Positions 1 through 64,000 of a DNA stretch of 64,000 nt are shown here, piece by piece; the stretch's first letter is position 1; each line of letters opens with the position of its first letter. Location: contig NZ_JAPCHV010000020.1 in the NCBI RefSeq assembly GCF_026107645.2, forward strand, positions 1 to 64,000, given 5' to 3'. The notes below the pieces were generated by a model. That model was given only the letters and a program-made list of their open reading frames with translations, was not told where the DNA came from and made no database searches. The translations under genes and the position numbers were made by a program. The stretch is from Flavobacterium sp. MFBS3-15. Lineage in GTDB: Bacteria; Bacteroidota; Bacteroidia; Flavobacteriales; Flavobacteriaceae.

Positions 1-50
1 CTACTTTTGATTTATTATACACACCGCAAGTTAACAAACTTGCAGAATAT

Positions 51-70
51 AGGGAGCCCTCGGGCTCCCT
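51..70 (+). terminator. Hairpin terminator of a gene left of the window
   Basis: A perfect 9-bp stem (51-59 with 62-70) with a 2-nt loop is followed by a T-rich stretch on the plus strand. It probably ends a plus-strand gene lying before the window, because the only gene nearby runs toward it on the minus strand and has its own hairpin. Confidence 0.6.
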
Positions 71-90
71 TATTTGTTTAAAAAATTAGA

Positions 91-112
91 GCTGCCTCAC
101 TTTTGAGACAGC
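91..112 (-). terminator. Terminator of the tricorn-like protease gene
   Basis: A 9-bp stem with one mismatch (91-99 with 104-112) lies just past the stop codon of the minus-strand protease gene. On the minus strand it is followed by a run of T residues. Confidence 0.6.
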
Positions 113-129
113 CCCTTTTATATAGCGGT

Positions 130-3100
130 TTATTTCCTCAAAAGTTCTTCAACGGCTTTTTGCAATTGCTGGTCAGTTCCGGTATTCACATATCCAGGAT
201 CATTTTTCACTTTGATATCCGGCTCAAGCTGGAAGTTTTCCATTAGCCTGTCTTCTTTCACGGTTCGCATTCCTATTTGCGGTATACCGAATATGGTGCT
301 GCCATCAATCATGCGTTCCCACCACACCGCCGTACCGGTACCCGGAACCGGCATACCAATAAGCTTACCTATTCCCAAGGCCTTATAGGTGTACGGGAAC
401 ATATGCGCATCGGAATAATTACCTTCACTGATAAGTACAGCCGAAGGTTTTTGCCATTTAAATTGTGGTTCCGACCCCATCTTCTGCCCTCTTGGCTCAA
501 ATGTCATATATGGCTTACCACTAAGAAATGTCGCCAGGTCGTCATGAAGCCATCCTCCACCGTTAAAACGGGTATCTACAATTAATGCTTCACAGTCATT
601 GTATTTACCCAACGCCTTTTCGAATACAACACGAAAACTTTCAGAGTCCATCCCCCTAACATGCACATAGCCAACTTTACCACCCGAAAGGCGCTCCACA
701 TCTTTTTCCCTGTTCTTCACCCAACGCTCGTAGGCCAACTGGCCTTCTCCTCCAAGAGATATGGGTTCAACAACCTCTTTCCAACGCTTTGCTGACTTTT
801 CGTCAAACAGCGCTACCTGGATTTTCTTATCTGCCTTCCTGTTCAATAATGCATAATAATTTTCAGACTGGGTTATTTTAACACCATCGATAGCTTCTAT
901 GACCATCCCTGGCAGAATTTTCTGTTTTGCTTTGTGCATCGGGCTTTTGTCCATCACTTCAGCAATCCTGATACCATTGCCTGTATACGAATTATCAGGA
1001 TAAATGCCCAATGATGCTGTTCTGTCATCAGATGGTTTTGGCTGTGGGCGGAAACGTGCCCCCGTGTGTGATGCATTTGTTTCACCCAGCATTTCACCTA
1101 AAAGGCTTGCAAAATCAACAGAGTTGTTGATATAAGGCAAAAACTTCGCGTACTCCTTCTTATAAAAATCCCAATCTACACCGTGCAGGTCCTCCAAATA
1201 GAATTTCTTTTTGAACTGCCTCCAGGCGTGCTCAAACATATAGGCACGCTCCGCTGTTTCGTTTAGGTTCATGTCTGAAGAGAAATTTACATTTTCCTTT
1301 TTACCTTCCTTCACGCTTATCTTTGCTATCTTCCCTCCTTTTTCGATAAGGAACAGGTTTTCCTCTTTGTTATCTAATACTAATTTAGAGTCACCACTGT
1401 TCAGGTTTACAAAAAGTTTAGTTTCTTTTTCCCTAAATTTTGTACGCCACAAATTAGTCCCCTCTTCAAAACGGGTCAGGTAGTAAATATTCTCCCCTTC
1501 CTTATCTACCACAAAATCTGAGAGCTTTGAGGAATGAATGGTTAGCTTTTCCTTACGGTCCTGCAGGCCTTCAAAGTCAATTTTCATCGGCTTTACAGGC
1601 TTTATACCTTCATCTTCTTTGGGACTGTCCTTTTCTTCCTTACCCTTATCCTTTTTGTCCTTCCCGTCATCTTTGCCTTTGTCCTTATCTTTTTTAGCAT
1701 CATCCAGCTCTTTCCAAAGTGCATACTCAGCTTTATTCAACTGGAATTTCTTGTGCGCGTCCTCCGTCAGGAATATGGCATATACATCGCTTTCGGAACC
1801 CCAGCTTCCGTGTGAGCGGTAACCTTCCTTGTCCGATGCCCAATATACCATGCCCCCCTCCATGCCAAACTTTGGCTGACCATTGTTATAACCACTTTGG
1901 CTCAGGTTAATGGGGGCATTACCATCATTGACATTAACGAGCCCAATGTCACTGTTCCATCGGCTGTATGCCAGATAGGTTACCAAAAGCCACTTACTGT
2001 CAGGGGACCATGTAAAATACTGGTCACCGTCGCTATAGGAATAATTAAACTTACCCTCCAAAACGGTCCGGGTCTTTTTTGATTCTTTATTATATACTCT
2101 AATAGTAGTGCGCTCCTCTAAAAATGCTATTTCCCTGCCATCGGGCGAATATTGACCCTGGAATGATTCTTTTCCTGAATTAACAAGCACTGTCTCCGTA
2201 ATTTGCGAAGCATCGAACATATATTTCTCATCCTTATTCATTATAGTCGATTCGTAGAGATTCCAGCAGCCGTCACGCTCTCCGGCATACAGTACACTCC
2301 TGCCATCCGGGCTAAATTCTATATTGCGTTCCTGCTCCGGCGTGTCGGTTATTCTTTTGGTAACCCCAAATTCTACTGACGCGACAAATACTTCGCCATG
2401 TACTATGAACGCAACTTCTTTACCATTAGGAGAAACAGAAAACTCATCTGCATCGTTGCGTACCTGCTCCATTACCTTTTCGTTATAGCGCTCATCCGAC
2501 TGTATCGCTATCGCTACCTTTTGTGCCTGCCCTCCTTCAGTCATTGTATAGATTTCGCCATCCCATACAAAACACAATATCCCGTTGGCCGACCTGCTCA
2601 GGAAGCGTACCGGGTGTTTGGCAAAGTTAGTTACCTGCCGGGAGTTGCTTTCCTTATTACCCGAAAGCACAGCCTTCCATATATTGAAGGTTCCATTCCT
2701 TTCGCTCAGGAAAAAGTAATCATTGTTATTGCCGAAAACCGGATTGCGTTCTTCGGTCGTAGTTTCGGTTACCTGGTAGTAGTTTTTATCTTTTGCATCG
2801 AATAGCCACAGATCGCGTGTTACTGAAGATGTATGGTGCTTCCGCCACGGATCTTCATACCCTTTCCTGTCGTGGAAAAATATCAGGCTGCCATCCGAAT
2901 TATAAACCGCATCTTCTGCCGGAGTTCCTATGACGCGCTTTTCCTGGCCGCCTTTTACTGCAATTTCATATAATTCCGGCAATACTCCTGAAGGGAATAT
3001 TACCGTAGCCACATCATCCAGGCGTGAAGTAGAAAAGATAATCTTATCTCCTGATGGCGAAAATGCTGACGGCACATCATCCGCAGAATGATACGTTAGC

Positions 3101-3420
3101 CTATGTGCCACACCACCTGTTGATGGCAAAACAAATACATCCTTATTCCCATAGCGCATCGACGAGAAAGCAATCAGTTTTCCGTCCCGGCTCCACACCG
3201 GGTCGGCATCATAGGCATCATGGATGGTAAGGCGTATGGCCTGACCGCCTTTTGCCGGCACTGTAAATATATCCCCCTGATAAGAAAAGGCGATTTGTGA
3301 ACCGTCGGGCGATATTGATGCATTGCGTAGCCATTTTGGGGCGCTGTCAATGCTTTGCGGTGCCTGGCCGGCTACTCCAATAGCAGATAGCAACAACCCA
3401 AACAAGATACTTTTTTTCAT
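130..3420 (-). CDS. Tricorn-like S41 family peptidase
   Basis: A 1096-residue secreted or periplasmic serine protease related to the tricorn core protease, predicted to trim peptides. A Sec signal peptide (about residues 1-19) precedes a WD40/PD40-like beta-propeller region (about 25-560, with repeated SPDG and WSPDSK motifs). A Lys/Asp/Glu-rich low-complexity linker follows (about 572-612), then a PDZ domain (about 804-870) and an S41 domain. The tricorn catalytic motifs are visible: Ser-His in NASHTGARF (about 784), Ser-Asp in NYSDAHMF (about 1004) and Glu in MENFQLEPD (about 1061). Length and domain order match bacterial tricorn homologues. It stands alone on the minus strand with its own promoter and terminator. 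The charged linker is the only unusual part. Function is inferred from family; the natural substrate is unknown. Confidence 0.93.
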   Translation of the reverse strand: MKKSILFGLLLSAIGVAGQAPQSIDSAPKWLRNASISPDGSQIAFSYQGDIFTVPAKGGQAIRLTIHDAYDADPVWSRDGKLIAFSSMRYGNKDVFVLPSTGGVAHRLTYHSADDVPSAFSPSGDKIIFSTSRLDDVATVIFPSGVLPELYEIAVKGGQEKRVIGTPAEDAVYNSDGSLIFFHDRKGYEDPWRKHHTSSVTRDLWLFDAKDKNYYQVTETTTEERNPVFGNNNDYFFLSERNGTFNIWKAVLSGNKESNSRQVTNFAKHPVRFLSRSANGILCFVWDGEIYTMTEGGQAQKVAIAIQSDERYNEKVMEQVRNDADEFSVSPNGKEVAFIVHGEVFVASVEFGVTKRITDTPEQERNIEFSPDGRSVLYAGERDGCWNLYESTIMNKDEKYMFDASQITETVLVNSGKESFQGQYSPDGREIAFLEERTTIRVYNKESKKTRTVLEGKFNYSYSDGDQYFTWSPDSKWLLVTYLAYSRWNSDIGLVNVNDGNAPINLSQSGYNNGQPKFGMEGGMVYWASDKEGYRSHGSWGSESDVYAIFLTEDAHKKFQLNKAEYALWKELDDAKKDKDKGKDDGKDKKDKGKEEKDSPKEDEGIKPVKPMKIDFEGLQDRKEKLTIHSSKLSDFVVDKEGENIYYLTRFEEGTNLWRTKFREKETKLFVNLNSGDSKLVLDNKEENLFLIEKGGKIAKISVKEGKKENVNFSSDMNLNETAERAYMFEHAWRQFKKKFYLEDLHGVDWDFYKKEYAKFLPYINNSVDFASLLGEMLGETNASHTGARFRPQPKPSDDRTASLGIYPDNSYTGNGIRIAEVMDKSPMHKAKQKILPGMVIEAIDGVKITQSENYYALLNRKADKKIQVALFDEKSAKRWKEVVEPISLGGEGQLAYERWVKNREKDVERLSGGKVGYVHVRGMDSESFRVVFEKALGKYNDCEALIVDTRFNGGGWLHDDLATFLSGKPYMTFEPRGQKMGSEPQFKWQKPSAVLISEGNYSDAHMFPYTYKALGIGKLIGMPVPGTGTAVWWERMIDGSTIFGIPQIGMRTVKEDRLMENFQLEPDIKVKNDPGYVNTGTDQQLQKAVEELLRK

Positions 3421-3440
3421 TTTTTGATTGATTTATGTTT

Positions 3441-3448
3441 CAAATATA
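3441..3448 (-). promoter_or_regulatory. Bacteroidota -7 element for the protease gene
   Basis: On the minus strand this reads TATATTTG, matching the TAnnTTTG consensus, 20 bases upstream of the start codon. I see no convincing TTTG partner at -33. Confidence 0.5.
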
Positions 3449-3509
3449 AAGCTTTTGCAAAGTCTTGCCAATTATTACTCCTAAATCCATTTACTGCACA
3501 TAAGGGCAT

Positions 3510-3537
3510 TTTGCGAAACGCGTTTTTTATATATTTG
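3510..3537 (+). promoter_or_regulatory. Promoter of the GIN-domain gene
   Basis: TTTG at 3510-3513 and TATATTTG at 3530-3537 are separated by 16 bases, a good fit to the Bacteroidota sigma factor consensus. The start codon lies 28 bases downstream. Confidence 0.6.
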
Positions 3538-3565
3538 CGATAACCAATAAACATCGTACCGCATA

Positions 3566-4399
3566 ATGAAAAACTTCTATCCGCTGGTAATAGCAATCCT
3601 TTTTACCACAATAGCATTTGCACAAAAAAGGGAAAAAATAAAAGGGTCTAAAACCGTGACCGTTGCTCAAAAAGAAATTCAGGCTTTTGAAAATATTGAG
3701 GTAGAAGATAATCTCGAAGTATTCCTTGTAAAAGGCGGTGCACAGGGATTGGAAATTGAAGCCGATGACAACCTGCATGAAGTAATAATGGCTGAAGTTT
3801 CCGGAAATACACTCCGTATATATACATCCAAAGAAGTGAGCGGCGCAAAAAAGCTGAGCATCAGGATAACCTATACCGATGCGCTAAAATCAGTAACCGC
3901 GAAGCATGAAACTGTGCTGAATGCGCTGTCTGACCTTGAAGTACCGATTGTAAGCATAAAGGCGATTGACTTTGCCAAATGCTACCTCAATGTAAAATCA
4001 GGGAATTTTACCATCCAGATGAATGATAAAGCCAAGGGGGAATTAAATCTTAAATCAGAAAATGCCACAATTGAACTCAGCAAAAATGCAGAGCTGAAGG
4101 CTCTTATTGCCAGCCCCACACTTAAGTTCGACATGTATCAAAAAACAATTGCCGTTATCGAAGGGGATACCGCCAATGCACAGTTGAGGATTGACAATAA
4201 TGCCAAATTCACCGGCAATAAACTCACAGCAAAAAACATGGTATTGGTTGCCGAAGGTTATACCACCTGCAAGGTTATGGCTGCAGAACTCATAAATATT
4301 ACTGCAACGGGTAAAGCAGAAATAGAACTATTCGGCACACCAAAAGTAGAAGTAGGCAAGTTTGCTGACAGCGCGGTAATTTATAAGAAGGAGCAGTAA
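3566..4399 (+). CDS. GIN-domain (DUF2807) secreted protein
   Basis: A 277-residue protein with a signal peptide (about residues 1-19, ending AFAQ) followed by one putative auto-transporter adhesin, head GIN domain (DUF2807) over about residues 40-265. The body is a series of short beta-strand repeats with recurrent LNLKSEN and IELSKNA type segments, typical of the right-handed beta-helical fold of this family. The family is common in Bacteroidota and is thought to be periplasmic or surface-located, but no molecular function is proven. It is monocistronic, with its own promoter and a bidirectional terminator shared with trxB. The start at 3566 fits the signal peptide and promoter spacing. Confidence 0.85.
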   Translation: MKNFYPLVIAILFTTIAFAQKREKIKGSKTVTVAQKEIQAFENIEVEDNLEVFLVKGGAQGLEIEADDNLHEVIMAEVSGNTLRIYTSKEVSGAKKLSIRITYTDALKSVTAKHETVLNALSDLEVPIVSIKAIDFAKCYLNVKSGNFTIQMNDKAKGELNLKSENATIELSKNAELKALIASPTLKFDMYQKTIAVIEGDTANAQLRIDNNAKFTGNKLTAKNMVLVAEGYTTCKVMAAELINITATGKAEIELFGTPKVEVGKFADSAVIYKKEQ

Positions 4400-4420
4400 G
4401 CGGCTCCGGTTTTCACATAA

Positions 4421-4452
4421 AAAAAGCAGTACATTATAAAGTACTGCTTTTT
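4421..4452. terminator. Bidirectional terminator between convergent genes
   Basis: A perfect 12-bp stem, A-rich on the left and T-rich on the right, has an 8-nt loop. It lies between the converging GIN-domain gene and trxB and can serve both strands. Confidence 0.8.
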
Positions 4453-4498
4453 TCATTTTAATCCGTCACTACAAACCGTGAAGGTTTGGGTATACTAG

Positions 4499-5452
4499 TT
4501 AGTGGCTTTCAAGTGTCGCAAGGTAGCGCTCGGCATCAAGTGCGGCCATGCATCCTGAGCCGGCTGCAGTGATAGCCTGACGGTACTCTTTGTCCTGTAC
4601 ATCGCCCGAAGCGAATATTCCCGGAAGATTTGTCTTCGTGGTTTTGCCCTGTGTAATCAGGTAGCCGGTTTCATCCATGTCCAACTGCCCTTTGAAAATG
4701 TCAGTATTCGGCTTATGGCCAATAGCAATGAACAGCCCTGTAATCGGAATATCGTGCTTTTCCTGTGTCTGATTATTTATAATACGCAGGCCTTCTACAA
4801 CCTGGTCACCTAAAACCTCATCTACCTCACTGTTGTAAAGTACCCGAAGATTGGCCGTGTTTTCAACCCTGTGCTGCATGGCTTTTGATGCTCTCATGAA
4901 ATCTTTACGCACCAACATGGTAACGCTTTTGCAAATGTTTGCAAGGTAGGTAGCTTCTTCGGCAGCGGTATCCCCCGCCCCAACAATTGCTACATCCTGA
5001 CCACGGTAAAAGAACCCGTCGCACACTGCACATGCCGAAACCCCGCCACCCCTTAGGCGCTGCTCACTTGGCAGGCCAAGGTATTTTGCCGTGGCACCTG
5101 TAGATATAATAACGGTTTGCGCATGCACTTCCTTATTGCCGTCTATGGTTACTTTGTGCCATCCGCCGGCTTCTTTACTGAATTCTACAGCGGTAGCCAT
5201 ACCAATGCGTACCTGAGTGCCAAAGCGCTCGGCTTGTTGTTGAAGTTGTACCATCATTGTTGGCCCGTCGATACCTTCGGGATAACCGGGAAAATTATCA
5301 ACTTCGGTAGTTGTAGTAAGCTGCCCCCCCGGTTCCATACCGGTATATACTACGGGATTCATATCGGCCCTTGCGGCATAAATAGCTGCGGTATACCCTG
5401 CTGGACCAGAGCCTATGATAAGGCATTTTATCTTTTCAATTGAATCTGACAT
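4499..5452 (-). CDS. trxB: Thioredoxin-disulfide reductase
   Basis: A 317-residue cytoplasmic flavoenzyme that reduces oxidised thioredoxin with NADPH. The FAD-binding GSGPAGYTAAIYAARA motif is at residues 14-29, the redox-active CAVC pair is Cys141/Cys144, and the NADPH-binding GAGDTAAEEA motif follows. The C-terminal FAD contact GIFASGDVQDKEYRQ is also present. Length and motif spacing are those of low-molecular-weight bacterial TrxB. No thioredoxin gene lies beside it. A TACATTTG -7 element is at 5482-5489. Confidence 0.98.
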   Translation of the reverse strand: MSDSIEKIKCLIIGSGPAGYTAAIYAARADMNPVVYTGMEPGGQLTTTTEVDNFPGYPEGIDGPTMMVQLQQQAERFGTQVRIGMATAVEFSKEAGGWHKVTIDGNKEVHAQTVIISTGATAKYLGLPSEQRLRGGGVSACAVCDGFFYRGQDVAIVGAGDTAAEEATYLANICKSVTMLVRKDFMRASKAMQHRVENTANLRVLYNSEVDEVLGDQVVEGLRIINNQTQEKHDIPITGLFIAIGHKPNTDIFKGQLDMDETGYLITQGKTTKTNLPGIFASGDVQDKEYRQAITAAGSGCMAALDAERYLATLESH

Positions 5453-5481
5453 GATTATATATGGTGATTTTTAATGCTACG

Positions 5482-5489
5482 CAAATGTA
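5482..5489 (-). promoter_or_regulatory. -7 element for trxB
   Basis: On the minus strand this reads TACATTTG, matching TAnnTTTG, about 30 bases upstream of the trxB start codon. Confidence 0.5.
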
Positions 5490-5682
5490 ACATTAAATTA
5501 AAAACCGGACTACATAAACGTATTAGTTTTGCCTATGGAAAAATAAATTTCCGCAATTGGATTTTAAAACGTGCTAAAGTTTTATTAAGGCGTTTCTTCA
5601 CAAAAAAACAGATTGCTAATTTTATATCGAAAGTTCAACAAAAACCTATAGTACCTAAATATTCAACTAAAATCAAAAAGCT

Positions 5683-5886
5683 ATGTACATCTCTATTTTC
5701 AGGACACTTTACAAAAACGTAACTGACCACAAAAGGATTGAACGCCTACTTATGCGCAATGGCATCTCGTTTGAAAAAACCAATAACGAAATCGGCTCCC
5801 GCTATAAAATTGCCTACGACAACGAAGAAACATTACAAAACTTCAGGAAAAACCTGAGGATTATTTATCCGCAGATCTGCGTATAA
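5683..5886 (+). CDS. Small hypothetical protein (67 aa)
   Basis: I do not recognise this protein. It has 67 residues, is basic at both ends and charged in the middle, and has no signal peptide, membrane segment or known motif. An A-rich stretch precedes the ATG, as is usual for ribosome binding in Bacteroidota, and the stop is followed at once by a bidirectional terminator. It lies between trxB (divergent) and the phosphoesterase gene (convergent). The balanced amino-acid composition and the terminator argue for a real gene, but no promoter is clear. Confidence 0.5.
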   Translation: MYISIFRTLYKNVTDHKRIERLLMRNGISFEKTNNEIGSRYKIAYDNEETLQNFRKNLRIIYPQICV

Positions 5887-5897
5887 TTTTAATTCAA

Positions 5898-5935
5898 AAT
5901 ATAAAGCCTTCCTCAACGGGAGGCTTTATATTTTG
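5898..5935. terminator. Bidirectional terminator
   Basis: The arms AAATATAAAGCCT and AGGCTTTATATTT flank a GC-rich core and short loop between the small plus-strand gene and the convergent phosphoesterase gene. A- and T-runs on both sides make it usable in either direction. Confidence 0.8.
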
Positions 5936-5944
5936 GAATCTTCG

Positions 5945-6991
5945 TCATTGCTTGGCTTTCTTCTCCTCAGCCAATGCTATATCTTCACCATCTGCAAGCA
6001 TAGGTTCCTGCTCAAGATGTGCTGAAGGCTCATATTGCAGATGAATGTATATGGGAAAATGATCCGATTTGAAATTTTTCAGCCTTTTTATCCCGATAAG
6101 CTTAAAATCAGTCGAGATAAAAGCGTGGTCCAATGGGAAACGAAGAAAAGGATAGTGCGCATGAAAAGAATTGAAAAATCCCCTTCCCCGCCTCGGGTCG
6201 AGCAGGCCACTCATTTTTAAGAACAATTTAGTTGTATAGCTCCATGCAACATCATTAAGGTCTCCAATAACCACAACGGGCAACTTGCTTTCTTTAGCAC
6301 GATCTGCAATCAGCAATAATTCTTTATCCCGCTCTGTCGACCGTGGGTTTTCATTCGGCACAGGAGGAGTAGGATGGACTGCATAAAGCTGTACTTCGCG
6401 GCCACTTTTTAATACAACAAGAGTATGGATACTTGGGACATCCTCTTCCACAAGGTATTCTACTGTGCTGCATTTAAGCTCCAACCTTGAATACAATAGC
6501 ATTCCATAAGTATTTTGCATGGGGACTTTAATGCTATATTGATAAATAGCAGAAAGTCCGGCCGTAGCCTGATGCCACGCCTCATCGGTTTCCAAAAGCA
6601 ATATAACATCAGGATTCGCACTTTTTATCTCAGATAAACAGCCTTCATAATTCCTGTTATCCTGGTACACATTGGAAATTATTATACATACCTGGTCATC
6701 GGGCTTGCTATATTCAGCACGCAATACCTGTTTGGCAGAAAATATTGTAAATGGCCAAATGAGCCAACACAAATAAATAAGGTTTAAGCCTGTCAAACAA
6801 ATAAATATTAAATATACATTTGAATGGGCCTCATAAAAATAAACCAGCAAAGCGAAGCATATTACAGAAAGTGTAAATTTCTGTAGCCGCGGATAATCGA
6901 AAATCCTGAAAACCCAGTAATCATTTTTAATAAGCGGTATTACCGTAAACAAAAGCAGCAAAGACGAGAAGATAATGAGAAAAATAGTCAT
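5945..6991 (-). CDS. Membrane-anchored endonuclease/exonuclease/phosphatase family protein
   Basis: A 348-residue protein with about three hydrophobic helices in the first 85 residues and an EEP-superfamily domain (metal-dependent phosphodiesterase or nuclease fold) over about 100-325. Visible motifs are ETDEAW (metal-binding Glu), GDLND (about residue 240), a Leu-Asp-His motif (FPLDHAF) and SDHFPI near the end, the catalytic His region. The family includes nucleases, sphingomyelinases and sugar-phosphate phosphatases, so the substrate cannot be assigned. The membrane helices suggest the catalytic domain is tethered at the inner membrane. The C-terminal 20 residues are charged and rich in Glu and Lys. 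Confidence 0.88.
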   Translation of the reverse strand: MTIFLIIFSSLLLLFTVIPLIKNDYWVFRIFDYPRLQKFTLSVICFALLVYFYEAHSNVYLIFICLTGLNLIYLCWLIWPFTIFSAKQVLRAEYSKPDDQVCIIISNVYQDNRNYEGCLSEIKSANPDVILLLETDEAWHQATAGLSAIYQYSIKVPMQNTYGMLLYSRLELKCSTVEYLVEEDVPSIHTLVVLKSGREVQLYAVHPTPPVPNENPRSTERDKELLLIADRAKESKLPVVVIGDLNDVAWSYTTKLFLKMSGLLDPRRGRGFFNSFHAHYPFLRFPLDHAFISTDFKLIGIKRLKNFKSDHFPIYIHLQYEPSAHLEQEPMLADGEDIALAEEKKAKQ

Positions 6992-7162
6992 GTAAGTAGT
7001 TTTGAAGGTAACCGTAAAGCTGTAAATTTAGGGTTTTACATCCAGGATTTATTTAAAATTAAAATTTGCAAATTAATATCAGGGATAGTATATAAAGCAA
7101 CACTTCTGTCTTCCCCAAATGAACCGGAAGTAATAAACAGAGATGCTAAAGATAGATATTAT

Positions 7163-7206
7163 AATTTGGATTTTAATTTGCTGTATAATATCTAGAGTGT
7201 GTACAT
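7163..7206 (-). pseudogene. Remnant of a second GIY-YIG gene
   Basis: On the minus strand this begins ATGTACACA and follows the first 15 or so codons of the intact GIY-YIG gene at 7322-7573, with shared blocks such as TTATACAGC and TCCAAATT. Codon 5 is a stop (TAG) and the reading frame is lost downstream, where similarity fades. It sits after a hairpin and a decayed tRNA exactly as the intact gene sits after tRNA-Pro, so it is the degraded half of a tandem duplication. Confidence 0.65.
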
Positions 7207-7228
7207 TTAAAATTTTTCATAAACAAAA

Positions 7229-7254
7229 AAAGCCGGACATTACTGTCCGGCTTT
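7229..7254 (-). terminator. Hairpin after the decayed tRNA
   Basis: A perfect 11-bp stem with a 4-nt loop, followed on the minus strand by a T-run. It occupies the same position relative to the decayed tRNA as the hairpin at 7597-7626 does to tRNA-Pro, but its sequence is different. Confidence 0.65.
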
Positions 7255-7257
7255 AAG

Positions 7258-7331
7258 TCGGGGTGGCAGGATTCGAACCTGCGACCTTCCCGCTGAGGCG
7301 GGACGCGATGACCGGACTATGCTACACCTCA
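7258..7331 (-). pseudogene. Decayed tRNA-Pro copy (probable pseudo-tRNA)
   Basis: The T-arm, variable region and 3' acceptor strand are identical to tRNA-Pro at 7628-7702 over 31 bases (7257-7287 against 7627-7657). The D-arm is nearly identical. The anticodon arm is replaced by a different 5-bp stem (TCCCG/CGGGA) enclosing only six loop bases instead of seven, so no normal anticodon can be read. The acceptor stem has an A-C mismatch and a T-G pair. The stop codon of the upstream GIY-YIG gene lies inside it. I judge it a pseudogene, although a folded, expressed RNA cannot be excluded. Confidence 0.7.
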
Positions 7332-7573
7332 AAGTTGAAATTTACATCTTCTAGGTATCTCCTGATGCCTCTTTTCTTAATTTTTGTTTCGAGTACTACT
7401 GCTTCCGGGCGTGACCTAAATTCAATGGTGTGAATTAAAACCCATAGAATACCGGATTTTGTTGATTTGTTTTGTCCTGAATTGTGCCTGTGTAATCTAT
7501 CTTCTATATCGTTTGTCTGCACTACATAAAATTTGGACTTTGACTTGCTGTATAAGATATAAACTGTGTACAT
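7322..7573 (-). CDS. GIY-YIG nuclease family protein
   Basis: A small single-domain GIY-YIG protein of about 83 residues from the ATG at 7573. A reading frame continues upstream to 7612, but that part runs through the tRNA-Pro terminator hairpin, so the inner ATG (protein starting MYTVYILYS) is preferred. Seen are the VYIL strand, the YVVQT segment (usual form YVGQT), the catalytic-type Arg in the RLHRHN segment, and the STKSG and IKKRG motifs typical of the small UvrC-like multicopy proteins of Flavobacteriaceae. The change of the conserved Gly to Val may weaken activity. The gene ends inside a decayed tRNA copy. The family fold is that of nucleases; the role of these small free-standing members is not established. 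Confidence 0.8.
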   Translation of the reverse strand: MYTVYILYSKSKSKFYVVQTNDIEDRLHRHNSGQNKSTKSGILWVLIHTIEFRSRPEAVVLETKIKKRGIRRYLEDVNFNFEV

Positions 7574-7596
7574 AGGCAGGGCATTAAGTATAACAA

Positions 7597-7626
7597 AAAA
7601 TCCTTTCTGCAAACAGAAAGGATTTT
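7597..7626 (-). terminator. Terminator of tRNA-Pro
   Basis: A perfect 13-bp stem with a 4-nt loop directly follows the tRNA-Pro 3' end on the minus strand and ends in a T-rich run. Confidence 0.75.
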
Positions 7627-7627
7627 G

Positions 7628-7702
7628 TCGGGGTGGCAGGATTCGAACCTGCGACCTCCTGGTCCCAAACCAGGCGCGATGACCGGGCTACGCTACACCC
7701 CG
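7628..7702 (-). tRNA. tRNA-Pro (anticodon TGG)
   Basis: A complete cloverleaf can be drawn: 7-bp acceptor stem CGGGGTG/CACCCCG, D-arm, anticodon stem CCTGG/CCAGG with the seven-base loop TTTGGGA giving anticodon TGG, and a T-arm with TTCGAAT. The CCA end is not encoded. A strong promoter lies upstream and a hairpin terminator downstream. Confidence 0.96.
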
Positions 7703-7731
7703 ATTCTATGCGGTATCGCATTAAGAGGGTG

Positions 7732-7762
7732 CAAATATACTATTAAAATTCATTTTTCAAAA
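7732..7762 (-). promoter_or_regulatory. Promoter of tRNA-Pro
   Basis: On the minus strand a TTTTG box is followed after 18 bases by TATATTTG, a near-ideal Bacteroidota promoter. The -7 element ends about 29 bases before the tRNA 5' end. Confidence 0.7.
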
Positions 7763-7822
7763 CAGATTTAAAAAAATTATTGCCCTAACAAAAAAACATA
7801 CTATACAAAGTCAAAATAAAAA

Positions 7823-7846
7823 AAGCCCCTGCATTCGCAAAGGCTT
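7823..7846 (-). terminator. Terminator of the lipoprotein gene
   Basis: An imperfect hairpin (AAGCC with GGCTT outer arms and GC-ATTC-GC core) followed by a T-run on the minus strand, about 25 bases past the stop codon of the gene at 7873-8412. Confidence 0.55.
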
Positions 7847-7872
7847 CTCCTTCAATACAATTGAAAGGTTAG

Positions 7873-8412
7873 TTACTCTTTAGGAATAAACTTCATGATC
7901 ATGTCGCCGGCATCTTTTGACGAAAGCTCAAGCGCATCTTCGGTAAGTTTGATTATAGTAGCATCTGACTTTTTGCTTTTATCCCGTTGTGAAACTGTAG
8001 TAAGTAGCTTACCATCATCGCTCAGCGTCCAACTTCCTTCATTTTTTATTTCCTGTCCGGCATTTTTAGTAATGTTTGTAAACGAACCATCCGGCTTAAA
8101 TTCGAAAGTCATGTTGCCTTTTACTTTTGATATATTTTCAGTAATGGTCTTTTTCATTTGTTCCTGATCTTCTTTAGGCAATTTTGCAACCATTGCAGAA
8201 GCATCAATCTCGTCAATCACCCATATTTTGGCAATCATGTGTTTAAGTTCACGGACGGGGACCTGTTTTGTTGCAGCAACACCTCCAGTTTTAGGAATGT
8301 CAGTCGTTGTAGGTTCTGTGCCTTGAACATTAGTATCACCTTTTTGCATGTCATTGCATGATACCATAAACATTGTTGCAGAAATCGCAAGGACTATATA
8401 TGTTAATTTCAT
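7873..8412 (-). CDS. Hypothetical lipoprotein, lipocalin-like
   Basis: A 179-residue protein with a lipoprotein signal peptide (MVSC lipobox, Cys19). The mature part has a Thr/Gly-rich spacer and then a segment (about 55-179) with the pattern FEFKPDGSF - EGSWTLSDDGKLL - IIKLTEDALEL. This resembles lipocalin-like (DUF4488/DUF5004-type) beta-barrel proteins of Bacteroidota. No function can be assigned. It is monocistronic, with a downstream terminator. The family call rests on the strand pattern only. Confidence 0.72.
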   Translation of the reverse strand: MKLTYIVLAISATMFMVSCNDMQKGDTNVQGTEPTTTDIPKTGGVAATKQVPVRELKHMIAKIWVIDEIDASAMVAKLPKEDQEQMKKTITENISKVKGNMTFEFKPDGSFTNITKNAGQEIKNEGSWTLSDDGKLLTTVSQRDKSKKSDATIIKLTEDALELSSKDAGDMIMKFIPKE

Positions 8413-8618
8413 AAATATTATTATTGGTTACAGATGCAAATGAAATAAAAATAATGACGCAAAAAAAATCAATAATAAGTTTATTAAACGATTTAATTAA
8501 TAAGACAGCATTTATTAACCAAAACTAAAGTTGTCGCAATCGACCCCTCTAGTTGTCGGTTTTACCCCTTAATTTATATTTCAATACCAGTACTTTTACT
8601 TAATCAATCTATGTTATC

Positions 8619-9470
8619 ATGAAAAAATTCATTTATGCAGGACTTACTTTAATTTTAAGCTTTGGCGGATATGCCCAAACTAAAAAAGGGTATGCACCTG
8701 TAAACGGCCTGCAACTTTATTATGAAATACATGGCAGCGGTAAACCTATAGTGCTACTCCACGGATCATTTATGACTATTGGCCTTAATTGGGACAAATT
8801 GATTCCCGAACTGTCCAAAACACAACAGGTAATTGCCATAGAAATGCAAGGCCACGGCCATACAGCTGACATCGACAGGCCTTACTCCTTTGAAACGTTG
8901 GCTGATGATGTTTCCAAGCTCCTTAAATACCTCAAAATAGAAAAAGCCGATATATTGGGCTATAGCCTGGGAGGTACTGTTGCCCTTGAATTTGGCATAA
9001 AGCATCCTGAACAAACCGGTAGGCTTATTATTATTTCGAGTGTCTACCAACACTCAGGCTGGTTGCCAGAGGTTAATGCAGCCATGAAGGAATTCAAACC
9101 CGATTTTTTTGATGCAACACCCCTTAAGCCTGCCTATGAAAAAGTAGCGCCTGAACCAAAAAACTGGAGAAAATTTGTATCAAAACTTATGGAATTTGAC
9201 ACAGAAGATTTCGATATAGGCCAGGCAAATTTAAAAGCGATGAAATCTCCGGTGCTTTTTATCATGGGTGATAATGATGGCGTTGACCTGAACCATACCG
9301 CCGAAATGTACCGGCTTTGCGGTGGTGGGGTATTTGCGGACATGACGGGGCTTCCAAAATCGCAATTGGCCATCCTTCCCGGTCAAACGCATGTTACCCT
9401 GATGATGGAAACTGAAAAAATAGCATATCTTATAAATACCTTCCTTAACGGGCAAAAAGCTAATAAATAA
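8619..9470 (+). CDS. Alpha/beta hydrolase
   Basis: A 283-residue secreted alpha/beta hydrolase. A signal peptide (about 1-20, ending GYAQ) is followed by the canonical fold: HGS oxyanion segment near residue 50, nucleophile elbow GYSLGG (Ser at about 116), the acid loop around MGDNDGVD and a C-terminal His in PGQTHVTL. Substrate is unknown; the family covers esterases, lactonases and peroxidase-like enzymes. It starts a plus-strand run with a VOC gene 27 bases downstream, the DUF1801 gene and a membrane protein, which may be one transcript. Confidence 0.88.
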   Translation: MKKFIYAGLTLILSFGGYAQTKKGYAPVNGLQLYYEIHGSGKPIVLLHGSFMTIGLNWDKLIPELSKTQQVIAIEMQGHGHTADIDRPYSFETLADDVSKLLKYLKIEKADILGYSLGGTVALEFGIKHPEQTGRLIIISSVYQHSGWLPEVNAAMKEFKPDFFDATPLKPAYEKVAPEPKNWRKFVSKLMEFDTEDFDIGQANLKAMKSPVLFIMGDNDGVDLNHTAEMYRLCGGGVFADMTGLPKSQLAILPGQTHVTLMMETEKIAYLINTFLNGQKANK

Positions 9471-9497
9471 CGAACCTATAACATAATATCAATCGTC

Positions 9498-9950
9498 ATG
9501 AAAAAGATAACACCATTCCTTTGGATTAATGCCAACCTGAAAGAAGTAATGGAGTATTATACTTCCATATTCAAAAACTCAAAAATTACCAGTGCGCACG
9601 AAATGGGCGACGGTTCCTTCATGACAGTATCTCTTGAGCTTGAAGGCCAGCACCTGATGCTACTGAACGGCGGGCAATTTGAACTCAACGATTCATTTTC
9701 ATTGTTTGTACGATGCGAAACCCAACAGGAAGTCGACTACTACTGGAGCAGCCTTACTGCTAATGGCGGTTCGGAAAGCATGTGCGGCTGGCTAAAAGAC
9801 AAATACGGCCTGTCATGGCAGATCATCCCGAATGTACTGATGGAACTTATGTCTGCCGGTGGCGAAGGATCAAAACGTGTAATGCAGGCTATGATGCAGA
9901 TGCGTAAGATTGAGATTTCAAAACTGGAAGAAGCCTATAATGCCAAATGA
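9498..9950 (+). CDS. VOC family protein (PhnB-like)
   Basis: A 150-residue vicinal-oxygen-chelate fold protein of the PhnB / 3-demethylubiquinone methyltransferase-like subgroup. Visible family motifs are PFLWINANLKEVMEYYTSIF at the N-terminus, HLMLLNGG, FSLFVRCETQQEVDYYW and GWLKDKYGLSWQI. Members are usually dimeric, some bind metals or bleomycin-like ligands, and most have no known substrate. It overlaps the DUF1801 reading frame by 11 bases, which suggests translational coupling. Confidence 0.9.
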   Translation: MKKITPFLWINANLKEVMEYYTSIFKNSKITSAHEMGDGSFMTVSLELEGQHLMLLNGGQFELNDSFSLFVRCETQQEVDYYWSSLTANGGSESMCGWLKDKYGLSWQIIPNVLMELMSAGGEGSKRVMQAMMQMRKIEISKLEEAYNAK

Positions 9951-10322
9951 TATGAAGAAGCCCGAAAACATCGACGAATATATAGCATCTTTTTCCGAGG
10001 ATATTCAAAAAATATTGCAGCACGTGCGGAAAACAATCCAAAAAGCTGCACCCGAGGCTAAGAAAAGATCAGTTACGCATTGCCAACATTTCATCTTGAT
10101 GGCAACCTTGTGCATTTTGCGGCATTTACCAATCACATCGGATTTTATGCATTACCTTCCGGAAACAGGGAATTTCAGGAAGAATTATCCCACTATAAAA
10201 CCGGAAAAGGCTCCATACAATTCCCGCTTAATGAACCTATGCCCACTGCACTGATAGAGAAAATAGTAAAATTCAGGGTGCAGGAGAACAAGGCAAAAGC
10301 ATCAATTAAAAAGAAAAAGTAG
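9940..10322 (+). pseudogene. DUF1801 (YdhG-like) gene broken by a one-base frameshift
   Basis: The first 40 or so codons encode a DUF1801 N-terminus (KKPENIDEYIASF...VRKTIQKAAPEAKK). The frame then runs into unrelated sequence, while the +2 frame continues with the expected KISYALPTFHL, HIGFYALPSG and GKGSIQFPLNEPMP motifs up to 10322. The shift maps to an A-rich run at about 10060-10068 and is best explained by loss of a single base. The start at 9940 is preferred because GGAAG lies seven bases upstream. It could be a sequencing error, a recent pseudogene or, less likely, programmed slippage at the AAAA run. Confidence 0.8.
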
Positions 10323-10411
10323 AGTCGACGCTCATTAATGCGTAAACATATAATAACCCACAAGCAACACAGTATTAAACTGCAAAGGATACTTTTGGGC
10401 AAAATCGAAAT

Positions 10412-10786
10412 GTGAAAAAGAAAACATTCCGCAAGCTCGAAGTCCTTCTGCACATCCTGACTGCAGCCATACTGCTTTTAAAAGGGTTTGATGAAGTTGT
10501 AAAGCGCCTGTATTTTCCAGGATGCATTCTCCTTGGGCTGGGCCTTTTAGTACTCATTATAAGCCTTTTTTGGAGAAAGCTGGGCATAAAACCGAAACAG
10601 GCACGTATCATGTGCTATTATATTGAGGCACCTGCCTTATTTTTAATTTCTTACATGCTTCATCTTGAGAAAAAAGGTGCGCTGCCACAGTTCTTTCTCT
10701 TGGCAGGCATGCTTTACCCTATGCTCGGGTTCATTTCATCTAAAAAATTCAAGAAAATAAATAAGTCTATTGGGAATATGCTATGA
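10412..10786 (+). CDS. Small integral membrane protein
   Basis: A 124-residue protein starting at GTG with four hydrophobic helices (about residues 12-25, 34-50, 68-82 and 88-106) separated by short basic loops and a Lys-rich C-terminus. I do not recognise a family. It lies 89 bases after the DUF1801 frame on the same strand and converges on the serine hydrolase gene with only 22 bases between. The long run of coherent transmembrane segments supports a real gene despite the GTG start. Confidence 0.68.
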   Translation: MKKKTFRKLEVLLHILTAAILLLKGFDEVVKRLYFPGCILLGLGLLVLIISLFWRKLGIKPKQARIMCYYIEAPALFLISYMLHLEKKGALPQFFLLAGMLYPMLGFISSKKFKKINKSIGNML

Positions 10787-10808
10787 AACCATTCTTATTA
10801 TTCCCCTT

Positions 10809-12188
10809 TTACTTTCTCTTTTTAGCAGGCATTTCACGGCCATTCTGATAAAGCACAACACGTTCAATGTTCCCTGAATCATCTTTAAAAAATTCAAGTT
10901 GCGCATCGACTACTTTCAGAAAGAATTTAGTTTCGGTTTCGGGGAACAGCTCAAAGCGTTGCTGTCCGGGCAGCTGCGTTTTAAGGCCGTTATCATATGT
11001 AATCTGCATAACATACCCGGGTGCCAGCTCATACTCACCTACATATGATTTCATTATTTCTTCTGATACAGCTACTTCCTTGCTTTTTACATTAAGAGGC
11101 AACTCATAAAGCAAGCGGCGGATAGTGTTTACCGGAATCCTGGTTTCAGTGTCATTATTCCTGAGTACAATGATTGTCTTATCATTATCCATCTGCCTTT
11201 CTATGTAGGTAGAGTACCCTGGCCAGCCTCCGCTATGCTGTGCAATTTTACCAAAGTCTTTGTTGACATCAATCATCCAGCCGAAACCATAATCTGTTTT
11301 TTCTCCATTGGGCAAATGAGGAATACTAAATATCAATTCACGTGATTTCTTCGAAACAAGCTTGTCAGCATACAGTGCACGGTCCCACCTGAGCAATTCT
11401 GTGGTAGTAGAGTTCACCGTACCATCCCCCACTATTCCATCCAGCCAAACCACCATTTTAGTCTGGGAAAAGTTATCAGGAAGCACTTTCTTACCGGTAA
11501 AATCAGTAATGTATCCGTAAGCGTAATTTTTAATCTCTTTTGGGGCATACCTCCTGGTATAGACAAAGGTATTGTCCATTTTGAGCGGAATGAAAATGTT
11601 CTTTTTAAGAAAGTCAGCATAACTCATGCCGGAAGCCTTTTCTATAATGGAAGCCAGTAGCGCATAGCCGGTGTTGCTGTATTCATACTTTGTTCCGGCA
11701 GGAAAAACTATAGCTGGCTTATAGGTAGCCATCATACTAATGATGTCCTTGTTAGTAGCAATATGGTTATGGTCCCATTGCTTATCCATTAACTCCATAT
11801 AATCCGGCAAACCACCCGTATGGTTCAACAGGTGCCTCACTGTCACATCTTTATAATAACCAAGCTCAGGAAAAAATTTTGAAAGCTTGTCATCATATTT
11901 CAGCTTGCCTTTCTCTTCAAGCATTACGACTGCCATGGCCGTAAACTGCTTGGAAACAGAGGCCAACTCAAATATCGAATTCTCATCCAGCGCTTCCCTT
12001 GTTTCCTCATTACGAAGGCCAAAACTCTTTTTATATACCGGATTGCCTTTTTCGGCGATGAGTACGTTACCATTAAACTGGCCTTTGGCGTGCATTGCTG
12101 TGAACAGGCTGTCAATACGTGAAATTCGATCCTGGGCGTTAACAGCAACCGAAAGTGCTATAGTTAGGCAAATTATTACTTTTTTCAT
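10809..12188 (-). CDS. Serine hydrolase of the class C beta-lactamase family
   Basis: A 459-residue exported protein of the beta-lactamase/transpeptidase-like superfamily. The ATG at 12188 is chosen because a clean signal peptide (MKKVIICLTIALSVAVNAQ) begins there; an open frame extends 21 codons further upstream. Catalytic motifs are SVSK (Ser77/Lys80), YSN and HSG in QHSGGWPG. A separate C-terminal beta-rich domain of about 100 residues (EEIMKSYVGEYELAPGY) matches the DUF3471-type extension of this family. It is probably an esterase or D-aminopeptidase rather than a true beta-lactamase. It follows the 2070-aa adhesin gene by 67 bases on the same strand, so read-through is possible. Confidence 0.9.
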   Translation of the reverse strand: MKKVIICLTIALSVAVNAQDRISRIDSLFTAMHAKGQFNGNVLIAEKGNPVYKKSFGLRNEETREALDENSIFELASVSKQFTAMAVVMLEEKGKLKYDDKLSKFFPELGYYKDVTVRHLLNHTGGLPDYMELMDKQWDHNHIATNKDIISMMATYKPAIVFPAGTKYEYSNTGYALLASIIEKASGMSYADFLKKNIFIPLKMDNTFVYTRRYAPKEIKNYAYGYITDFTGKKVLPDNFSQTKMVVWLDGIVGDGTVNSTTTELLRWDRALYADKLVSKKSRELIFSIPHLPNGEKTDYGFGWMIDVNKDFGKIAQHSGGWPGYSTYIERQMDNDKTIIVLRNNDTETRIPVNTIRRLLYELPLNVKSKEVAVSEEIMKSYVGEYELAPGYVMQITYDNGLKTQLPGQQRFELFPETETKFFLKVVDAQLEFFKDDSGNIERVVLYQNGREMPAKKRK

Positions 12189-12255
12189 TAGTTTGGGTTT
12201 TGTTCTTTCCTCTAAGACGATTCCTTTGTCCTGATAGTTGTACAGACCCAAAAGA

Positions 12256-15200
12256 TTATCGTATTAACGAGAAATGCGCTTTAAATTCCCTGTCCAGGCC
12301 GTTAGTACGGTATTTAACTACAAACCAGTAATCCGTTGCCGGCAATGGGGCACCATTAAAAGTACCATCCCATCCTTCATAGCCCGGTTTTACGATAGCT
12401 ATCACTTTACCATACCGGTCAAATATCGAAATTTCGGTTGTATAGTTATTTAGCCCGGTTATGTTCCATGTATCGTGTTCCCCATCGCCGTTAGGGCTGA
12501 AGAAATGAGGATAATTGAGCGCGCTCACTATTGTCTGGCCATTTCCGCATCCATTCACATCGCGTATGGCAACCGTATAAACACCCTGCGCAATATTATG
12601 GAAGTACGGTTCTGACTGCCATGGACCGCCATCAAGACTGTACTCGTAATTGCCCAACCCGCCTGTTGTACTGATACTTATTGTTTGGTTATTGCTAAAC
12701 GCCGGGCCCGCTTCGGCCATAATTACGGGTGCCGAGGAAACACCAATGGTTGCTGTTGCCTGCCCTACACAACCTGTGGCAGTATTGGTTGCAGTAACAC
12801 TGTAAACCCCAGGTTCAGCAATGACAATGCTCCCCAGTACATTTGCCTGCACTATATTATCCTTTTTCCATTCAAAGGTATAACCTGCCGAAAGCCCGGT
12901 ATTCAGTAAAATTGCTCCATACTCGCCGGTTGTCAAGTCCTGGCAAAGGTAATCATCAGCAATATCAAGCTCAGGAAGGCCATTGACAGTAAATAACATA
13001 CTAGCTGTATTTTCGCACAGTCCGGGAGCAGCGGGCACAGTATACGAAATCATGGTTACACCCGGTGCCAGGGCAGTAATCTCACCGGTTGCACTAATTG
13101 TAGCTACCGTTGTACTGCTGCTTGCCCAGGTTCCTCCGGTTACCGTATTGGCCAATTGAAGCGTTTCACCCTCGCAAACTTCCGTGCCGCCTGTTATGGT
13201 TCCCGGATCTACAGCTGCAGGGGGATTATTGATGACTATCGGAGGGGTTATTGAGGTACATCCTGAGGCATTTTTGACCGTTATTTGGTAAGTTCCGGGT
13301 AACAGATTGGCGAAATAAGTTCCCGTCTGGAAACTCACACCATTAATGCTGTAGCTCAACCCCTGCCCTGTCGGCGAATTTATCGTAACTGTACCTTTTG
13401 TCTCACCGCAACCGGGGTCTGCCACGGTTAAATCGGCGATTGCCGGCAAAGCCTGCGGTGGGTTTATTGTTATGCTCTTGTTAGAAGTACATCCATCGGC
13501 ATTTTGTACAGTAAGGACATAGCTGCCCGGTGCAACATTGGCAAACGAAGTTCCTGCCTGGAACGCACCGCCAATACTATAGGTATACCCCGGGCCTGTC
13601 GGATAATCCACTGTAACGGTACCGGTACCAACACTACAGAACGGCTGTGTAACCGTAACCGATGCCAGGGCCGGTACCACCGGGGCCGGATTCACTGTAT
13701 ATGGTGTGGACACAGACGTACATCCAAAAGCTGTTTTCACCGTTATGGTATAGGTTCCGGAAGGCACTGCGAAGAAAGTTGTCGCTGCCTGGAAGTTGAC
13801 CCCGTCAATACTATAGGTGTAACCTGCCCCAAGAGGCGATGTTATCACGATATTGGCTGCGGTAGTACAATTTGCCGGTGTAATTAAGGCTATTGCCGGA
13901 ACTGGAGTTACCGGCTGTGGGTTGATGGTTACGGGTACGCTTACTATACAGCCATTGGCCGCTTTCACATAGATGGTATAGTTTCCGGAAGCCAGGTTTG
14001 GGAAGTTTTTCTCCGTATCATAAGTAACACCGTCTATACTATAGGTAATTCCGTTGCCTATCGGGGCAACAATCAATATCCCGCCTGTAGCAGATGTACA
14101 GGTAGTTTGCGTTACAGAGAGCAATGGTGTCCCCGGCCCGGCAAGGCCCGGTTGTATGGCATAGGGCCCTGAAGTTGCCGTACATCCGCCGGCGCTTTTT
14201 ACTGTTACGGTATAATTGCCTGCAGGCGGATTGGTAAATACCGGATTGGTTTGGAATGTGGTTCCGTTGAGGCTATACATAAAACCGGCGCCTACCGGCG
14301 AAGTCACAGTAATGGTTCCGGGGGTGCCGCAATTGGGTTGTACCACTGTAACCAATGGAGCCGTAGGAACCACCGGTGCGGTGCTCATAGCAACAGGAAC
14401 AGTTATAGAAGTACAACCTAACGGGTTGCGTACCGTTACACTATAGGCAAAGCCTCCTGTCAATCCGCTAAACACAGTACCCGACTGAAAGTTTAGCCCG
14501 TCTATGCTGTACTCATACTGTGGCCCAAGCGGTGCCAGTACAGTAAGTGTACCTGTAGCCGAAGTACAATCCGGGTGGTCGTCTTCCAAAGTAGCAACAG
14601 GAGGGGGGAGGGCTGCTGCACTTACCGTAACCGGATATAGTTGCGAGACACATCCTGATGCATTTTTTACATATACAGTATAATCTGCAGGAACAAGGTT
14701 GCTGAACATGGTTGATGCCTGGTAAGAGATGCCGTTGATGCTATAGGTATACCCGGTCCCGACAGGCGAATTGATGCCGATGCTACCCACCGGGGTGTCG
14801 CACACGGGCTGTACAACTGTTACATCGGGAACGGCAGGTATGGCAGGCTGCGGATTGATGGTTATGGCGGAAGTGGTAGAAACACATCCCGCTGCATTTT
14901 TGGTCGTTATGGTATAGGTTGCCCCGCCGGCCAGGTTGGTAAAGGATGTACCCGCCTGAAAGTTGGTACCATCAATACTATAAGTGAAACCGGTTCCTGT
15001 AGGGCTGCTTACCGTTATGGTGCCGGTAGCCGATGTACAGGTTGGCTGTATTACATTAACCGTAGCAACAGGCGGTGTGAGCGGTGAGGCATTGATAACC
15101 ACATTGCTCAATGTAGAAACGCATCCCGTACCGCTTTTTACATATACGGTATAGGTTCCCGGATTCACATTTGAAAATTGCATGCCGGGTTGGTAGGTTG

Positions 15201-18200
15201 TCCCGTTTATGCTGTAGGTATAACCAGGGTTAGCCGGAAAATCAACGGTAATAGAACCCAAAGGCGAGCTGCATGAAGGCTGTGCTGTGGTTACGCTTGC
15301 CACTGCAGGCATTTCGGGTGCAGCGTTAAGGGTTATCGGCCCTGTAGTGGAAAGGCACCCCGAAGCATTTTGCACGGTAATGGCATACGAGGGAGCAGCC
15401 GGAAGATTGGTAAATGCGGCAGATGGCTGAAACGTTGTACCGTCAAGGCTGTAACTGTAGCCTGTACCCACAGGTGTGGTCACGGTTATTGTGCCGGTAG
15501 CCGAAGAACAGCTGGGCTGTGTTACCGTATAGGTAGCCACTGGCGGGATAACCGGTACAGGATTGACTACAACATTACCCAATTGGGAAATACATACGCC
15601 GGCCGCTTTTACATATACAGTATAAGTGCCGCCTGTCGTAACTGTAAACTGCGTACCCGGCTGATAGTTGGTACCATCGATGCTGTAAGTAAGTGCAGGG
15701 CCAAGCGGCGAATCGACGACAATGGTACCGGATGGTGCCAAACATTCCGGTTGCGTAACACTAACGGTTGGAACGGCAGGCACTTCCGGAGCAGCATTCA
15801 GGTGAATCGGCGCCGTCTGCGAAATACACCCTGACGCATTTTGCACTGTTACTACATAATCGGCGTCAGCAGGGAGGCCGGTAAATGAAGTACCCGCCTG
15901 AAAATAGCTTCCGTCCACACTATACATATAGCCGGTCCCTACCGGTGTGCTAATGCTAATGCTGCCGGTCGCAGAAGCACAGTTGGGCTGGGTAACCGTG
16001 TAGGTCGCAACCGCAGGTAATACAGGAACAGTGTTGATTATAATGTTGTCCTGCTGTGAAACGCATACGCCATCCGCTTTTACATATACACTATAATTAC
16101 CGCCCGTAAGTCCGGTAAACTGCGCGCCGGCCTGGTAATTAGTGCCATCAATACTATAAGTAAGATTTGCGCCCAGTGGCGAATCTACAACAATTGTACC
16201 CGATGGCGCTGTACACTCCGGTTGGGTGACTGTAACTATCGGTACAGCAGGGACTTCGGGTGCAGCATTGATGTGTATCGGCCCTGAGTATAAAATGCAT
16301 CCTGAAGGGCTCTGTATTGTCACCACATAATCTGCATCGGCTGCAAGGCCTGTAAATATTGGGGCTGCCTGATACGTTGTTGAAGGGTATAAACTATAAC
16401 CATACCCCGTGCCTACTGGTGAATTAACAGTAATGCTTCCCGTAGAAGATGAACAATCTGGTTGGGTGAAGGTTACTAATGTAGACGTTGGAGCTATCGG
16501 CGCGTCATCAACCTGTATGTCATTCAGTTGCGAAATGCAATCGCCCGCACCTTTTACATATACTGTATAGGTACCACCAGAAAGTCCTGAAAACGAAGTA
16601 CCTGACTGGTAATTGATATTGTTAAGGCTGTAAGTGAACGCTGCACCTAAAGGCGAATCAACGGTTATGGTTCCCGACTGTACGGTACAAGTGGGTTGGG
16701 TTACGGTTACCACAGGCACATCGGGTGTGTCATTTATAACAATGGGGGCACTGCTGCTTCCTCCTACAAGGCAAATGCTCAGGTCTTCCTCAATTTCGTA
16801 AGTAACGGTATAGTTACCCGGCGTGCTTGCCGCTATGTCAATTTCTCCGGTGGTGGTGTTGATTACAAGGCCGCTTCCACCGCTGAACTGCCCTCCTGTT
16901 GTAAAACCGCCTGCCAACACCGGCGAAACATTTCCGTCATCATTGCAAACTGTTGCCGGCAGCGTGAATGTGGTTACCGGCGGAGTAGCCGAATTCACAA
17001 CGTTTACATCTATTGCCCCAACCACGCTTTCGCAACCGGAGGCCGATGTCTGGCTCACATAATAAGTCACGGTTCCTGTATCGGTAGTTGTTGGCACAGG
17101 CGCTCCCCCGGCCCCATCATCAGGATACCAGTTGAGTGTGTGTCCGGGCAGCGCAATTGCCGTTAGCGGCACTGCCGTCTGTCCCTGGCAATAGGTAACT
17201 GTTGCCACCTCCGGTGGGGCAGGATCCGCCCCTGCATAATTTATGCGCAGGGTGCTGGTACAATAGGCCGTAGTCCAGTCGTAATAATAAGCTCCCTGCT
17301 GGCCAAACCCTGTAATCGTTGTGGTGTTGCCTGTAGGACTGCCTATTACTGTAGCCGTAGGGTTATCGGCATGCGCCGACCAGGTTCCTGTACCGGCAGC
17401 AGATACATTCGCCGTACCTGTGCCGCAATTCATATTGTACGGGTTGGAAGAAAGTATGCCGTTATTGGCAGTAAAGGAAATCGCATCAAGGTAGTTGCCC
17501 ACACTCGCGCCGCCCACACTGGAAACCGACTGGAATATAAACCGCGTGGTAGTCTGCCCTGAAGGAACAGTATAATTGCCGGTATAATATACCCATGCCG
17601 TATTGCCCGTAGTAGCAGTATGCACCGGGGTATATGGGCCTCCCGGAGGGCCTGCAAGCAGCTGGCAGGTATCAGTACCCTGCCTGCCCCTGTGTGCAAA
17701 GCCATAGCTGAAAACCGTTGGCTGCGGCGTAGCATAATCCTGGTATACGCCCGACACCAGGTTGGCGTTAAGCTCTATGAACTGGACACCATCATACGAC
17801 GGTACATTCTCATAATTGGGCACGACCCAAAATTCCATCATCTGGTCGGATGCCGTAGTACGCCAACCCTGTACTGCATTATGGTTGGCAAACACCGGAA
17901 AGGTAGTTGGCGCAGGTGGTGGTGGCGATTCAAAACTGTAGTTGATCGTTGTTACCAGGCAGTTGGTTTGGTTGGCGCTCGAAGGTGCCGGCGGCGTAGT
18001 GACGCATACTGTAAAACCAAGGTTGTTATTTGGCGAGGCAAGATTATAAAACAACCTGAGCTTATATACGGTTCCGGCAGTTAGGCCGGTAGCCATGATA
18101 ACATTGTTCACACTGCAGTAAAGGGGTGTCAGTGAAGCACAGTCCCCACTATACAGCCCCATAATGGCCGGCTGGGCAGTATTTAAGTTGAAGCCGGAAA

Positions 18201-18468
18201 GCGCAATGTTGTGCGCCGTCGAAGTTGCCGTAAACTGGTACCAGACATCACCGCCGTTCAACGTACTGCAGGTATTGGGCTGCGAAGAAACCGTAGCTGT
18301 GGAAAGCGATACTGCAGTGGTTGCAGTACACACCTGTGCTGTATTCACAGTGAGCCATGAGGCCGTAGCGCATTCGTCATTTACAGGAGGAAGCGCCAAA
18401 CCCGCAGAAGCGTGTGCGATGGCAAAACTAAAGAGCAATGAAAAATACAGAAAGGTAATTTTTTTCAT
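12256..18468 (-). CDS. Giant SprB-repeat adhesin with type B T9SS sorting domain
   Basis: A 2070-residue surface protein. A signal peptide (about 1-25) is followed by an N-terminal region starting VNDECATA (domain seen in many Bacteroidota surface proteins), a jelly-roll-like segment, an Ig-like segment, and 15 repeats of about 78 residues (about 587-1754). Each repeat has a QPxC start, a SPxGxGYTYSIDG core and a second Cys in NASGCxS. They match the SprB repeat. A Big_2-like domain (about 1752-1828) follows. The C-terminus (about 1983-2070, from FFSPNGDGEHDTW to FSLIR) is the gliding-motility-associated/CHU_C type B sorting domain. It is probably secreted by T9SS and moved or displayed on the cell surface as an adhesin. 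No SprB partner genes (sprCDF) lie beside it. Confidence 0.93.
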   Translation of the reverse strand: MKKITFLYFSLLFSFAIAHASAGLALPPVNDECATASWLTVNTAQVCTATTAVSLSTATVSSQPNTCSTLNGGDVWYQFTATSTAHNIALSGFNLNTAQPAIMGLYSGDCASLTPLYCSVNNVIMATGLTAGTVYKLRLFYNLASPNNNLGFTVCVTTPPAPSSANQTNCLVTTINYSFESPPPPAPTTFPVFANHNAVQGWRTTASDQMMEFWVVPNYENVPSYDGVQFIELNANLVSGVYQDYATPQPTVFSYGFAHRGRQGTDTCQLLAGPPGGPYTPVHTATTGNTAWVYYTGNYTVPSGQTTTRFIFQSVSSVGGASVGNYLDAISFTANNGILSSNPYNMNCGTGTANVSAAGTGTWSAHADNPTATVIGSPTGNTTTITGFGQQGAYYYDWTTAYCTSTLRINYAGADPAPPEVATVTYCQGQTAVPLTAIALPGHTLNWYPDDGAGGAPVPTTTDTGTVTYYVSQTSASGCESVVGAIDVNVVNSATPPVTTFTLPATVCNDDGNVSPVLAGGFTTGGQFSGGSGLVINTTTGEIDIAASTPGNYTVTYEIEEDLSICLVGGSSSAPIVINDTPDVPVVTVTQPTCTVQSGTITVDSPLGAAFTYSLNNINYQSGTSFSGLSGGTYTVYVKGAGDCISQLNDIQVDDAPIAPTSTLVTFTQPDCSSSTGSITVNSPVGTGYGYSLYPSTTYQAAPIFTGLAADADYVVTIQSPSGCILYSGPIHINAAPEVPAVPIVTVTQPECTAPSGTIVVDSPLGANLTYSIDGTNYQAGAQFTGLTGGNYSVYVKADGVCVSQQDNIIINTVPVLPAVATYTVTQPNCASATGSISISTPVGTGYMYSVDGSYFQAGTSFTGLPADADYVVTVQNASGCISQTAPIHLNAAPEVPAVPTVSVTQPECLAPSGTIVVDSPLGPALTYSIDGTNYQPGTQFTVTTGGTYTVYVKAAGVCISQLGNVVVNPVPVIPPVATYTVTQPSCSSATGTITVTTPVGTGYSYSLDGTTFQPSAAFTNLPAAPSYAITVQNASGCLSTTGPITLNAAPEMPAVASVTTAQPSCSSPLGSITVDFPANPGYTYSINGTTYQPGMQFSNVNPGTYTVYVKSGTGCVSTLSNVVINASPLTPPVATVNVIQPTCTSATGTITVSSPTGTGFTYSIDGTNFQAGTSFTNLAGGATYTITTKNAAGCVSTTSAITINPQPAIPAVPDVTVVQPVCDTPVGSIGINSPVGTGYTYSINGISYQASTMFSNLVPADYTVYVKNASGCVSQLYPVTVSAAALPPPVATLEDDHPDCTSATGTLTVLAPLGPQYEYSIDGLNFQSGTVFSGLTGGFAYSVTVRNPLGCTSITVPVAMSTAPVVPTAPLVTVVQPNCGTPGTITVTSPVGAGFMYSLNGTTFQTNPVFTNPPAGNYTVTVKSAGGCTATSGPYAIQPGLAGPGTPLLSVTQTTCTSATGGILIVAPIGNGITYSIDGVTYDTEKNFPNLASGNYTIYVKAANGCIVSVPVTINPQPVTPVPAIALITPANCTTAANIVITSPLGAGYTYSIDGVNFQAATTFFAVPSGTYTITVKTAFGCTSVSTPYTVNPAPVVPALASVTVTQPFCSVGTGTVTVDYPTGPGYTYSIGGAFQAGTSFANVAPGSYVLTVQNADGCTSNKSITINPPQALPAIADLTVADPGCGETKGTVTINSPTGQGLSYSINGVSFQTGTYFANLLPGTYQITVKNASGCTSITPPIVINNPPAAVDPGTITGGTEVCEGETLQLANTVTGGTWASSSTTVATISATGEITALAPGVTMISYTVPAAPGLCENTASMLFTVNGLPELDIADDYLCQDLTTGEYGAILLNTGLSAGYTFEWKKDNIVQANVLGSIVIAEPGVYSVTATNTATGCVGQATATIGVSSAPVIMAEAGPAFSNNQTISISTTGGLGNYEYSLDGGPWQSEPYFHNIAQGVYTVAIRDVNGCGNGQTIVSALNYPHFFSPNGDGEHDTWNITGLNNYTTEISIFDRYGKVIAIVKPGYEGWDGTFNGAPLPATDYWFVVKYRTNGLDREFKAHFSLIR
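13210..16712 (-). repeat. Fifteen tandem SprB-like coding repeats
   Basis: About 15 repeats of roughly 234 bases encode the SprB-like units. In the first part of the array two repeat types alternate: one with the VYVKAxGVCISQ ending and one with the ADADYVVTVQNASGC ending, giving a higher-order period of about 470 bases. Later repeats (9-15) are more diverged. This pattern points to expansion by duplication of two-repeat units. Confidence 0.85.
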
Positions 18469-18588
18469 AAGCAGTTTTTTAGAACTTTAAAAATATGTTA
18501 ATTTTTCTTAAGAAAAAAACCTGTTTTTGTTACTTTTCTGCGAATAAAACAGCGAAAATACCTCTATTAAAATAGTATAACAAATAAA

Positions 18589-18619
18589 AAATCCCCTGCC
18601 GCAATGCGGCAGGGGATTT
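18589..18619 (-). terminator. Terminator of the 1957-aa adhesin gene
   Basis: A perfect 14-bp GC-rich stem with a 3-nt loop, followed by T residues on the minus strand, 28 bases past the stop codon. Confidence 0.88.
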
Positions 18620-18646
18620 CTGTAAATACATTTTGGGGGTATGCGC

Positions 18647-20165
18647 TTAGAATATTATTTTCTTGCTCACCTCGCCTTTTTGTGTGGCGATGGTAACAAT
18701 AAGCACCTGCTTTTCTGCCTGAAGGCCGCTGATCACTGTTTCGGTAGCGTTGATGTTATCGCCGCTGTACAGCATCCTGCCCCTTGTGTCGTATACCTTA
18801 ACCGAAGTCATGTCGGTAACGCCGGTACTGATATTGATGTTTCCGCCGTCTTTATACACCATTACGCTGGCAGTGCTCCACGCAGGGTTGCCGGTGCCTA
18901 GCGGCTGGGCATATATTACGTCGAACCTTCCGTTGATGGTTCCTGCCTCAGAAGTGAACTCATAGGCACCTCCCTTTAGGTCGTGCGTTGTTCCCAGCAA
19001 ATTGTCCCTTAGGAAGATGTCCTGCCCCTGGGCAAACACACCGTCAAACTGGTCAAGTGTTATGGTATAGGTACCGGCAGCAGTAGCTTCATAGCTCATC
19101 GGAACCTCATCGGTATCTTCAAACGATGCCCTTGCCTGGATACCCAACTTGTTATCTTCAACTACAGAGTACAGCGTTACCGGGCCATCGGTCATTGCCT
19201 TACCGTCCCAACCGTAGTCAAGGCCTGTGGTGGTATTAGCCGTGTAGGCAATCATTGCCGGGCTGGACTCGCCAAGGGTATTTTTAAGGCTCAGCCAAAG
19301 GCGTGACGATGTTACCGTTTCATCCTGTGCCGTCCTGAACTGGAAGTCGTGGTTTTTGCCAAAACGCATCTCGTTGTCAAAAACAACACTGCCTGATTGC
19401 GCCTGTACGATGAAGCCTTGGCCTGTGTTTAGCACCCACTGGCCATTCTCAGCCACAGTAGCATATTCGCCATCGCTTGTATCGCCATTGTTGTTATCAT
19501 TAGGTACGTTCAACCCGGCCATGGTGAGCTGTACATAACTTGATGTACCAGTTTCGTTCTTCTTCCTCCACAGGAAGATAGGCGAACCATTTACAAGATT
19601 GCCGCTGTTGCGTGCGAAGAACTCAGACACCTTGATTGGTGACGGATAAGGGTTACCCACAGCATTAAAGCCACTGTATGTTCCCGGGTTCCTTGGGGTT
19701 ACGGCTACGTTTACATCGCCATTGAATGGTGTACCTACATAGGAACCTTCCCAGCGTTCCGCTGTCGAGGTTTCATCCACATAGGCAGGGTGGTTGTTGG
19801 CCACACGGATAAGGTAGCTTTCACCTTCTGCAAACGTAATTGTACCCTGGCTTGTCATTGAATTATTGTAGGCATCGGTCAGCGGGTTGTACTTGTAGAA
19901 ACGGTTCGTGAGCGTTTTCGGTGAGAAGCCTATCAGCGTTTCACCTGCAACAGGCGATGACCAAAGGGCATAATCAAGCCTGAACATCGGCGCCGATTTC
20001 CTGTCAACCTTAATGAAGCCGGAATTGTTGGTATCATCTACCTGGATAAGGCCGGCATTGTTCTCTACCACGATCTTAGGGCCAACGATTACCGTTTCGC
20101 CCACCGGAGCACCGTAGGTTGCCTGTTCACCCTGAGCTACCACATGGGTAGTGTTGTTGATGGTT
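18647..20165 (-). repeat. Copy 1 of the shared C-terminal module
   Basis: This segment encodes about 506 residues matching those of the genes at 24944 and 28143. Shared landmarks in order are LDYALWSSPVAGETL, FNAVGNPYPSPIKV, FLWRKKNETGTSSY, SRLWLSLKN, FDGVFAQGQDIFL and the C-terminal KKIIF. Several stretches are also similar at the DNA level, for example the sequences around 18773 and 28265. Confidence 0.88.
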
Positions 20166-23100
20166 ATCTGCTTCGTGATGGTAACGTTGTCACCTTCCTC
20201 AATGGTCAGCGTACCGTTTAGCACTTCAAGCTCCAGCGCTGTAATTTCGCCATCGGTGCCTGTATTATAATCATAGTTGATAGTCGCTTTATCAATCACT
20301 GTCGGCGCAACACCTGCAGACCATCCTGTAGACGTCCAGATGTTTTCGCGGCCGGTTTTAACCGGTTCAGTACCCGAATTCGCAGATGTAGAATTTACAC
20401 CTACAGCCCTAACCCTATAGTAATACTGTGTATTTTGTGTAAGGCCGGCAACGGGTGCCGATGTGCCATTTATTTCAAGATCTTCATAGTTGGTTACAAA
20501 GTCAGGGACATACCCATGTGTACCCAAGTGAGACACATCATCCATATCATATTGCTCCCATTCTGTAGCCAGGGTAGGAAATCCAGAAACAGGACTAACG
20601 GTAACTCCCGAGGTTACAGTTGGTTTCCTAACCAAAGTTTTATTTTCCGTGGTAAAGCTTCCACTAGTCCAAGAGCTTCCCGGATCACTGCCAATGCTTC
20701 CAAAAATATCGACAAATGAACCGGTACTGATTTTATATAAAGCGATTGCGTCATCACCCCCGAAGCTTGTAGCGGCAATAAAAGTTGATGGACCAGAATA
20801 GATAGTTCCTGAATTACTGTATACCGCAACATCACCACTAGCAAGAGTACCACTCAATTGTATTGATTGGGTTACAGAAGTTGAGCCGTTAGCGTAAAGT
20901 CTTACTTGGTAATTGCTAAGGTTTATTGCTGATCCTGTACCGTTATAAATCTCTATATATTTATTACTAGACGAACCTTCAACATATTCTGATATAATTA
21001 AGTCTGTTGTTGTTGTCAAAAGGCCAAAAGTCGGCGATGTACTTACATCTAATCTGTAGCTTTCCGCGCCTTCAACTGATGACCAGTTTGCTTCGAAACT
21101 CACTGTGCTCACTTCAGACGCTGCGGTTACTTCGGGCGCAGGCATTGAAAGCGTAGTAAAGCTCAACTCCTCGCCATAAGCTGTACCATTGCCATTTATA
21201 GCAAAAGCACGCACGTAGTAAGTACTATTATCCTGCAAGTCCGTGATTACACCGCTGAAAGATCCCGTTCCCGAACCGATATTTTCACGCGTTACACCTG
21301 CTCCGTCGATAGCAGGATTAGCCGTAAGGCTGTATACCACACCTCTTGAAGTAATGGCGGATCCACCATCTGACGTAACATTACCACCTAATGTAGCAGT
21401 TGTAGCGGTCTGATCTGAAATTACTGATGTTGTAACTGTAGGGTAAATATTATTGGTTATCGTAATTGTATAATCTTCCGTTTCACCATATCCGTAATTT
21501 GAACACGGGTCAAGCGTCAGAAGGTTGCCATTTCCATTATCAGCTTCTCTCACACGTACCCTATGCTCACCTAAGGTCGCGTCGGCAGGTACCTGAATCG
21601 ACAACACAAGTGTTTCGTTGGCGCCAACTAATGATGTATTCCTGAATCGTTCCGATGTGCTGAATGTCCCATCATTGTTAAAATCAATCCATACAGCAAT
21701 GTTACCAGAAAAGTCTCCATTTTTAATTTGGGCTTCATAAGTAAGCCCCCTGAAAAGCGTTGTAGTGAACGAAGTGACAGGATAGTTTACATAAGCCTCA
21801 GGATTGCCATTACAGCCGGAGTCGATATTATTTATTCCATTCAACACAAATGATTCTATACCATCACCAGAATTGCAATCGTTAGTATACGTTGGAGAGC
21901 AATAAACCAGTACCGGCACCCCTGTAACACCCGTTCCCGAGCTCCAAAGGCTTCCCTTACGGGTAAACACTGTAAAATGGTAGGTAGACCCATTGGTAAG
22001 GCCGGTAACCGTTGTTGTGGCAGCCGAACCTTTGTACACTACATATTCGCCTGTAGCAATAGCTGTACCCGACCCAAAAGCTGGGTTTACCGTATAGGCT
22101 GTACCGTCACCCGAAGGCGTTGCCGTTACAGCACTGCCCAGTTTTGCCACAACAAGCACCTCGTCAAAACACGAACTGTTGGTCCAGTTCAGCTGAAGCT
22201 GCGCACTTGCCGGTAGCGTAACCGAAAGCGATGCAACGTTTACAGGCGTTACACACTGTGTAGTAAACGTACCCTGCGAAGAATATACCGTACCACCGTT
22301 ATTGGTAGCAAATGCTTTATAAAAATATTGTGTTGACGGCGTTAATGAGCCAACGTTTACCGTAAAGGTACCTGTTCCAAATGAGCCGCTTTCAGAAACC
22401 TGCGTACCCGAACCGTTAGTAAAGTTATTGGTAAGACTGTACTCGATACCGCGCACGGTAGCGTTAGAACAGCCTATTGAGGTGATGTTGCCGCCCAGTA
22501 CTGCTGTAGTTGCCATAACCGAAGTGCTGGTTGGCGTTGTTACCGTAGGCGCTGTATTTACTGCCGTACCCGTAACCGACTTGTTCAGGTTGGTATTTAC
22601 TCCTACGCCCGAAATAACGATGGTTCCGTTATAATTGTCTGTCGTATTGAGTGGCGAAAACTTCACATATACGGTCTGGTTAACGCTACCGCCTGCGTGG
22701 CTGATGTTTAGTGTAGGGTTATATGAACCGCCCTGCGTAGCCGAATACGTATATCCTGTTACCGCTGCCAGGCTGATGTTGCCCGCTTTCGCATTACCCG
22801 TTATAGTAAAACCAACGCCTGTAGCAGTGGTGGTATTGATACACTGGCTGCCCAGTGCCACGGCATTGGCCGACGTAAGCGTCTCAACCACTGCCGTAAT
22901 GGTAAGGTTGCCCGACACTAGCGGCTCGCTGGCCGTGATGTGCGACGATGGAATGGTAACGTTGATGGATGCATTGGTATCAAAATCACTATTGTCATAC
23001 GCCAGGGTTACCGTAGCGTGGGTATCGTCGACCCTTGTAACGCTTGCTATAGATACGCCTGCCGGCGCACCGCCCAGTATAAACCCTTCACCGTTAAATG

Positions 23101-24520
23101 TTGGTTCTTCTATAAACAGTTCGCCTGCAAGGTTAATGGTAAAGGTATTGCTTGTCGTCAATGTGTCCTCATTTAGCGTACCGCTAAGGTTAGCCTGCGG
23201 GTTTTCGGTCAGAAAAGTGGTTGCTGCGCCATAAGCATAGCTGGTACCGTCATATACGTAAGCCGCATAGGTGTAATCGGTACCCGGCGTAAGGCTGCTG
23301 ATTCCGGTTGAATAAGCTCCGGTAGTGATAGACGAACCGCCTACTTGTACCTTAGTGACACCTGTACCACCCACCTGCGGGTTAGCATTTGTAGCAGTAA
23401 CCGAATATACAAATCCTTTTTCGATACTGTTGGCCGGGCATACCGCCGCGGTAACCGAGCCGTTAAGTGTAGCCGTTACAGCACCTGCCGTAAACAAGCC
23501 GGTTGTAGCTGCCTGGGCTACCGAAGCCGTAAGCACAATATCAGAACCATTGTTTGTGGAACTTACCACAGGTGTTGGGCTTGTATAAACAATACGTACC
23601 CTGTAGTTACCGGCAGTCAGGCCGGAAGGCAGTGTTGCAGTAACCGAAGTACCTGTAGACGATACCGTAGCCAGCATATTACTTGTAGCATCGGCAAAAG
23701 TACCGCCTGCTGCCGAACGCTGTACCGCAAAAGAACCGCCGCTGAATGTACCCGTGCTTGTGTACGGTACTGTTATGTCATTCGAAGTGTTGGCACAGAA
23801 AGAGCCAAAGCTCGTTGTTGTGGTAGATAAAGTCGGACCAGAAAGTGTACCGGTTACTTGAACATCATCAATACACCAAACTTCATTACTCGAATCATTC
23901 TTTACATTCAATCTAAGACCTAGACTAGTTGTACCATCAGGTACTGTAATAGTCAAAGTAGAATAAATAGTGCCACTATTTGTTGCTCCTCCATTTGTAT
24001 TTCCAGTCCCTGATACAATAGTATTTGTTCCTACTGCTCCTGTTACCCCAGAATTACTATACCCCCACCTTGCATTATTATCACCCTTTACTACAATAGT
24101 TGCATTTGACTCAGTATCACTTAGAAAGTTATTTGAATTAAGTTTAACAAATGCTCTGACATAATCACTCGCTTCTGCTCCATTTCCTGTAGTTGTTGAA
24201 ATACTAGAAATCCTTACAATAACTTTCACATCTGAATAACCTGAAACAGAAACGTTGTCAAAAGTAATTTCACTGGTCTGACCTGCCACCTGAAATGACC
24301 TCGATCCGGACCTAACCCTTTGGTTAGTTGGAGTACCGGAGTTAGTACTAGAAGCACTTCCGGTTGTAAAGTTATATGCCCAAACAGGAGACACAGGAGA
24401 TGTTTCAAAGCCTTGTTGGGCTATAATATCCTGCCCCCAGGAGCTCGCTCCCGTGACCATTGCTGCAATCAGCAGCACTTTCGCTAAATGTAATCGTAAT
24501 AATTTTCGCATAAATAGCAA
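18647..24520 (-). CDS. Giant mosaic surface protein with type C-like T9SS sorting module
   Basis: A 1957-residue exported protein. A signal peptide (about 1-31; an inner ATG at 24511 is equally possible) precedes an N-terminal jelly-roll-like domain (about 32-230) and then Fn3-like and Ig-like segments (two clear Fn3-like at about 653-757 and 1024-1125). There is also a GEVED domain (about 872-1023, ending GYGETEDYTI) and a lamin-tail domain (about 1170-1347, starting LIISEYVEGSSSNKYIEIYN). The last 500 or so residues are a module shared with the next two genes, ending with the KVYDTRGRMLYS and KGEVSKKIIF motifs of type C-like sorting domains. Lamin-tail and GEVED domains are common in secreted Flavobacterium proteins; binding partners are unknown. 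No enzymatic domain is seen, so adhesion is the most likely role. Confidence 0.9.
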   Translation of the reverse strand: MLFMRKLLRLHLAKVLLIAAMVTGASSWGQDIIAQQGFETSPVSPVWAYNFTTGSASSTNSGTPTNQRVRSGSRSFQVAGQTSEITFDNVSVSGYSDVKVIVRISSISTTTGNGAEASDYVRAFVKLNSNNFLSDTESNATIVVKGDNNARWGYSNSGVTGAVGTNTIVSGTGNTNGGATNSGTIYSTLTITVPDGTTSLGLRLNVKNDSSNEVWCIDDVQVTGTLSGPTLSTTTTSFGSFCANTSNDITVPYTSTGTFSGGSFAVQRSAAGGTFADATSNMLATVSSTGTSVTATLPSGLTAGNYRVRIVYTSPTPVVSSTNNGSDIVLTASVAQAATTGLFTAGAVTATLNGSVTAAVCPANSIEKGFVYSVTATNANPQVGGTGVTKVQVGGSSITTGAYSTGISSLTPGTDYTYAAYVYDGTSYAYGAATTFLTENPQANLSGTLNEDTLTTSNTFTINLAGELFIEEPTFNGEGFILGGAPAGVSIASVTRVDDTHATVTLAYDNSDFDTNASINVTIPSSHITASEPLVSGNLTITAVVETLTSANAVALGSQCINTTTATGVGFTITGNAKAGNISLAAVTGYTYSATQGGSYNPTLNISHAGGSVNQTVYVKFSPLNTTDNYNGTIVISGVGVNTNLNKSVTGTAVNTAPTVTTPTSTSVMATTAVLGGNITSIGCSNATVRGIEYSLTNNFTNGSGTQVSESGSFGTGTFTVNVGSLTPSTQYFYKAFATNNGGTVYSSQGTFTTQCVTPVNVASLSVTLPASAQLQLNWTNSSCFDEVLVVAKLGSAVTATPSGDGTAYTVNPAFGSGTAIATGEYVVYKGSAATTTVTGLTNGSTYHFTVFTRKGSLWSSGTGVTGVPVLVYCSPTYTNDCNSGDGIESFVLNGINNIDSGCNGNPEAYVNYPVTSFTTTLFRGLTYEAQIKNGDFSGNIAVWIDFNNDGTFSTSERFRNTSLVGANETLVLSIQVPADATLGEHRVRVREADNGNGNLLTLDPCSNYGYGETEDYTITITNNIYPTVTTSVISDQTATTATLGGNVTSDGGSAITSRGVVYSLTANPAIDGAGVTRENIGSGTGSFSGVITDLQDNSTYYVRAFAINGNGTAYGEELSFTTLSMPAPEVTAASEVSTVSFEANWSSVEGAESYRLDVSTSPTFGLLTTTTDLIISEYVEGSSSNKYIEIYNGTGSAINLSNYQVRLYANGSTSVTQSIQLSGTLASGDVAVYSNSGTIYSGPSTFIAATSFGGDDAIALYKISTGSFVDIFGSIGSDPGSSWTSGSFTTENKTLVRKPTVTSGVTVSPVSGFPTLATEWEQYDMDDVSHLGTHGYVPDFVTNYEDLEINGTSAPVAGLTQNTQYYYRVRAVGVNSTSANSGTEPVKTGRENIWTSTGWSAGVAPTVIDKATINYDYNTGTDGEITALELEVLNGTLTIEEGDNVTITKQITINNTTHVVAQGEQATYGAPVGETVIVGPKIVVENNAGLIQVDDTNNSGFIKVDRKSAPMFRLDYALWSSPVAGETLIGFSPKTLTNRFYKYNPLTDAYNNSMTSQGTITFAEGESYLIRVANNHPAYVDETSTAERWEGSYVGTPFNGDVNVAVTPRNPGTYSGFNAVGNPYPSPIKVSEFFARNSGNLVNGSPIFLWRKKNETGTSSYVQLTMAGLNVPNDNNNGDTSDGEYATVAENGQWVLNTGQGFIVQAQSGSVVFDNEMRFGKNHDFQFRTAQDETVTSSRLWLSLKNTLGESSPAMIAYTANTTTGLDYGWDGKAMTDGPVTLYSVVEDNKLGIQARASFEDTDEVPMSYEATAAGTYTITLDQFDGVFAQGQDIFLRDNLLGTTHDLKGGAYEFTSEAGTINGRFDVIYAQPLGTGNPAWSTASVMVYKDGGNINISTGVTDMTSVKVYDTRGRMLYSGDNINATETVISGLQAEKQVLIVTIATQKGEVSKKIIF

Positions 24521-24566
24521 TTTGTTAGTTTTCTTATTTAAGTATTTAGTAGATGTTAAGAAACGG

Positions 24567-24601
24567 CAAATTTATATCTTTTTTACGATTAACGACACAA
24601 A
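24567..24601 (-). promoter_or_regulatory. Promoter of the 1957-aa adhesin gene
   Basis: On the minus strand TTTG is followed after 23 bases by TAAATTTG. The -7 element ends about 47 bases before the first ATG. The design matches that of the promoter at 27879. Confidence 0.6.
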
Positions 24602-24746
24602 ACAACGATGAAATGCACATGAATTAATTTTTTACTAACCTTATACCCAGTAATATCGGGGAATTTCCGACATTATCACGCCTTTTGTTATCAAAATGTT
24701 AAATCTATATTATGAATAATTTTTTGCATGCCTCCCAAAAAGAAAA

Positions 24747-24771
24747 ACCCCCTTCGTTTTCACGAAAGGGG
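24747..24771 (-). terminator. Orphan hairpin terminator
   Basis: A CCCC(C)TTCG/CGAAAGGGG stem with a T-rich tail on the minus strand. It is the second terminator after the 971-aa gene, 118 bases beyond the first, and has no gene of its own. Confidence 0.6.
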
Positions 24772-24888
24772 AAGCCATTAAACCACACCTTACCTTAATT
24801 TAAATGGCTTTTTGCTTTGGGGACATAAACCATGCGCTATACCACTACATACGAAACCAACGCTGCCCTGGTTTTGGATGATGAAAAA

Positions 24889-24920
24889 AAATTCCCTTAT
24901 CGCACCGGATAAGGGAATTT
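24889..24920 (-). terminator. Terminator of the 971-aa adhesin gene
   Basis: A perfect 13-bp stem with a 6-nt loop, followed on the minus strand by a run of eight T residues, 24 bases past the stop codon. Confidence 0.88.
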
Positions 24921-24943
24921 AAGATGGGGCATTTTATATTTTC

Positions 24944-26465
24944 TTAATATAAGGCCTTTTTGGATATTTTGCCATCCGGCAGCGTTACCTGCACAATCAG
25001 TGCCTGCTGCTGTGGCCGCAGGCCGGCCATGGCCAGTTCCCTGCCCCCTATGCCGTTTTGGCTGAAGAGCATCCTCCCTGTGAGGTCATAGACCGTTACC
25101 GCCTGCATGTCGGCATTCGCGGAGCGTACGGTAAGCACATTCCCCTCGTTATATACCATGACAGCGTTATTTTCGTCCATCACATCCTGTGTACCCAGCG
25201 CCTGTGCATATACCACTTCAAACCTGCCTTCGGCGGTTCCGGCTTCGGCGGTAAAGGCATACCCGCCCTGCTTCAGGTCGTGGGTTACGCCCAGCAGGTT
25301 ATCCTTCAGGTAAATGTCCTGCCCCTGTGCAAATACACCATCAAAATGATCCAGCTCAAGGGTATAGCTGCCCGCCGTTTCGGCCATATAGCCCAGCGGC
25401 ACGATGTCGCCGGCATAAAATGCGGCCCTTGCCTGTATGCCCAGCTTTGTGTCGCCGGCCAGTGAGTATATGGCTATGGAGCCATCGGTCATCGCCCTTC
25501 CGTCCCAGGCATAGTCTATCCCGTTGGTAGTATTGGGGGCATAGGCGATCATCGACTGGCTAAAGTCCCCTGCCGCATTCTTCATGTTGATCCACAGGCG
25601 CGACATGGTGGTTTCGCCATCCTGCGCCTCCCTGAAATGGTAGTTGTGGTTTTTTGCCACGCGCATTTCGTTGTCAAACGCAATGGTGCCAGTAGCGGCC
25701 TGCACTATAAAACCCTGCCCCGGATTGATGACCCAGTCCTGGTTATTGGCTACGTTGGCAAACTCATCGTCGCTGGTATCGCCCCAGGTGTTGCCGCTCT
25801 GCACGATAAGCCCGGTCATCGTCAGCGATACATAGCTCGACGTTCCGGCACCGTTCTTCTTTCTCCAAAAGAACAGCGGCGAATCGTCCACCAGGTTGCC
25901 TTCGTTGCGGGCAAAGAACTCCGACACCTTTATCGCAGAGGGGTACGGGTTACCCACCGCATTGAAGCCGCGGACGCCTGTACCGGTATTGCGGGGTACA
26001 ACGGCAACATTCACGTCGCCGTTATTAGGCACACCTGTATAAGAACCCTCCCATACGACAGGTTCTGTGGGGTTGTCCTCGTATGAAGGGTGCAGGTTCG
26101 ACACGCGTATCAGGTAGCTTTTGCCTTCATCAAATGCTACGGTTCCCCCGTTGGCCATAGACGCACTGTAGGCATCGGTAAGGGGGTTGTACTGGTAAAA
26201 GCGGTTGGGCAGTGTTTCGGGCGAAAAGCCTATAAGCGTCTCCCCTGCCACCGGCGACGACCACAGGGCATAGTCCAGCCTCCACATGGGGGCGCTCTCC
26301 CTGAATACGTTTACCAGGCCGGTATTGGCCACATCATTGGCCTGAATGAGGTTGGCATTGTTCTCTATTGTCAGTTTGGCACCTACTATCACTTCGTCGC
26401 CCGGTTCGCCTCCGTACAATTCCTCTTCGCCCGCAGCAATGGTATGCTGGAAGTTATCGACCGAC
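24944..26465 (-). repeat. Copy 2 of the shared C-terminal module
   Basis: This segment encodes about 507 residues closely matching copy 1 (shared runs such as LDYALWSSPVAGETLIGFSP and KVSEFFARN) and more distantly copy 3. Confidence 0.88.
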
Positions 26466-27859
26466 AGTGCGTTGCCCACGGTAACATTCATGCCCGCAGG
26501 CACGGTGAGCTGCGCAGTCCCGAAAAGGGAAAGGTTATTGCCCACCCTGAGGCTGCTGCCCATGCTTTTAACCCCCGACCCCGAAAGCACGAGGTTGCCA
26601 TACTGCTGGCCCGAATTGAGTATCCCAAGGGTTTGTGCGGCGCCGTTATACTCTACATTGCTTGCAACTCCTATTATATGTGTGGAGTAATTGGCAGGAA
26701 GTGTGCCGGTGCCGCCAATCTTCAGCGTTGCGCCATTAGCAATGGTAAGCGTGCCCCCTGCGGCTGTCCTGTCGGCAGAGTAGCCGCCAAGATCGAGCGT
26801 ACCTCCATTAAGCGTCAGGTTGCCGGCCATAGTCCTGTTGCCGTTCAACGCAACAGTGCCGCTGTTGAGGGTGACTGATGCCGGGGCAAAAGAGGCAGGC
26901 CATTCAGCAGATGCTGTAACAGAACCCGCCCCGAGGTTGTATACCAATGCTCCGCTGCTGCCAAACCTGATGGCCGCGCCCGAAGCGAGGGAAAGCTGCG
27001 CAGGGTCGGTAAGGGTAAGCGTACCGTTGATGGTCAGCGCCCTTCCTGCGGCTACCGCCACCGTGCCGCCTGAAATGGTAAGGTTTCCTATGGTTTCATC
27101 ATTATCGACGCTAAAAGTACCCGAAGAGAGTGTTACGGCTGCCGCATCAGGAAGTATGTTGGCCGTGCTGAGCCTTAGCGTACCGCCATTTATACTATAG
27201 GATGCAGATGCCATGGTGCCCGAAATCGCGATGGTTCCGGCCGATACGGTTGTGCTTCCTGTATAGGTGTTTGCACCTGATAAGTTAAGTGTACCCGATC
27301 CTGATTTTGTGATCGCCCCTGAGCCGCTGATAACACTGCCTACATTAATAGTATTTCCACCCACAAACTGGGCGGTATTGGATTGCAGGTTAATGGTGCT
27401 GTTAGAAAGCGACAGCTGGCCCGAATTTGCCGCAAACTGCACGGTTGAAGCATCGAGACGGAAAGGTATATTAAAGGTATGGTGTGCTGCCGCATCGTTA
27501 TAGAGTCCGATTGTAAGGCCCAGCCCGCCTCCCTCAAAGCTATTAAATGTGCGATTTGTGGTGGCCGAATTTTGCAGGGTCAGGCTGCCAATTCCGAAAA
27601 TAGCGCCATTTACCCTCATAACCGTATTAACATTATGGCCTATGAATACAGTGTTACGGATATTTTCAGGCCATGCATCCGGCCGTACTTCAATACTCTG
27701 CCATGTAAAATAATACCACGGCTTATTGTTATCATTCCACCAAAGGTCGGTACCGGAATTATCCCTGCTGTACACATTTTGCTGGCTGTATGTATATCCT
27801 GAATATGCCAGCGCTGCCATCACACTTACCAGATGGATTAATTTTGTCCTCATAACCAT
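24944..27859 (-). CDS. Beta-helical surface protein with type C-like T9SS sorting module
   Basis: A 971-residue exported protein. A signal peptide (about 1-25; two ATGs, 27859 and 27853, are both possible) is followed by about 430 residues of short Gly/Ser/Thr-rich beta-strand repeats. These include a passenger-type autotransporter repeat (GAITKSGSGTLNLSGANTYTGSTTV, about 180-205) and NGGTLDLGG/NGTLTL units typical of a right-handed beta-helix. The C-terminal 507 residues are the module shared with the 1957-aa and 4777-aa proteins. Codon choice appears more GC-rich than in the two flanking adhesin genes, which may mean a different recent origin. It is probably a cell-surface or released protein; no enzymatic motif is seen. 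Confidence 0.9.
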   Translation of the reverse strand: MVMRTKLIHLVSVMAALAYSGYTYSQQNVYSRDNSGTDLWWNDNNKPWYYFTWQSIEVRPDAWPENIRNTVFIGHNVNTVMRVNGAIFGIGSLTLQNSATTNRTFNSFEGGGLGLTIGLYNDAAAHHTFNIPFRLDASTVQFAANSGQLSLSNSTINLQSNTAQFVGGNTINVGSVISGSGAITKSGSGTLNLSGANTYTGSTTVSAGTIAISGTMASASYSINGGTLRLSTANILPDAAAVTLSSGTFSVDNDETIGNLTISGGTVAVAAGRALTINGTLTLTDPAQLSLASGAAIRFGSSGALVYNLGAGSVTASAEWPASFAPASVTLNSGTVALNGNRTMAGNLTLNGGTLDLGGYSADRTAAGGTLTIANGATLKIGGTGTLPANYSTHIIGVASNVEYNGAAQTLGILNSGQQYGNLVLSGSGVKSMGSSLRVGNNLSLFGTAQLTVPAGMNVTVGNALSVDNFQHTIAAGEEELYGGEPGDEVIVGAKLTIENNANLIQANDVANTGLVNVFRESAPMWRLDYALWSSPVAGETLIGFSPETLPNRFYQYNPLTDAYSASMANGGTVAFDEGKSYLIRVSNLHPSYEDNPTEPVVWEGSYTGVPNNGDVNVAVVPRNTGTGVRGFNAVGNPYPSAIKVSEFFARNEGNLVDDSPLFFWRKKNGAGTSSYVSLTMTGLIVQSGNTWGDTSDDEFANVANNQDWVINPGQGFIVQAATGTIAFDNEMRVAKNHNYHFREAQDGETTMSRLWINMKNAAGDFSQSMIAYAPNTTNGIDYAWDGRAMTDGSIAIYSLAGDTKLGIQARAAFYAGDIVPLGYMAETAGSYTLELDHFDGVFAQGQDIYLKDNLLGVTHDLKQGGYAFTAEAGTAEGRFEVVYAQALGTQDVMDENNAVMVYNEGNVLTVRSANADMQAVTVYDLTGRMLFSQNGIGGRELAMAGLRPQQQALIVQVTLPDGKISKKALY

Positions 27860-27878
27860 CGTTTTAAAGTTATCGAAA

Positions 27879-27913
27879 CAAAATTAGCATCTATTTTATA
27901 ACTAACAGGCAAA
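27879..27913 (-). promoter_or_regulatory. Promoter of the 971-aa adhesin gene
   Basis: On the minus strand TTTG is followed after 23 bases by TAATTTTG. The spacing is the same as in the promoter at 24567, and the -7 element ends about 20 bases before the first ATG. Confidence 0.6.
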
Positions 27914-28076
27914 TGTTAAATAGAGTAGCCAGCGACAACGTTTTCGTGTTAATAAGTTTTAATATTCCTAAACGAAAACATTTGAGAAAAACATAAAAAC
28001 CATTTTTTTAAACATAAAAATGATAAATACCAAATAAGGAATCCAGTTGCGTAATTCAAATTATAAATAAAAAAAA

Positions 28077-28104
28077 CCTCCTCCCCTTTGTAAAGGAGAG
28101 GAGG
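28077..28104 (-). terminator. Terminator of the 4777-aa adhesin gene
   Basis: A 13-bp stem with one mismatch (28077-28089 with 28092-28104) and a very short loop, followed by eight or more T residues on the minus strand. Confidence 0.85.
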
Positions 28105-28142
28105 CTGCCAAACCATAGTTGGCTAATTGGGGGTTATAAAGG

Positions 28143-29705
28143 CTAGAATATGATTCTTTTAGTCACCCTTCCCTTATCGGTATTTATCTGGATGATAAGC
28201 ACCTGCTGGTCAGAATGAAGGTTTTCGATAACCGTTTCGGTTGCATTGATGCCGTCTTTGCTGTACAGCATCCTGCCCCTTGTATCATAGATGGCCACGC
28301 CTTCCATGTTCAGTACCCCTGTATTGATGTTGATGGATGTACCGTTTTTGTACACTATCACATTATTAGGGTCAAGTACCGGGTTGTCTGTTCCGAGCAC
28401 TTCGGCATACACCACTTCAAACCTTGAGGTATTGATTCCACCCTCAGTTTCGAAAGTATAGTTACCCGCTTTCAGGTCGTGCGTTACACCGCCCAGAAGA
28501 TTATCCTTAAGGAAGATGTCTACATCGGTAGTAAACACGCCGTCGAAATGGTCAAGACTGATCGTGTATGTACCGGCAGCTGCAGCATTATAGCCCATTG
28601 GCACCACATCTGAAGCATCGAATGCCGCCCTTGCCTGGATACCAAGCTTCTCTTCTCCTGCCAGGGAGAATAGTGACATGTTGCCGTCATTCACAAAGGC
28701 CCTTCCGTCCCAACCGTAGTCGATATCCAGCGTAGTTACATCGGTGTACCCAATACCAGCCTGGGCAAACTGCCCTTCAGACCCGTTGATGTTCAGCCAC
28801 ATCCTTGACATTGTAACCTCGTCCTGGTCCTGCGCATTCCTGAAGAACTGCTGGTTGTTGAGGCCAACACGCATTCCGTTATTGAAATGAACGTTGCCTG
28901 CCTGCACCACCTTCACGATAAAGCCCTGTCCGGGGTTGATCACCCAACTTGAAGGGGTACCATCAAAGTAGCCTTCACCGGTATCGCCAAAGTCATTGGT
29001 CATGTTGCGGGTATACATCATCTTGGTTACACGGGCATAACTGCCTGTTCCAGTCTCATTTTTCTTCCTCCAGAAGTACAGTGCAGAGCCAGGATTGATC
29101 ATTCCGGCGTTGCCATCAAAGAAGTCATAGATGTTTATCGGTGACGGATATGGGTTACCCACAGCGTTAAATCCGTTAAGTTGATTAGTCACCGGCACAT
29201 CAATGTTACCGCTCCTTGGCCTGCCGGTAAATTCACCCTGCCAACGGGTACCTTCAGGCTCCTCTGCTTCTTCAGCAGGGGCAACATAGGCCGGGTGCGT
29301 ATTCACTACCCTTATGAGGTAGCTTTTGCCTTCGTCCATCTCAGTGGTGCTTGGTGAGCCTATCAGGCTATAAGCATCGCTCGTTTCATTATATTTATAG
29401 AAACGGTTATCCAGTGTTCCTGACGAGAATGCTTTCAGCATCTGGTCCTCAACCGGAGATGACCACAGGGTGTAATCCAGCCTGAAGATCTTCGAGCTCA
29501 GCCTTTTGAACGTAATCTCGCCACTGTTCGGGTTGTTGGTAACATTTTCTCCCTGCACCAGGTGGGCATAGTTGTCAAATATCAGGCTACCGCCTTCTTC
29601 AACAGTTACCGCATTGGTAATATTCAGCACACAGCCGCCGTATACATTCATTACAGCACCGTCTTCGACAGTAAGGCTGTTTCCGAATACCTGCACATTT
29701 TGCGT
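28143..29705 (-). repeat. Copy 3 of the shared C-terminal module
   Basis: This segment encodes about 521 residues matching copies 1 and 2 in order (LDYTLWSSPVEDQML, FNAVGNPYPSPINI, WRKKNETGTGSY, SRMWLNING, FDGVFTTDVDIFL, KRIIF). It is the most diverged of the three. Confidence 0.85.
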
Positions 29706-32700
29706 GATCACCTCGTCTTCATCTTCTACATCTGTCCCAATCTGAGGCATAAAGCCTGCATCAGAAGAGATCACGATATTGTCCTGTGCGGTAGGAACCT
29801 GGCCGCCGCACCAGTTGGCCGCGTTATTCCAGTCAGAACTTGTACCGCCAATCCATTGTTTAGGAAGTATGGTTACCGTCGCTTCACTATCCGAAGAACA
29901 TCCGTTGCCGTTATTTACGGTAGCAGTGTAGGTAGTAGTTTCCTCAGGCTTGGCATATACTGTAGACCTTGCAGTACCGGTATAAGGGACTGTAGCTGCA
30001 GCATCGGTATATAAGCCTTCTACAGGCGACCAAACCGGTGTTGGATTTGTAAAGGCGAATGTCATGTTCGGCCTTGAAGTGCTTACGGCTACCTGACCTC
30101 CTGTTGCCGCATCCATACCTGTAATTCCACCTGCAACATCATCCTGCATCCTGCTGTAGGTAGAGTTGAATGTTGTAGTCGAGTAACGCACATTGTTACC
30201 CGATTCCCAACTCAGGTCAGGATTATTATGTATAGTTTCAACAATAACGTTCGACGTACCATCCCACACAAATGGTGTTGATAATGTAAACGTAACGAGT
30301 CCTGTGGCCGTCGCAGTAAATCCGGCAGGGCCATACACATCAGATGTGCCTGACACAAACCCGGTCATTACATTTGTAGAGGTCGCCCCCATCCTGATGG
30401 TGAAGTTACTTATTACTGCCTCTGAATTAGTTGTGAATGCACCAAGATCGAAGGTTACTGCTGTAATCACGCTTCCTGAAGCCATATTCTGGGCAGTAAG
30501 TTCATTTGCCCTGAAGAGCATCTGCGCCTTCTGGCCTTCGTAATACCTGCTTAACGGGTTCGGTTTGTTGGTATCAGTATTACCGGCAATAGCAGTTCCG
30601 GTGCCCAGTATTGCTGTTCCGGATGCCACAGCACCCGATCCCGCAGTCAGCATTTGTATTACTCCACTGCAAATACTTGCGGTAGCCGGCGTTACAGGGT
30701 AAACAGGGTTGCTGAGTACTGTAGCGGTATAGGTTGCTGTCCTTGCACACGATCCTGAGTTTTGCGTAGCCGAGATGGTGTACACTGTATTTACAGTCGG
30801 GCTAAAGGTATATCCCGTAGAAGCATTGCCCGACCAGGCCGCTCCGGCAGGTACCGAAGTAACAACAAAGTTGTCATATGATGAACCGCCTGCTGTTAGC
30901 GTTACTACAGCTGATGACTGCCCTGCGCACACAGTTCCTGTTGCACTGCTAAGTGTAAGGGCAGGAGGTGCTGAAATGCTAAAGTTAGGCGTAGCCAAAG
31001 CTCCCGAAGTAGCAGTGCCGCCCGGTGTAGTTATTGAAACAACACCCGACACACCTGCGGTAACAGTAGCTGTAAGCTGTGTACCGGCCCCGTTTATTAC
31101 AACAGGAGTTACAGGAGTTCCACCGATAGTCAATGTACCTCCCTGGAGATTTGTACCGGTAATGGTTATCATGCCTGAATCTGCGCAGTATGAAGCCGGA
31201 GTAAAGGCAGTTATCGATGGTCCCGAAGGCTGTCCTATCGTAATGATATACTCTACCGTTGTACCCCTTGCGTATGATGTACACATGTTGCCCGAAGTGA
31301 TAATCTGGTTCCTCGCATTCCTTACCCTCATCCTTCTGCTACCCAGCGTAGCAGTCGACGGAATATTTATGCTTATTGTACCCGAACTTCCGCCGGCAAT
31401 TGAGGCAGCACCCATGAATTCGTTGGCATCAGCAAAGTCACCATCGTTATTAAGGTCAATCCAGATACCTACACCCTGAGGGTTTGTATTTCCGCTTACT
31501 ACCGACACTGTAGCCGTATAAGCATTAGCCTGCAGGAATGTAGCCGTATTATCACTGCCTGTTAAGAGCGCATAGAAGTTATTTGAAGAATCACCTACAG
31601 CACCCGGTGTAGAGCTAAGGGTAGTACCGGCAACAGATATTGCCGTCATGTAATCTGCCGTACCCGAAGTAGTTATCGGGGCTGTACAGTAATCTATCAC
31701 AGTCATTGCTGCGCCTGCAGAGGTAACTGTACATCCGTCGGATGTTACTACAACACGATAGAAGTAGCCGCTGCCTGTGGCCGTTGTACCGGCATTAACA
31801 GTAAGCGTTGCAGATTGCGCACCGCTGTAAGTAGTTCCTGCAGGTGTACTGTTTGCCACATCGGCATAAGCACCGTTTAGTGTTGTAGCAAACTGCCATT
31901 GGTAGGTTGGCGACGGAGCAGAGGTAGCTACTGTGAAGTTAACCGAGTTGCCTCTTACTACCGAAGCAGCTACCGGAGCGCTACCTATAGTAGGATTATT
32001 TATTATTAGTTGCGCTGCAACCGAAGTTGCCGGGCCACATGGCGCTGTACCGTTAACAACCACGCGGTAGAAGTAAGCTCCTCCCACAGGTGTCGACGCA
32101 GTAGTTGTCACAGCCAGGGTTGCTGTAGTAGCACCCGAGTATGTAACGCCTGCAGGTGTAGCATTGGTTACGTTACTGAATGTGCCTCCAGCTGATGTAG
32201 CATACTGCCACTGGTAAGTTAAGCCTGTACCTGAAACATCTGTAGTAAAGTTCACCACAGAACCTGTTGAACAAGCTGTCTGGGCCATTGGTGCCTGGTT
32301 TATTACCACTGCACTATTTACAGTCAGCAAGGCATCATTCGAGGTTGCGGAAGCAGCACCTTCCTCAACATAGACACGGTATATCCAGTTGTTGTTAGCT
32401 GCCGTTATGCCAGACAGCGATAATACATTTGTATCTGCTCCGCTGTACGTTATATTTCCTGTAGTACCATTGTTTACAATTACCCATCCGCTTCCTGCAT
32501 TCACCTGCCACTGATACTCAAGCGCATCGCCGGTTGCCACTACAGTAAAGCTTGCAGTACCCGCGCCATTGTCGCAAAGTGTAACACTTGCAGGATGTGA
32601 CGTGATACCGATATCGCTAACCGATAGTGTTGCCGCGTCTGAAGTAGCTGCCGCACATGGTGCGGTACCGCTTACCACTACACGGTATTTATTGCCATCC

Positions 32701-35700
32701 ATACCCGGAAGAACATTGGTGACAGTTAGTGTAGCCGTTGTTGCACCGCTATATGTACTGTCATTGCCCAACGCTGTATACGCGCCGTTGCTTTCAGAGA
32801 CTTCCCACTGGTATGTCAGGCCGGTGCCTGTTGCTGCAACCGTAAACTGTGCGTTGCTGCCAGGTAGTACGATCTCAGAAGTCGGCATTGAAGTAATTAC
32901 AACAGGCTCACTGAATGTAAGCGTTGTGCTCTCTGAAGTTACACAGCCATTAGTTGTTTTAGTATAAGCTATAGTAACGGTTCCTGCTGCATGAGGGGTT
33001 ACAAGCCCTGTACTGCTTACTGTAGCAATGGCAGGATTTGAAGTTCCCCATATACCACCGGTTGTTACCATACCCAACTGTACTGTATTCGGCATACATA
33101 CCGCTATGTCACCACCTGTAATATCATCAACTACAGGGTAAGGGTTTACAGTAAGTGACGTAAGGCTTGTGCCTGTACCGTCGGCAGAAGTAACAGAAAT
33201 TGTTCCTGTTGTTGCCGATGAAGGAACTACAGCCGTAATTGATGTATCACTTACAATATTGAATACAGCATTTACACCATTGAACTTAACAGCGGTAGCA
33301 CCGGTAAAATGAGCACCTGTAAGTGTAATGGTATCGCCTGCGCCTGCACATACAGCTGTAGGTGTAAATGAAGTAATACGCGGAGGTGCAGGAAGTACTG
33401 TAAACACATAGTCTTCTGTTTCACCATACGATATAATACCACATGCGGGTGGGTTGGTACTTAAGTAGTCTGATTTAACCCTCATCCTGTGGTTACCAAC
33501 AATGGCACCAATAGGAACTGTAATAGATCCTGAACCTGTAGAGACATAACTTCCTGAAGCATATACTTTTTCAGAATCAGACAGAATCAGGTCGTCATTC
33601 CAGTCTACCCATACATTAATTCCGTGTGTAGATCCGGTTATACTTACCGAGATATTTACTGAATTGCCTTCAGACTGGCTTACTGCCATAGCAGGATTAT
33701 ATGAATAGCCGCCTGTAGCAAGAGTAGTACCTGTGTTAGAAATATTAGCTGTACCGCCTGTAGTAGTAACAGACTTAATATAATAACCTGTCGAAGAAGT
33801 TCCTGACGCACAATATCCATGTATAAATTGATATGTACTCCAATCGCTGTAGCCACTTGCGTCACAATTACTTCTTACATGAAGATAGTAAGTAGTGTTC
33901 ATAACAAGACCACTGTAAGCTGAAACTGATGTTCCTGTTATTGCAGTCCCACTTGCAGGTGGTGTAGCAGATGTAGTAACAGCATATTCGTAACCGGACG
34001 GTACCGGAGCCGTTGCAGGGGCTGCCCATGATAAGTTAGCCGTTGTCGTTGTAACAGACGTTGTGCTGAGTGATGTAGGAACGTAGCATGTAACCGGAGA
34101 TACAACTTTGAAAGTATAGTCTTCCGTTTCGCTATAATCAACCGTTCCACAAGCAGAAGGGTTTGCAGAATAGTAATCTGTCCTTAACCTCATCCTGTAA
34201 CTGCCATTAGGAGTTCCCGCAGGAATTGTAATCGTTCCTGTTATTAAATCAGTGTATGTAACATAACCGTTCGAAGTATATACAGTTTCATTGGCATCAT
34301 TAAAGTCAAGGTCATTATTCCAGTCAATAAACATGGCTAAACCTGTTCCATCTTCATAATAGTCTTCTACAGCTATTGAATAATTTACAGTGTTGCCCAA
34401 AGACTGGGAAACATTCATAATTGTATAATCAGAATATCCAGGGCCATCTGTAGCATTGTTGGTAATGTTTGTATATCCCCCTGTTGTAGAGAATGAATAG
34501 ATATACTCGTAACCTGTATTATTAGTACCTGTCAAACAATAATTGGTATAGAAAGGTACAGATCTCCATGAGCTGTATGAACCGCTTCCGCAATTTGTCC
34601 TTACATGAAGGTAGTAATTTGTACTGGCCGTTACTGCATAAGCGCTAACAGATGTACTTGTAGTAGCCGTACCGCTTGCAGGCGGGGTAGCCGATGTCGA
34701 TACAAAATATTCGTAACCTATTGCGGCAGAACCAGTAGCAGGCGCAGCCCAGCTAAAGTTTGCCGATGTTGTGCTGCTAAGGTTTACAGCCACGTTATCT
34801 GGCATAATACATGACGGTGTTTCGTGGATATTAACGTTATCCAATAGTATATCGTCATAGTATGCAGTATCCGAAGTTGATTTATCCACAACAAAGCGAA
34901 GCTGTACTGTAGTGCCTGCATAAGCTGACAGGGATAGTGTTACTGTCCTCCAGTTTACATCATCAGTAGCATTTGTATAAATATTAGTCCATATCGTACC
35001 ATTGAAAACATCAACTTTAAAGGTACAGTTGGTACCCGTCGAATAATTGCTGAAATAATCAAATGAAAGTTCAGGTACCGTAAGCGTCGCAAGGTTGAGG
35101 CTTGGTGACAGCAAAGTAACATCCGTCACGGTTCCCGGTGTAGATCCGTCAACCCATGCAAATGTACCGGCAGCACGTCCGTTAAGAGCTCCTTCATAAT
35201 CAGCCTGGCCAGCAAATAACCACAATCCTGCTCCTGATGGAGATGAAGATGTAGTTGTCCAGCATAAAGGTATAGTACCTGTTGCGAAATCCAATGCAAT
35301 TGGAGCATCTGAAACCACACATGGCGTAGTGAAGGTAAGCGTAGGTGAGTTCGCGCTTATACAGTAGCCAGTTATAGCTCTTACCCTTACGTAGTAAGTT
35401 GTATTTGCTGTAAGGCCGGTTATGTCCTGATTAAGGCCCGACACCGGCAAGGCCTCGTAGCCAGGAACGAATGTCGTGAAACCTGTGTTGGTAGCTACGT
35501 CCATAATATAAGTAGCATCTGCCGTAGATGAAGCCGTCCACTGTGCACGGAACGATGTTGCCGTTGCAGCCGGAGTTGTAGCAGCTGTTAGCGTAGCAGG
35601 AGCACCTGTAGCAGCAACACATGTAGTAACCGATTGAACTAAAGGTGATGTCGTATTGTAAACAGGACCATAACAACCGGTGTTATTATAGCTGTATACG

Positions 35701-38700
35701 TAATATTGGTAAGTGTTTGCAGCGGTAAGGCCTGTTTGTGCAAAAGTTAGCCCTGTACCGCTATATACCACTGTACCTGCCCCCAAAGCTGCATTGGCAG
35801 CGTAAGCTGTATAGTCAACCGGGGCAGTTACCGTTGCAGCACCACCGGTAATATTGTAACGCACCACCAAATAGTGGCTCGGTGCACTCGGCGCGGCTGT
35901 ATAAGCTACGTTAAACGATGTGTTGGTATGCGCTGAAGCCGTAAAGCTTGTTGGCTGGTCGGCAGGCGCTGTACATGGGTTAAGGTTTCCGTAAGCAAAA
36001 TAACCTTTATAATCTGCAGCAGCTATTGCAGAGGTAGTACTAAGCATGCCTGCAGCGTGTGTTGTAACCGGTATGATCGGGCTGTACTCGCCCGCAGCAG
36101 ACGGTGCCTGTATGATCTTGTTGCTTGCTACCAGTGTTCCGTCAAGCACCCTTACATAGGTACTGGTAAGGTTGGCAAGCCCACTGGTTATGAGTGCCTC
36201 CCATCTGTTTGAAGAAAGAGATGTAACCCCTACTCCCTGCGTACCTGCATTGGTAGTAAACGGCTCTACCCTTACAACTATGGCACCGCTCGCGGCAGTT
36301 GTAGGATCTACGTACATCGGCTGGTATGCCGATGAAGTCCCAACCGGGAACAATGCATTCAGGGTAAACGCTCCTGTAGAAGTCCTGCTTGCAGCAAATG
36401 TCCTTGCAAACGGCCCATTGATATATGCGGTTGCCGAACCTGCATTGTTCATTGTTCCGCCAGAAGTGGCCGTACCCAAAGTAAGCAGGTTGGTGGTGGT
36501 TGTATTTACTTTACCTGAGGTAAGGGTAAGCGTACCGCTCATTGTCAATGGGCTGTTCAATGTTACGCCCGAGGCATTATTGTTGTTCACCGTCAGGGAC
36601 GAAAGGTTGGCTGTTACCGTACCTGTAGTATTTTGTATCGTACCTGCATTGGTAATGGTTTGTGCAACTGTATTCACTACTGTTGAAACACCTGAAGGCA
36701 ATGCAAGGTTTAGCGTGGCATTCGCATAATATATGCTGCCTGCACCAATTGATATATTGCCCGCTACAGCAAGCTCATAGCCGTTATGGCTAAATTCACC
36801 CCCATTTTGAAGTGTAAAGTTTCCTTTAACACCCAATGGATAGCTATTTAATTTAACCACCCTGTTAGTTGCGGTTGCAGTTCCTGTCGCAGGGCCGTTT
36901 ACCACAACATTACCAAAGTTGATTTTTCCTGAACCTACATAGTTATAGAGGTAATACCCGATAGCATTTCCACCGGCGGTCGAAGAAACTCCGTCACCAA
37001 ACCTCGTAGTGTGCGATGGCGAAACCTCAGAGGTGGCAGAAGTCGAATAATAAAGTGTATAATGTGAAGTTGATGTGGTGACAGGAGGGTCAATAACCGT
37101 TATCGTACCACCTGTCCAGTTCACCACTGCGGCTAGGTAGAGCGCTGAACTGGCATTTGCAGCAACTGTTGAAGTTGCCACTGTTCCCGAATTCGGGTCA
37201 ACGTTAATGTTACCTGCGCTTTGGTTAAAAACACCGTTGTGATAAAGGTTACCGTTAATGTTAAGCGTACCACCGGCAACAGTAAGCGTACCGCCGTTGG
37301 TAAACCTTCGGTCACCACCACCTGCAGGTCCAACATTTACAGTGCCGCTATTCAATGCGAATGTACCGCCGGAGTTATTGCTGATACCTGTAGTTGATGC
37401 ACCGGCGGCGTTAATTGTACCACCGGCAACAGTAATTGTGCCTGTATTCGTCACAGTGGTTGCATTCACAGTACCGCTGTTTGCGTTTACGGCACCTGCA
37501 TTTGTCAGTGTCGCTGATGCCAGCGTACCGCCTGTTACATTAATAGTACCGCCTGTTACAGTGGTAACGGCATTTGTAACTGTCAGCGTGTTCGCGCTAA
37601 GCGCTAAAACTCCCGTATTGGTTATACCTACAGCAGATGCCGCAGCTGTGTAGCTGCCATCAACTGTAACGGTATGGCCCGGCTGTATGGATACTACATC
37701 TGTAGCTCCTGGAACAGCATTCTTATTCCATGTTGCTGCATCATTCCAGTTACCTGTCTGTACAGAAAGGTATGGAATGTCTGCACTGTTGATACCCATG
37801 TAGAAATCATTTGTAGTGATCTGGGCATAGGTAAGGCCTGTCCTTTGGGCATGTGGCAAAGTAGTACCTGCCTGATGGGTACCTGCAACCCCTGTAAGAG
37901 TTATGATCCTCGCTGCAGCTGTCGATGGCGCAGAGCCAAATACTCCTGTAGCCGATAGCGCCAGCTTATATGTTGATGCCGCCATGTCTGTACCCAAAAC
38001 ACTCACCGACCATTTGCCGTTAGAGCGGGTATCCATCGTATAGGTATCATCGGTAATAGCTATAGGGCTTGTACCTGTCCCCGCTGTGTATGTTACAGCG
38101 AGTATGCCCGGATCTGTAGGTGTAACGCGCTCTATCCATGCGTGCCTGGCATTTCCGGCTGCATCGACCAACGGGAATTGTGAAGTTGTAGTTGTCGGAA
38201 CTGCATTGCCCGCAAGCGATGAGCCTGTTTGGGTATTGTTCCATCCGCGGGCAAAAGCGCTGCCCGGAGCCATACCGCCCGATGTAACCGTAAGTGTTGT
38301 ACCCGGCGCGGTTAAGGTACCCCATAGTAGTGCTTTGCCTGCCGTAGTGCTGGCTTTACCATCAAATACGATAATGCCTGAAACACTTGCAGCCACCGAA
38401 GTGTTTACCACAACCTGATTCAAAGGATTGATGGTAACACCATTAGCCGATGTATTCCTGAAGGTTACATTTGCAAAGTTGGTTGTTGGAGATGATGCCG
38501 CATTAATAATTACACCCGCACCATTTACAGTTACAGCTTGTGCTGATGTCTGGGCGGAAGCTGTAGTACCCGTAGTCGCAGTAAACACAGTAGTTCCGTT
38601 TGCTATAAAGGTACCATCATTTTCTACCGTTAAATTCCCCCCTATGTTAGTTGTAGAGGCGCTTTGGTGATAAACACCGGCAGTCACGGTAAGGTTGCCA

Positions 38701-41700
38701 TTGATAACATTGGCATCTGCAGCTGCACCCGCCTGGGTAATCCTCCTTGTGGCTATTGCACCCGGGTTATTTACCACAAGGTTGCCAAGGTTAAGCCTGC
38801 CTGAACCTGTAAAAAGGTTGTAGAAGAATCCATAGTTACCGCCGCCGGCTTCTGTAGACGATCCGTTACCAAACTGTACTGTATGGTTCGAAGAAGCATT
38901 AAAGCTTACACTAAGGTTTCCATACAAAGCATAAGCGCTGGTGTTGGTCGTGGCTGTATGCGGGTCTACAATAGTAAGAGTACCTCCGCTAAGGGTTATA
39001 GTGCCTGTAGCAAATGGTGTACCGGATACCCCGAAGCCAACCAGTGGCGTTCCCGAAGCTACCGATGTAAGCGCATCGCCATTATTATTACCGTCAACCA
39101 CTATGGCGCCATTGCTTTGGGTAAAGGTACTGCCTGTTGTAGTAACAATGTTACCGTTTACAATAAGTGTTCCTCCCGATACGTTCAGTGTACCGGAGTT
39201 AGCAAGCGTACTATTATTGTTAGCACACCCCACAGTAAGCTGGCCACCGCTTACATTAAGCGTACCACCGTTTTGTATTGTGATGCTGCTTGTCGTAAGG
39301 GTACCCGAAGTTACTGCCATTGTAATGCCCGATGGTATGATCGCCACCTGGCCGCATACCGGCCCGGTGCCGTTGTTCCAGTTGGCCGCAGTAGCATAGT
39401 CGCCTGAAGTTATTGCGGTAATCTGCGGCGATGCGAAAGAGGCGGATGTTACCCACGCGCTATATCCCGAGGCATCGCAATTGGTTCGAACGTGCAGGTA
39501 ATAGGTAGTATTGGTGGCCGGAAGAGCTACATTACTCACTGATGTACCTGTTACCCCTGTACCCGATGCAGGTGGCGTAGCCGACGTGGTTATGGCATAT
39601 TCATACCCTACTGGTGTTCCCCCTGCTCCCGCAGGCGGCGCTGTCCAGCTTATGTTGGCGGTAATTGTAGTCGGGTTGGTCGTAACTGTAAGTGCCGTAG
39701 GTACCACACAGTTAGGTGTCTGCGAAAAGCTCACATTGTCCATGAACATGTTATCCCCATATTCTGAGTGGAATTTGAAAGCTACCAGCACGTAAGGCTT
39801 GTTGGCAATCTCCGAAGAATAGTAAATTTTGGTGTTCCATTGGGCCGTACCTGACGCAAGGGAACTGTCATGCCTTGCATACAACGACCCCATGTTGGTC
39901 CAGCTAACACCATCTGTAGAATACTGCAGCTGCATGCCTTCATTAAGATGTGCGCCACTGTTGTAAGATGTACCATTCTCATTCCTCCAGTCAAACTTAA
40001 TGGCCACATTGCTTATTCCTGTAGTATTAAGCGGAAGGCTGATCAGGCGTTCCTCTGACCCCGCTCCTCCGTTACTATTGGAATAAGAGTTATATTGTAT
40101 CATATGGGTTCCTTCACTCGGGCTGGTAGTCGGGTTGGACCCGGACGTCACATACGACAAATAAGTACCGGTTTGAATGGCGGCAATATTCCTGCTCCAA
40201 CATACCGGTATCGTGGTTGCATTAAAGCCCTGGCTCGACGGGAATGTCGTTGTAGGTGTACAAGGTGTCGTAAAGGCTGCACTTGTTGACCAAGCGCTAT
40301 AGGTGCCGCTGCAGTCTGTACGCACATAAAGCGTATACTGCGTACTTCCTGTAAGAGCCGCCCCAAAAGTAACAGAAGTAGCTGAAGTGGTCGTACCACT
40401 GTCGGTAAGGCCTGTAGTCCCGCTTCCTCCGGCCCCACTTGTCCGCAGTTCCCACTGGTATCCTGAAGGTGTTCCTAAAGAAGGTGCTGACCAAGAACCG
40501 TTCCCAGCATTATAAGCGGTTGCTCCTGCGGTGACATTAACTGGAACACCACACGCCGGCGGAGTAGTAGTTACCAATATTATTTGAGCCAACGTCGATC
40601 CAATGGCTGTAGCAGTAGGTGGCGAAGCCGGACTCGGGTTTGTAGAATCGTTTCTATAATAAAGCCCCCTGTTGGTCGCAGTAAAACCTGCCCAGTTGTT
40701 TAAACCAGTAAAACTTGCCGAATTCTCGTCTACCGCCACAACCAAATTGCTTATCCCATCCCAAAGGAAAGGTGTTGTTAGTGTGAGTTCCACCCAGGAG
40801 TTTGCCGTAAGGTCCGGCATTGTACCTGAAAAAACCTGGGTCATTGCTGAAGCAGCAATCCAGTCAGTCGTTGAGCTAAAGGTTGTTTTTGCTGTATTTC
40901 CGATATATACTACCCAACTATTATAAGTACTAAACGGAGTGTTTGCTGATGTTGGCTTGAACCGTATTTTTGTGATGTAGTTGTTTCCGGCCGTGTTGTT
41001 AGCGTTCAGTTCGCTTGCAAGGTAGATCTGCTGCGAATAGTTATAGCCATAATTCGTGACAATTGGAAACTCAGTAACAGTTGTTGAGCCGCTGCCGATC
41101 TGGCCGGAAAACATAGTGGTGAAAGACCCGGCACTTGTAGTATAGTATGTCGTTCCGCCACTATTGGTTGCATACGACCGGTAATAATATGTTGTACCCG
41201 GTGTCAATCCGGAAATTGTTGTAGAAAAAGTTCCTCCTGAACTTCCGCTAAAACCTGAGCCTGCTACTAAAACTGTTGAAGCGTCTGCCGGGAAAGAAGA
41301 GCTTGTACTATATTGTATGCCATATGCTGTAACCGCAGAACAGCCTATTTGGCTTATTGTAGTGCCTGTAATGGTTGCACCTGTGCTTGTTAGTGTTCCG
41401 GTTGTGCCGTTGCCTGATAATGTAGGTGCGCTATTTATACCCGCCCCGGTTACGGCTATACTGCTGGCAGCGGCACTGCCCCCTGCTACCGGTATGCTGC
41501 CACTGTAACTCGCTACCGACGTTGGCGTAAGTTTAATGAATACTTGTTGGCTGATAGTTCCTGACGAAGGGGTTAACGTAAGGGTGCTGGTATATGTTCC
41601 GCCTGATGTAGTTGAAAAAGTATAACCTACGAACGGACCAACCGTTACGTCTCCAGTGAGGTTGACCCCGCTAACTGTAGTATTCTGTGGCCCGCCCTCA

Positions 41701-42476
41701 ACATTGAGACAGACATTGCCAAAAGTACCTGATATTACACCTCCTGAAAGAAAAGGCCCGGTAGCCGGAGTATATGTCAAAGATATATCATCGATAGCTC
41801 CATAACCATGTGGTGAAACTGCATCGGCCTTATAGGTAAAAATAAGGTTTGTTGTCGTACCTGCAAGTGTATTTGATAAGTTAACGGTTTGGGCTGTAAA
41901 TGTTGTAACTGCAGCGCTTGGATAAGGGCCGAATACAATACCTGTAGTGGGAGCTGTGCCTGAAGTTGGTGCAGCCGCATTGGTACTTACCAAAAGGTAA
42001 TCATATGGCGTTCCACCAAAAACATCTGAAACTGCCTGCTTGTACTTAAAAGTAAGTACAATATTTGTTGCACCGGGCGGAATCGTGATACTCCTGTACA
42101 TATGTGCAGTAGTTGCGATGCCATTAGTACCGACACTTGTATTGCTTGATCCGATAAAAGCGGCGCGGTTGCCGGAATAACCAGTCTGTGCCGTGCCTAT
42201 GTACCACGCACGGCTGGTATTAGAACCATTTAAAATAGTCCAGTTGTTTGCTGCAAATGTAGCACCTGTCTCAAATCCTCCATCACCGGAAGCCGAGATG
42301 AGAGTTTGTCCAAAAGCACTACCACCCGCCCCTATAAAAATCAGGAACAGCAAGATGCAAGACTGCATCCGCGAGTGCTGTTTTTGAGCACGCTGATTTG
42401 CATCATCCTGTGCCGCTTTACTTCGCACCTCTAACGATCTCCTATCATTAGGTGACGAAATGTAATTTTTTACCAT
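28143..42476 (-). CDS. 4777-residue mosaic surface protein with type C-like T9SS sorting module
   Basis: The largest gene in the window. An unusual charged N-terminal stretch of 36 residues precedes the signal peptide (about 37-57), so the ATG at 42368 is an alternative start. Then come a jelly-roll-like domain (58-245), Fn3-like units, MAM-like segments (about 751-917 and 2387-2553), and two G8-like/beta-helical regions (starting about 1020 and 1565). Two GEVED domains (about 2645-2792 and 2885-3025), a TIG/IPT domain (3031-3105), four Ig-like repeats with YQWQ motifs (3187-3595), a third GEVED domain (3596-3747) and a second TIG domain (3750-3835) follow. The final 520 or so residues are the shared sorting module. 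All this indicates a very long T9SS-secreted adhesin or matrix protein. No catalytic motif is seen. The frame is open throughout. Confidence 0.9.
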   Translation of the reverse strand: MVKNYISSPNDRRSLEVRSKAAQDDANQRAQKQHSRMQSCILLFLIFIGAGGSAFGQTLISASGDGGFETGATFAANNWTILNGSNTSRAWYIGTAQTGYSGNRAAFIGSSNTSVGTNGIATTAHMYRSITIPPGATNIVLTFKYKQAVSDVFGGTPYDYLLVSTNAAAPTSGTAPTTGIVFGPYPSAAVTTFTAQTVNLSNTLAGTTTNLIFTYKADAVSPHGYGAIDDISLTYTPATGPFLSGGVISGTFGNVCLNVEGGPQNTTVSGVNLTGDVTVGPFVGYTFSTTSGGTYTSTLTLTPSSGTISQQVFIKLTPTSVASYSGSIPVAGGSAAASSIAVTGAGINSAPTLSGNGTTGTLTSTGATITGTTISQIGCSAVTAYGIQYSTSSSFPADASTVLVAGSGFSGSSGGTFSTTISGLTPGTTYYYRSYATNSGGTTYYTTSAGSFTTMFSGQIGSGSTTVTEFPIVTNYGYNYSQQIYLASELNANNTAGNNYITKIRFKPTSANTPFSTYNSWVVYIGNTAKTTFSSTTDWIAASAMTQVFSGTMPDLTANSWVELTLTTPFLWDGISNLVVAVDENSASFTGLNNWAGFTATNRGLYYRNDSTNPSPASPPTATAIGSTLAQIILVTTTPPACGVPVNVTAGATAYNAGNGSWSAPSLGTPSGYQWELRTSGAGGSGTTGLTDSGTTTSATSVTFGAALTGSTQYTLYVRTDCSGTYSAWSTSAAFTTPCTPTTTFPSSQGFNATTIPVCWSRNIAAIQTGTYLSYVTSGSNPTTSPSEGTHMIQYNSYSNSNGGAGSEERLISLPLNTTGISNVAIKFDWRNENGTSYNSGAHLNEGMQLQYSTDGVSWTNMGSLYARHDSSLASGTAQWNTKIYYSSEIANKPYVLVAFKFHSEYGDNMFMDNVSFSQTPNCVVPTALTVTTNPTTITANISWTAPPAGAGGTPVGYEYAITTSATPPASGTGVTGTSVSNVALPATNTTYYLHVRTNCDASGYSAWVTSASFASPQITAITSGDYATAANWNNGTGPVCGQVAIIPSGITMAVTSGTLTTSSITIQNGGTLNVSGGQLTVGCANNNSTLANSGTLNVSGGTLIVNGNIVTTTGSTFTQSNGAIVVDGNNNGDALTSVASGTPLVGFGVSGTPFATGTITLSGGTLTIVDPHTATTNTSAYALYGNLSVSFNASSNHTVQFGNGSSTEAGGGNYGFFYNLFTGSGRLNLGNLVVNNPGAIATRRITQAGAAADANVINGNLTVTAGVYHQSASTTNIGGNLTVENDGTFIANGTTVFTATTGTTASAQTSAQAVTVNGAGVIINAASSPTTNFANVTFRNTSANGVTINPLNQVVVNTSVAASVSGIIVFDGKASTTAGKALLWGTLTAPGTTLTVTSGGMAPGSAFARGWNNTQTGSSLAGNAVPTTTTSQFPLVDAAGNARHAWIERVTPTDPGILAVTYTAGTGTSPIAITDDTYTMDTRSNGKWSVSVLGTDMAASTYKLALSATGVFGSAPSTAAARIITLTGVAGTHQAGTTLPHAQRTGLTYAQITTNDFYMGINSADIPYLSVQTGNWNDAATWNKNAVPGATDVVSIQPGHTVTVDGSYTAAASAVGITNTGVLALSANTLTVTNAVTTVTGGTINVTGGTLASATLTNAGAVNANSGTVNATTVTNTGTITVAGGTINAAGASTTGISNNSGGTFALNSGTVNVGPAGGGDRRFTNGGTLTVAGGTLNINGNLYHNGVFNQSAGNINVDPNSGTVATSTVAANASSALYLAAVVNWTGGTITVIDPPVTTSTSHYTLYYSTSATSEVSPSHTTRFGDGVSSTAGGNAIGYYLYNYVGSGKINFGNVVVNGPATGTATATNRVVKLNSYPLGVKGNFTLQNGGEFSHNGYELAVAGNISIGAGSIYYANATLNLALPSGVSTVVNTVAQTITNAGTIQNTTGTVTANLSSLTVNNNNASGVTLNSPLTMSGTLTLTSGKVNTTTTNLLTLGTATSGGTMNNAGSATAYINGPFARTFAASRTSTGAFTLNALFPVGTSSAYQPMYVDPTTAASGAIVVRVEPFTTNAGTQGVGVTSLSSNRWEALITSGLANLTSTYVRVLDGTLVASNKIIQAPSAAGEYSPIIPVTTHAAGMLSTTSAIAAADYKGYFAYGNLNPCTAPADQPTSFTASAHTNTSFNVAYTAAPSAPSHYLVVRYNITGGAATVTAPVDYTAYAANAALGAGTVVYSGTGLTFAQTGLTAANTYQYYVYSYNNTGCYGPVYNTTSPLVQSVTTCVAATGAPATLTAATTPAATATSFRAQWTASSTADATYIMDVATNTGFTTFVPGYEALPVSGLNQDITGLTANTTYYVRVRAITGYCISANSPTLTFTTPCVVSDAPIALDFATGTIPLCWTTTSSSPSGAGLWLFAGQADYEGALNGRAAGTFAWVDGSTPGTVTDVTLLSPSLNLATLTVPELSFDYFSNYSTGTNCTFKVDVFNGTIWTNIYTNATDDVNWRTVTLSLSAYAGTTVQLRFVVDKSTSDTAYYDDILLDNVNIHETPSCIMPDNVAVNLSSTTSANFSWAAPATGSAAIGYEYFVSTSATPPASGTATTSTSVSAYAVTASTNYYLHVRTNCGSGSYSSWRSVPFYTNYCLTGTNNTGYEYIYSFSTTGGYTNITNNATDGPGYSDYTIMNVSQSLGNTVNYSIAVEDYYEDGTGLAMFIDWNNDLDFNDANETVYTSNGYVTYTDLITGTITIPAGTPNGSYRMRLRTDYYSANPSACGTVDYSETEDYTFKVVSPVTCYVPTSLSTTSVTTTTANLSWAAPATAPVPSGYEYAVTTSATPPASGTAITGTSVSAYSGLVMNTTYYLHVRSNCDASGYSDWSTYQFIHGYCASGTSSTGYYIKSVTTTGGTANISNTGTTLATGGYSYNPAMAVSQSEGNSVNISVSITGSTHGINVWVDWNDDLILSDSEKVYASGSYVSTGSGSITVPIGAIVGNHRMRVKSDYLSTNPPACGIISYGETEDYVFTVLPAPPRITSFTPTAVCAGAGDTITLTGAHFTGATAVKFNGVNAVFNIVSDTSITAVVPSSATTGTISVTSADGTGTSLTSLTVNPYPVVDDITGGDIAVCMPNTVQLGMVTTGGIWGTSNPAIATVSSTGLVTPHAAGTVTIAYTKTTNGCVTSESTTLTFSEPVVITSMPTSEIVLPGSNAQFTVAATGTGLTYQWEVSESNGAYTALGNDSTYSGATTATLTVTNVLPGMDGNKYRVVVSGTAPCAAATSDAATLSVSDIGITSHPASVTLCDNGAGTASFTVVATGDALEYQWQVNAGSGWVIVNNGTTGNITYSGADTNVLSLSGITAANNNWIYRVYVEEGAASATSNDALLTVNSAVVINQAPMAQTACSTGSVVNFTTDVSGTGLTYQWQYATSAGGTFSNVTNATPAGVTYSGATTATLAVTTTASTPVGGAYFYRVVVNGTAPCGPATSVAAQLIINNPTIGSAPVAASVVRGNSVNFTVATSAPSPTYQWQFATTLNGAYADVANSTPAGTTYSGAQSATLTVNAGTTATGSGYFYRVVVTSDGCTVTSAGAAMTVIDYCTAPITTSGTADYMTAISVAGTTLSSTPGAVGDSSNNFYALLTGSDNTATFLQANAYTATVSVVSGNTNPQGVGIWIDLNNDGDFADANEFMGAASIAGGSSGTISINIPSTATLGSRRMRVRNARNQIITSGNMCTSYARGTTVEYIITIGQPSGPSITAFTPASYCADSGMITITGTNLQGGTLTIGGTPVTPVVINGAGTQLTATVTAGVSGVVSITTPGGTATSGALATPNFSISAPPALTLSSATGTVCAGQSSAVVTLTAGGSSYDNFVVTSVPAGAAWSGNASTGYTFSPTVNTVYTISATQNSGSCARTATYTATVLSNPVYPVTPATASICSGVIQMLTAGSGAVASGTAILGTGTAIAGNTDTNKPNPLSRYYEGQKAQMLFRANELTAQNMASGSVITAVTFDLGAFTTNSEAVISNFTIRMGATSTNVMTGFVSGTSDVYGPAGFTATATGLVTFTLSTPFVWDGTSNVIVETIHNNPDLSWESGNNVRYSTTTFNSTYSRMQDDVAGGITGMDAATGGQVAVSTSRPNMTFAFTNPTPVWSPVEGLYTDAAATVPYTGTARSTVYAKPEETTTYTATVNNGNGCSSDSEATVTILPKQWIGGTSSDWNNAANWCGGQVPTAQDNIVISSDAGFMPQIGTDVEDEDEVITQNVQVFGNSLTVEDGAVMNVYGGCVLNITNAVTVEEGGSLIFDNYAHLVQGENVTNNPNSGEITFKRLSSKIFRLDYTLWSSPVEDQMLKAFSSGTLDNRFYKYNETSDAYSLIGSPSTTEMDEGKSYLIRVVNTHPAYVAPAEEAEEPEGTRWQGEFTGRPRSGNIDVPVTNQLNGFNAVGNPYPSPINIYDFFDGNAGMINPGSALYFWRKKNETGTGSYARVTKMMYTRNMTNDFGDTGEGYFDGTPSSWVINPGQGFIVKVVQAGNVHFNNGMRVGLNNQQFFRNAQDQDEVTMSRMWLNINGSEGQFAQAGIGYTDVTTLDIDYGWDGRAFVNDGNMSLFSLAGEEKLGIQARAAFDASDVVPMGYNAAAAGTYTISLDHFDGVFTTDVDIFLKDNLLGGVTHDLKAGNYTFETEGGINTSRFEVVYAEVLGTDNPVLDPNNVIVYKNGTSININTGVLNMEGVAIYDTRGRMLYSKDGINATETVIENLHSDQQVLIIQINTDKGRVTKRIIF

Positions 42477-42817
42477 AGTTTTAACATTTTAGATGCTAAA
42501 AGTAAAGCAATTAACAACACCTTAACACTCCTAATAGTTATTTATTGAATAATTAGTAAAATAATAAATAACGAATAATTATTTAAAAAATGAGCTTAAT
42601 ATATTGTTAAAATTAACATTAAAGCAAGAATATGTTATAATAAAAACATAACGTCTATAGCTTTTTTCTTACACAAAAGTTAATTTTATGTCGTTTTCTT
42701 CTTAAGAATCAAAAAATTAAGCTAAAAAAAAAACATAGTCGCTAAATAATGTTATAATAATAACAATAAAAGCCATTCCTTAATAAGGAATGGCTTTTTA
42801 TGTATGATTTAAATATT
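42477..42817. other. 341-bp AT-rich gap upstream of the giant adhesin
   Basis: Very AT-rich sequence with several A- and T-runs. It must carry the promoter of the 4777-aa gene; a weak TACTTTTA -7-like element is at 42497-42504 on the minus strand, but I cannot name a firm promoter. The right end holds the ribH terminator. No open reading frame is convincing. Confidence 0.6.
42768..42798 (-). terminator. Terminator of ribH
   Basis: A perfect 15-bp stem with a 1-nt centre (effectively a loop of three to five bases), followed by T residues on the minus strand, 20 bases past the ribH stop. Confidence 0.85.
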
Positions 42818-43309
42818 TTACTTAGTTTCTCTCCGCAAATTGGCCATCCTAATGCCTACAATGGCTGCTTCAGTACCTTTATTGCCATGAATGCCCCCAC
42901 TGCGGTCGATGGCCTGCTGCATGGTGTTATCTGTAAGCACGCAGAATATCACCGGCACATCAGTTAACACATTGAGGTCCTTTATCCCCTGCGACACCGC
43001 TTCGCATACAAAATCAAAGTGCTTGGTCTCGCCCTGTATCACGCTGCCTATTGCAATTACAGCATCCACCTGCCGGGTATCAATCATCCTTTTACAGCCG
43101 TAAATCAGCTCAAAACTTCCCGGCACCTGCCAGGTAATGATATCATCCTCCCCCGCCCCATTCTCGAGCAAAGCCTCAACAGCGCCTTTATAAAGTCCGC
43201 CGGTAATATTTTCGTTCCACTCCGAAACAACAATCCCAAACCGAAAACCTTTCGCGTTTGGGACTGTAGTTTTATCGTAATCTGATAAATTCTTATTTAT
43301 TGTAGCCAT
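42818..43309 (-). CDS. ribH: 6,7-dimethyl-8-ribityllumazine synthase
   Basis: A 163-residue cytoplasmic enzyme that condenses 5-amino-6-ribitylaminouracil with dihydroxybutanone phosphate, the penultimate step of riboflavin synthesis. Family landmarks are SEWNENIT near the N-terminus, the VPGSFELIYGCKRM segment, AIGSVIQGETKHFDFVC with the catalytic His region, and VPVIFCVLTDNTMQQA. Length is normal. It starts two bases after the stop of the TPR membrane gene, so the two form an operon. No FMN riboswitch is visible. Confidence 0.97.
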   Translation of the reverse strand: MATINKNLSDYDKTTVPNAKGFRFGIVVSEWNENITGGLYKGAVEALLENGAGEDDIITWQVPGSFELIYGCKRMIDTRQVDAVIAIGSVIQGETKHFDFVCEAVSQGIKDLNVLTDVPVIFCVLTDNTMQQAIDRSGGIHGNKGTEAAIVGIRMANLRRETK

Positions 43310-43311
43310 CT

Positions 43312-44097
43312 TTACTCAGCCATTGCAATGTAAGCATCAATGCTCACACCTTCCGGAGACGTTTCATACTTCTCCTTGATCTCATTAAAATATTTAAGCG
43401 CTTCAGCTTTCTTATTCATGCCCACCAAAAGCTGGCCGGCCTTGAACATGAAACGTGGCGTAGTAAGGTTGTTCTCGCTTGCCTTGATTGCTTTTTCATA
43501 ATATTCCAGTGCAGAGTTATTATCTTTCAGCTGTGCAAAAGCATCGCCTGTGCCACCCAAAGCAAGTGCGCTGAGTATATCGTCTTCGGTCTTGAAATCT
43601 TCAAGGTACTGTACTGCCTCTTTGTACTTTCCAGTATTAAGGTAGGCCATGCCCGCAAAGTAATGTGCAAGGTTGGCTGCATCCGTACCGGGGTACGATT
43701 CGATGATGCCAAGGAAGCCTTTTTTGCCTTCACCGCCTTTTAATGAAAGGTTGTAAAGCGAGTCGCTTGCAGTCTGCCCGTTTACAGCCTGGTCAAAATA
43801 CTGCTCGGCCTGGAACATTTCATTCGCTGCATCTTCCTGCTTTGGAGAAACAATGAATTTATCATAGAACATATAACCCACGATGCCCAATGCAATAACG
43901 CCAATAACAATGAATATCATCTTTTGGTTTCTTTGCACCCACTCCTCTGTCTTTGAAGCTCCGGCGTCTAATGAATTGAATACTTCAGCGGTAGTACTGT
44001 TACCGTCAAAAGTTTCTTCCTGTTCAATAACATTTTCCTCTTTAACTTCCGGTTCAGGTTTTGCAGGTTTATAGCCCCTTTTGTTATATGTTGCCAT
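43312..44097 (-). CDS. Membrane-anchored TPR protein (YfgM-like)
   Basis: A 261-residue protein with an acidic N-terminal stretch of about 55 residues, one transmembrane helix (about 61-80, MIFIVIGVIALGIVGYMFY) and tetratricopeptide-type helical repeats from about 90 to the end. These include AHYFAGMAYLNTGKYKEAVQYLE and NNSALEYYEKAIKA motifs. This layout matches the YfgM/TPR_21-like family, whose E. coli member works with the SecYEG-associated chaperone PpiD. The same role here is inference. It is co-transcribed with ribH and divergent from recF. Confidence 0.88.
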   Translation of the reverse strand: MATYNKRGYKPAKPEPEVKEENVIEQEETFDGNSTTAEVFNSLDAGASKTEEWVQRNQKMIFIVIGVIALGIVGYMFYDKFIVSPKQEDAANEMFQAEQYFDQAVNGQTASDSLYNLSLKGGEGKKGFLGIIESYPGTDAANLAHYFAGMAYLNTGKYKEAVQYLEDFKTEDDILSALALGGTGDAFAQLKDNNSALEYYEKAIKASENNLTTPRFMFKAGQLLVGMNKKAEALKYFNEIKEKYETSPEGVSIDAYIAMAE

Positions 44098-44118
44098 CTA
44101 TCTTATTTTAATGAGCCG

Positions 44119-44126
44119 CAAAAATA
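44119..44126 (-). promoter_or_regulatory. -7 element of the TPR-ribH operon
   Basis: On the minus strand this reads TATTTTTG, matching TAnnTTTG, 21 bases upstream of the start codon. No clear -33 box was found. Confidence 0.45.
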
Positions 44127-44242
44127 AAATTTTTATTGAAATTTAAAATATCTTTTTGTCGTTATTTTTCGATAATTTGCACCTTCTATAAAAATGAGCC
44201 TGATAAAACACAAGGTTCTCACAATCAAGGATACGTTTACCG

Positions 44243-45322
44243 ATGTACTTAAAGAATCTCTCGCTGCTCAATTATAAAAATATAACCGAGGCAGATTATG
44301 GCTTCGACAGCAAGATCAACTGCTTTACCGGCAGGAACGGTGTGGGCAAAACCAATGTGCTCGATGCCATATACCACCTCGCCTACGGTAAAAGCTACTT
44401 CAATCCCCTGGCGCTGCAAAACATAAAGCACGGCGAAGAGTTTTTTGTGATTGACGGGACTTTCGAAAAAGACGGCCGCAGGGAACAGATCGTGTGCAGC
44501 CTCAAAAAAGGGCAGAAAAAGGTACTCAAGCGCAATGGAAGGATTTATGACAAATTTTCAGAGCATGTAGGGCTCATACCGCTGGTAATCATCTCCCCTT
44601 CGGACAGCGACCTTATTACCGAAGGAAGCGAGACCCGCAGGAAATTCCTGGACAGCGTCATTTCACAACTGGATGCCGCCTATCTCCAGGAGCTCATCAA
44701 TTACCAGAAAGTCGTCGCGCAACGCAACGCACTGCTCAAGTATTTTGCCCTGAACCATGCTTTTGACCGCGACACCTTATATATATATAACGAACAGCTG
44801 GACGTCATGGGGCAGGCGCTTTTTGAAAAACGCAAACAGTTCCTTGAAGATTTTATACCTATATTCAATAAGCACCACCGAGCCATTACCGAGAGCGCTG
44901 AAAGCGTAAGCCTCCGTTACGACAGCCACCTGCACGAAAAAAGCCTGGCACAACTGCTGGAAGACAGCCTTCAGCGCGACCGTGTGCTGCAATATACCAG
45001 TGTCGGGATCCACAAGGACGACCTGCTGTTTGAAATTGACGGGCATCCCATTAAAAAGTTCGGGTCACAGGGACAGCAGAAGTCTTTTCTCATAGCGCTT
45101 AAGCTCGCACAGTTCGAATTCATGAAAAAGCAGGGCGGAATATTACCGATACTCTTGTTTGACGATGTGTTCGATAAGCTGGACGAGACACGCGTGGCCA
45201 AGATCGTGAAGATGATCGACGATAAGGTATTCGGGCAGATATTCATTTCCGACACCCATCCGGAACGTACGGAGGCCATAATAAAGCAAACCCACCAGAG
45301 CTACAGGATTTTTAATTTATGA
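44243..45322 (+). CDS. recF: DNA replication and repair protein RecF
   Basis: A 359-residue SMC-like ATPase that loads RecA at gapped DNA with RecO and RecR. Visible are the Walker A motif GRNGVGKTN (about 31-39), the [21 protein letters not shown] segment, the [17 protein letters not shown] signature region and Walker [12 protein letters not shown] near 310. Length is usual. In many Flavobacteriaceae a DUF721 (DciA-like) gene follows recF; here a DUF2461 gene follows instead. The start overlaps a 27-codon upstream frame. Confidence 0.97.
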
Positions 45323-45384
45323 TTTTCTATTGATTATTGCCCCAACGTTTGTAATTTGGCATTTGAAAATTGGAATTTAGCTTT

Positions 45385-46056
45385 ATGATACAAGACTCTA
45401 CCTTCGATTTCCTCACCGACCTGAAGAACAATAACCACAGGGAATGGTTCCAGGCCAACCAAAAAAGATATGATGCCTACAAGAAGGAATACCGGCAGCT
45501 TACCGAAGCCTTTATTGCCGAAATGAGCAAGGGCGACGAGAGCCTCAGCCAGCTGGAATTCAAGGATTGTTCTTTCCGCATCAACCGGGACATCCGTTTT
45601 TCCAAGGATAAATCGCCATACAAGACCAACATGGGCATCTGGATGAGCGCGGGTTCTAAAAACACCAACCTCGCAGGCTATTACGTACATATAGAAAAGG
45701 GTGCGTCGTTCATAGCGGCGGGGATACACTGGCCGGATGCTGCCGACCTGAAAAAAGTCAGGCGGGAGATTGACGGCTTTCACGAAGACCTGGAAGCTAT
45801 AGTAGACGACCCCGAATTCAAAAAATTGTACGGTGTACTGGATCGCGATGAGAACAATTCGCTAAAAACGATGCCCAAAGGCTTTGATAAAGACCATCCT
45901 GCCATAGAATTCCTTAAGCTGAAATCTTTTACTGCAACAGCAAAGCTGGACGACAAGGACATTAGGGATAAGGACTTTGTAAAAAAGACATCAAAGAAAC
46001 TATTGACATTAAAACCATTGGTTGAATTTTTAAACCGTGCGCTCACTACAGAATAA
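45385..46056 (+). CDS. DUF2461 domain-containing protein
   Basis: A 223-residue cytoplasmic protein of the TIGR02453/DUF2461 family, function unknown. Family landmarks are FLTDLKNNNHREWFQANQKRY at the N-terminus, CSFRINRDIRFSKDKSPYKTN and KGFDKDHPAIEFLKLKSF. The ATG at 45385 is chosen because homologues begin MIQxxTxxFL; a TTG 15 bases upstream also opens the frame. It lies 62 bases after recF on the same strand, in a short AT-rich gap with a repeated AATTTGG/AATTTAG motif. Confidence 0.93.
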   Translation: MIQDSTFDFLTDLKNNNHREWFQANQKRYDAYKKEYRQLTEAFIAEMSKGDESLSQLEFKDCSFRINRDIRFSKDKSPYKTNMGIWMSAGSKNTNLAGYYVHIEKGASFIAAGIHWPDAADLKKVRREIDGFHEDLEAIVDDPEFKKLYGVLDRDENNSLKTMPKGFDKDHPAIEFLKLKSFTATAKLDDKDIRDKDFVKKTSKKLLTLKPLVEFLNRALTTE

Positions 46057-46057
46057 A

Positions 46058-46152
46058 TTTTAGCCACCAATTTCACAAATTCTACTAATTTCCGGCTGTT
46101 GGAACTAAGCCCGGCAGACAATTGGCGAAATTCGTGAAATTCGTGGCCAAAA
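46058..46152. repeat. Imperfect inverted repeat (REP/MITE-like)
   Basis: A 33-base left arm (46058-46090) and right arm (46120-46152) are reverse complements except for about five positions. A 29-base GC-richer centre lies between them. Such 'gccacgaatttcacgaattt' arms recur between genes in Bacteroidota, but their origin is not established. It can also form a long hairpin that may end DUF2461 transcription. Confidence 0.75.
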
Positions 46153-46166
46153 GAACTCCAAAACCT

Positions 46167-46174
46167 TACTTTTG
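46167..46174 (+). promoter_or_regulatory. -7 element of murB
   Basis: TACTTTTG matches TAnnTTTG and ends 18 bases before the murB ATG. It lies just outside the right arm of the inverted repeat. Confidence 0.55.
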
Positions 46175-46191
46175 CATTTCAAATCACAGCC

Positions 46192-47205
46192 ATGGAAATC
46201 ATTTCAAATTATCCGCTTAAAGACCTTAATACATTCGGAATCAGTGCGTATGCAAAAGAATTTGTACAGGTAACCACTATCGCCGGACTTGCCGAAACGC
46301 TTCGTGAGAACACAGGCAAAAAACTTTTTATCCTTGGCGGCGGAAGCAACATGCTGTTAACCAGGGATATTGATGCCCTTGTAATTCAAATAGGGCTTAA
46401 AGGCAAGGAAGTGGTTTGGGAAGATGAGGAACATGTGCATATAAAATCCATGGCAGGCGAAAACTGGCATGAGTTTGTACTCTACTGCATCGATAAAGGC
46501 TACGGCGGCATTGAGAACCTGTCACTCATACCCGGCAATGTAGGCACCACCCCAATACAGAACATCGGCGCATACGGCATCGAAATCAAAGACATATTTG
46601 TTTCCTGCGAAGCCATGGAAATCGCAACACAGCAAGTGCGGACATTCACCAAAGAGGAATGTGAATTTGCGTACCGCGAGAGTATTTTCAAAGGCCCCCT
46701 TAAAAACAGGTACATTATCACCTCGGTCACCTTCCGGCTTACAAAGGTGCATCATAAAATAAACACTTCGTATGGGGACATAGCTGCCGAACTGGCAAAG
46801 CAGGGCATTACAGTACCAACCATAAAAGATGTAAGCAATGCGGTAACAGCCATTCGCCAAAGCAAGCTACCTGACCCGAAAGAGTTAGGCAACAGCGGCA
46901 GTTTTTTCAAAAACCCGGTTATCACTGCGGAAGAATTTGAAAAAGCATACCTTCAGCACCCCCAAATGCCCCATTACACAGTATCGGATACGATGGTAAA
47001 AGTACCGGCAGGCTGGCTTATAGAACAGAGCGGCTTTAAAGGCAAACGATTTGGTGATGCCGGTGTCCATGCCAAGCAGGCTTTGGTTATAGTAAATTAT
47101 GGCAATGCAACGGGACAGGAACTGCTCGAACTTTCTAAGAAAATTCAGGAAACCGTATTTAAAAATTTCGGCATAAATATCGAAGCCGAAGTCAACATAA
47201 TTTAA
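46192..47205 (+). CDS. murB: UDP-N-acetylmuramate dehydrogenase
   Basis: A 337-residue cytoplasmic flavoenzyme that reduces UDP-GlcNAc-enolpyruvate to UDP-MurNAc in peptidoglycan synthesis. It shows the FAD-binding GGGSNMLL segment (about 53-60), IPGNVGTTPIQNIGAYG (about 121-137), the FAYRES Tyr loop of the E. coli-like type I enzyme, the catalytic Ser in GNSGSFFKNP and the closing acidic motif IEAEV. The length suits type I. It is monocistronic with a long terminator. Confidence 0.97.
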   Translation: MEIISNYPLKDLNTFGISAYAKEFVQVTTIAGLAETLRENTGKKLFILGGGSNMLLTRDIDALVIQIGLKGKEVVWEDEEHVHIKSMAGENWHEFVLYCIDKGYGGIENLSLIPGNVGTTPIQNIGAYGIEIKDIFVSCEAMEIATQQVRTFTKEECEFAYRESIFKGPLKNRYIITSVTFRLTKVHHKINTSYGDIAAELAKQGITVPTIKDVSNAVTAIRQSKLPDPKELGNSGSFFKNPVITAEEFEKAYLQHPQMPHYTVSDTMVKVPAGWLIEQSGFKGKRFGDAGVHAKQALVIVNYGNATGQELLELSKKIQETVFKNFGINIEAEVNII

Positions 47206-47232
47206 GCTGCGGTAAAGCATCTGAAACAGTTT

Positions 47233-47279
47233 ATTATGCCTTTTGCTTTTTTGGCCTGCAAAAAAGTAAAAGGCATAAT
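47233..47279 (+). terminator. Terminator of murB
   Basis: A 20-bp hairpin stem with one G-T pair (47233-47252 with 47260-47279), a 7-nt loop and a T-run. It is unusually long for this window. Confidence 0.85.
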
Positions 47280-47324
47280 TTTTATCCTTACATTTAAAAT
47301 GTTAATTCTGAATAAAAAGAAAAC

Positions 47325-47366
47325 TGCATTTCACGTCGTTTTTTATGCATTTCACGACATTTTTTT
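47325..47366 (+). promoter_or_regulatory. Two 21-base direct repeats upstream of the LytTR operon
   Basis: TGCATTTCACG-T-C-GTTTTTT-A and TGCATTTCACG-A-C-ATTTTTT-T lie head to tail, 18 of 21 bases identical. The 21-base period puts both on the same face of the helix. They sit about 10 bases before a TGAATTTG -7-like element (47377-47384). Tandem direct repeats are the usual LytTR binding architecture, so an autoregulatory site is plausible. Confidence 0.5.
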
Positions 47367-47470
47367 TCTTAATGTGTGAATTTGTTGTTGTTTTGGAGTA
47401 TGAAAATCAGCCGACTGCCACCAAAGGCTGCTTTCAAACCAACCACCAATTATAACCTAAAACTAACACT

Positions 47471-48115
47471 ATGAAACTACGTTACCTTTTACCGTTTTAC
47501 GTCCTCCTGATAACGGTATCTTTATGCTGCCGTAAAATATCAAGTGACAAAGAAGAAAAAGCTAAAGAAGAAAAACAGGAAACCGTAAAATCCATGGCCG
47601 CTACCGCAAGCCAGCCGATAACGGGCACACTTACACTTGACAATGCTACAGGGATGATTTATGCCAACCTTACGATTAATGTCCCAAATGCCGACTTTAA
47701 ATCTGACAATGATTTCATGGTACTGGAAACAACTTCAAAATACAAAGGCATTTCCTTCCGCTATCATGATGATGAAAAAAACTCTGATGACGACGGCAAC
47801 GGCACCGTACCGATGGCAGTGAGCTTTAGCTTTAAAAACGACAACAGATGGGCAGAAAATGACTCCATTAGGGTGATGAGCTTTAACGATGAGGACCACA
47901 ACATTTTTACCGGCCTGAAGCCTTATTTCGAAGAGCGTATGGAATATTTCAAAAATTCAACTACCACCTACTCTGCGCTGCTGCTTTTCAATGAGGACTG
48001 GAACATTGCCAACCCAACCAATCCGGTAGTGCCGGGTGATAAGTCAACGAAGAAGAATTTCCTCCCGAGGATAACCCGGGATGACAGCATACTCATGCTT
48101 ACTGTTAAAAAATGA
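47471..48115 (+). CDS. Secreted protein of unknown function, LytTR operon
   Basis: A 214-residue protein with an N-terminal signal peptide (about 1-19; Cys19-Cys20 could allow lipidation but is not a standard lipobox). A Lys/Glu-rich spacer (about 26-40) leads to a beta-rich body with several Asp/Asn-rich stretches (DDEKNSDDDGNG, NDEDHN). I recognise no family. It overlaps the LytTR regulator gene by four bases (ATGA), so the two are translated together and may act together, perhaps with this protein as an envelope sensor or target. Confidence 0.75.
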   Translation: MKLRYLLPFYVLLITVSLCCRKISSDKEEKAKEEKQETVKSMAATASQPITGTLTLDNATGMIYANLTINVPNADFKSDNDFMVLETTSKYKGISFRYHDDEKNSDDDGNGTVPMAVSFSFKNDNRWAENDSIRVMSFNDEDHNIFTGLKPYFEERMEYFKNSTTTYSALLLFNEDWNIANPTNPVVPGDKSTKKNFLPRITRDDSILMLTVKK

Positions 48116-49623
48116 AAAAAATCCTGATTTTTCTTTTGCTGGCCGGGCCGGCACTCTACGCACAAAAGCTCGACGCGTGGCTAACCCGTGAAGCCGAAGA
48201 AGACCCGCAGGCATATTTGGCGAAAGCCTCTAAAAAAAATCCGGCCACCCCTGCAGAGGCGGCCGGAAACCTTTTTGTGCTGGGCAGGTGCTATGCCAAC
48301 CTCAACCAGGAGGACCTGGCGCTGAAATATTACCTGCTTTCAAAAACAGCGTTTGAAAAGCTAAAGCTTTATGAACCTGCCAAAGACCTCGCACTTGAAA
48401 TACACAATGTGATTTCATCGCAGGAGAACTACGATAAATACGGAAACTGTTTCCTTGACGAATACTACAGGTATGCCAAAGAAACAGGCTCCAAGGAAAG
48501 ACTGGCAAATTCGTTTAACGAATTTGGGAAGAATGCTTATTTCCAGTTTGACCCCGACAGTAAAAAAGGCACTGCCGTACTGGACAGTGCAAAGGCAATA
48601 TACATGAAAGGGCTGTTTTATGCAGCACAGGCCGAGAATACCACTACAAAAATCAAGCTGTACACCAACCTTGGCGCCCTGGAAACGACAAAAGGCAATT
48701 TTACCATTGCCCGGCAAAACTTTGACAAGGCCCGTGAACTGGTAATGGAAACAGGTGATAAATTTGCCTTATTCACAAATTATTTCAATTACGGGAACAG
48801 CCTGCTTTTGGAAAAAAGATATGCTGAAGCCCTGATATGGTTCCAAAAAGCGGAGCTGGTCCCTGTTCCAAAATTCAGGGAAAAAGGAAAGCGGCTGCTT
48901 TATAAAAAGATGGCAGAATCGTTTGATGCCCTTAACGACCAGCCCAACCGCCGCAAATACCAGCAACTATATCTGGACCTGGACCACAGGATTAAAGATG
49001 AAGAGCAAAATCTTGCCATACACGACATCAATGTAAAATACCAGGTAGAGGAAAAGGACAGGCAAATATCGGCGCTGGAGCAGTTTAAGGACAAATTTTA
49101 TAAGAACCGGCTTATTTTTGGCATACTGCTGTTCATGGTGTTCCTGCTGGCGCTCTACTCCTTCGTACGATGGAAGAAGCTCGACCATCACAAACGGAAG
49201 CTGGAAGTTGAAAACGAGAAGATTTTGGCAGAAAAAGAAGAAATCCTTGCAGAGAAAGAAGAAATACAGGCAGAAAAAGAGGAGATTACGGAGATTCACA
49301 GCAAGACCGTAGAAGAGCTCGAAAAAGTAAAAGGCATTGTTACTGAAGGCTTTATAGTTTTAAAAGATAAAACCAAGCTATACCTGAACGACCTGATGTA
49401 TATTAAGTCCGACGACCACTACCTGCACGCCTTTAGCAATGACGGGAAAAGCCACTTTGTACGCGGCAAGCTCTCGCAAATACTTGAAGAGCTGCCTCCT
49501 AATTTTGTAAAGCCGCATCGCTCTTACATTGTGAATACAAACTACATCCAGTCCGTACAAATGGGTTCGCTTACACTGAAAAATAAGGAGGAACTCCCGA
49601 CTTCAAGAGGCTTTAAATTATAA
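48112..49623 (+). CDS. TPR - membrane - coiled-coil - LytTR transcription regulator
   Basis: A 503-residue one-component regulator. A signal-peptide-like start (1-18) and TPR-type helical repeats (about 35-320) precede a single transmembrane helix (about 330-352). A strongly heptad coiled coil built of AEKEEI repeats (about 365-400) and a C-terminal LytTR DNA-binding domain (about 410-503, with KSDDHYLHAF, PHRSYIVN and LPTSRGFKL) follow. The topology predicts a periplasmic TPR sensor and a cytoplasmic DNA-binding domain joined across the inner membrane. It overlaps the preceding secreted-protein gene by four bases. Signal and regulon are unknown. Confidence 0.88.
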   Translation: MKKILIFLLLAGPALYAQKLDAWLTREAEEDPQAYLAKASKKNPATPAEAAGNLFVLGRCYANLNQEDLALKYYLLSKTAFEKLKLYEPAKDLALEIHNVISSQENYDKYGNCFLDEYYRYAKETGSKERLANSFNEFGKNAYFQFDPDSKKGTAVLDSAKAIYMKGLFYAAQAENTTTKIKLYTNLGALETTKGNFTIARQNFDKARELVMETGDKFALFTNYFNYGNSLLLEKRYAEALIWFQKAELVPVPKFREKGKRLLYKKMAESFDALNDQPNRRKYQQLYLDLDHRIKDEEQNLAIHDINVKYQVEEKDRQISALEQFKDKFYKNRLIFGILLFMVFLLALYSFVRWKKLDHHKRKLEVENEKILAEKEEILAEKEEIQAEKEEITEIHSKTVEELEKVKGIVTEGFIVLKDKTKLYLNDLMYIKSDDHYLHAFSNDGKSHFVRGKLSQILEELPPNFVKPHRSYIVNTNYIQSVQMGSLTLKNKEELPTSRGFKL

Positions 49624-49679
49624 TTTGCCTTTTTGCAGATATATTTGTTTTCGCCGGCTTATAAATTAACCGTTTTCAC

Positions 49680-49687
49680 TAATTTTG
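49680..49687 (+). promoter_or_regulatory. -7 element of the glycosyltransferase gene
   Basis: TAATTTTG matches TAnnTTTG and ends 19 bases before the ATG. A TTTG lies too far upstream (32-base spacer) to be a sure partner. Confidence 0.45.
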
Positions 49688-49706
49688 CCGCAAAATTGTA
49701 AGCCTG

Positions 49707-50813
49707 ATGCTCAACATTATTTTTTACGTTTTCGTGGCTGTTACGGCACTCCAACTTCTCTATTATTTGGGGATGTTAGGGAAATTCGCATTTGCCAAAG
49801 CACAAACTTCTACACCCAAACGCATACCGGTATCGGTAATTGTGTGTGCCAAGAACGAGGCCGAAAAGGTAAAGAAATTCGTGCCCTTGCTCGCCGCACA
49901 GGATTATCCTGATTTTGAGATCGTACTCATAGACGATGCCTCCAGCGACGAAACCCTCGACATATTTGAGGAGTTTGAAAAGCAATACCCAAACATCAGG
50001 CTGGTTAAGGTAGCCAATAATGAAGCGTTTTGGGGCAATAAAAAATATGCGCTTACACTGGGAATCAAGGCTGCAACCAAAGAATACCTTCTTTTTACCG
50101 ATGCCGGCTGCTACCCTGCCTCTAAAGACTGGATCGCGCAGATGAGCTCGCAGTTTACTCTGAAAAAGACTATCGTGCTGGGCTATGGCGCCTATGAAAA
50201 GATAAAGGGCTCATTCCTGAACAAGATCATCCGCTTCGATGCCATGCTTTCGGCGGCACACTACTTTTCGTGGGCAAAAGCTGCAAGGCCGTATACGGGC
50301 GAATCGCGCAACCTTGCCTATAAAAGAGAGGAGTTTTTCAAGATAAACGGTTTTGTAGACCACATGAACCTTCGCACAGGTGAGGATGCCTTGTTCATCA
50401 ACCAGGCTTCCAACAAAAACAACACGACCATTTGCTTTTCACCCGAAAGCTTCACGTATTGCGAAGCCAGGCAAACCTACAAATCGTGGCGCATGCAAAA
50501 GCGAAGGGAGGTATTTACGGTAGCGTGGTTCCGCCCTTTTGACAAAATGCACATACGTTTTTTCCATATATCGCAGTTGGCATTCATAGTACTTGCCATA
50601 CTACTTTTTGCACTGCAGTACAACTGGATGATGGTGGCGCCTGTTGTAGCCGTTCGCTATCTTTGCACATGGCTGGTGATTGGCTACAGCGCATCCAAAC
50701 TGCGTGAAAAAGATACCGCATGGTGGTATCCGGCTATTGAAATTATCCTTATCTTCACACAGGTGAACGTTTTCCTGACAAACATTTTTTCAAAACCTGT
50801 GCATTGGAAGTAA
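49707..50813 (+). CDS. Family 2 glycosyltransferase, membrane-bound
   Basis: A 368-residue inner-membrane glycosyltransferase. An N-terminal helix (about 1-23) precedes a GT2 catalytic domain: VSVIVCAKNEAEKV, the acidic IDDASSDETLD segment, TDAGCYP and TGEDALF. An RMQKRREVF segment similar to the QxxRW region of processive enzymes follows, and two or three helices near the C-terminus (about 285-345). The sugar donor and product are unknown; cell-surface polysaccharide is likely. The sigma factor gene begins inside its last codons. Confidence 0.9.
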   Translation: MLNIIFYVFVAVTALQLLYYLGMLGKFAFAKAQTSTPKRIPVSVIVCAKNEAEKVKKFVPLLAAQDYPDFEIVLIDDASSDETLDIFEEFEKQYPNIRLVKVANNEAFWGNKKYALTLGIKAATKEYLLFTDAGCYPASKDWIAQMSSQFTLKKTIVLGYGAYEKIKGSFLNKIIRFDAMLSAAHYFSWAKAARPYTGESRNLAYKREEFFKINGFVDHMNLRTGEDALFINQASNKNNTTICFSPESFTYCEARQTYKSWRMQKRREVFTVAWFRPFDKMHIRFFHISQLAFIVLAILLFALQYNWMMVAPVVAVRYLCTWLVIGYSASKLREKDTAWWYPAIEIILIFTQVNVFLTNIFSKPVHWK

Positions 50814-51364
50814 ATCCGGCAATCCAGCAAAATATCGAAAGGGCAAAAAAGGGCGACCAGGCTGCCTTTACCTTCCTTTTAGACCGCTATTGGAACGAGG
50901 TCTACGGCTTTATGCTCAAACGCACCCAAAACGAAACCGATACCGAGGATATTGCCATCGAAACCTTTGTTAAGGCCTTCGACCGCATTGCGACTTATAA
51001 TCCCGAGTATGCTTTTAATACCTGGCTGATAGCAATTGCCAAGAATGTGCATATCGACCTGTTGCGCAAAAAGAAATCGGCACATACCATCGAGATAACC
51101 GATGAGGAGGACCGCCAGGCCTTCCGTGTGCCCGACACTTCCCCAACGGTGGAAGACCGACTCATCACCGAGCAAAATCTCTCCAGCCTGCTCAACTGCA
51201 TTAAACAGCTGAAACCCCAATACCAGGAAGTGATACAGCTGCGCTATTTCCAGGAGCTCAGCTACCAGGAAATTGCCGACCAGTTGGGGGAACCCCTCAA
51301 TAACGTAAAGGTAAAGCTGCTGCGCGCCAAAAAATTGCTGGCAGAAATCATTTCTAAAAAGTAG
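50804..51364 (+). CDS. RNA polymerase sigma-70 family factor (ECF-like)
   Basis: A 186-residue sigma factor. Region 2 (about 18-85, FLLDRYWNEVYGFMLKR to AKNVHIDLLRKKK) recognises the -10 element and region 4 (about 125-180, QVIQLRYFQELSYQEIADQLG) binds the -35 region. The start is a TTG at 50804 that overlaps the glycosyltransferase by 10 bases; the next in-frame ATG is 36 codons on and would remove part of region 2. No anti-sigma factor gene is adjacent, although the TonB-like gene downstream has been seen next to sigma factors in this group. The target genes are unknown. Confidence 0.93.
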   Translation: MEVNPAIQQNIERAKKGDQAAFTFLLDRYWNEVYGFMLKRTQNETDTEDIAIETFVKAFDRIATYNPEYAFNTWLIAIAKNVHIDLLRKKKSAHTIEITDEEDRQAFRVPDTSPTVEDRLITEQNLSSLLNCIKQLKPQYQEVIQLRYFQELSYQEIADQLGEPLNNVKVKLLRAKKLLAEIISKK

Positions 51365-51445
51365 TTTTTGAGATACTGAGGTATTAAGGTGCTGAGGTGC
51401 TGATCAACTGAACTGCTAAGAAACTAAGGTACTCAGTACCTAAGC
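51365..51445. repeat. Low-complexity intergenic repeat with short palindrome
   Basis: The gap starts with degenerate GAGGT/AAGGTGCTGAG units and ends in a palindrome (AGGTACT-C-AGTACCT, 51427-51441). The same type of degenerate heptamer-like repeat occurs between flavobacterial genes; its function is not known. It may serve as the sigma factor terminator. Confidence 0.5.
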
Positions 51446-51545
51446 CCCTTCCTCCACAAACATTTATGATTTTCTTTGCAATATACTGAAACACTATATC
51501 GTTTTAGTGGTATAATCTGTTTTCAAACCAAAAATCACCACTATT

Positions 51546-52382
51546 ATGTCAAAAGTAAATGTATTCGACCACGGATGGATCGACCTCGTTTTTGAAGGCC
51601 GCAACCATGAGTATGGCGCCTACCAGCTGCGCAAACAGGATTCAAGGACTACCCTGCTGGCCCTTCTTTCGGGCATTGGGCTAATGGCCGCTATTGTTGC
51701 CGTACCAATGGCAATAAATTATTTTAGAACTGTTCCTATTGACATCCCTGCAGTACCAGAACTTCCTCCCATGACCGACGAGGTTTACAGGGTTATAGAA
51801 CTTCCTAAAAAAGCCGACCCGGTAATTCCTGAAACTCCGGCCGCTGCCGCTCCAGCAAAAAATACGGCAACCACAAAATTCCCTCCACCGGTAGCCTCAA
51901 GTGACCCGATTGTTGAAACGCCGCCCAAAACCGATGATTTTGTAAACTCCGATCCGGGGAGCATTACTTCGGCAGGTGAAACAGTCGGCACCCCTCTTGG
52001 CAATCCGAAGGGAACCGGCCCGGCAGAAAGCACAGGAACCGGAACCGGCACTGAAACAGGCACCGGACTTGAAACACTGGCAACTGTAGACAAAATGCCC
52101 GGTTTTCCCGGTGGCATGGAAGCTTTTTACGAGCAGGTAGGCCGCAGGTACAGGGTGCCCGAACTGGATATGTCGCGCACCTTCAAAGTATATGTATCGT
52201 TCATTGTGGAAACTGACGGTACGATGAGCGATATTAAGGTAGCCCGCGATCCCGGGCATGGACTGGGCGCTGAAGCCATACGGGTCTTAAAATCGATAAA
52301 GACCAAGTGGACACCCGGCAAGAAAAAAGGCAAGTCGGTACGGACGGCTTACAGCCTGCCCATAACGGTTAATGTAAAATAA
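51546..52382 (+). CDS. Energy transducer TonB family protein
   Basis: A 278-residue inner-membrane protein. The N-terminal WIDLVFEGRNHEYGAYQLRK motif is typical of Bacteroidota TonB homologues. A transmembrane helix (about 36-56), a Pro/Ala-rich periplasmic spacer, a Gly/Thr-rich stretch (about 155-178) and a TonB C-terminal domain (about 190-278, with FKVYVSFIVETDGT and SIKTKWTPGKK) follow. It probably transfers proton-motive energy to outer-membrane receptors. No ExbB/ExbD genes are nearby, so it must share them or pair with a distant set. It follows the sigma factor and has a strong terminator. Confidence 0.88.
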   Translation: MSKVNVFDHGWIDLVFEGRNHEYGAYQLRKQDSRTTLLALLSGIGLMAAIVAVPMAINYFRTVPIDIPAVPELPPMTDEVYRVIELPKKADPVIPETPAAAAPAKNTATTKFPPPVASSDPIVETPPKTDDFVNSDPGSITSAGETVGTPLGNPKGTGPAESTGTGTGTETGTGLETLATVDKMPGFPGGMEAFYEQVGRRYRVPELDMSRTFKVYVSFIVETDGTMSDIKVARDPGHGLGAEAIRVLKSIKTKWTPGKKKGKSVRTAYSLPITVNVK

Positions 52383-52386
52383 AACC

Positions 52387-52407
52387 AAAGGCCCTTTGCG
52401 GGCCTTT
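52387..52407 (+). terminator. Terminator of the TonB-like gene
   Basis: An 8-bp GC-rich stem with a 5-nt loop followed by ten T residues. Confidence 0.88.
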
Positions 52408-52416
52408 TTTTTTTAC

Positions 52417-52887
52417 TTATTCAAATACAACCGGCAAATCGGAAACAGGTATCTTTACGATATGAAAGGGCTGTGTGATTACAGTAGCACCGGCACCGGG
52501 CCCGCCCTCCGAGCGCTCTACATCCACTACTATGCGGTCGCGGTCATTGGAGACCGATACCACATCAATGGAATAGCCGCCATACATACGCACCTCATCG
52601 ATTACCGCGATTACCCTGTAAAGCGAAAAATCGATCTCCGTTTCGGCAAAACCGGATGTATACTGGTTGAACTGGTCCATTTGCGCTTTCAGCGTGTTCC
52701 AGTCTTCAGCGTTATCAATCACCAGGTTGGCCTCAGGAACATTTTCAGCACCCATCATCTCATTCTTCCCGATTTGGGTAAATTCAACCGCAACGGGGCC
52801 ATCATTAGTAGCGAGCAGCTCGCTTTCTTCGCTTTGGCATCCAAAAAGAGATAGGCCAAGAGCCATTGTCAAAATAATTCTTTTCAT
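52417..52887 (-). CDS. PrcB-like lipoprotein
   Basis: A 156-residue lipoprotein. The signal peptide ends in the lipobox LFGC (Cys17), and the residues after the Cys (QSEE) are acidic, as in surface-exported Flavobacterium lipoproteins. The C-terminal half (about 85-152: GGYSIDVVSVSNDRDRIVV, PGAGATVITQPFHIVKI) matches the PrcB_C domain first described in the Treponema denticola protease complex stability protein. The function in Bacteroidota is unknown. It converges on the TonB-like gene and is divergent from lipA. Confidence 0.85.
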   Translation of the reverse strand: MKRIILTMALGLSLFGCQSEESELLATNDGPVAVEFTQIGKNEMMGAENVPEANLVIDNAEDWNTLKAQMDQFNQYTSGFAETEIDFSLYRVIAVIDEVRMYGGYSIDVVSVSNDRDRIVVDVERSEGGPGAGATVITQPFHIVKIPVSDLPVVFE

Positions 52888-52977
52888 AGCATTGAAAATT
52901 AGTTGGTTAATATTCAGCTAATTTAACAAAAAACAAGACTACTATGCAATTTATTAAACATTTTGCCACAATGGCGG

Positions 52978-53013
52978 TTTGTGCAGCGATTATTCAAATA
53001 AACCGTATCTTTG
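52978..53013 (+). promoter_or_regulatory. Promoter of lipA
   Basis: TTTG at 52978-52981 and TATCTTTG at 53006-53013 are separated by 24 bases, slightly long for the consensus. The -7 element ends 18 bases before the ATG. Confidence 0.5.
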
Positions 53014-53031
53014 CGGCGTAATGTTTTTACC

Positions 53032-53922
53032 ATGGAAACAGTTTTAGATACCGCACGACCTGTAGCCGCAAACGGCCAGCTGACACCCAAGCCCAAATGG
53101 CTTCGCGTAAAGCTCCCTACAGGCCAGAAATATACCGAACTCCGCGGGCTTGTTGACAAATACAAGCTGCACACCATCTGCACCTCCGGCAGCTGCCCGA
53201 ACATGGGCGAATGCTGGGGCGAGGGCACCGCAACCTTTATGATACTGGGAAACATCTGTACCCGTTCCTGCGGCTTTTGCGGCGTAAAAACCGGAAGGCC
53301 CGAAACAGTGGACTGGGATGAGCCGGAAAAAGTAGCCCGTTCCATAAAGCTCATGAACATCAAGCATGCCGTAATTACCAGCGTTGACCGCGATGACCTG
53401 AAAGACGGCGGCTCAATAATCTGGGGCGAAACGGTGAAGGCCATCCGCAGGATGAACCCCAACACCACCCTTGAAACCCTGATACCCGACTTCCAGGGTA
53501 TAGAGCGCAACATAGACCGCATCATTGCTGTAGCTCCCGAAGTGGTTTCGCACAACATGGAAACCGTGAAAAGGCTCACCCGCGAGGTGCGCATACAAGC
53601 AAAATACGAGCGCAGCCTTGAGGTATTGCGTTACCTGAAGGACAACGGCATCAACCGTACCAAGTCGGGCATCATGCTTGGCCTGGGCGAAACGGAAGAA
53701 GAAGTGCTGCAAACCATGCACGACCTGCGCGCCGTAAACCTCGACGTGCTTACCATTGGCCAGTACCTGCAGCCGAGCAAAAAGCACCTGCCGGTTAAGG
53801 AATTCATCACTCCCGGGCAATTCGAAAAATATGAGAAGATAGGGCTTGAGCTTGGATTCCGCCATGTGGAAAGCGGGGCTTTGGTACGCTCATCGTATAA
53901 GGCGCAGAAGCATATTCTTTAA
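53032..53922 (+). CDS. lipA: Lipoyl synthase
   Basis: A 296-residue radical SAM enzyme that inserts two sulfur atoms into protein-bound octanoyl groups to make lipoate. Both iron-sulfur cluster motifs are visible: the auxiliary cluster [12 protein letters not shown] (about 41-52) and the radical [11 protein letters not shown] motif (about 67-74). The C-terminal RSSYKA serine region is also present. The ATG at 53032 is used; a TTG seven codons upstream lies inside the promoter. Octanoyltransferase (lipB) is not next to it. Confidence 0.98.
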
Positions 53923-53961
53923 AAAGTTTAAAGTTGACGGTTCACGGTTGACAGTTTAGAA

Positions 53962-54963
53962 ATGAAAAAAACCAAAATAGCCATTAACGGTTTCGGGCGT
54001 ATAGGCCGCAACCTTTTCAGGCTTTTGCTAGATCACCCATCCATAGAGGTAGTTGCCATCAATGACATTGCCGACAGCCGAACCATGGCACACCTGCTTA
54101 AATATGACAGCATACACGGCATACTCCCATACGAGGTTTCGCATACCGACAATACACTGGTGGTGGACGGCAAATCGTACAGCTATTTCAGCAAAAAGAA
54201 CGCCGAGGACCTTGACTGGGCTGCTTTGGGGATTGACATCGTAGTAGAATCTACCGGCAAATTCAAGACCCTTGAGGATGCCGAAAAGCATATTACGGCC
54301 GGGGCAAAAAGGGTAATACTCTCCGCGCCGCCGGAAGACGACCGCATAAAAACCGTAGTCCTTGGCGTGAACGGGCACATACTTGACGGTTCGGAAAGCG
54401 TAATATCCAACGCGAGCTGCACCACCAACAATGCCGCACCGATGATGAAAGTAATCAACGAGCTTTGCGGGATTGAGCAGGCTTACATTACTACAGTACA
54501 CTCGTATACCACCGACCAAAGCCTGCACGACCAGCCGCATAAGGACCTTCGCAGGGCAAGGGCTGCTTCGCAGTCGATCGTCCCTACCACTACCGGTGCC
54601 GCTAAGGCACTCACTAAGATATTTCCTGAATTTGTGGGTAAAATAGGCGGCGGCGGGATACGCGTACCGGTGCCGGACGGTTCGCTCACCGACATTACCT
54701 GCTATGTAAAGCGCGAGGTGTCTATCGAAGAGATCAATGCTGCCTTTAAAACTGCCGCCGAAGGCGAACTGAAAGGCATCCTGGCCTATACCGAGGACCC
54801 GATCGTATCGGTAGATATCATCGGCAACCGCAATTCCTGCCTGTTTGATGCCCAGCTAACCTCTGTCATCGACAAAATGGTCAAGGTTGTAGGCTGGTAT
54901 GATAACGAAATTGGCTATTCGTCAAGGATAATTGATTTGATTGGGTATTGGAGAGTAAGGTGA
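53962..54963 (+). CDS. gap: Glyceraldehyde-3-phosphate dehydrogenase
   Basis: A 333-residue glycolytic enzyme oxidising glyceraldehyde-3-phosphate to 1,3-bisphosphoglycerate. The NAD-binding INGFGRIGRNLFR motif (about 5-17) and Asp after AIN at about 33 suggest NAD specificity. The catalytic SNASCTTN is at about 149-156 (Cys153). The His in TVHSYTTDQ and the closing WYDNEIGYSSR are present. It follows lipA by 39 bases that include a GTTGAC-type short repeat, so it may share a transcript. Confidence 0.98.
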   Translation: MKKTKIAINGFGRIGRNLFRLLLDHPSIEVVAINDIADSRTMAHLLKYDSIHGILPYEVSHTDNTLVVDGKSYSYFSKKNAEDLDWAALGIDIVVESTGKFKTLEDAEKHITAGAKRVILSAPPEDDRIKTVVLGVNGHILDGSESVISNASCTTNNAAPMMKVINELCGIEQAYITTVHSYTTDQSLHDQPHKDLRRARAASQSIVPTTTGAAKALTKIFPEFVGKIGGGGIRVPVPDGSLTDITCYVKREVSIEEINAAFKTAAEGELKGILAYTEDPIVSVDIIGNRNSCLFDAQLTSVIDKMVKVVGWYDNEIGYSSRIIDLIGYWRVR

Positions 54964-54972
54964 ATGGGATAA

Positions 54973-55275
54973 TTACCTGAATCGTTTGTTATTAATAATT
55001 AATCTGCTACTATGATGTACCGATAAAATATCTACGGCTTGTTCAGAGAATATGCGATATATTATCCGGTAATTCCCTAAAACTATCTCGCGGATATTTT
55101 TGTCGTTTAATTCCGGGACAATCCTTCCGGAATAAGGAAACTCTTCCAGAACTTCTGTTTCCTCAAAAAAACGCTCAACCTGAATCCCGGCATACTTTTC
55201 AGAATCTTCTGCAATAAATTCAGCAATCCCATCAATATCAGATAAGGCTGAATCAGTCCACCTTATTTCAGCCAT
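54973..55275 (-). CDS. Toxin of the RelE/ParE superfamily
   Basis: A 100-residue protein with the ParE/RelE fold pattern: RWTDSALSDIDGIAEFIAED at the N-terminus, RIVPELNDKNIREIVLGNYRIIYRI and a C-terminal VHHSSRLI. The family inhibits gyrase or cleaves mRNA on ribosomes; this one is closer to ParE by length and motifs. It overlaps the antitoxin gene by 13 bases, the usual arrangement for a type II toxin-antitoxin pair. Confidence 0.88.
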   Translation of the reverse strand: MAEIRWTDSALSDIDGIAEFIAEDSEKYAGIQVERFFEETEVLEEFPYSGRIVPELNDKNIREIVLGNYRIIYRIFSEQAVDILSVHHSSRLIINNKRFR

Positions 55276-55445
55276 TTTTTCAGTCTTTCTTTAGCTTCAG
55301 CGGTAGACACTACCTGCCCGGCATTAGATTGCTCTAAGCCAAGCTCTATTTTTTGCAATAACAAAATCCTGTCAAATAAGTCATCTACGGAAAATGTGTT
55401 AGGCATATCCCTCATTGCTTCAATAATCTTCTCTTTGGTCAACAT
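55263..55445 (-). CDS. Antitoxin of the ParE-type pair
   Basis: A 60-residue, mostly helical protein without a clear DNA-binding motif. The C-terminal AEAKERLKKWLK helix is typical of small antitoxins that neutralise ParE/RelE toxins. It precedes and overlaps the toxin gene. A TATTTTTG -7 element is at 55465-55472. Assignment comes mainly from position. Confidence 0.8.
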   Translation of the reverse strand: MLTKEKIIEAMRDMPNTFSVDDLFDRILLLQKIELGLEQSNAGQVVSTAEAKERLKKWLK

Positions 55446-55464
55446 AACAGTTCTTTTCTTTACT

Positions 55465-55472
55465 CAAAAATA
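55465..55472 (-). promoter_or_regulatory. -7 element of the toxin-antitoxin operon
   Basis: On the minus strand this reads TATTTTTG, 19 bases upstream of the antitoxin start codon. No -33 box is clear. Confidence 0.4.
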
Positions 55473-55481
55473 CGAAATATT

Positions 55482-56294
55482 TTAATACCTCACTATCAGT
55501 TCTTTTATCAGCGCGCGTACTTTAGGTTCGGCATTTTTGGCCGCCATCAGCACCTCGTCGTGGCTTACAGCATCGATGGTCCCTTCCTCGCCCATGTCGG
55601 TAATGACTGATATACCGAATACCTCCATGTCCATGTGTCGTGCCACGATCACTTCGGGAACGGTTGACATACCCACACAGTCGGCACCCAGTATCTTCAC
55701 CATGCGGTATTCCGAAAGTGTTTCGAAGGTTGGCCCCTGCAGCCCGAGATAAATGCCATCCTTTACATCAACACCCTGCGCTCTGGCAATTTCCTTAGCC
55801 TTACTGATCATTTTTCGGCTGTACGGCTCGCCCATATTCACAAAGCGTGGCCCGAAGCGCTCATCATTTTTTCCTCTCAGGGGGTGCTCCGGCATCATGT
55901 TGATGTGGTCGTATATGATTACGATATCGCCTACCCTGTAAAAAGAATTCACCCCGCCCGAGGCATTGGAAACAATCAGTTTTTCCACCCCAAGGCATTT
56001 CATCACACGCACCGGAAAGGTAACCTCCTGCATGCTGTAGCCTTCGTAATAATGAAAGCGTCCCTGCATGGCCACAACGGTTTGCCCGCCTATCTTTCCG
56101 AAAATAAGCGCGCCCTTATGCCCTTCCACGGTCGAAACCGGAAAGTTAGGTATCTCATTGTAAGGCAGTGTAAATTCAATTTCAATGTCATCGGCAAAGC
56201 CACCCAGGCCGGAGCCTAAAATGACGCCGTATTTCGGCGCGAAGTCAGTTTTGTCTTTGATGTACTTAACGGTTTGCTGTACTTGTTCCCACAT
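55482..56294 (-). CDS. Purine-nucleoside phosphorylase
   Basis: A 270-residue cytoplasmic enzyme that splits purine nucleosides with phosphate in purine salvage. Trimeric (class I) family landmarks are VILGSGLGGFADDI, phosphate-binding QGRFHYYEGY, NASGGVN, GLQGPTFET, GMSTVPEVIVARH and SVITDMGEEGT. The ATG at 56294 fits the family start MWEQVQQTVKYIKD. The gene begins inside the end of lpxK (29-base overlap), so the two are coupled. Confidence 0.95.
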   Translation of the reverse strand: MWEQVQQTVKYIKDKTDFAPKYGVILGSGLGGFADDIEIEFTLPYNEIPNFPVSTVEGHKGALIFGKIGGQTVVAMQGRFHYYEGYSMQEVTFPVRVMKCLGVEKLIVSNASGGVNSFYRVGDIVIIYDHINMMPEHPLRGKNDERFGPRFVNMGEPYSRKMISKAKEIARAQGVDVKDGIYLGLQGPTFETLSEYRMVKILGADCVGMSTVPEVIVARHMDMEVFGISVITDMGEEGTIDAVSHDEVLMAAKNAEPKVRALIKELIVRY

Positions 56295-57288
56295 AATCGA
56301 GTATCGTTTTATCAAAATCATCGCCTCCGGACAGGAAACGGCTCCTTATGGGCAGGTAAAAAAGCTGCTCTTTAGGCAGCCTGCCTTTTAGCCGTACAAA
56401 ATCCTTCTCGGTGGTGATGATCATTTTTTGGTTAGCTTGCTGGTTTATTTCTTCAATATCTTTATCTGTAAAATCATGGTGGTCGGGAAAGGTAAGCACA
56501 ATGTCGCCCTCTTCACTCAAATGATCAAAGAACGGCTTCGGCTTGGCGATACCTGCTACGAGTACTTTCGGGTTGCCTTTTATTGCAGTAATGTCCCTGT
56601 GTCCTTCTTCAGAATGCACCTCCATATCGTAGTCGATATGCGTAAAATACACCTTTTGCCCGGGCTGTGCCTTTAACTTTGCCCTTATTTTTACCTGTTC
56701 ACTTTGCGATAATTCCGGCGGGCACTTGGTTACAATGATAACATCGGCCCTTTTGGCCCCACTTCTCCCCTCACGCAGGTTTCCGGCAGGCAGGATGAAG
56801 TCGTCGGCATACAGGTCGCCATACGCGGTAAGCAGTATATAAAAACCGGCCTTTACCCTGCGGTGCTGGTACGCATCGTCAAGAAGGATCACTTCAGGCC
56901 GTGGTGAAAGCGACAACAGCTGCCCTATGCCGTTTTTACGGTCGGCATCTACTGCCACACGGATATTCGGGAATTTGGAATGGAACTGGTAGGGCTCATC
57001 GCCAAGGATGGCGGCATTGGCTGAATCACCGGCAAGCACATAGCCTTTTGACTTCCTTTTGTAGCCCCTGCTCAGGGTTGCCACCCGGTACCGTCCCGAA
57101 AGAAGCCGGATAAGGTATTCCGTTTGGGGTGTTTTTCCCGTACCGCCCGTACTGAGGTTGCCGATGGCAATTACGGGGACATCAAAGGTGTAAGAGGTAA
57201 AAAGCCCTTTGTCATAAAAATGATTCCTAATGGCAGTAACTGCCCAATACAGCCATGAAAACGGGAATAAAATTTTTCGCAAATCCAT
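56266..57288 (-). CDS. lpxK: Tetraacyldisaccharide 4'-kinase
   Basis: A 340-residue inner-membrane-associated kinase that phosphorylates the lipid A disaccharide precursor. An N-terminal hydrophobic helix (PFSWLYWAVTAIRNHFY) is followed by the P-loop NLSTGGTGKTP (about 43-53), LSRGYKRKSKG, DDAYQHRRVKAGF with the catalytic Asp-His-type region, and the C-terminal FPDHHDF and TTEKDFVRLKG motifs. The start at 57288 (MDLRKILFPF) is preferred to the upstream ATGs because it matches family length. It overlaps the purine phosphorylase start. Confidence 0.95.
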   Translation of the reverse strand: MDLRKILFPFSWLYWAVTAIRNHFYDKGLFTSYTFDVPVIAIGNLSTGGTGKTPQTEYLIRLLSGRYRVATLSRGYKRKSKGYVLAGDSANAAILGDEPYQFHSKFPNIRVAVDADRKNGIGQLLSLSPRPEVILLDDAYQHRRVKAGFYILLTAYGDLYADDFILPAGNLREGRSGAKRADVIIVTKCPPELSQSEQVKIRAKLKAQPGQKVYFTHIDYDMEVHSEEGHRDITAIKGNPKVLVAGIAKPKPFFDHLSEEGDIVLTFPDHHDFTDKDIEEINQQANQKMIITTEKDFVRLKGRLPKEQLFYLPIRSRFLSGGDDFDKTILDYVGTSTANR

Positions 57289-57527
57289 ACTACGAAGATA
57301 CGGTTTTCGGGACATCAAAGCATAAAAAATGGATTTGCATTACGTACAGACTTACATTTTTACAAACGATTTGAGATTAAAACCGCTAAAAACGCAATTC
57401 GGAGCAGCCTATACAAATAATAACAATTTTTATTCAATAAAAAACAATGTTTAACGTTATTATTTTAGGTTTTTAGAAACTTTTTTCATTTTTTTGCTCC
57501 ACGCAAAACTATTAATGTTTATAACCA

Positions 57528-58121
57528 ATGAAAAAACTAATACTCTCAATAGCCATTCTGGCAGTAATGACTTTCGTAGCCTGCTCGGAGGACGAAAAAG
57601 ACTATACGCCCAACTACATAGGCTGTACGCATTGCGCAATTCCGGAGGAAGAAGGCTATGAGGTATGTGTTGACGAAAGCGGCAACGCGTTTGTTGGTAA
57701 TGCCGATACCGGGATTCCTTTAGAGCAATATTTCGACCTATTTTGCGACAACGAGCCTAATATTGAAGGCCAGGAGCCTGTGTACACCGATTGCGTATTG
57801 TGCATATCTGAGGAGCACCCTGATGGTTTGAAAACCTGTAAAGGCTCTAATGGCAATGCCTTTACCTTTGTAGGCACTACCGGTACAGATACGCAATTTC
57901 CTTATGCTGAATATCTGGCAGCCATGTGCGACAGCACGGCAGAAATTCCTGAAGAGCCTGTTGAACTTACGAATTGTGTGGACTGTGAAGCCGCAGGAGT
58001 GTCTATGGGCGAAGTATGCAAGGGGCCAAACGGCCATGCCTACCTGGAGGGTACAGATACCGGTATGAGCTACAGCCAGTACATCAACTCAATCGAGGCT
58101 GCCGGCGGAAACTGCAACTAA
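57528..58121 (+). CDS. Lipoprotein with three cysteine-rich repeats
   Basis: A 197-residue lipoprotein of unknown function. The lipobox FVAC gives Cys19, followed by SEDEKD, an acidic pattern like the Flavobacterium lipoprotein export signal, so surface display is likely. The rest is three tandem repeats of about 56-61 residues, each with four Cys: C33-x2-C36-x10-C47-x25-C73, C89-x2-C92-x11-C104-x29-C134 and C150-x2-C153-x10-C164-x31-C196. Each also carries a GNAF/GHAY segment and a DTG-type motif. The Cys pattern could form disulfides or bind metal. It sits between lpxK and a Nif3-like gene and has its own terminator. I recognise no family. Confidence 0.85.
   Translation: MKKLILSIAILAVMTFVACSEDEKDYTPNYIGCTHCAIPEEEGYEVCVDESGNAFVGNADTGIPLEQYFDLFCDNEPNIEGQEPVYTDCVLCISEEHPDGLKTCKGSNGNAFTFVGTTGTDTQFPYAEYLAAMCDSTAEIPEEPVELTNCVDCEAAGVSMGEVCKGPNGHAYLEGTDTGMSYSQYINSIEAAGGNCN
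57615..58118 (+). repeat. Three tandem coding repeats with four Cys each
   Basis: The repeat units span about 168-183 bases. The first begins at the CTHC codons and the last ends at the final Cys codon. Between them the linkers are Glu/Pro-rich (EGQEPVYTD, EIPEEPVELTN). Confidence 0.8.
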
Positions 58122-58145
58122 TCCCCGGATTTGAAAATATACTAT

Positions 58146-58169
58146 AAACCGCTCTTTTAAGGGCGGTTT
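58146..58169 (+). terminator. Terminator of the cysteine-repeat lipoprotein gene
   Basis: A 9-bp stem with one G-T pair and a 6-nt loop followed by nine or more T residues. It lies immediately upstream of the Nif3-like gene. Confidence 0.85.
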
Positions 58170-58212
58170 TTTTTTGAATTGGCTTAACTTTGAAGCAAGA
58201 ACAGAAAAGGCA

Positions 58213-59307
58213 ATGAAGATTAAAGACATTATCGCGATACTTGAAGCAATGGCCCCCACGGCCTATGCAGAGGATTTTGACAACGTAGGGCTGCTGACCG
58301 GCAATGACGGCGCCACGGCAACCGGCATAATGGTATGCCACGATGCGCTTGAAAGCGTTATTGATGAAGCCATCAGTAAAAACTGCAATTTTGTGGTGTG
58401 CTTCCACCCTATTTTATTTTCGGGGCTTAAAAAGATTACCGGCAAAAATTATGTAGAGCGTGCCGTCATCAAAGCGATAAAAAATGACATTACCCTGTAT
58501 GCCGTGCATACTGCCCTGGACAACCACAAGCAGGGCGTGAACAAAATATTCTGCGATGCCCTTGGCCTTAAAGAGACCCGTATACTTATCCCTAAAGAAG
58601 GCTTCATCCGCAAGCTTGTGACCTATACCATCCCCGAAAATGCAGAAACCCTCCGGAACGCACTATTTGATGCAGGCGCAGGGAACATAGGCAATTATGA
58701 ATATTGCAGCTTTACCAGCATGGGCAAGGGATCTTACCAGGGGAATGCCGACAGCAACCCCGAAGTGGGCGCGCCGGGTGAATTTGTAGAAACACAGGAA
58801 ATAAAGATCGAAGTCACTTTTGAAAAGCATCTTGAAGGAAAAATACTCAAAGCGCTCTTCAGCAGCCATGTATACGAAGAAGCTGCCTACGAGGTCTATA
58901 CGCTGGACAACCGCCACCAGAACATCGGCCTGGGCATGACCGGAGAACTTGCCAACCCGATGGAAGAAGGCGCATTCCTCCAGTTTGTGAGGGACACCAT
59001 GAAGGCAAGGGGGATCCGCCATAGCGCCTATACCGGCAGGATGATAAAAAAAGTAGCCGTGCTGGGCGGTTCGGGCAGTTTTGCCATAAAGAACGCAATA
59101 GCTTCGGGGGCGGATGCCTTCCTGACCGCGGACCTGAAGTACCACCAGTTTTATGAAGCCGAAGGCAAGCTGCTGCTGGCCGACATAGGGCATTTTGAGA
59201 GCGAGAGGTTTACATCGGATTACATGGCAGGATTCTTATCGGAAAGGGTGCGCGAAATACCTGTAATACTGTCGGGTGTAAATACCAACCCGGTGTATTA
59301 CCTTTAA
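58213..59307 (+). CDS. Nif3-like dinuclear metal-centre protein (DUF34)
   Basis: A 364-residue protein of the Nif3/YbgI family, which forms hexameric toroids with two metal ions per subunit; the enzymatic role is still unsettled. Metal-binding landmarks are CFHPILFSGLKK (the usual HH here reads FH), VHTALDN and the C-terminal ADIGHFESERF with His and Glu. A central insert of about 120 residues (about 135-250) with a PII-like fold gives the long form found in Firmicutes and Bacteroidota. The ATG at 58213 is preferred; an open frame from a TTG lies 39 bases upstream. It is followed by a convergent gene of unknown function. Confidence 0.92.
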   Translation: MKIKDIIAILEAMAPTAYAEDFDNVGLLTGNDGATATGIMVCHDALESVIDEAISKNCNFVVCFHPILFSGLKKITGKNYVERAVIKAIKNDITLYAVHTALDNHKQGVNKIFCDALGLKETRILIPKEGFIRKLVTYTIPENAETLRNALFDAGAGNIGNYEYCSFTSMGKGSYQGNADSNPEVGAPGEFVETQEIKIEVTFEKHLEGKILKALFSSHVYEEAAYEVYTLDNRHQNIGLGMTGELANPMEEGAFLQFVRDTMKARGIRHSAYTGRMIKKVAVLGGSGSFAIKNAIASGADAFLTADLKYHQFYEAEGKLLLADIGHFESERFTSDYMAGFLSERVREIPVILSGVNTNPVYYL

Positions 59308-59847
59308 CTACCATTCAGTAATTATCCGCTTAACCTGTTTTAGTCCAAAAATAAAGATACTGCTGAATAATATTCCAAGTAGTATCACGAACAGGCATCC
59401 AATATTCTTTATCATCCTGTCTTTAAAGCTTTCAGGCGGAACATGTCGAATGACATTATTTTTCCTGGCGTTTTCCCTTGTCTGATCTTCTATCGCACGC
59501 TTCCGCACCTCCAATGCTTCAAGCTTCTCTCTTGCATAAACAGGGAGAGCCGTTGTATCACCCCTGAAATTAATGTCCTTCAGGATTTGCTGCGGGGAGT
59601 TATTTACAGATTCCTCATATAATGCAACGCATTCCTTTACATGGCCGATCACAGGATCGTCTAACATCCAGAAGAGGCCCGCGGCATCCAGGAAACCGGC
59701 ATCATAATATAGCTGACCGAGATCAGTGCGCCATTGTATTTCGTGCGGATAGCTGTTAATAAGGCTACGAAGGCGCATAGCAGCCTTCATCTTCATTCCC
59801 CTTTTATTATCGTATTGAACTTTTCCAAGCGCATTATGATATCCCAT
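59308..59847 (-). CDS. Membrane protein resembling DUF6584
   Basis: A 179-residue protein, two bases off the end of the Nif3-like gene and convergent with it. The N-terminal half (about 20-110) has the helical pattern AAMRLRSLINSYPHEIQWRTDLGQLYY, similar to DUF6584-type TPR-like proteins. A single transmembrane helix (about 150-170) is near the C-terminus. The middle (about 108-135) is highly charged with many Arg and Lys. No function is known and the family match is tentative. Confidence 0.7.
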   Translation of the reverse strand: MGYHNALGKVQYDNKRGMKMKAAMRLRSLINSYPHEIQWRTDLGQLYYDAGFLDAAGLFWMLDDPVIGHVKECVALYEESVNNSPQQILKDINFRGDTTALPVYAREKLEALEVRKRAIEDQTRENARKNNVIRHVPPESFKDRMIKNIGCLFVILLGILFSSIFIFGLKQVKRIITEW

Positions 59848-59955
59848 TTTTATTTCCTCCTGATTATACGTGTAAATATATAAATACTTTTCGGCTGGCA
59901 GTATAGGAAACTATGGCCTCACAGTGCGCGAATGAAATATAAAATCTTTTCGAAC

Positions 59956-59988
59956 TTGCCTGAGTTACGAAAAAAATCCCTAATTTTG
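59956..59988 (+). promoter_or_regulatory. Promoter of the DUF164-like gene
   Basis: TTG at 59956-59958 and TAATTTTG at 59981-59988 are 22 bases apart. The ATG is 54 bases downstream of the -7 element. Confidence 0.55.
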
Positions 59989-60041
59989 CAATCATTTTAT
60001 TTATCGGAAGGAAATATAAATCAAGTTAAGTACTTATACAT

Positions 60042-60821
60042 ATGGCGAATACCAAGGAATTGAGTGTTGAAGAGAAATTAAGGGCACTTTATGATCTGCA
60101 ATTGATCGACTCCAGAATTGACGAAATCAGGAACGTAAGGGGCGAACTGCCTCTTGAGGTGGAAGACCTGGAGGATGAAGTTGCCGGATTGGGCACAAGG
60201 CTTGAAAAACTTAAATCCGACCTTGAATCCATCGAAGACCAGATCAGGGAAAAAAAGAACGCCATTGACGATCACAAGGCTGCCATCAAAAAGTATACAG
60301 AGCAGCAAAAAAATGTTCGCAATAACCGCGAATTCAACTCCCTGAGCAAGGAGGTAGAATTCCAGGAACTTGAAATACAGCTTGCAGAGAAGCAGATCAG
60401 GGAAATGAAAGCTTCTATCGAGCACAAAAAAGAAATCATCGAGCAGTCTGCTGAAAAGCTTGAATCCAAGACATCGCACCTGGGCCACAAAAAATCGGAG
60501 CTTGACGCCATCATGGCTGAAACCGAAAAGGAAGAAAACTTCCTTATGGAAAAATCAGCCGAGTATCAGGGCATGATCGAGGAAAGGCTTCTCAACGCCT
60601 ATAAAAGGATCAGGACCAGCGTAAGGAACGGCCTTGCCGTAGTATCTATCGAGAGGGGCGCATCTGCAGGCTCTTTCTTTACGATACCTCCGCAAACGCA
60701 GATGGAGATTGCCGCCCGCAAAAAGATCATCACCGATGAGCACAGCGGAAGGATCCTTGTAGACAGTGCGCTGGCTGACGAGGAGAAAGAGAAAATGGAG
60801 CAATTGTTTGCTAAAATATAA
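60042..60821 (+). CDS. DUF164-family coiled-coil protein lacking the C4 zinc ribbon
   Basis: A 259-residue protein made mainly of long antiparallel coiled-coil helices (about 10-175). In the family (CT398, HP0958/FlgZ) the C-terminus carries a zinc ribbon with two CxxC motifs. Here the C-terminal fold is recognisable (IPPQTQMEIAARKKIITDE, SGRILVD) but the four Cys are replaced: GASAGSFF where CxxC is expected and DEHSG where CxxCG is expected. The rest of the family signature is intact, so zinc binding appears lost. It is followed by a strong terminator. Confidence 0.9.
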   Translation: MANTKELSVEEKLRALYDLQLIDSRIDEIRNVRGELPLEVEDLEDEVAGLGTRLEKLKSDLESIEDQIREKKNAIDDHKAAIKKYTEQQKNVRNNREFNSLSKEVEFQELEIQLAEKQIREMKASIEHKKEIIEQSAEKLESKTSHLGHKKSELDAIMAETEKEENFLMEKSAEYQGMIEERLLNAYKRIRTSVRNGLAVVSIERGASAGSFFTIPPQTQMEIAARKKIITDEHSGRILVDSALADEEKEKMEQLFAKI

Positions 60822-60825
60822 TACC

Positions 60826-60849
60826 AAGCCCTCCGCAACCGGGGGGCTT
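60826..60849 (+). terminator. Terminator of the DUF164-like gene
   Basis: A 9-bp GC-rich stem with one wobble or mismatch position and a 6-nt loop followed by T residues. Confidence 0.85.
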
Positions 60850-60860
60850 TTTTAATCGCC

Positions 60861-61709
60861 ATGCAGAAAGCCCTTACCTTCGTCATCACCAAGCTTTTGG
60901 GACTCTACATTAATGCCCTTGGATATATTGCGCCAAAAAAGGCTACCGCCCTTGCCTATAAGTATTTTAGCGAGCCCAGGGGCGGCAGGCTGCTAAAAGA
61001 AGAGCTGCCCGCCATACTGACGGAAGCAGCGGCCGAAATGGTGACGCACGGCGAATTTGTTTTCCAGATGTACACCTGGAAAGGCAACGAAAATACGATA
61101 CTGCTGGTACACGGATGGGAGAGCAACGCCTCACGGTGGGAAAACCTCATAGCCCACCTTAAGCGTTCCGGCAGCACTGTGATTGCGTTGGATGCACCGG
61201 CACACGGGCTGTCATCGGGTACGGAGTTTACCATTCCGCGCTATGCTGAATTCATAGACATACTGGTGCGGAAATACAGTCCGAAAAGCCTTGTAGGCCA
61301 CTCTATAGGCGGTGCTACCATATTGTATTACCAATCCCACTATCCTAACGACATTATTGAAAAAATGATCGTGCTGGGCGCACCCTGCGACTTTAATACC
61401 GTACTGACCAACTATGCAGGGATACTGAGCCTTAACAGCAATGTGTTCCTGATGCTCAAAAAGCATTTCCTTGATCATTTCAGGATCAATACCGACAATT
61501 TTTGCGGCGACCTTTTTGCGTCAAAAATAAAGGTAAAAGGCCTCCTTGCACATGATGAGGACGATACCGTGGTTTCGATTAAGGAAGGCCGGAAAATAGC
61601 CAAAGCGTGGCCCGAAGCCGAATTTATTGTTACAGCCGGGCTGGGCCACAGCATGCACGATGAGCAGCTGTACAGCCGCATCTACAGCTTTCTCTTTGAC
61701 GAAAAATAA
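60861..61709 (+). CDS. Alpha/beta hydrolase (membrane-adjacent)
   Basis: A 282-residue hydrolase. After about 60 residues with a basic, amphipathic start come the fold motifs: VHGWESNASRW with the oxyanion segment (about 82-92), the GHSIGG nucleophile elbow (Ser about 151), AHDEDDTV acid loop and GLGHSMHDE with the catalytic His. No signal peptide is seen. Substrate is unknown. It starts 40 bases after the DUF164-like gene, behind its terminator, and ends six bases from the convergent S8 peptidase gene. Confidence 0.9.
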   Translation: MQKALTFVITKLLGLYINALGYIAPKKATALAYKYFSEPRGGRLLKEELPAILTEAAAEMVTHGEFVFQMYTWKGNENTILLVHGWESNASRWENLIAHLKRSGSTVIALDAPAHGLSSGTEFTIPRYAEFIDILVRKYSPKSLVGHSIGGATILYYQSHYPNDIIEKMIVLGAPCDFNTVLTNYAGILSLNSNVFLMLKKHFLDHFRINTDNFCGDLFASKIKVKGLLAHDEDDTVVSIKEGRKIAKAWPEAEFIVTAGLGHSMHDEQLYSRIYSFLFDEK

Positions 61710-61714
61710 TATTG

Positions 61715-63370
61715 TTATTTTTTGATGACCCTTTTGGTCAGCGATATGTCACCATCGGAAACTTTTACAAAGTACACGCCTCCCGACAGCCCGCTAAAAT
61801 CAATCTCCCGGCCTGCGGCACTAACATCCACAGCATTGACCAATTGCCCAAGCGAGTTATACACTTCGGCTTTCACGCTGCCGGCAAAGCCTTCTGCATT
61901 CACGGTAAGCCTGTCCTGCACCGGATTCGGGTAAACCGAAAAAGAAGCCTTTTCATGGGTTGGTGCCCCCAGCATGTTGGCTATTTCGGCAATGGCGGCT
62001 TCCATATTAGGCAGGGGCCCGATATGTGTACCCTGTGATGCAGCACCTTGCGGCGTTCCCGTTGCAATCAAAAGCTCCCTCATTTCCTGGCAGGTAAGGT
62101 ATTCGCCGGTAAGGCCGTGATAGTATGACAGCAATACCGCTACGCATGAAGCTACAATAGGGGTAGCCGAACTGGTACCGGAAAAATTGGTATAGCCCTG
62201 GTTGAAGTCGCCGCCTATCTGAACTGCATTTCCATAGCCGGTCGTATAAACACCCTGTCCCCACCCATGTACATTTACCCTTGAGCCGTAAGTACTGAAA
62301 TCAAGGCGGTTGTGCTGCGAATTATTAGCCCCGGCACCCACTATGATCGCCCCGCTGTCTCCCCTGTCCATATACGATTGGTAAGCAGGGTCGTCAAGGT
62401 CTTCCGCACCGTTGCCGGCAGCGGCGACTACAATTATTCCGGCATTGGTTGCTGCCTTGGTAAGGTCCCAGATTATATTATCATATTCTGCAGGGCAGTA
62501 GTCGCCGAGCGCCCCGGTCATTTGCAGTTCATAAACGATGATATCGCCCTCATCAGAATTATTGACTGCCCCAATGACCGCCTGCAGCCTGTTATAGCCC
62601 GAAACCGGATATTCGGTATGCAGCACCATCTGGTTCATTCCGTGTGCCATTCCCGAAACGCCGTAGGTTCCCTTATCGGCAAACATCACCCCAAAAACAG
62701 CGGTGCCGTGCTCTGCAAAATCAACAGTAACCTCTGAAGATATGGCAACCGCGTGGCTGACATTTTTCTCATTCAGGTCTTCGTGATCGAGATTGACACC
62801 ATACTCCACATCCCTCACATTAATGCCCTGCCCGTTAAGCCCCATAGCCCATGCATCGGTCATATGCACGCCGTAGTCGGTAAGGTAAAGCTGCTGGTTT
62901 TCATACGATGGCGTTATGGGAGCAATGTCATAAGGAGGCTTCACCGGCTCGGCCGACATAAGGCTGCAATACTCGACCCCATTCATTTTTTCAAGTTTCC
63001 TTCCAAGTTCCATTAACCTTTCGTTGGTAGGGTTGGCAATCGAAAGCTCAAAAATATTGTCCAGCTTTGTCACCGATTCACCGCTGCCTGTATTTTTTAT
63101 GGCAAGGGATTCCAGGCGCTCCATAGCCGCCCCGGAAAACGTAATGGCTTTAGTTGAAGATATTGAATATTCATCGACAAGTTTTTCAAAACCCGGCACC
63201 ACAGCGGCAATGGCATTGTTGTAGCTGTCACCGTTCGCGGGAGCCATAATTGAAACATACAGCCTGTGGAGACTGCTTCCCTTTTCGAGTGTCAGATTGC
63301 TTTTCCTGTTTTGTGCAAAAGCCCCTGCAAACGTCAGGGCAAATATGAGTAAGGTAATTTTCAGTTTCAT
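61715..63370 (-). CDS. Subtilisin-like S8 peptidase with type A T9SS sorting domain
   Basis: A 551-residue exported protease. A signal peptide (about 1-19) precedes a propeptide-like region (about 20-160) and the S8 domain (about 165-450). A C-terminal type A sorting domain (about 475-551: [40 protein letters not shown]) predicts T9SS secretion and cell-surface attachment. His (AEHGTAV, about 222) and Ser (GTSSATP, about 401) of the triad are in place. The position normally held by Asp reads Glu ([13 protein letters not shown], about 188). Some S8 subfamilies carry this change, so activity is possible but not certain. It converges on the alpha/beta hydrolase gene with five bases between. Confidence 0.92.
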
Positions 63371-63402
63371 TGGCTGCGTCTAATAGTTAACATTATATCA
63401 AA

Positions 63403-63410
63403 CAAAGATA
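63403..63410 (-). promoter_or_regulatory. -7 element of the S8 peptidase gene
   Basis: On the minus strand this reads TATCTTTG, matching TAnnTTTG, 32 bases before the start codon. It is back-to-back with the promoter of the pseudouridine synthase gene. Confidence 0.55.
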
Positions 63411-63427
63411 CACGAATAGAGGTATGG

Positions 63428-63456
63428 TTGCGCTTCATTAAAATATTTTACTTTTG
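63428..63456 (+). promoter_or_regulatory. Promoter of the RluF-like gene
   Basis: TTG at 63428-63430 and TACTTTTG at 63449-63456 are 18 bases apart. The -7 element ends only four bases before the ATG, which would make the mRNA almost leaderless. Confidence 0.55.
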
Positions 63457-63460
63457 CAGT

Positions 63461-64000
63461 ATGGAAGAAGAATTGAAGCGGCTCAACAAATTCATATCGG
63501 AAACCGGCTACTGCTCCCGCAGGGAAGCCGACAAGCTCATTGAGGAAGGGCGGGTGACCATCAATGGCATTGTGCCTGAAATGGGGACTAAAGTAAGCGC
63601 TGACGACGAGGTGCGCGTAGACGGCAAACTGGTGCGCGAAAAGACCGGAAAGCACGTTTACCTTGCCTTCAACAAGCCCACAGGCATTGAGTGCACCACC
63701 AACCAGGAGGTGCGCAACAACATTGTAGACTACATCAATTACCCTAAACGAATTTTTCCTATCGGCAGGCTTGATAAGGCCAGTGAGGGGCTGATTTTCA
63801 TGACGGACGACGGCGATATCGTAAACAAGATTCTCCGCGCCCGCAACAACCACGAAAAAGAATATGTGGTAACCGTAGACAAGCCGATTACCGACCGCTT
63901 CATACAGCGCATGGGCAACGGCATCCCTATACTTGATACCGTGACCCGCAAATGCCGGGTGGAGCAGATCAGCAAGTACATCTTCCGCATTGTGCTTACA
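63461..64000 (+). CDS. rluF: 23S rRNA pseudouridine synthase, RluF-like (partial)
   Basis: The first 180 codons of a cytoplasmic enzyme that converts a uridine of 23S rRNA to pseudouridine; the window edge cuts the rest. An S4 RNA-binding domain (about 3-60: [21 protein letters not shown]) is followed by the pseudouridine synthase domain with the catalytic [15 protein letters not shown] motif (Asp at about 105). The sequence around [10 protein letters not shown] is typical of RluF rather than RluB. The first ATG directly follows a promoter element. The 3' end and any co-transcribed gene are not visible. Confidence 0.92.

Follow-up and report, generated by a model that had tools for sequence, protein, structure and literature searches.

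RemA/RemZ-tailed giant genes in Flavobacterium sp. MFBS3-15: a shared tail module and, in its family, an often separate history of tail and variable front end

Four giant genes standing one behind the other on the minus strand of a contig of Flavobacterium sp. MFBS3-15 (NZ_JAPCHV010000020.1, contig C20 below) raise the question of what kind of protein they encode and how such a row came to be assembled. The window, by which we mean the whole stretch of 64,000 nucleotides that was analysed, had been the subject of an earlier note that placed four T9SS surface proteins of 2070, 1957, 971 and 4777 residues at 12256-42476 and ascribed the locus to repeated duplication and domain swapping. The open reading frame call returned the same four minus-strand frames, with the same coordinates and codon numbers. 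The genes, here P1 to P4, and the features that accompany them are listed by position.

12256-18468, minus strand: P1, 2070-aa type B T9SS surface protein (by domain and CTD profiles)
18587-18621, minus strand: terminator-like hairpin 3' of P2, with T tail
18647-24520, minus strand: P2, RemA-family; FN3-like, GEVED and LTD passenger followed by the RemA/RemZ module
18650-20224, minus strand: RemA/RemZ-type tail module of P2, a ~390-aa domain plus a ~75-85-aa CTD
24567-24600, minus strand: Bacteroidota-type promoter match of P2, 55 nt before its likely ATG
24889-24920, minus strand: terminator-like hairpin 3' of P3, with T tail; a second hairpin lies at 24748-24771
24944-27859, minus strand: P3, RemA-family; PATR/autotransporter-type beta-repeat passenger followed by the RemA/RemZ module
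24947-26515, minus strand: RemA/RemZ-type tail module of P3, from which the structure model was made
27879-27912, minus strand: Bacteroidota-type promoter match of P3, 25 nt before its start, taken as 27853
28075-28106, minus strand: terminator-like hairpin 3' of P4, with T tail
28143-42476, minus strand: P4, 4777-aa RemA-family protein; GEVED (three stretches), FN3, Ig-like and G8 passenger followed by the RemA/RemZ module
28146-29690, minus strand: RemA/RemZ-type tail module of P4

Judged by eye, the N-termini of P1-P4 carry hydrophobic stretches of secreted-type appearance, that of P4 starting only past about residue 36, and the ATG at 24511 is a more likely start of P2 than the one in the ORF call. 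P4 is the longest open frame among the 114 family genes compared. P2 holds a Pur_ac_phosph_N match over cut-off, which from its name we take to be an FN3-like N-terminal domain. The terminators on three genes and promoters on two that had been claimed can be located: T-tailed hairpins with the longest or near-longest stems lie immediately past the stops of P2, P3 and P4, in a region where such patterns occur at near-chance frequency (20 versus 16.0 in shuffles; 10 versus 13.4 expected), and the Bacteroidota-type promoter pattern TTG-N16-23-TANNTTTG has three matches in 31.5 kb, one on the plus strand and two on the minus strand, the latter directly in front of P2 and of P3. With terminator-like hairpins behind them and promoter matches in front, P2 and P3 each appear to be transcribed as a unit of their own. 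Elsewhere in the window, ARAGORN reported a tRNA at 7257-7331, its two-base anticodon unresolved, near a tRNA-Pro at 7627-7702.

Scans with the NCBI model for "type C" sorting domains, NF033708 (cut-off 40 bits), gave 52.9, 40.3 (marginal) and 49.5 bits for P2, P3 and P4, and 60, 45 and 58 bits when the tails were scored alone, in agreement with the type C-like module that the three genes had been said to share. The common part is far longer than the sorting domain: a tail module of ~520 aa, aligned over ~525 positions, is 59% (P2-P3), 52% (P2-P4) and 47% (P3-P4) identical in protein and 63, 60 and 57% identical in DNA. A profile built from 38 of 40 reference modules (A2) was run against PDB chains and matched RemZ (8gl8; 435 bits, residues 617-1113) and RemA (8gl6; 424 bits, residues 949-1435) over nearly all of its 493 positions. 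P2, P3 and P4 end in a RemA/RemZ-type module that consists of a ~390-aa domain and a type A/C-like CTD.

RemA is a gliding adhesin and RemZ (Fjoh_0803) a RemA homologue, and the last ~75 residues of both have been solved in complex with SprA-PorV, where the substrate CTD, the sole well-resolved part of the substrate, lies inside the SprA pore against PorV loops (PMC10994853). The RemA CTD pulled down PorV, RemA fusions formed static and mobile surface foci with some release, and SprB furnished with the RemA CTD was exposed on the surface but immobile (PMC12618676). Type C signals were described from ChiA, and little is known about them according to a review (PMC10202324). Scored against NF033708, the tails of RemA and RemZ exceed the cut-off (65.5 and 73 bits), as they do by a narrow margin against TIGR04183 (24.4 and 26.6 bits, cut-off 23), so that the NCBI label "type C" covers proteins treated structurally as Type A. 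Among 38 family members scanned, NF033708 matched in all 38, TIGR04183 in 29, PF18962 in 22 and a T9SS M36-peptidase model in 8; every remaining family matched one or two members with E above 0.001, and with such sporadic weak matches the ~390 residues before the CTD have no consistent Pfam or NCBIfam family. The P3 module, modelled with AlphaFold2 (mean pLDDT 85.3), ends in a fold that Foldseek aligns with the solved CTDs of RemA and RemZ at TM 0.87 and 0.88 by target length, for the P3 module only. Upstream of the CTD the same search of the PDB returned low-TM, mostly high-rmsd matches, and as these are unconvincing the assignment of a solved fold to the ~390-aa domain was rejected. Measured against RemA and RemZ as known T9SS substrates of F. 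johnsoniae, P2-P4 share homology over nearly the whole module and the tail class; their passengers are of other kinds, judged by Pfam alone, and P4 with its 4777 residues is over three times longer than RemA with 1436.

P1 is of another class. Its tail is a type B CTD (TIGR04131, 105.8 bits, cut-off 35; also a CHU_C match), as had been noted, and its front consists of GBD_T9SS_assoc and Ig_7 domains followed by an array of ~78-aa repeats, 10 of 16 spacings of a simple repeat motif being 76-79 residues. The claim that these are SprB repeats was not borne out, PF13573 being absent from the Pfam matches of P1 at a limit of E<=10, with HMMER filters discarding most matches above E 0.1. P1 shares its sorting class with SprB, the main gliding adhesin, and differs from it in having no Pfam SprB repeat found and no linked sprF: there is no porP/sprF next to P1 and no PorP match listed on contig C20. 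A PorP/SprF neighbour was rejected, the adjoining gene coding for a beta-lactamase-family protein with DUF3471.

The host genome (4.0 Mb, 43 contigs) encodes over cut-off SprA (2780 bits), GldL (248 bits), three PorV-family and six PorP/SprF-family proteins, and together with the RemA/RemZ module this machinery supports the T9SS surface display that had been proposed. It has nine type C tails over cut-off and eight near-full modules, namely the three of the window, three on contig C18 and one each on C19 and C22. A RemA-family passenger on C18 (L055:270-8888) carries ten YDG and two MBG_2 stretches and is shared with F. akiainvivens. The 24 host type B CTD matches over cut-off comprise five genes that adjoin a full PorP match, one (on C27) that adjoins a weak partial PorP and 18, P1 included, that adjoin none. 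Orphan type B substrates of F. johnsoniae share the shuttle Fjoh_1677, and there 3 of 12 type B proteins are unlinked (PMC12618676). By gene context P1 resembles these orphans, being type B without adjoining porP/sprF, and unlinked genes are more frequent in the present host (18/24 versus 3/12). A PorP/SprF-family gene with a full match at C8:141471-142316, on a contig without type B match, is by analogy with Fjoh_1677 a candidate for the common shuttle of the 18 unlinked genes.

Some host type B tails lie a few kilobases apart on one strand (C4:80398/83794/87531; C7:23592/27054; C24:29111/33705), and clusters of large surface genes accordingly recur in this genome. P1-like type B genes adjoin type C/RemA-module genes in 2 of 24 loci found in named genomes (F. 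akiainvivens, L037, and a MAG, L054). On host contig C3 (L059) a P1-like type B gene, whose product shares 47% identity with P1 along 686 residues of the C-terminal part, likewise adjoins a gene for a type C protein, the latter tail-only. In L037:1-13372 and L059:148-7998 the genes stand in a same-strand row with a T9SS endonuclease I gene between the type B and type C/RemA-module genes, and the two endonucleases are 64% identical; these 347-348-aa genes beside the type B genes were considered as shuttles and rejected, since they encode endonuclease I with a T9SS tail. Repeats of the P1 type were also found inside the RemA-module passengers L148 and L117 (best stretch 57 and 60 bits), so that this repeat occurs with both sorting classes.

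The position of the row beside ribH was found in none of ten relatives. The order recF-TPR-ribH is kept in 10 of 10 relatives read, and beyond ribH no match to P1-P4 was found in ~12-18 kb of these relatives. A close relative with the same locus was looked for and rejected, ribH being only 67-75% identical in the 15 same-genus relatives searched and the neighbourhoods read in ten of these giving no match to P1-P4. TrxB-like and GIN genes lie ~11 kb past ribH in relative G010 and ~37 kb past ribH here, with the array between them, and the 618-aa gene next after ribH in G010, which we take to be MutL-like, has its homologue here on contig C1 (77% identical); by both signs the array occupies a rearranged place. 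The comparison across relatives that the earlier note had called for has in this way a divided outcome: the place beside ribH is unshared in the ten relatives read, but same-strand arrays of the family stand at other places in 11 other genomes (among the matches listed).

The family is widespread in the genus. Among the matches listed, the module was matched in 21 of 24 same-genus genomes (G023 partial), weaker or shorter module matches occur in 6 of 15 genomes from other families of the order, and the near-full-length genes, counted with shorter matches left out, number 77 in 21 genomes, host included. Almost half of these (38/77, among the matches listed) stand in 16 same-strand arrays in 12 genomes, an array being defined by one strand and gaps under 2 kb, a count from which broken contigs may hide some. 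The 24 loci from the scan of named genomes come for the most part from Flavobacterium (F. zepuense, F. subsaxonicum, F. akiainvivens, sp. Sd200 and others) and from Flavobacteriaceae MAGs; one record bears the label Pseudopedobacter, and one is an uncultured Bacteroidetes. Flavobacterium genes of this family often stand in same-strand arrays.

Tails and passengers were then compared as separate entities. A tree of 46 modules places 6 of the 8 host copies in one clade (98/97) and the other two elsewhere; within it one C18 copy groups with the P2 and P3 tails (100/99), and the pairing of P2 with P3 is weak (90/36). Modules also group by genome in SW22, in JrMAG and for five of the seven Sd200 copies (92/86); those of F. 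subsaxonicum and F. zepuense pair off one to one, and in F. piscinae and F. akiainvivens the copies are spread over the tree. The P2 passenger has homologues reaching to or near the junction in SW22 (47% over 367 aa), F. lacus (47% over 321), F. piscinae (44% over 349) and Sd200 (38% over 399), the P3 passenger has one in SW22 (31% over 448 aa), and that of P4 is matched by Sd200 genes, weakly at the junction (33% over 153 aa). Clustering of 111 passengers gave 39 clusters, 25 of them single, and the clusters of P2- and P4-type passengers contain 7 and 5 other genome labels, linked via shared neighbours. The FN3/LTD/GEVED-type domains of matching passengers could have been gained independently.

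Gene sets, that of 114 genes included, were cleared of frames without a near-complete module and of repeats of the same gene. Passenger similarity was defined by blastp at 1e-10, and 48 of the 114 genes fell outside the test for want of a junction-adjacent passenger homologue elsewhere or of a passenger-dissimilar paralogue in their own genome. In 33 of the 66 testable genes the module is closer to that of an own-genome paralogue without passenger similarity than to that of any same-passenger gene elsewhere, and 33 show the opposite, the module being no closer to the paralogue. All three window genes are in the former group (0.59 versus 0.44, 0.60 versus 0.37 and 0.53 versus 0.33). Stricter passenger filters gave 15/36 (300 aa, 40%) and 8/20 (500 aa, 50%) for closer own paralogues and 21/36 and 12/20 for the opposite; for cross-genome passenger pairs, module identity fell short of passenger identity by more than 10 points in 20/116, 20/46 and 16/21 from the loosest to the strictest filter. 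AU tests, with groups chosen post hoc when the tree was already in view and the weaker P2-type row L036 excluded, reject a passenger-wise grouping of modules (P2-type, five rows, p 3e-56, and three rows, p 2e-72; P3 pair, p 6e-4). These comparisons show that tail and passenger histories, as read from sequence, differ in about half of the testable genes.

Single cases illustrate the difference. Passengers are 64% and modules 48% identical between F. piscinae and F. lacus, and 57 and 38% between G012 and G011, the G011 module being 70% identical to that of the gene next to it in tandem, with 29% identity between the passengers of these two neighbours. For P2 and P3 against SW22, the passengers (37 and 37%) are on average no more similar than the modules (42 and 40%); what speaks for separate histories in these two is the contrast with paralogues from their own genome. 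Two Sd200 neighbours are 94% identical in DNA over 1621 nt, from ~60 nt past the module start to 70 nt beyond the stop; their module proteins are 90-100% identical from residue 30, their passengers 37% over 1795 aligned residues. Two neighbours in G019 have patchy DNA identity of 68-97% within the module. A blastn screen of 216 within-genome pairs returned the Sd200 pair as the only one with an identity of 85% or more over 120 nt, so that recent long tracts are rare. A tandem pair in G012 with 98-100% DNA identity at the 3' end was kept out of the main evidence because that stretch lies at an assembly gap. The RemA-module gene L153 (G012:C2:770500-778500) has ~98 bases that fail to match themselves when the sequence is compared with itself, the preceding 97 bases being repeated after them, and the apparent break in its frame probably stems from the assembly. 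With DNA identities of 57-63%, nothing recent is visible among the modules of the window. Taken together, these patterns support recombination across the junction in the RemA/RemZ-module family; the domain swapping of the earlier note has found support to this extent, as recombination between tail and passenger, but half of the testable genes (33/66) give no sign of it.

We consider the row, with a probability of roughly 0.7, to be a set of RemA-type adhesin cassettes whose tail has been homogenised or exchanged apart from the variable front ends, accompanied by the orphan type B protein P1. Adhesion, dependence on PorV and recombination within the window itself would follow from the likeness to RemA and from the family at large. 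Possible, though on balance doubtful, is a history in which resident tails expanded lineage by lineage, unconverted, and passengers (LTD, GEVED, repeat arrays) were joined to these tails through illegitimate recombination or horizontal transfer. It would account for the clade of host tails, the many single passenger clusters and the P1-type repeats that both precede a type B tail and sit in RemA-module passengers; the Sd200 tract, however, goes no further than the module and the 70 nt that follow the stop, and the patchy identity inside the G019 modules is as expected of conversion tracts. Recent simple tandem duplication of one ancestral gene on site, with front ends diverging afterwards, we regard as quite improbable, and the repeated duplication of the earlier note does not hold in this form. 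The adjacency and closeness of the P2 and P3 tails and the lack of an array beside ribH in the ten relatives speak for it, but P2- and P4-type passengers cluster with those of other genomes, the C18 copy groups with the P2 and P3 tails, whose own pairing is weak, and P1 is of another class.

It is unlikely that P1-P4 act not as adhesins but as enzymes, secreted or at the surface, or as scaffolds that handle DNA. The LTD domain of P2 comes with a partial match to the exonuclease ExeM (69 bits against a cut-off of 1300), and on host contig C3 the LTD protein adjoins T9SS endonuclease I and the P1-like type B gene; against this stand Pfam and NCBIfam profile scans in which no catalytic family exceeded its cut-off in P1-P4, an architecture of repeats and Ig/FN3-like domains, and the RemA/RemZ tail, which gives the adhesin role, taken in the earlier note from family knowledge, a better footing while leaving it a prediction from sequence. 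Least probable is a mobile genomic island inserted near tRNA genes. The island has a G+C content of 0.44-0.52, above the 0.38-0.44 of the left flank, tRNAs lie at 7.2-7.7 kb, and the homologue of the gene after ribH in G010 is on another contig here, but the right flank is similar to the island in G+C, a beta-lactamase-family gene, a hydrolase gene and others separate the tRNAs from the array, and the 20 flanking ORFs scanned contain no integrase or transposase family, on which ground an origin from a mobile element was rejected.

If P2-P4 are RemA-type adhesin cassettes, each would be led by a Sec signal peptide, cross the outer membrane via SprA, be picked up by PorV through its CTD, and stay on the surface or be shed, with the variable N-terminal passenger binding a surface or polymer; P1 would probably be served by an unlinked SprF-like shuttle. 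Homologous recombination among the tail modules of one genome, as gene conversion or tail exchange, would keep the tails alike while diverse passengers are retained or re-paired. Extended to the genus, to which step we attach somewhat less than even odds, this becomes a Flavobacterium cassette system in which the module and the first bases past the stop form the recombination unit, gene conversion homogenises tails among array members, and passengers are preserved, copied and joined to other tails, perhaps even between sorting-signal classes, so as to form a store of surface specificities. The open-access literature, read by title and the first lines of abstracts, yielded no description of tail homogenisation in the RemA/RemZ-module family, nor was an account of the array habit or of separate tail and passenger histories found in that literature.

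In Rhs and CdiA proteins a conserved end serves export and a variable end specificity, with recombination at the junction. RemA-module genes resemble them in having a constant export part, a variable part that would confer specificity and apparent recombination at the junction; they differ in that the constant part is C-terminal and T9SS-specific and that no toxin or immunity family was found among the ORFs scanned in the window.

Our results tie proteins labelled merely "T9SS type C" to RemA and RemZ, for which a solved export complex exists, and single out a conserved ~390-residue domain, present also in RemA and RemZ, that is unnamed in the family libraries used. For adhesin diversification in gliding bacteria they offer a testable picture, in which a constant tail may be combined with an exchangeable head.
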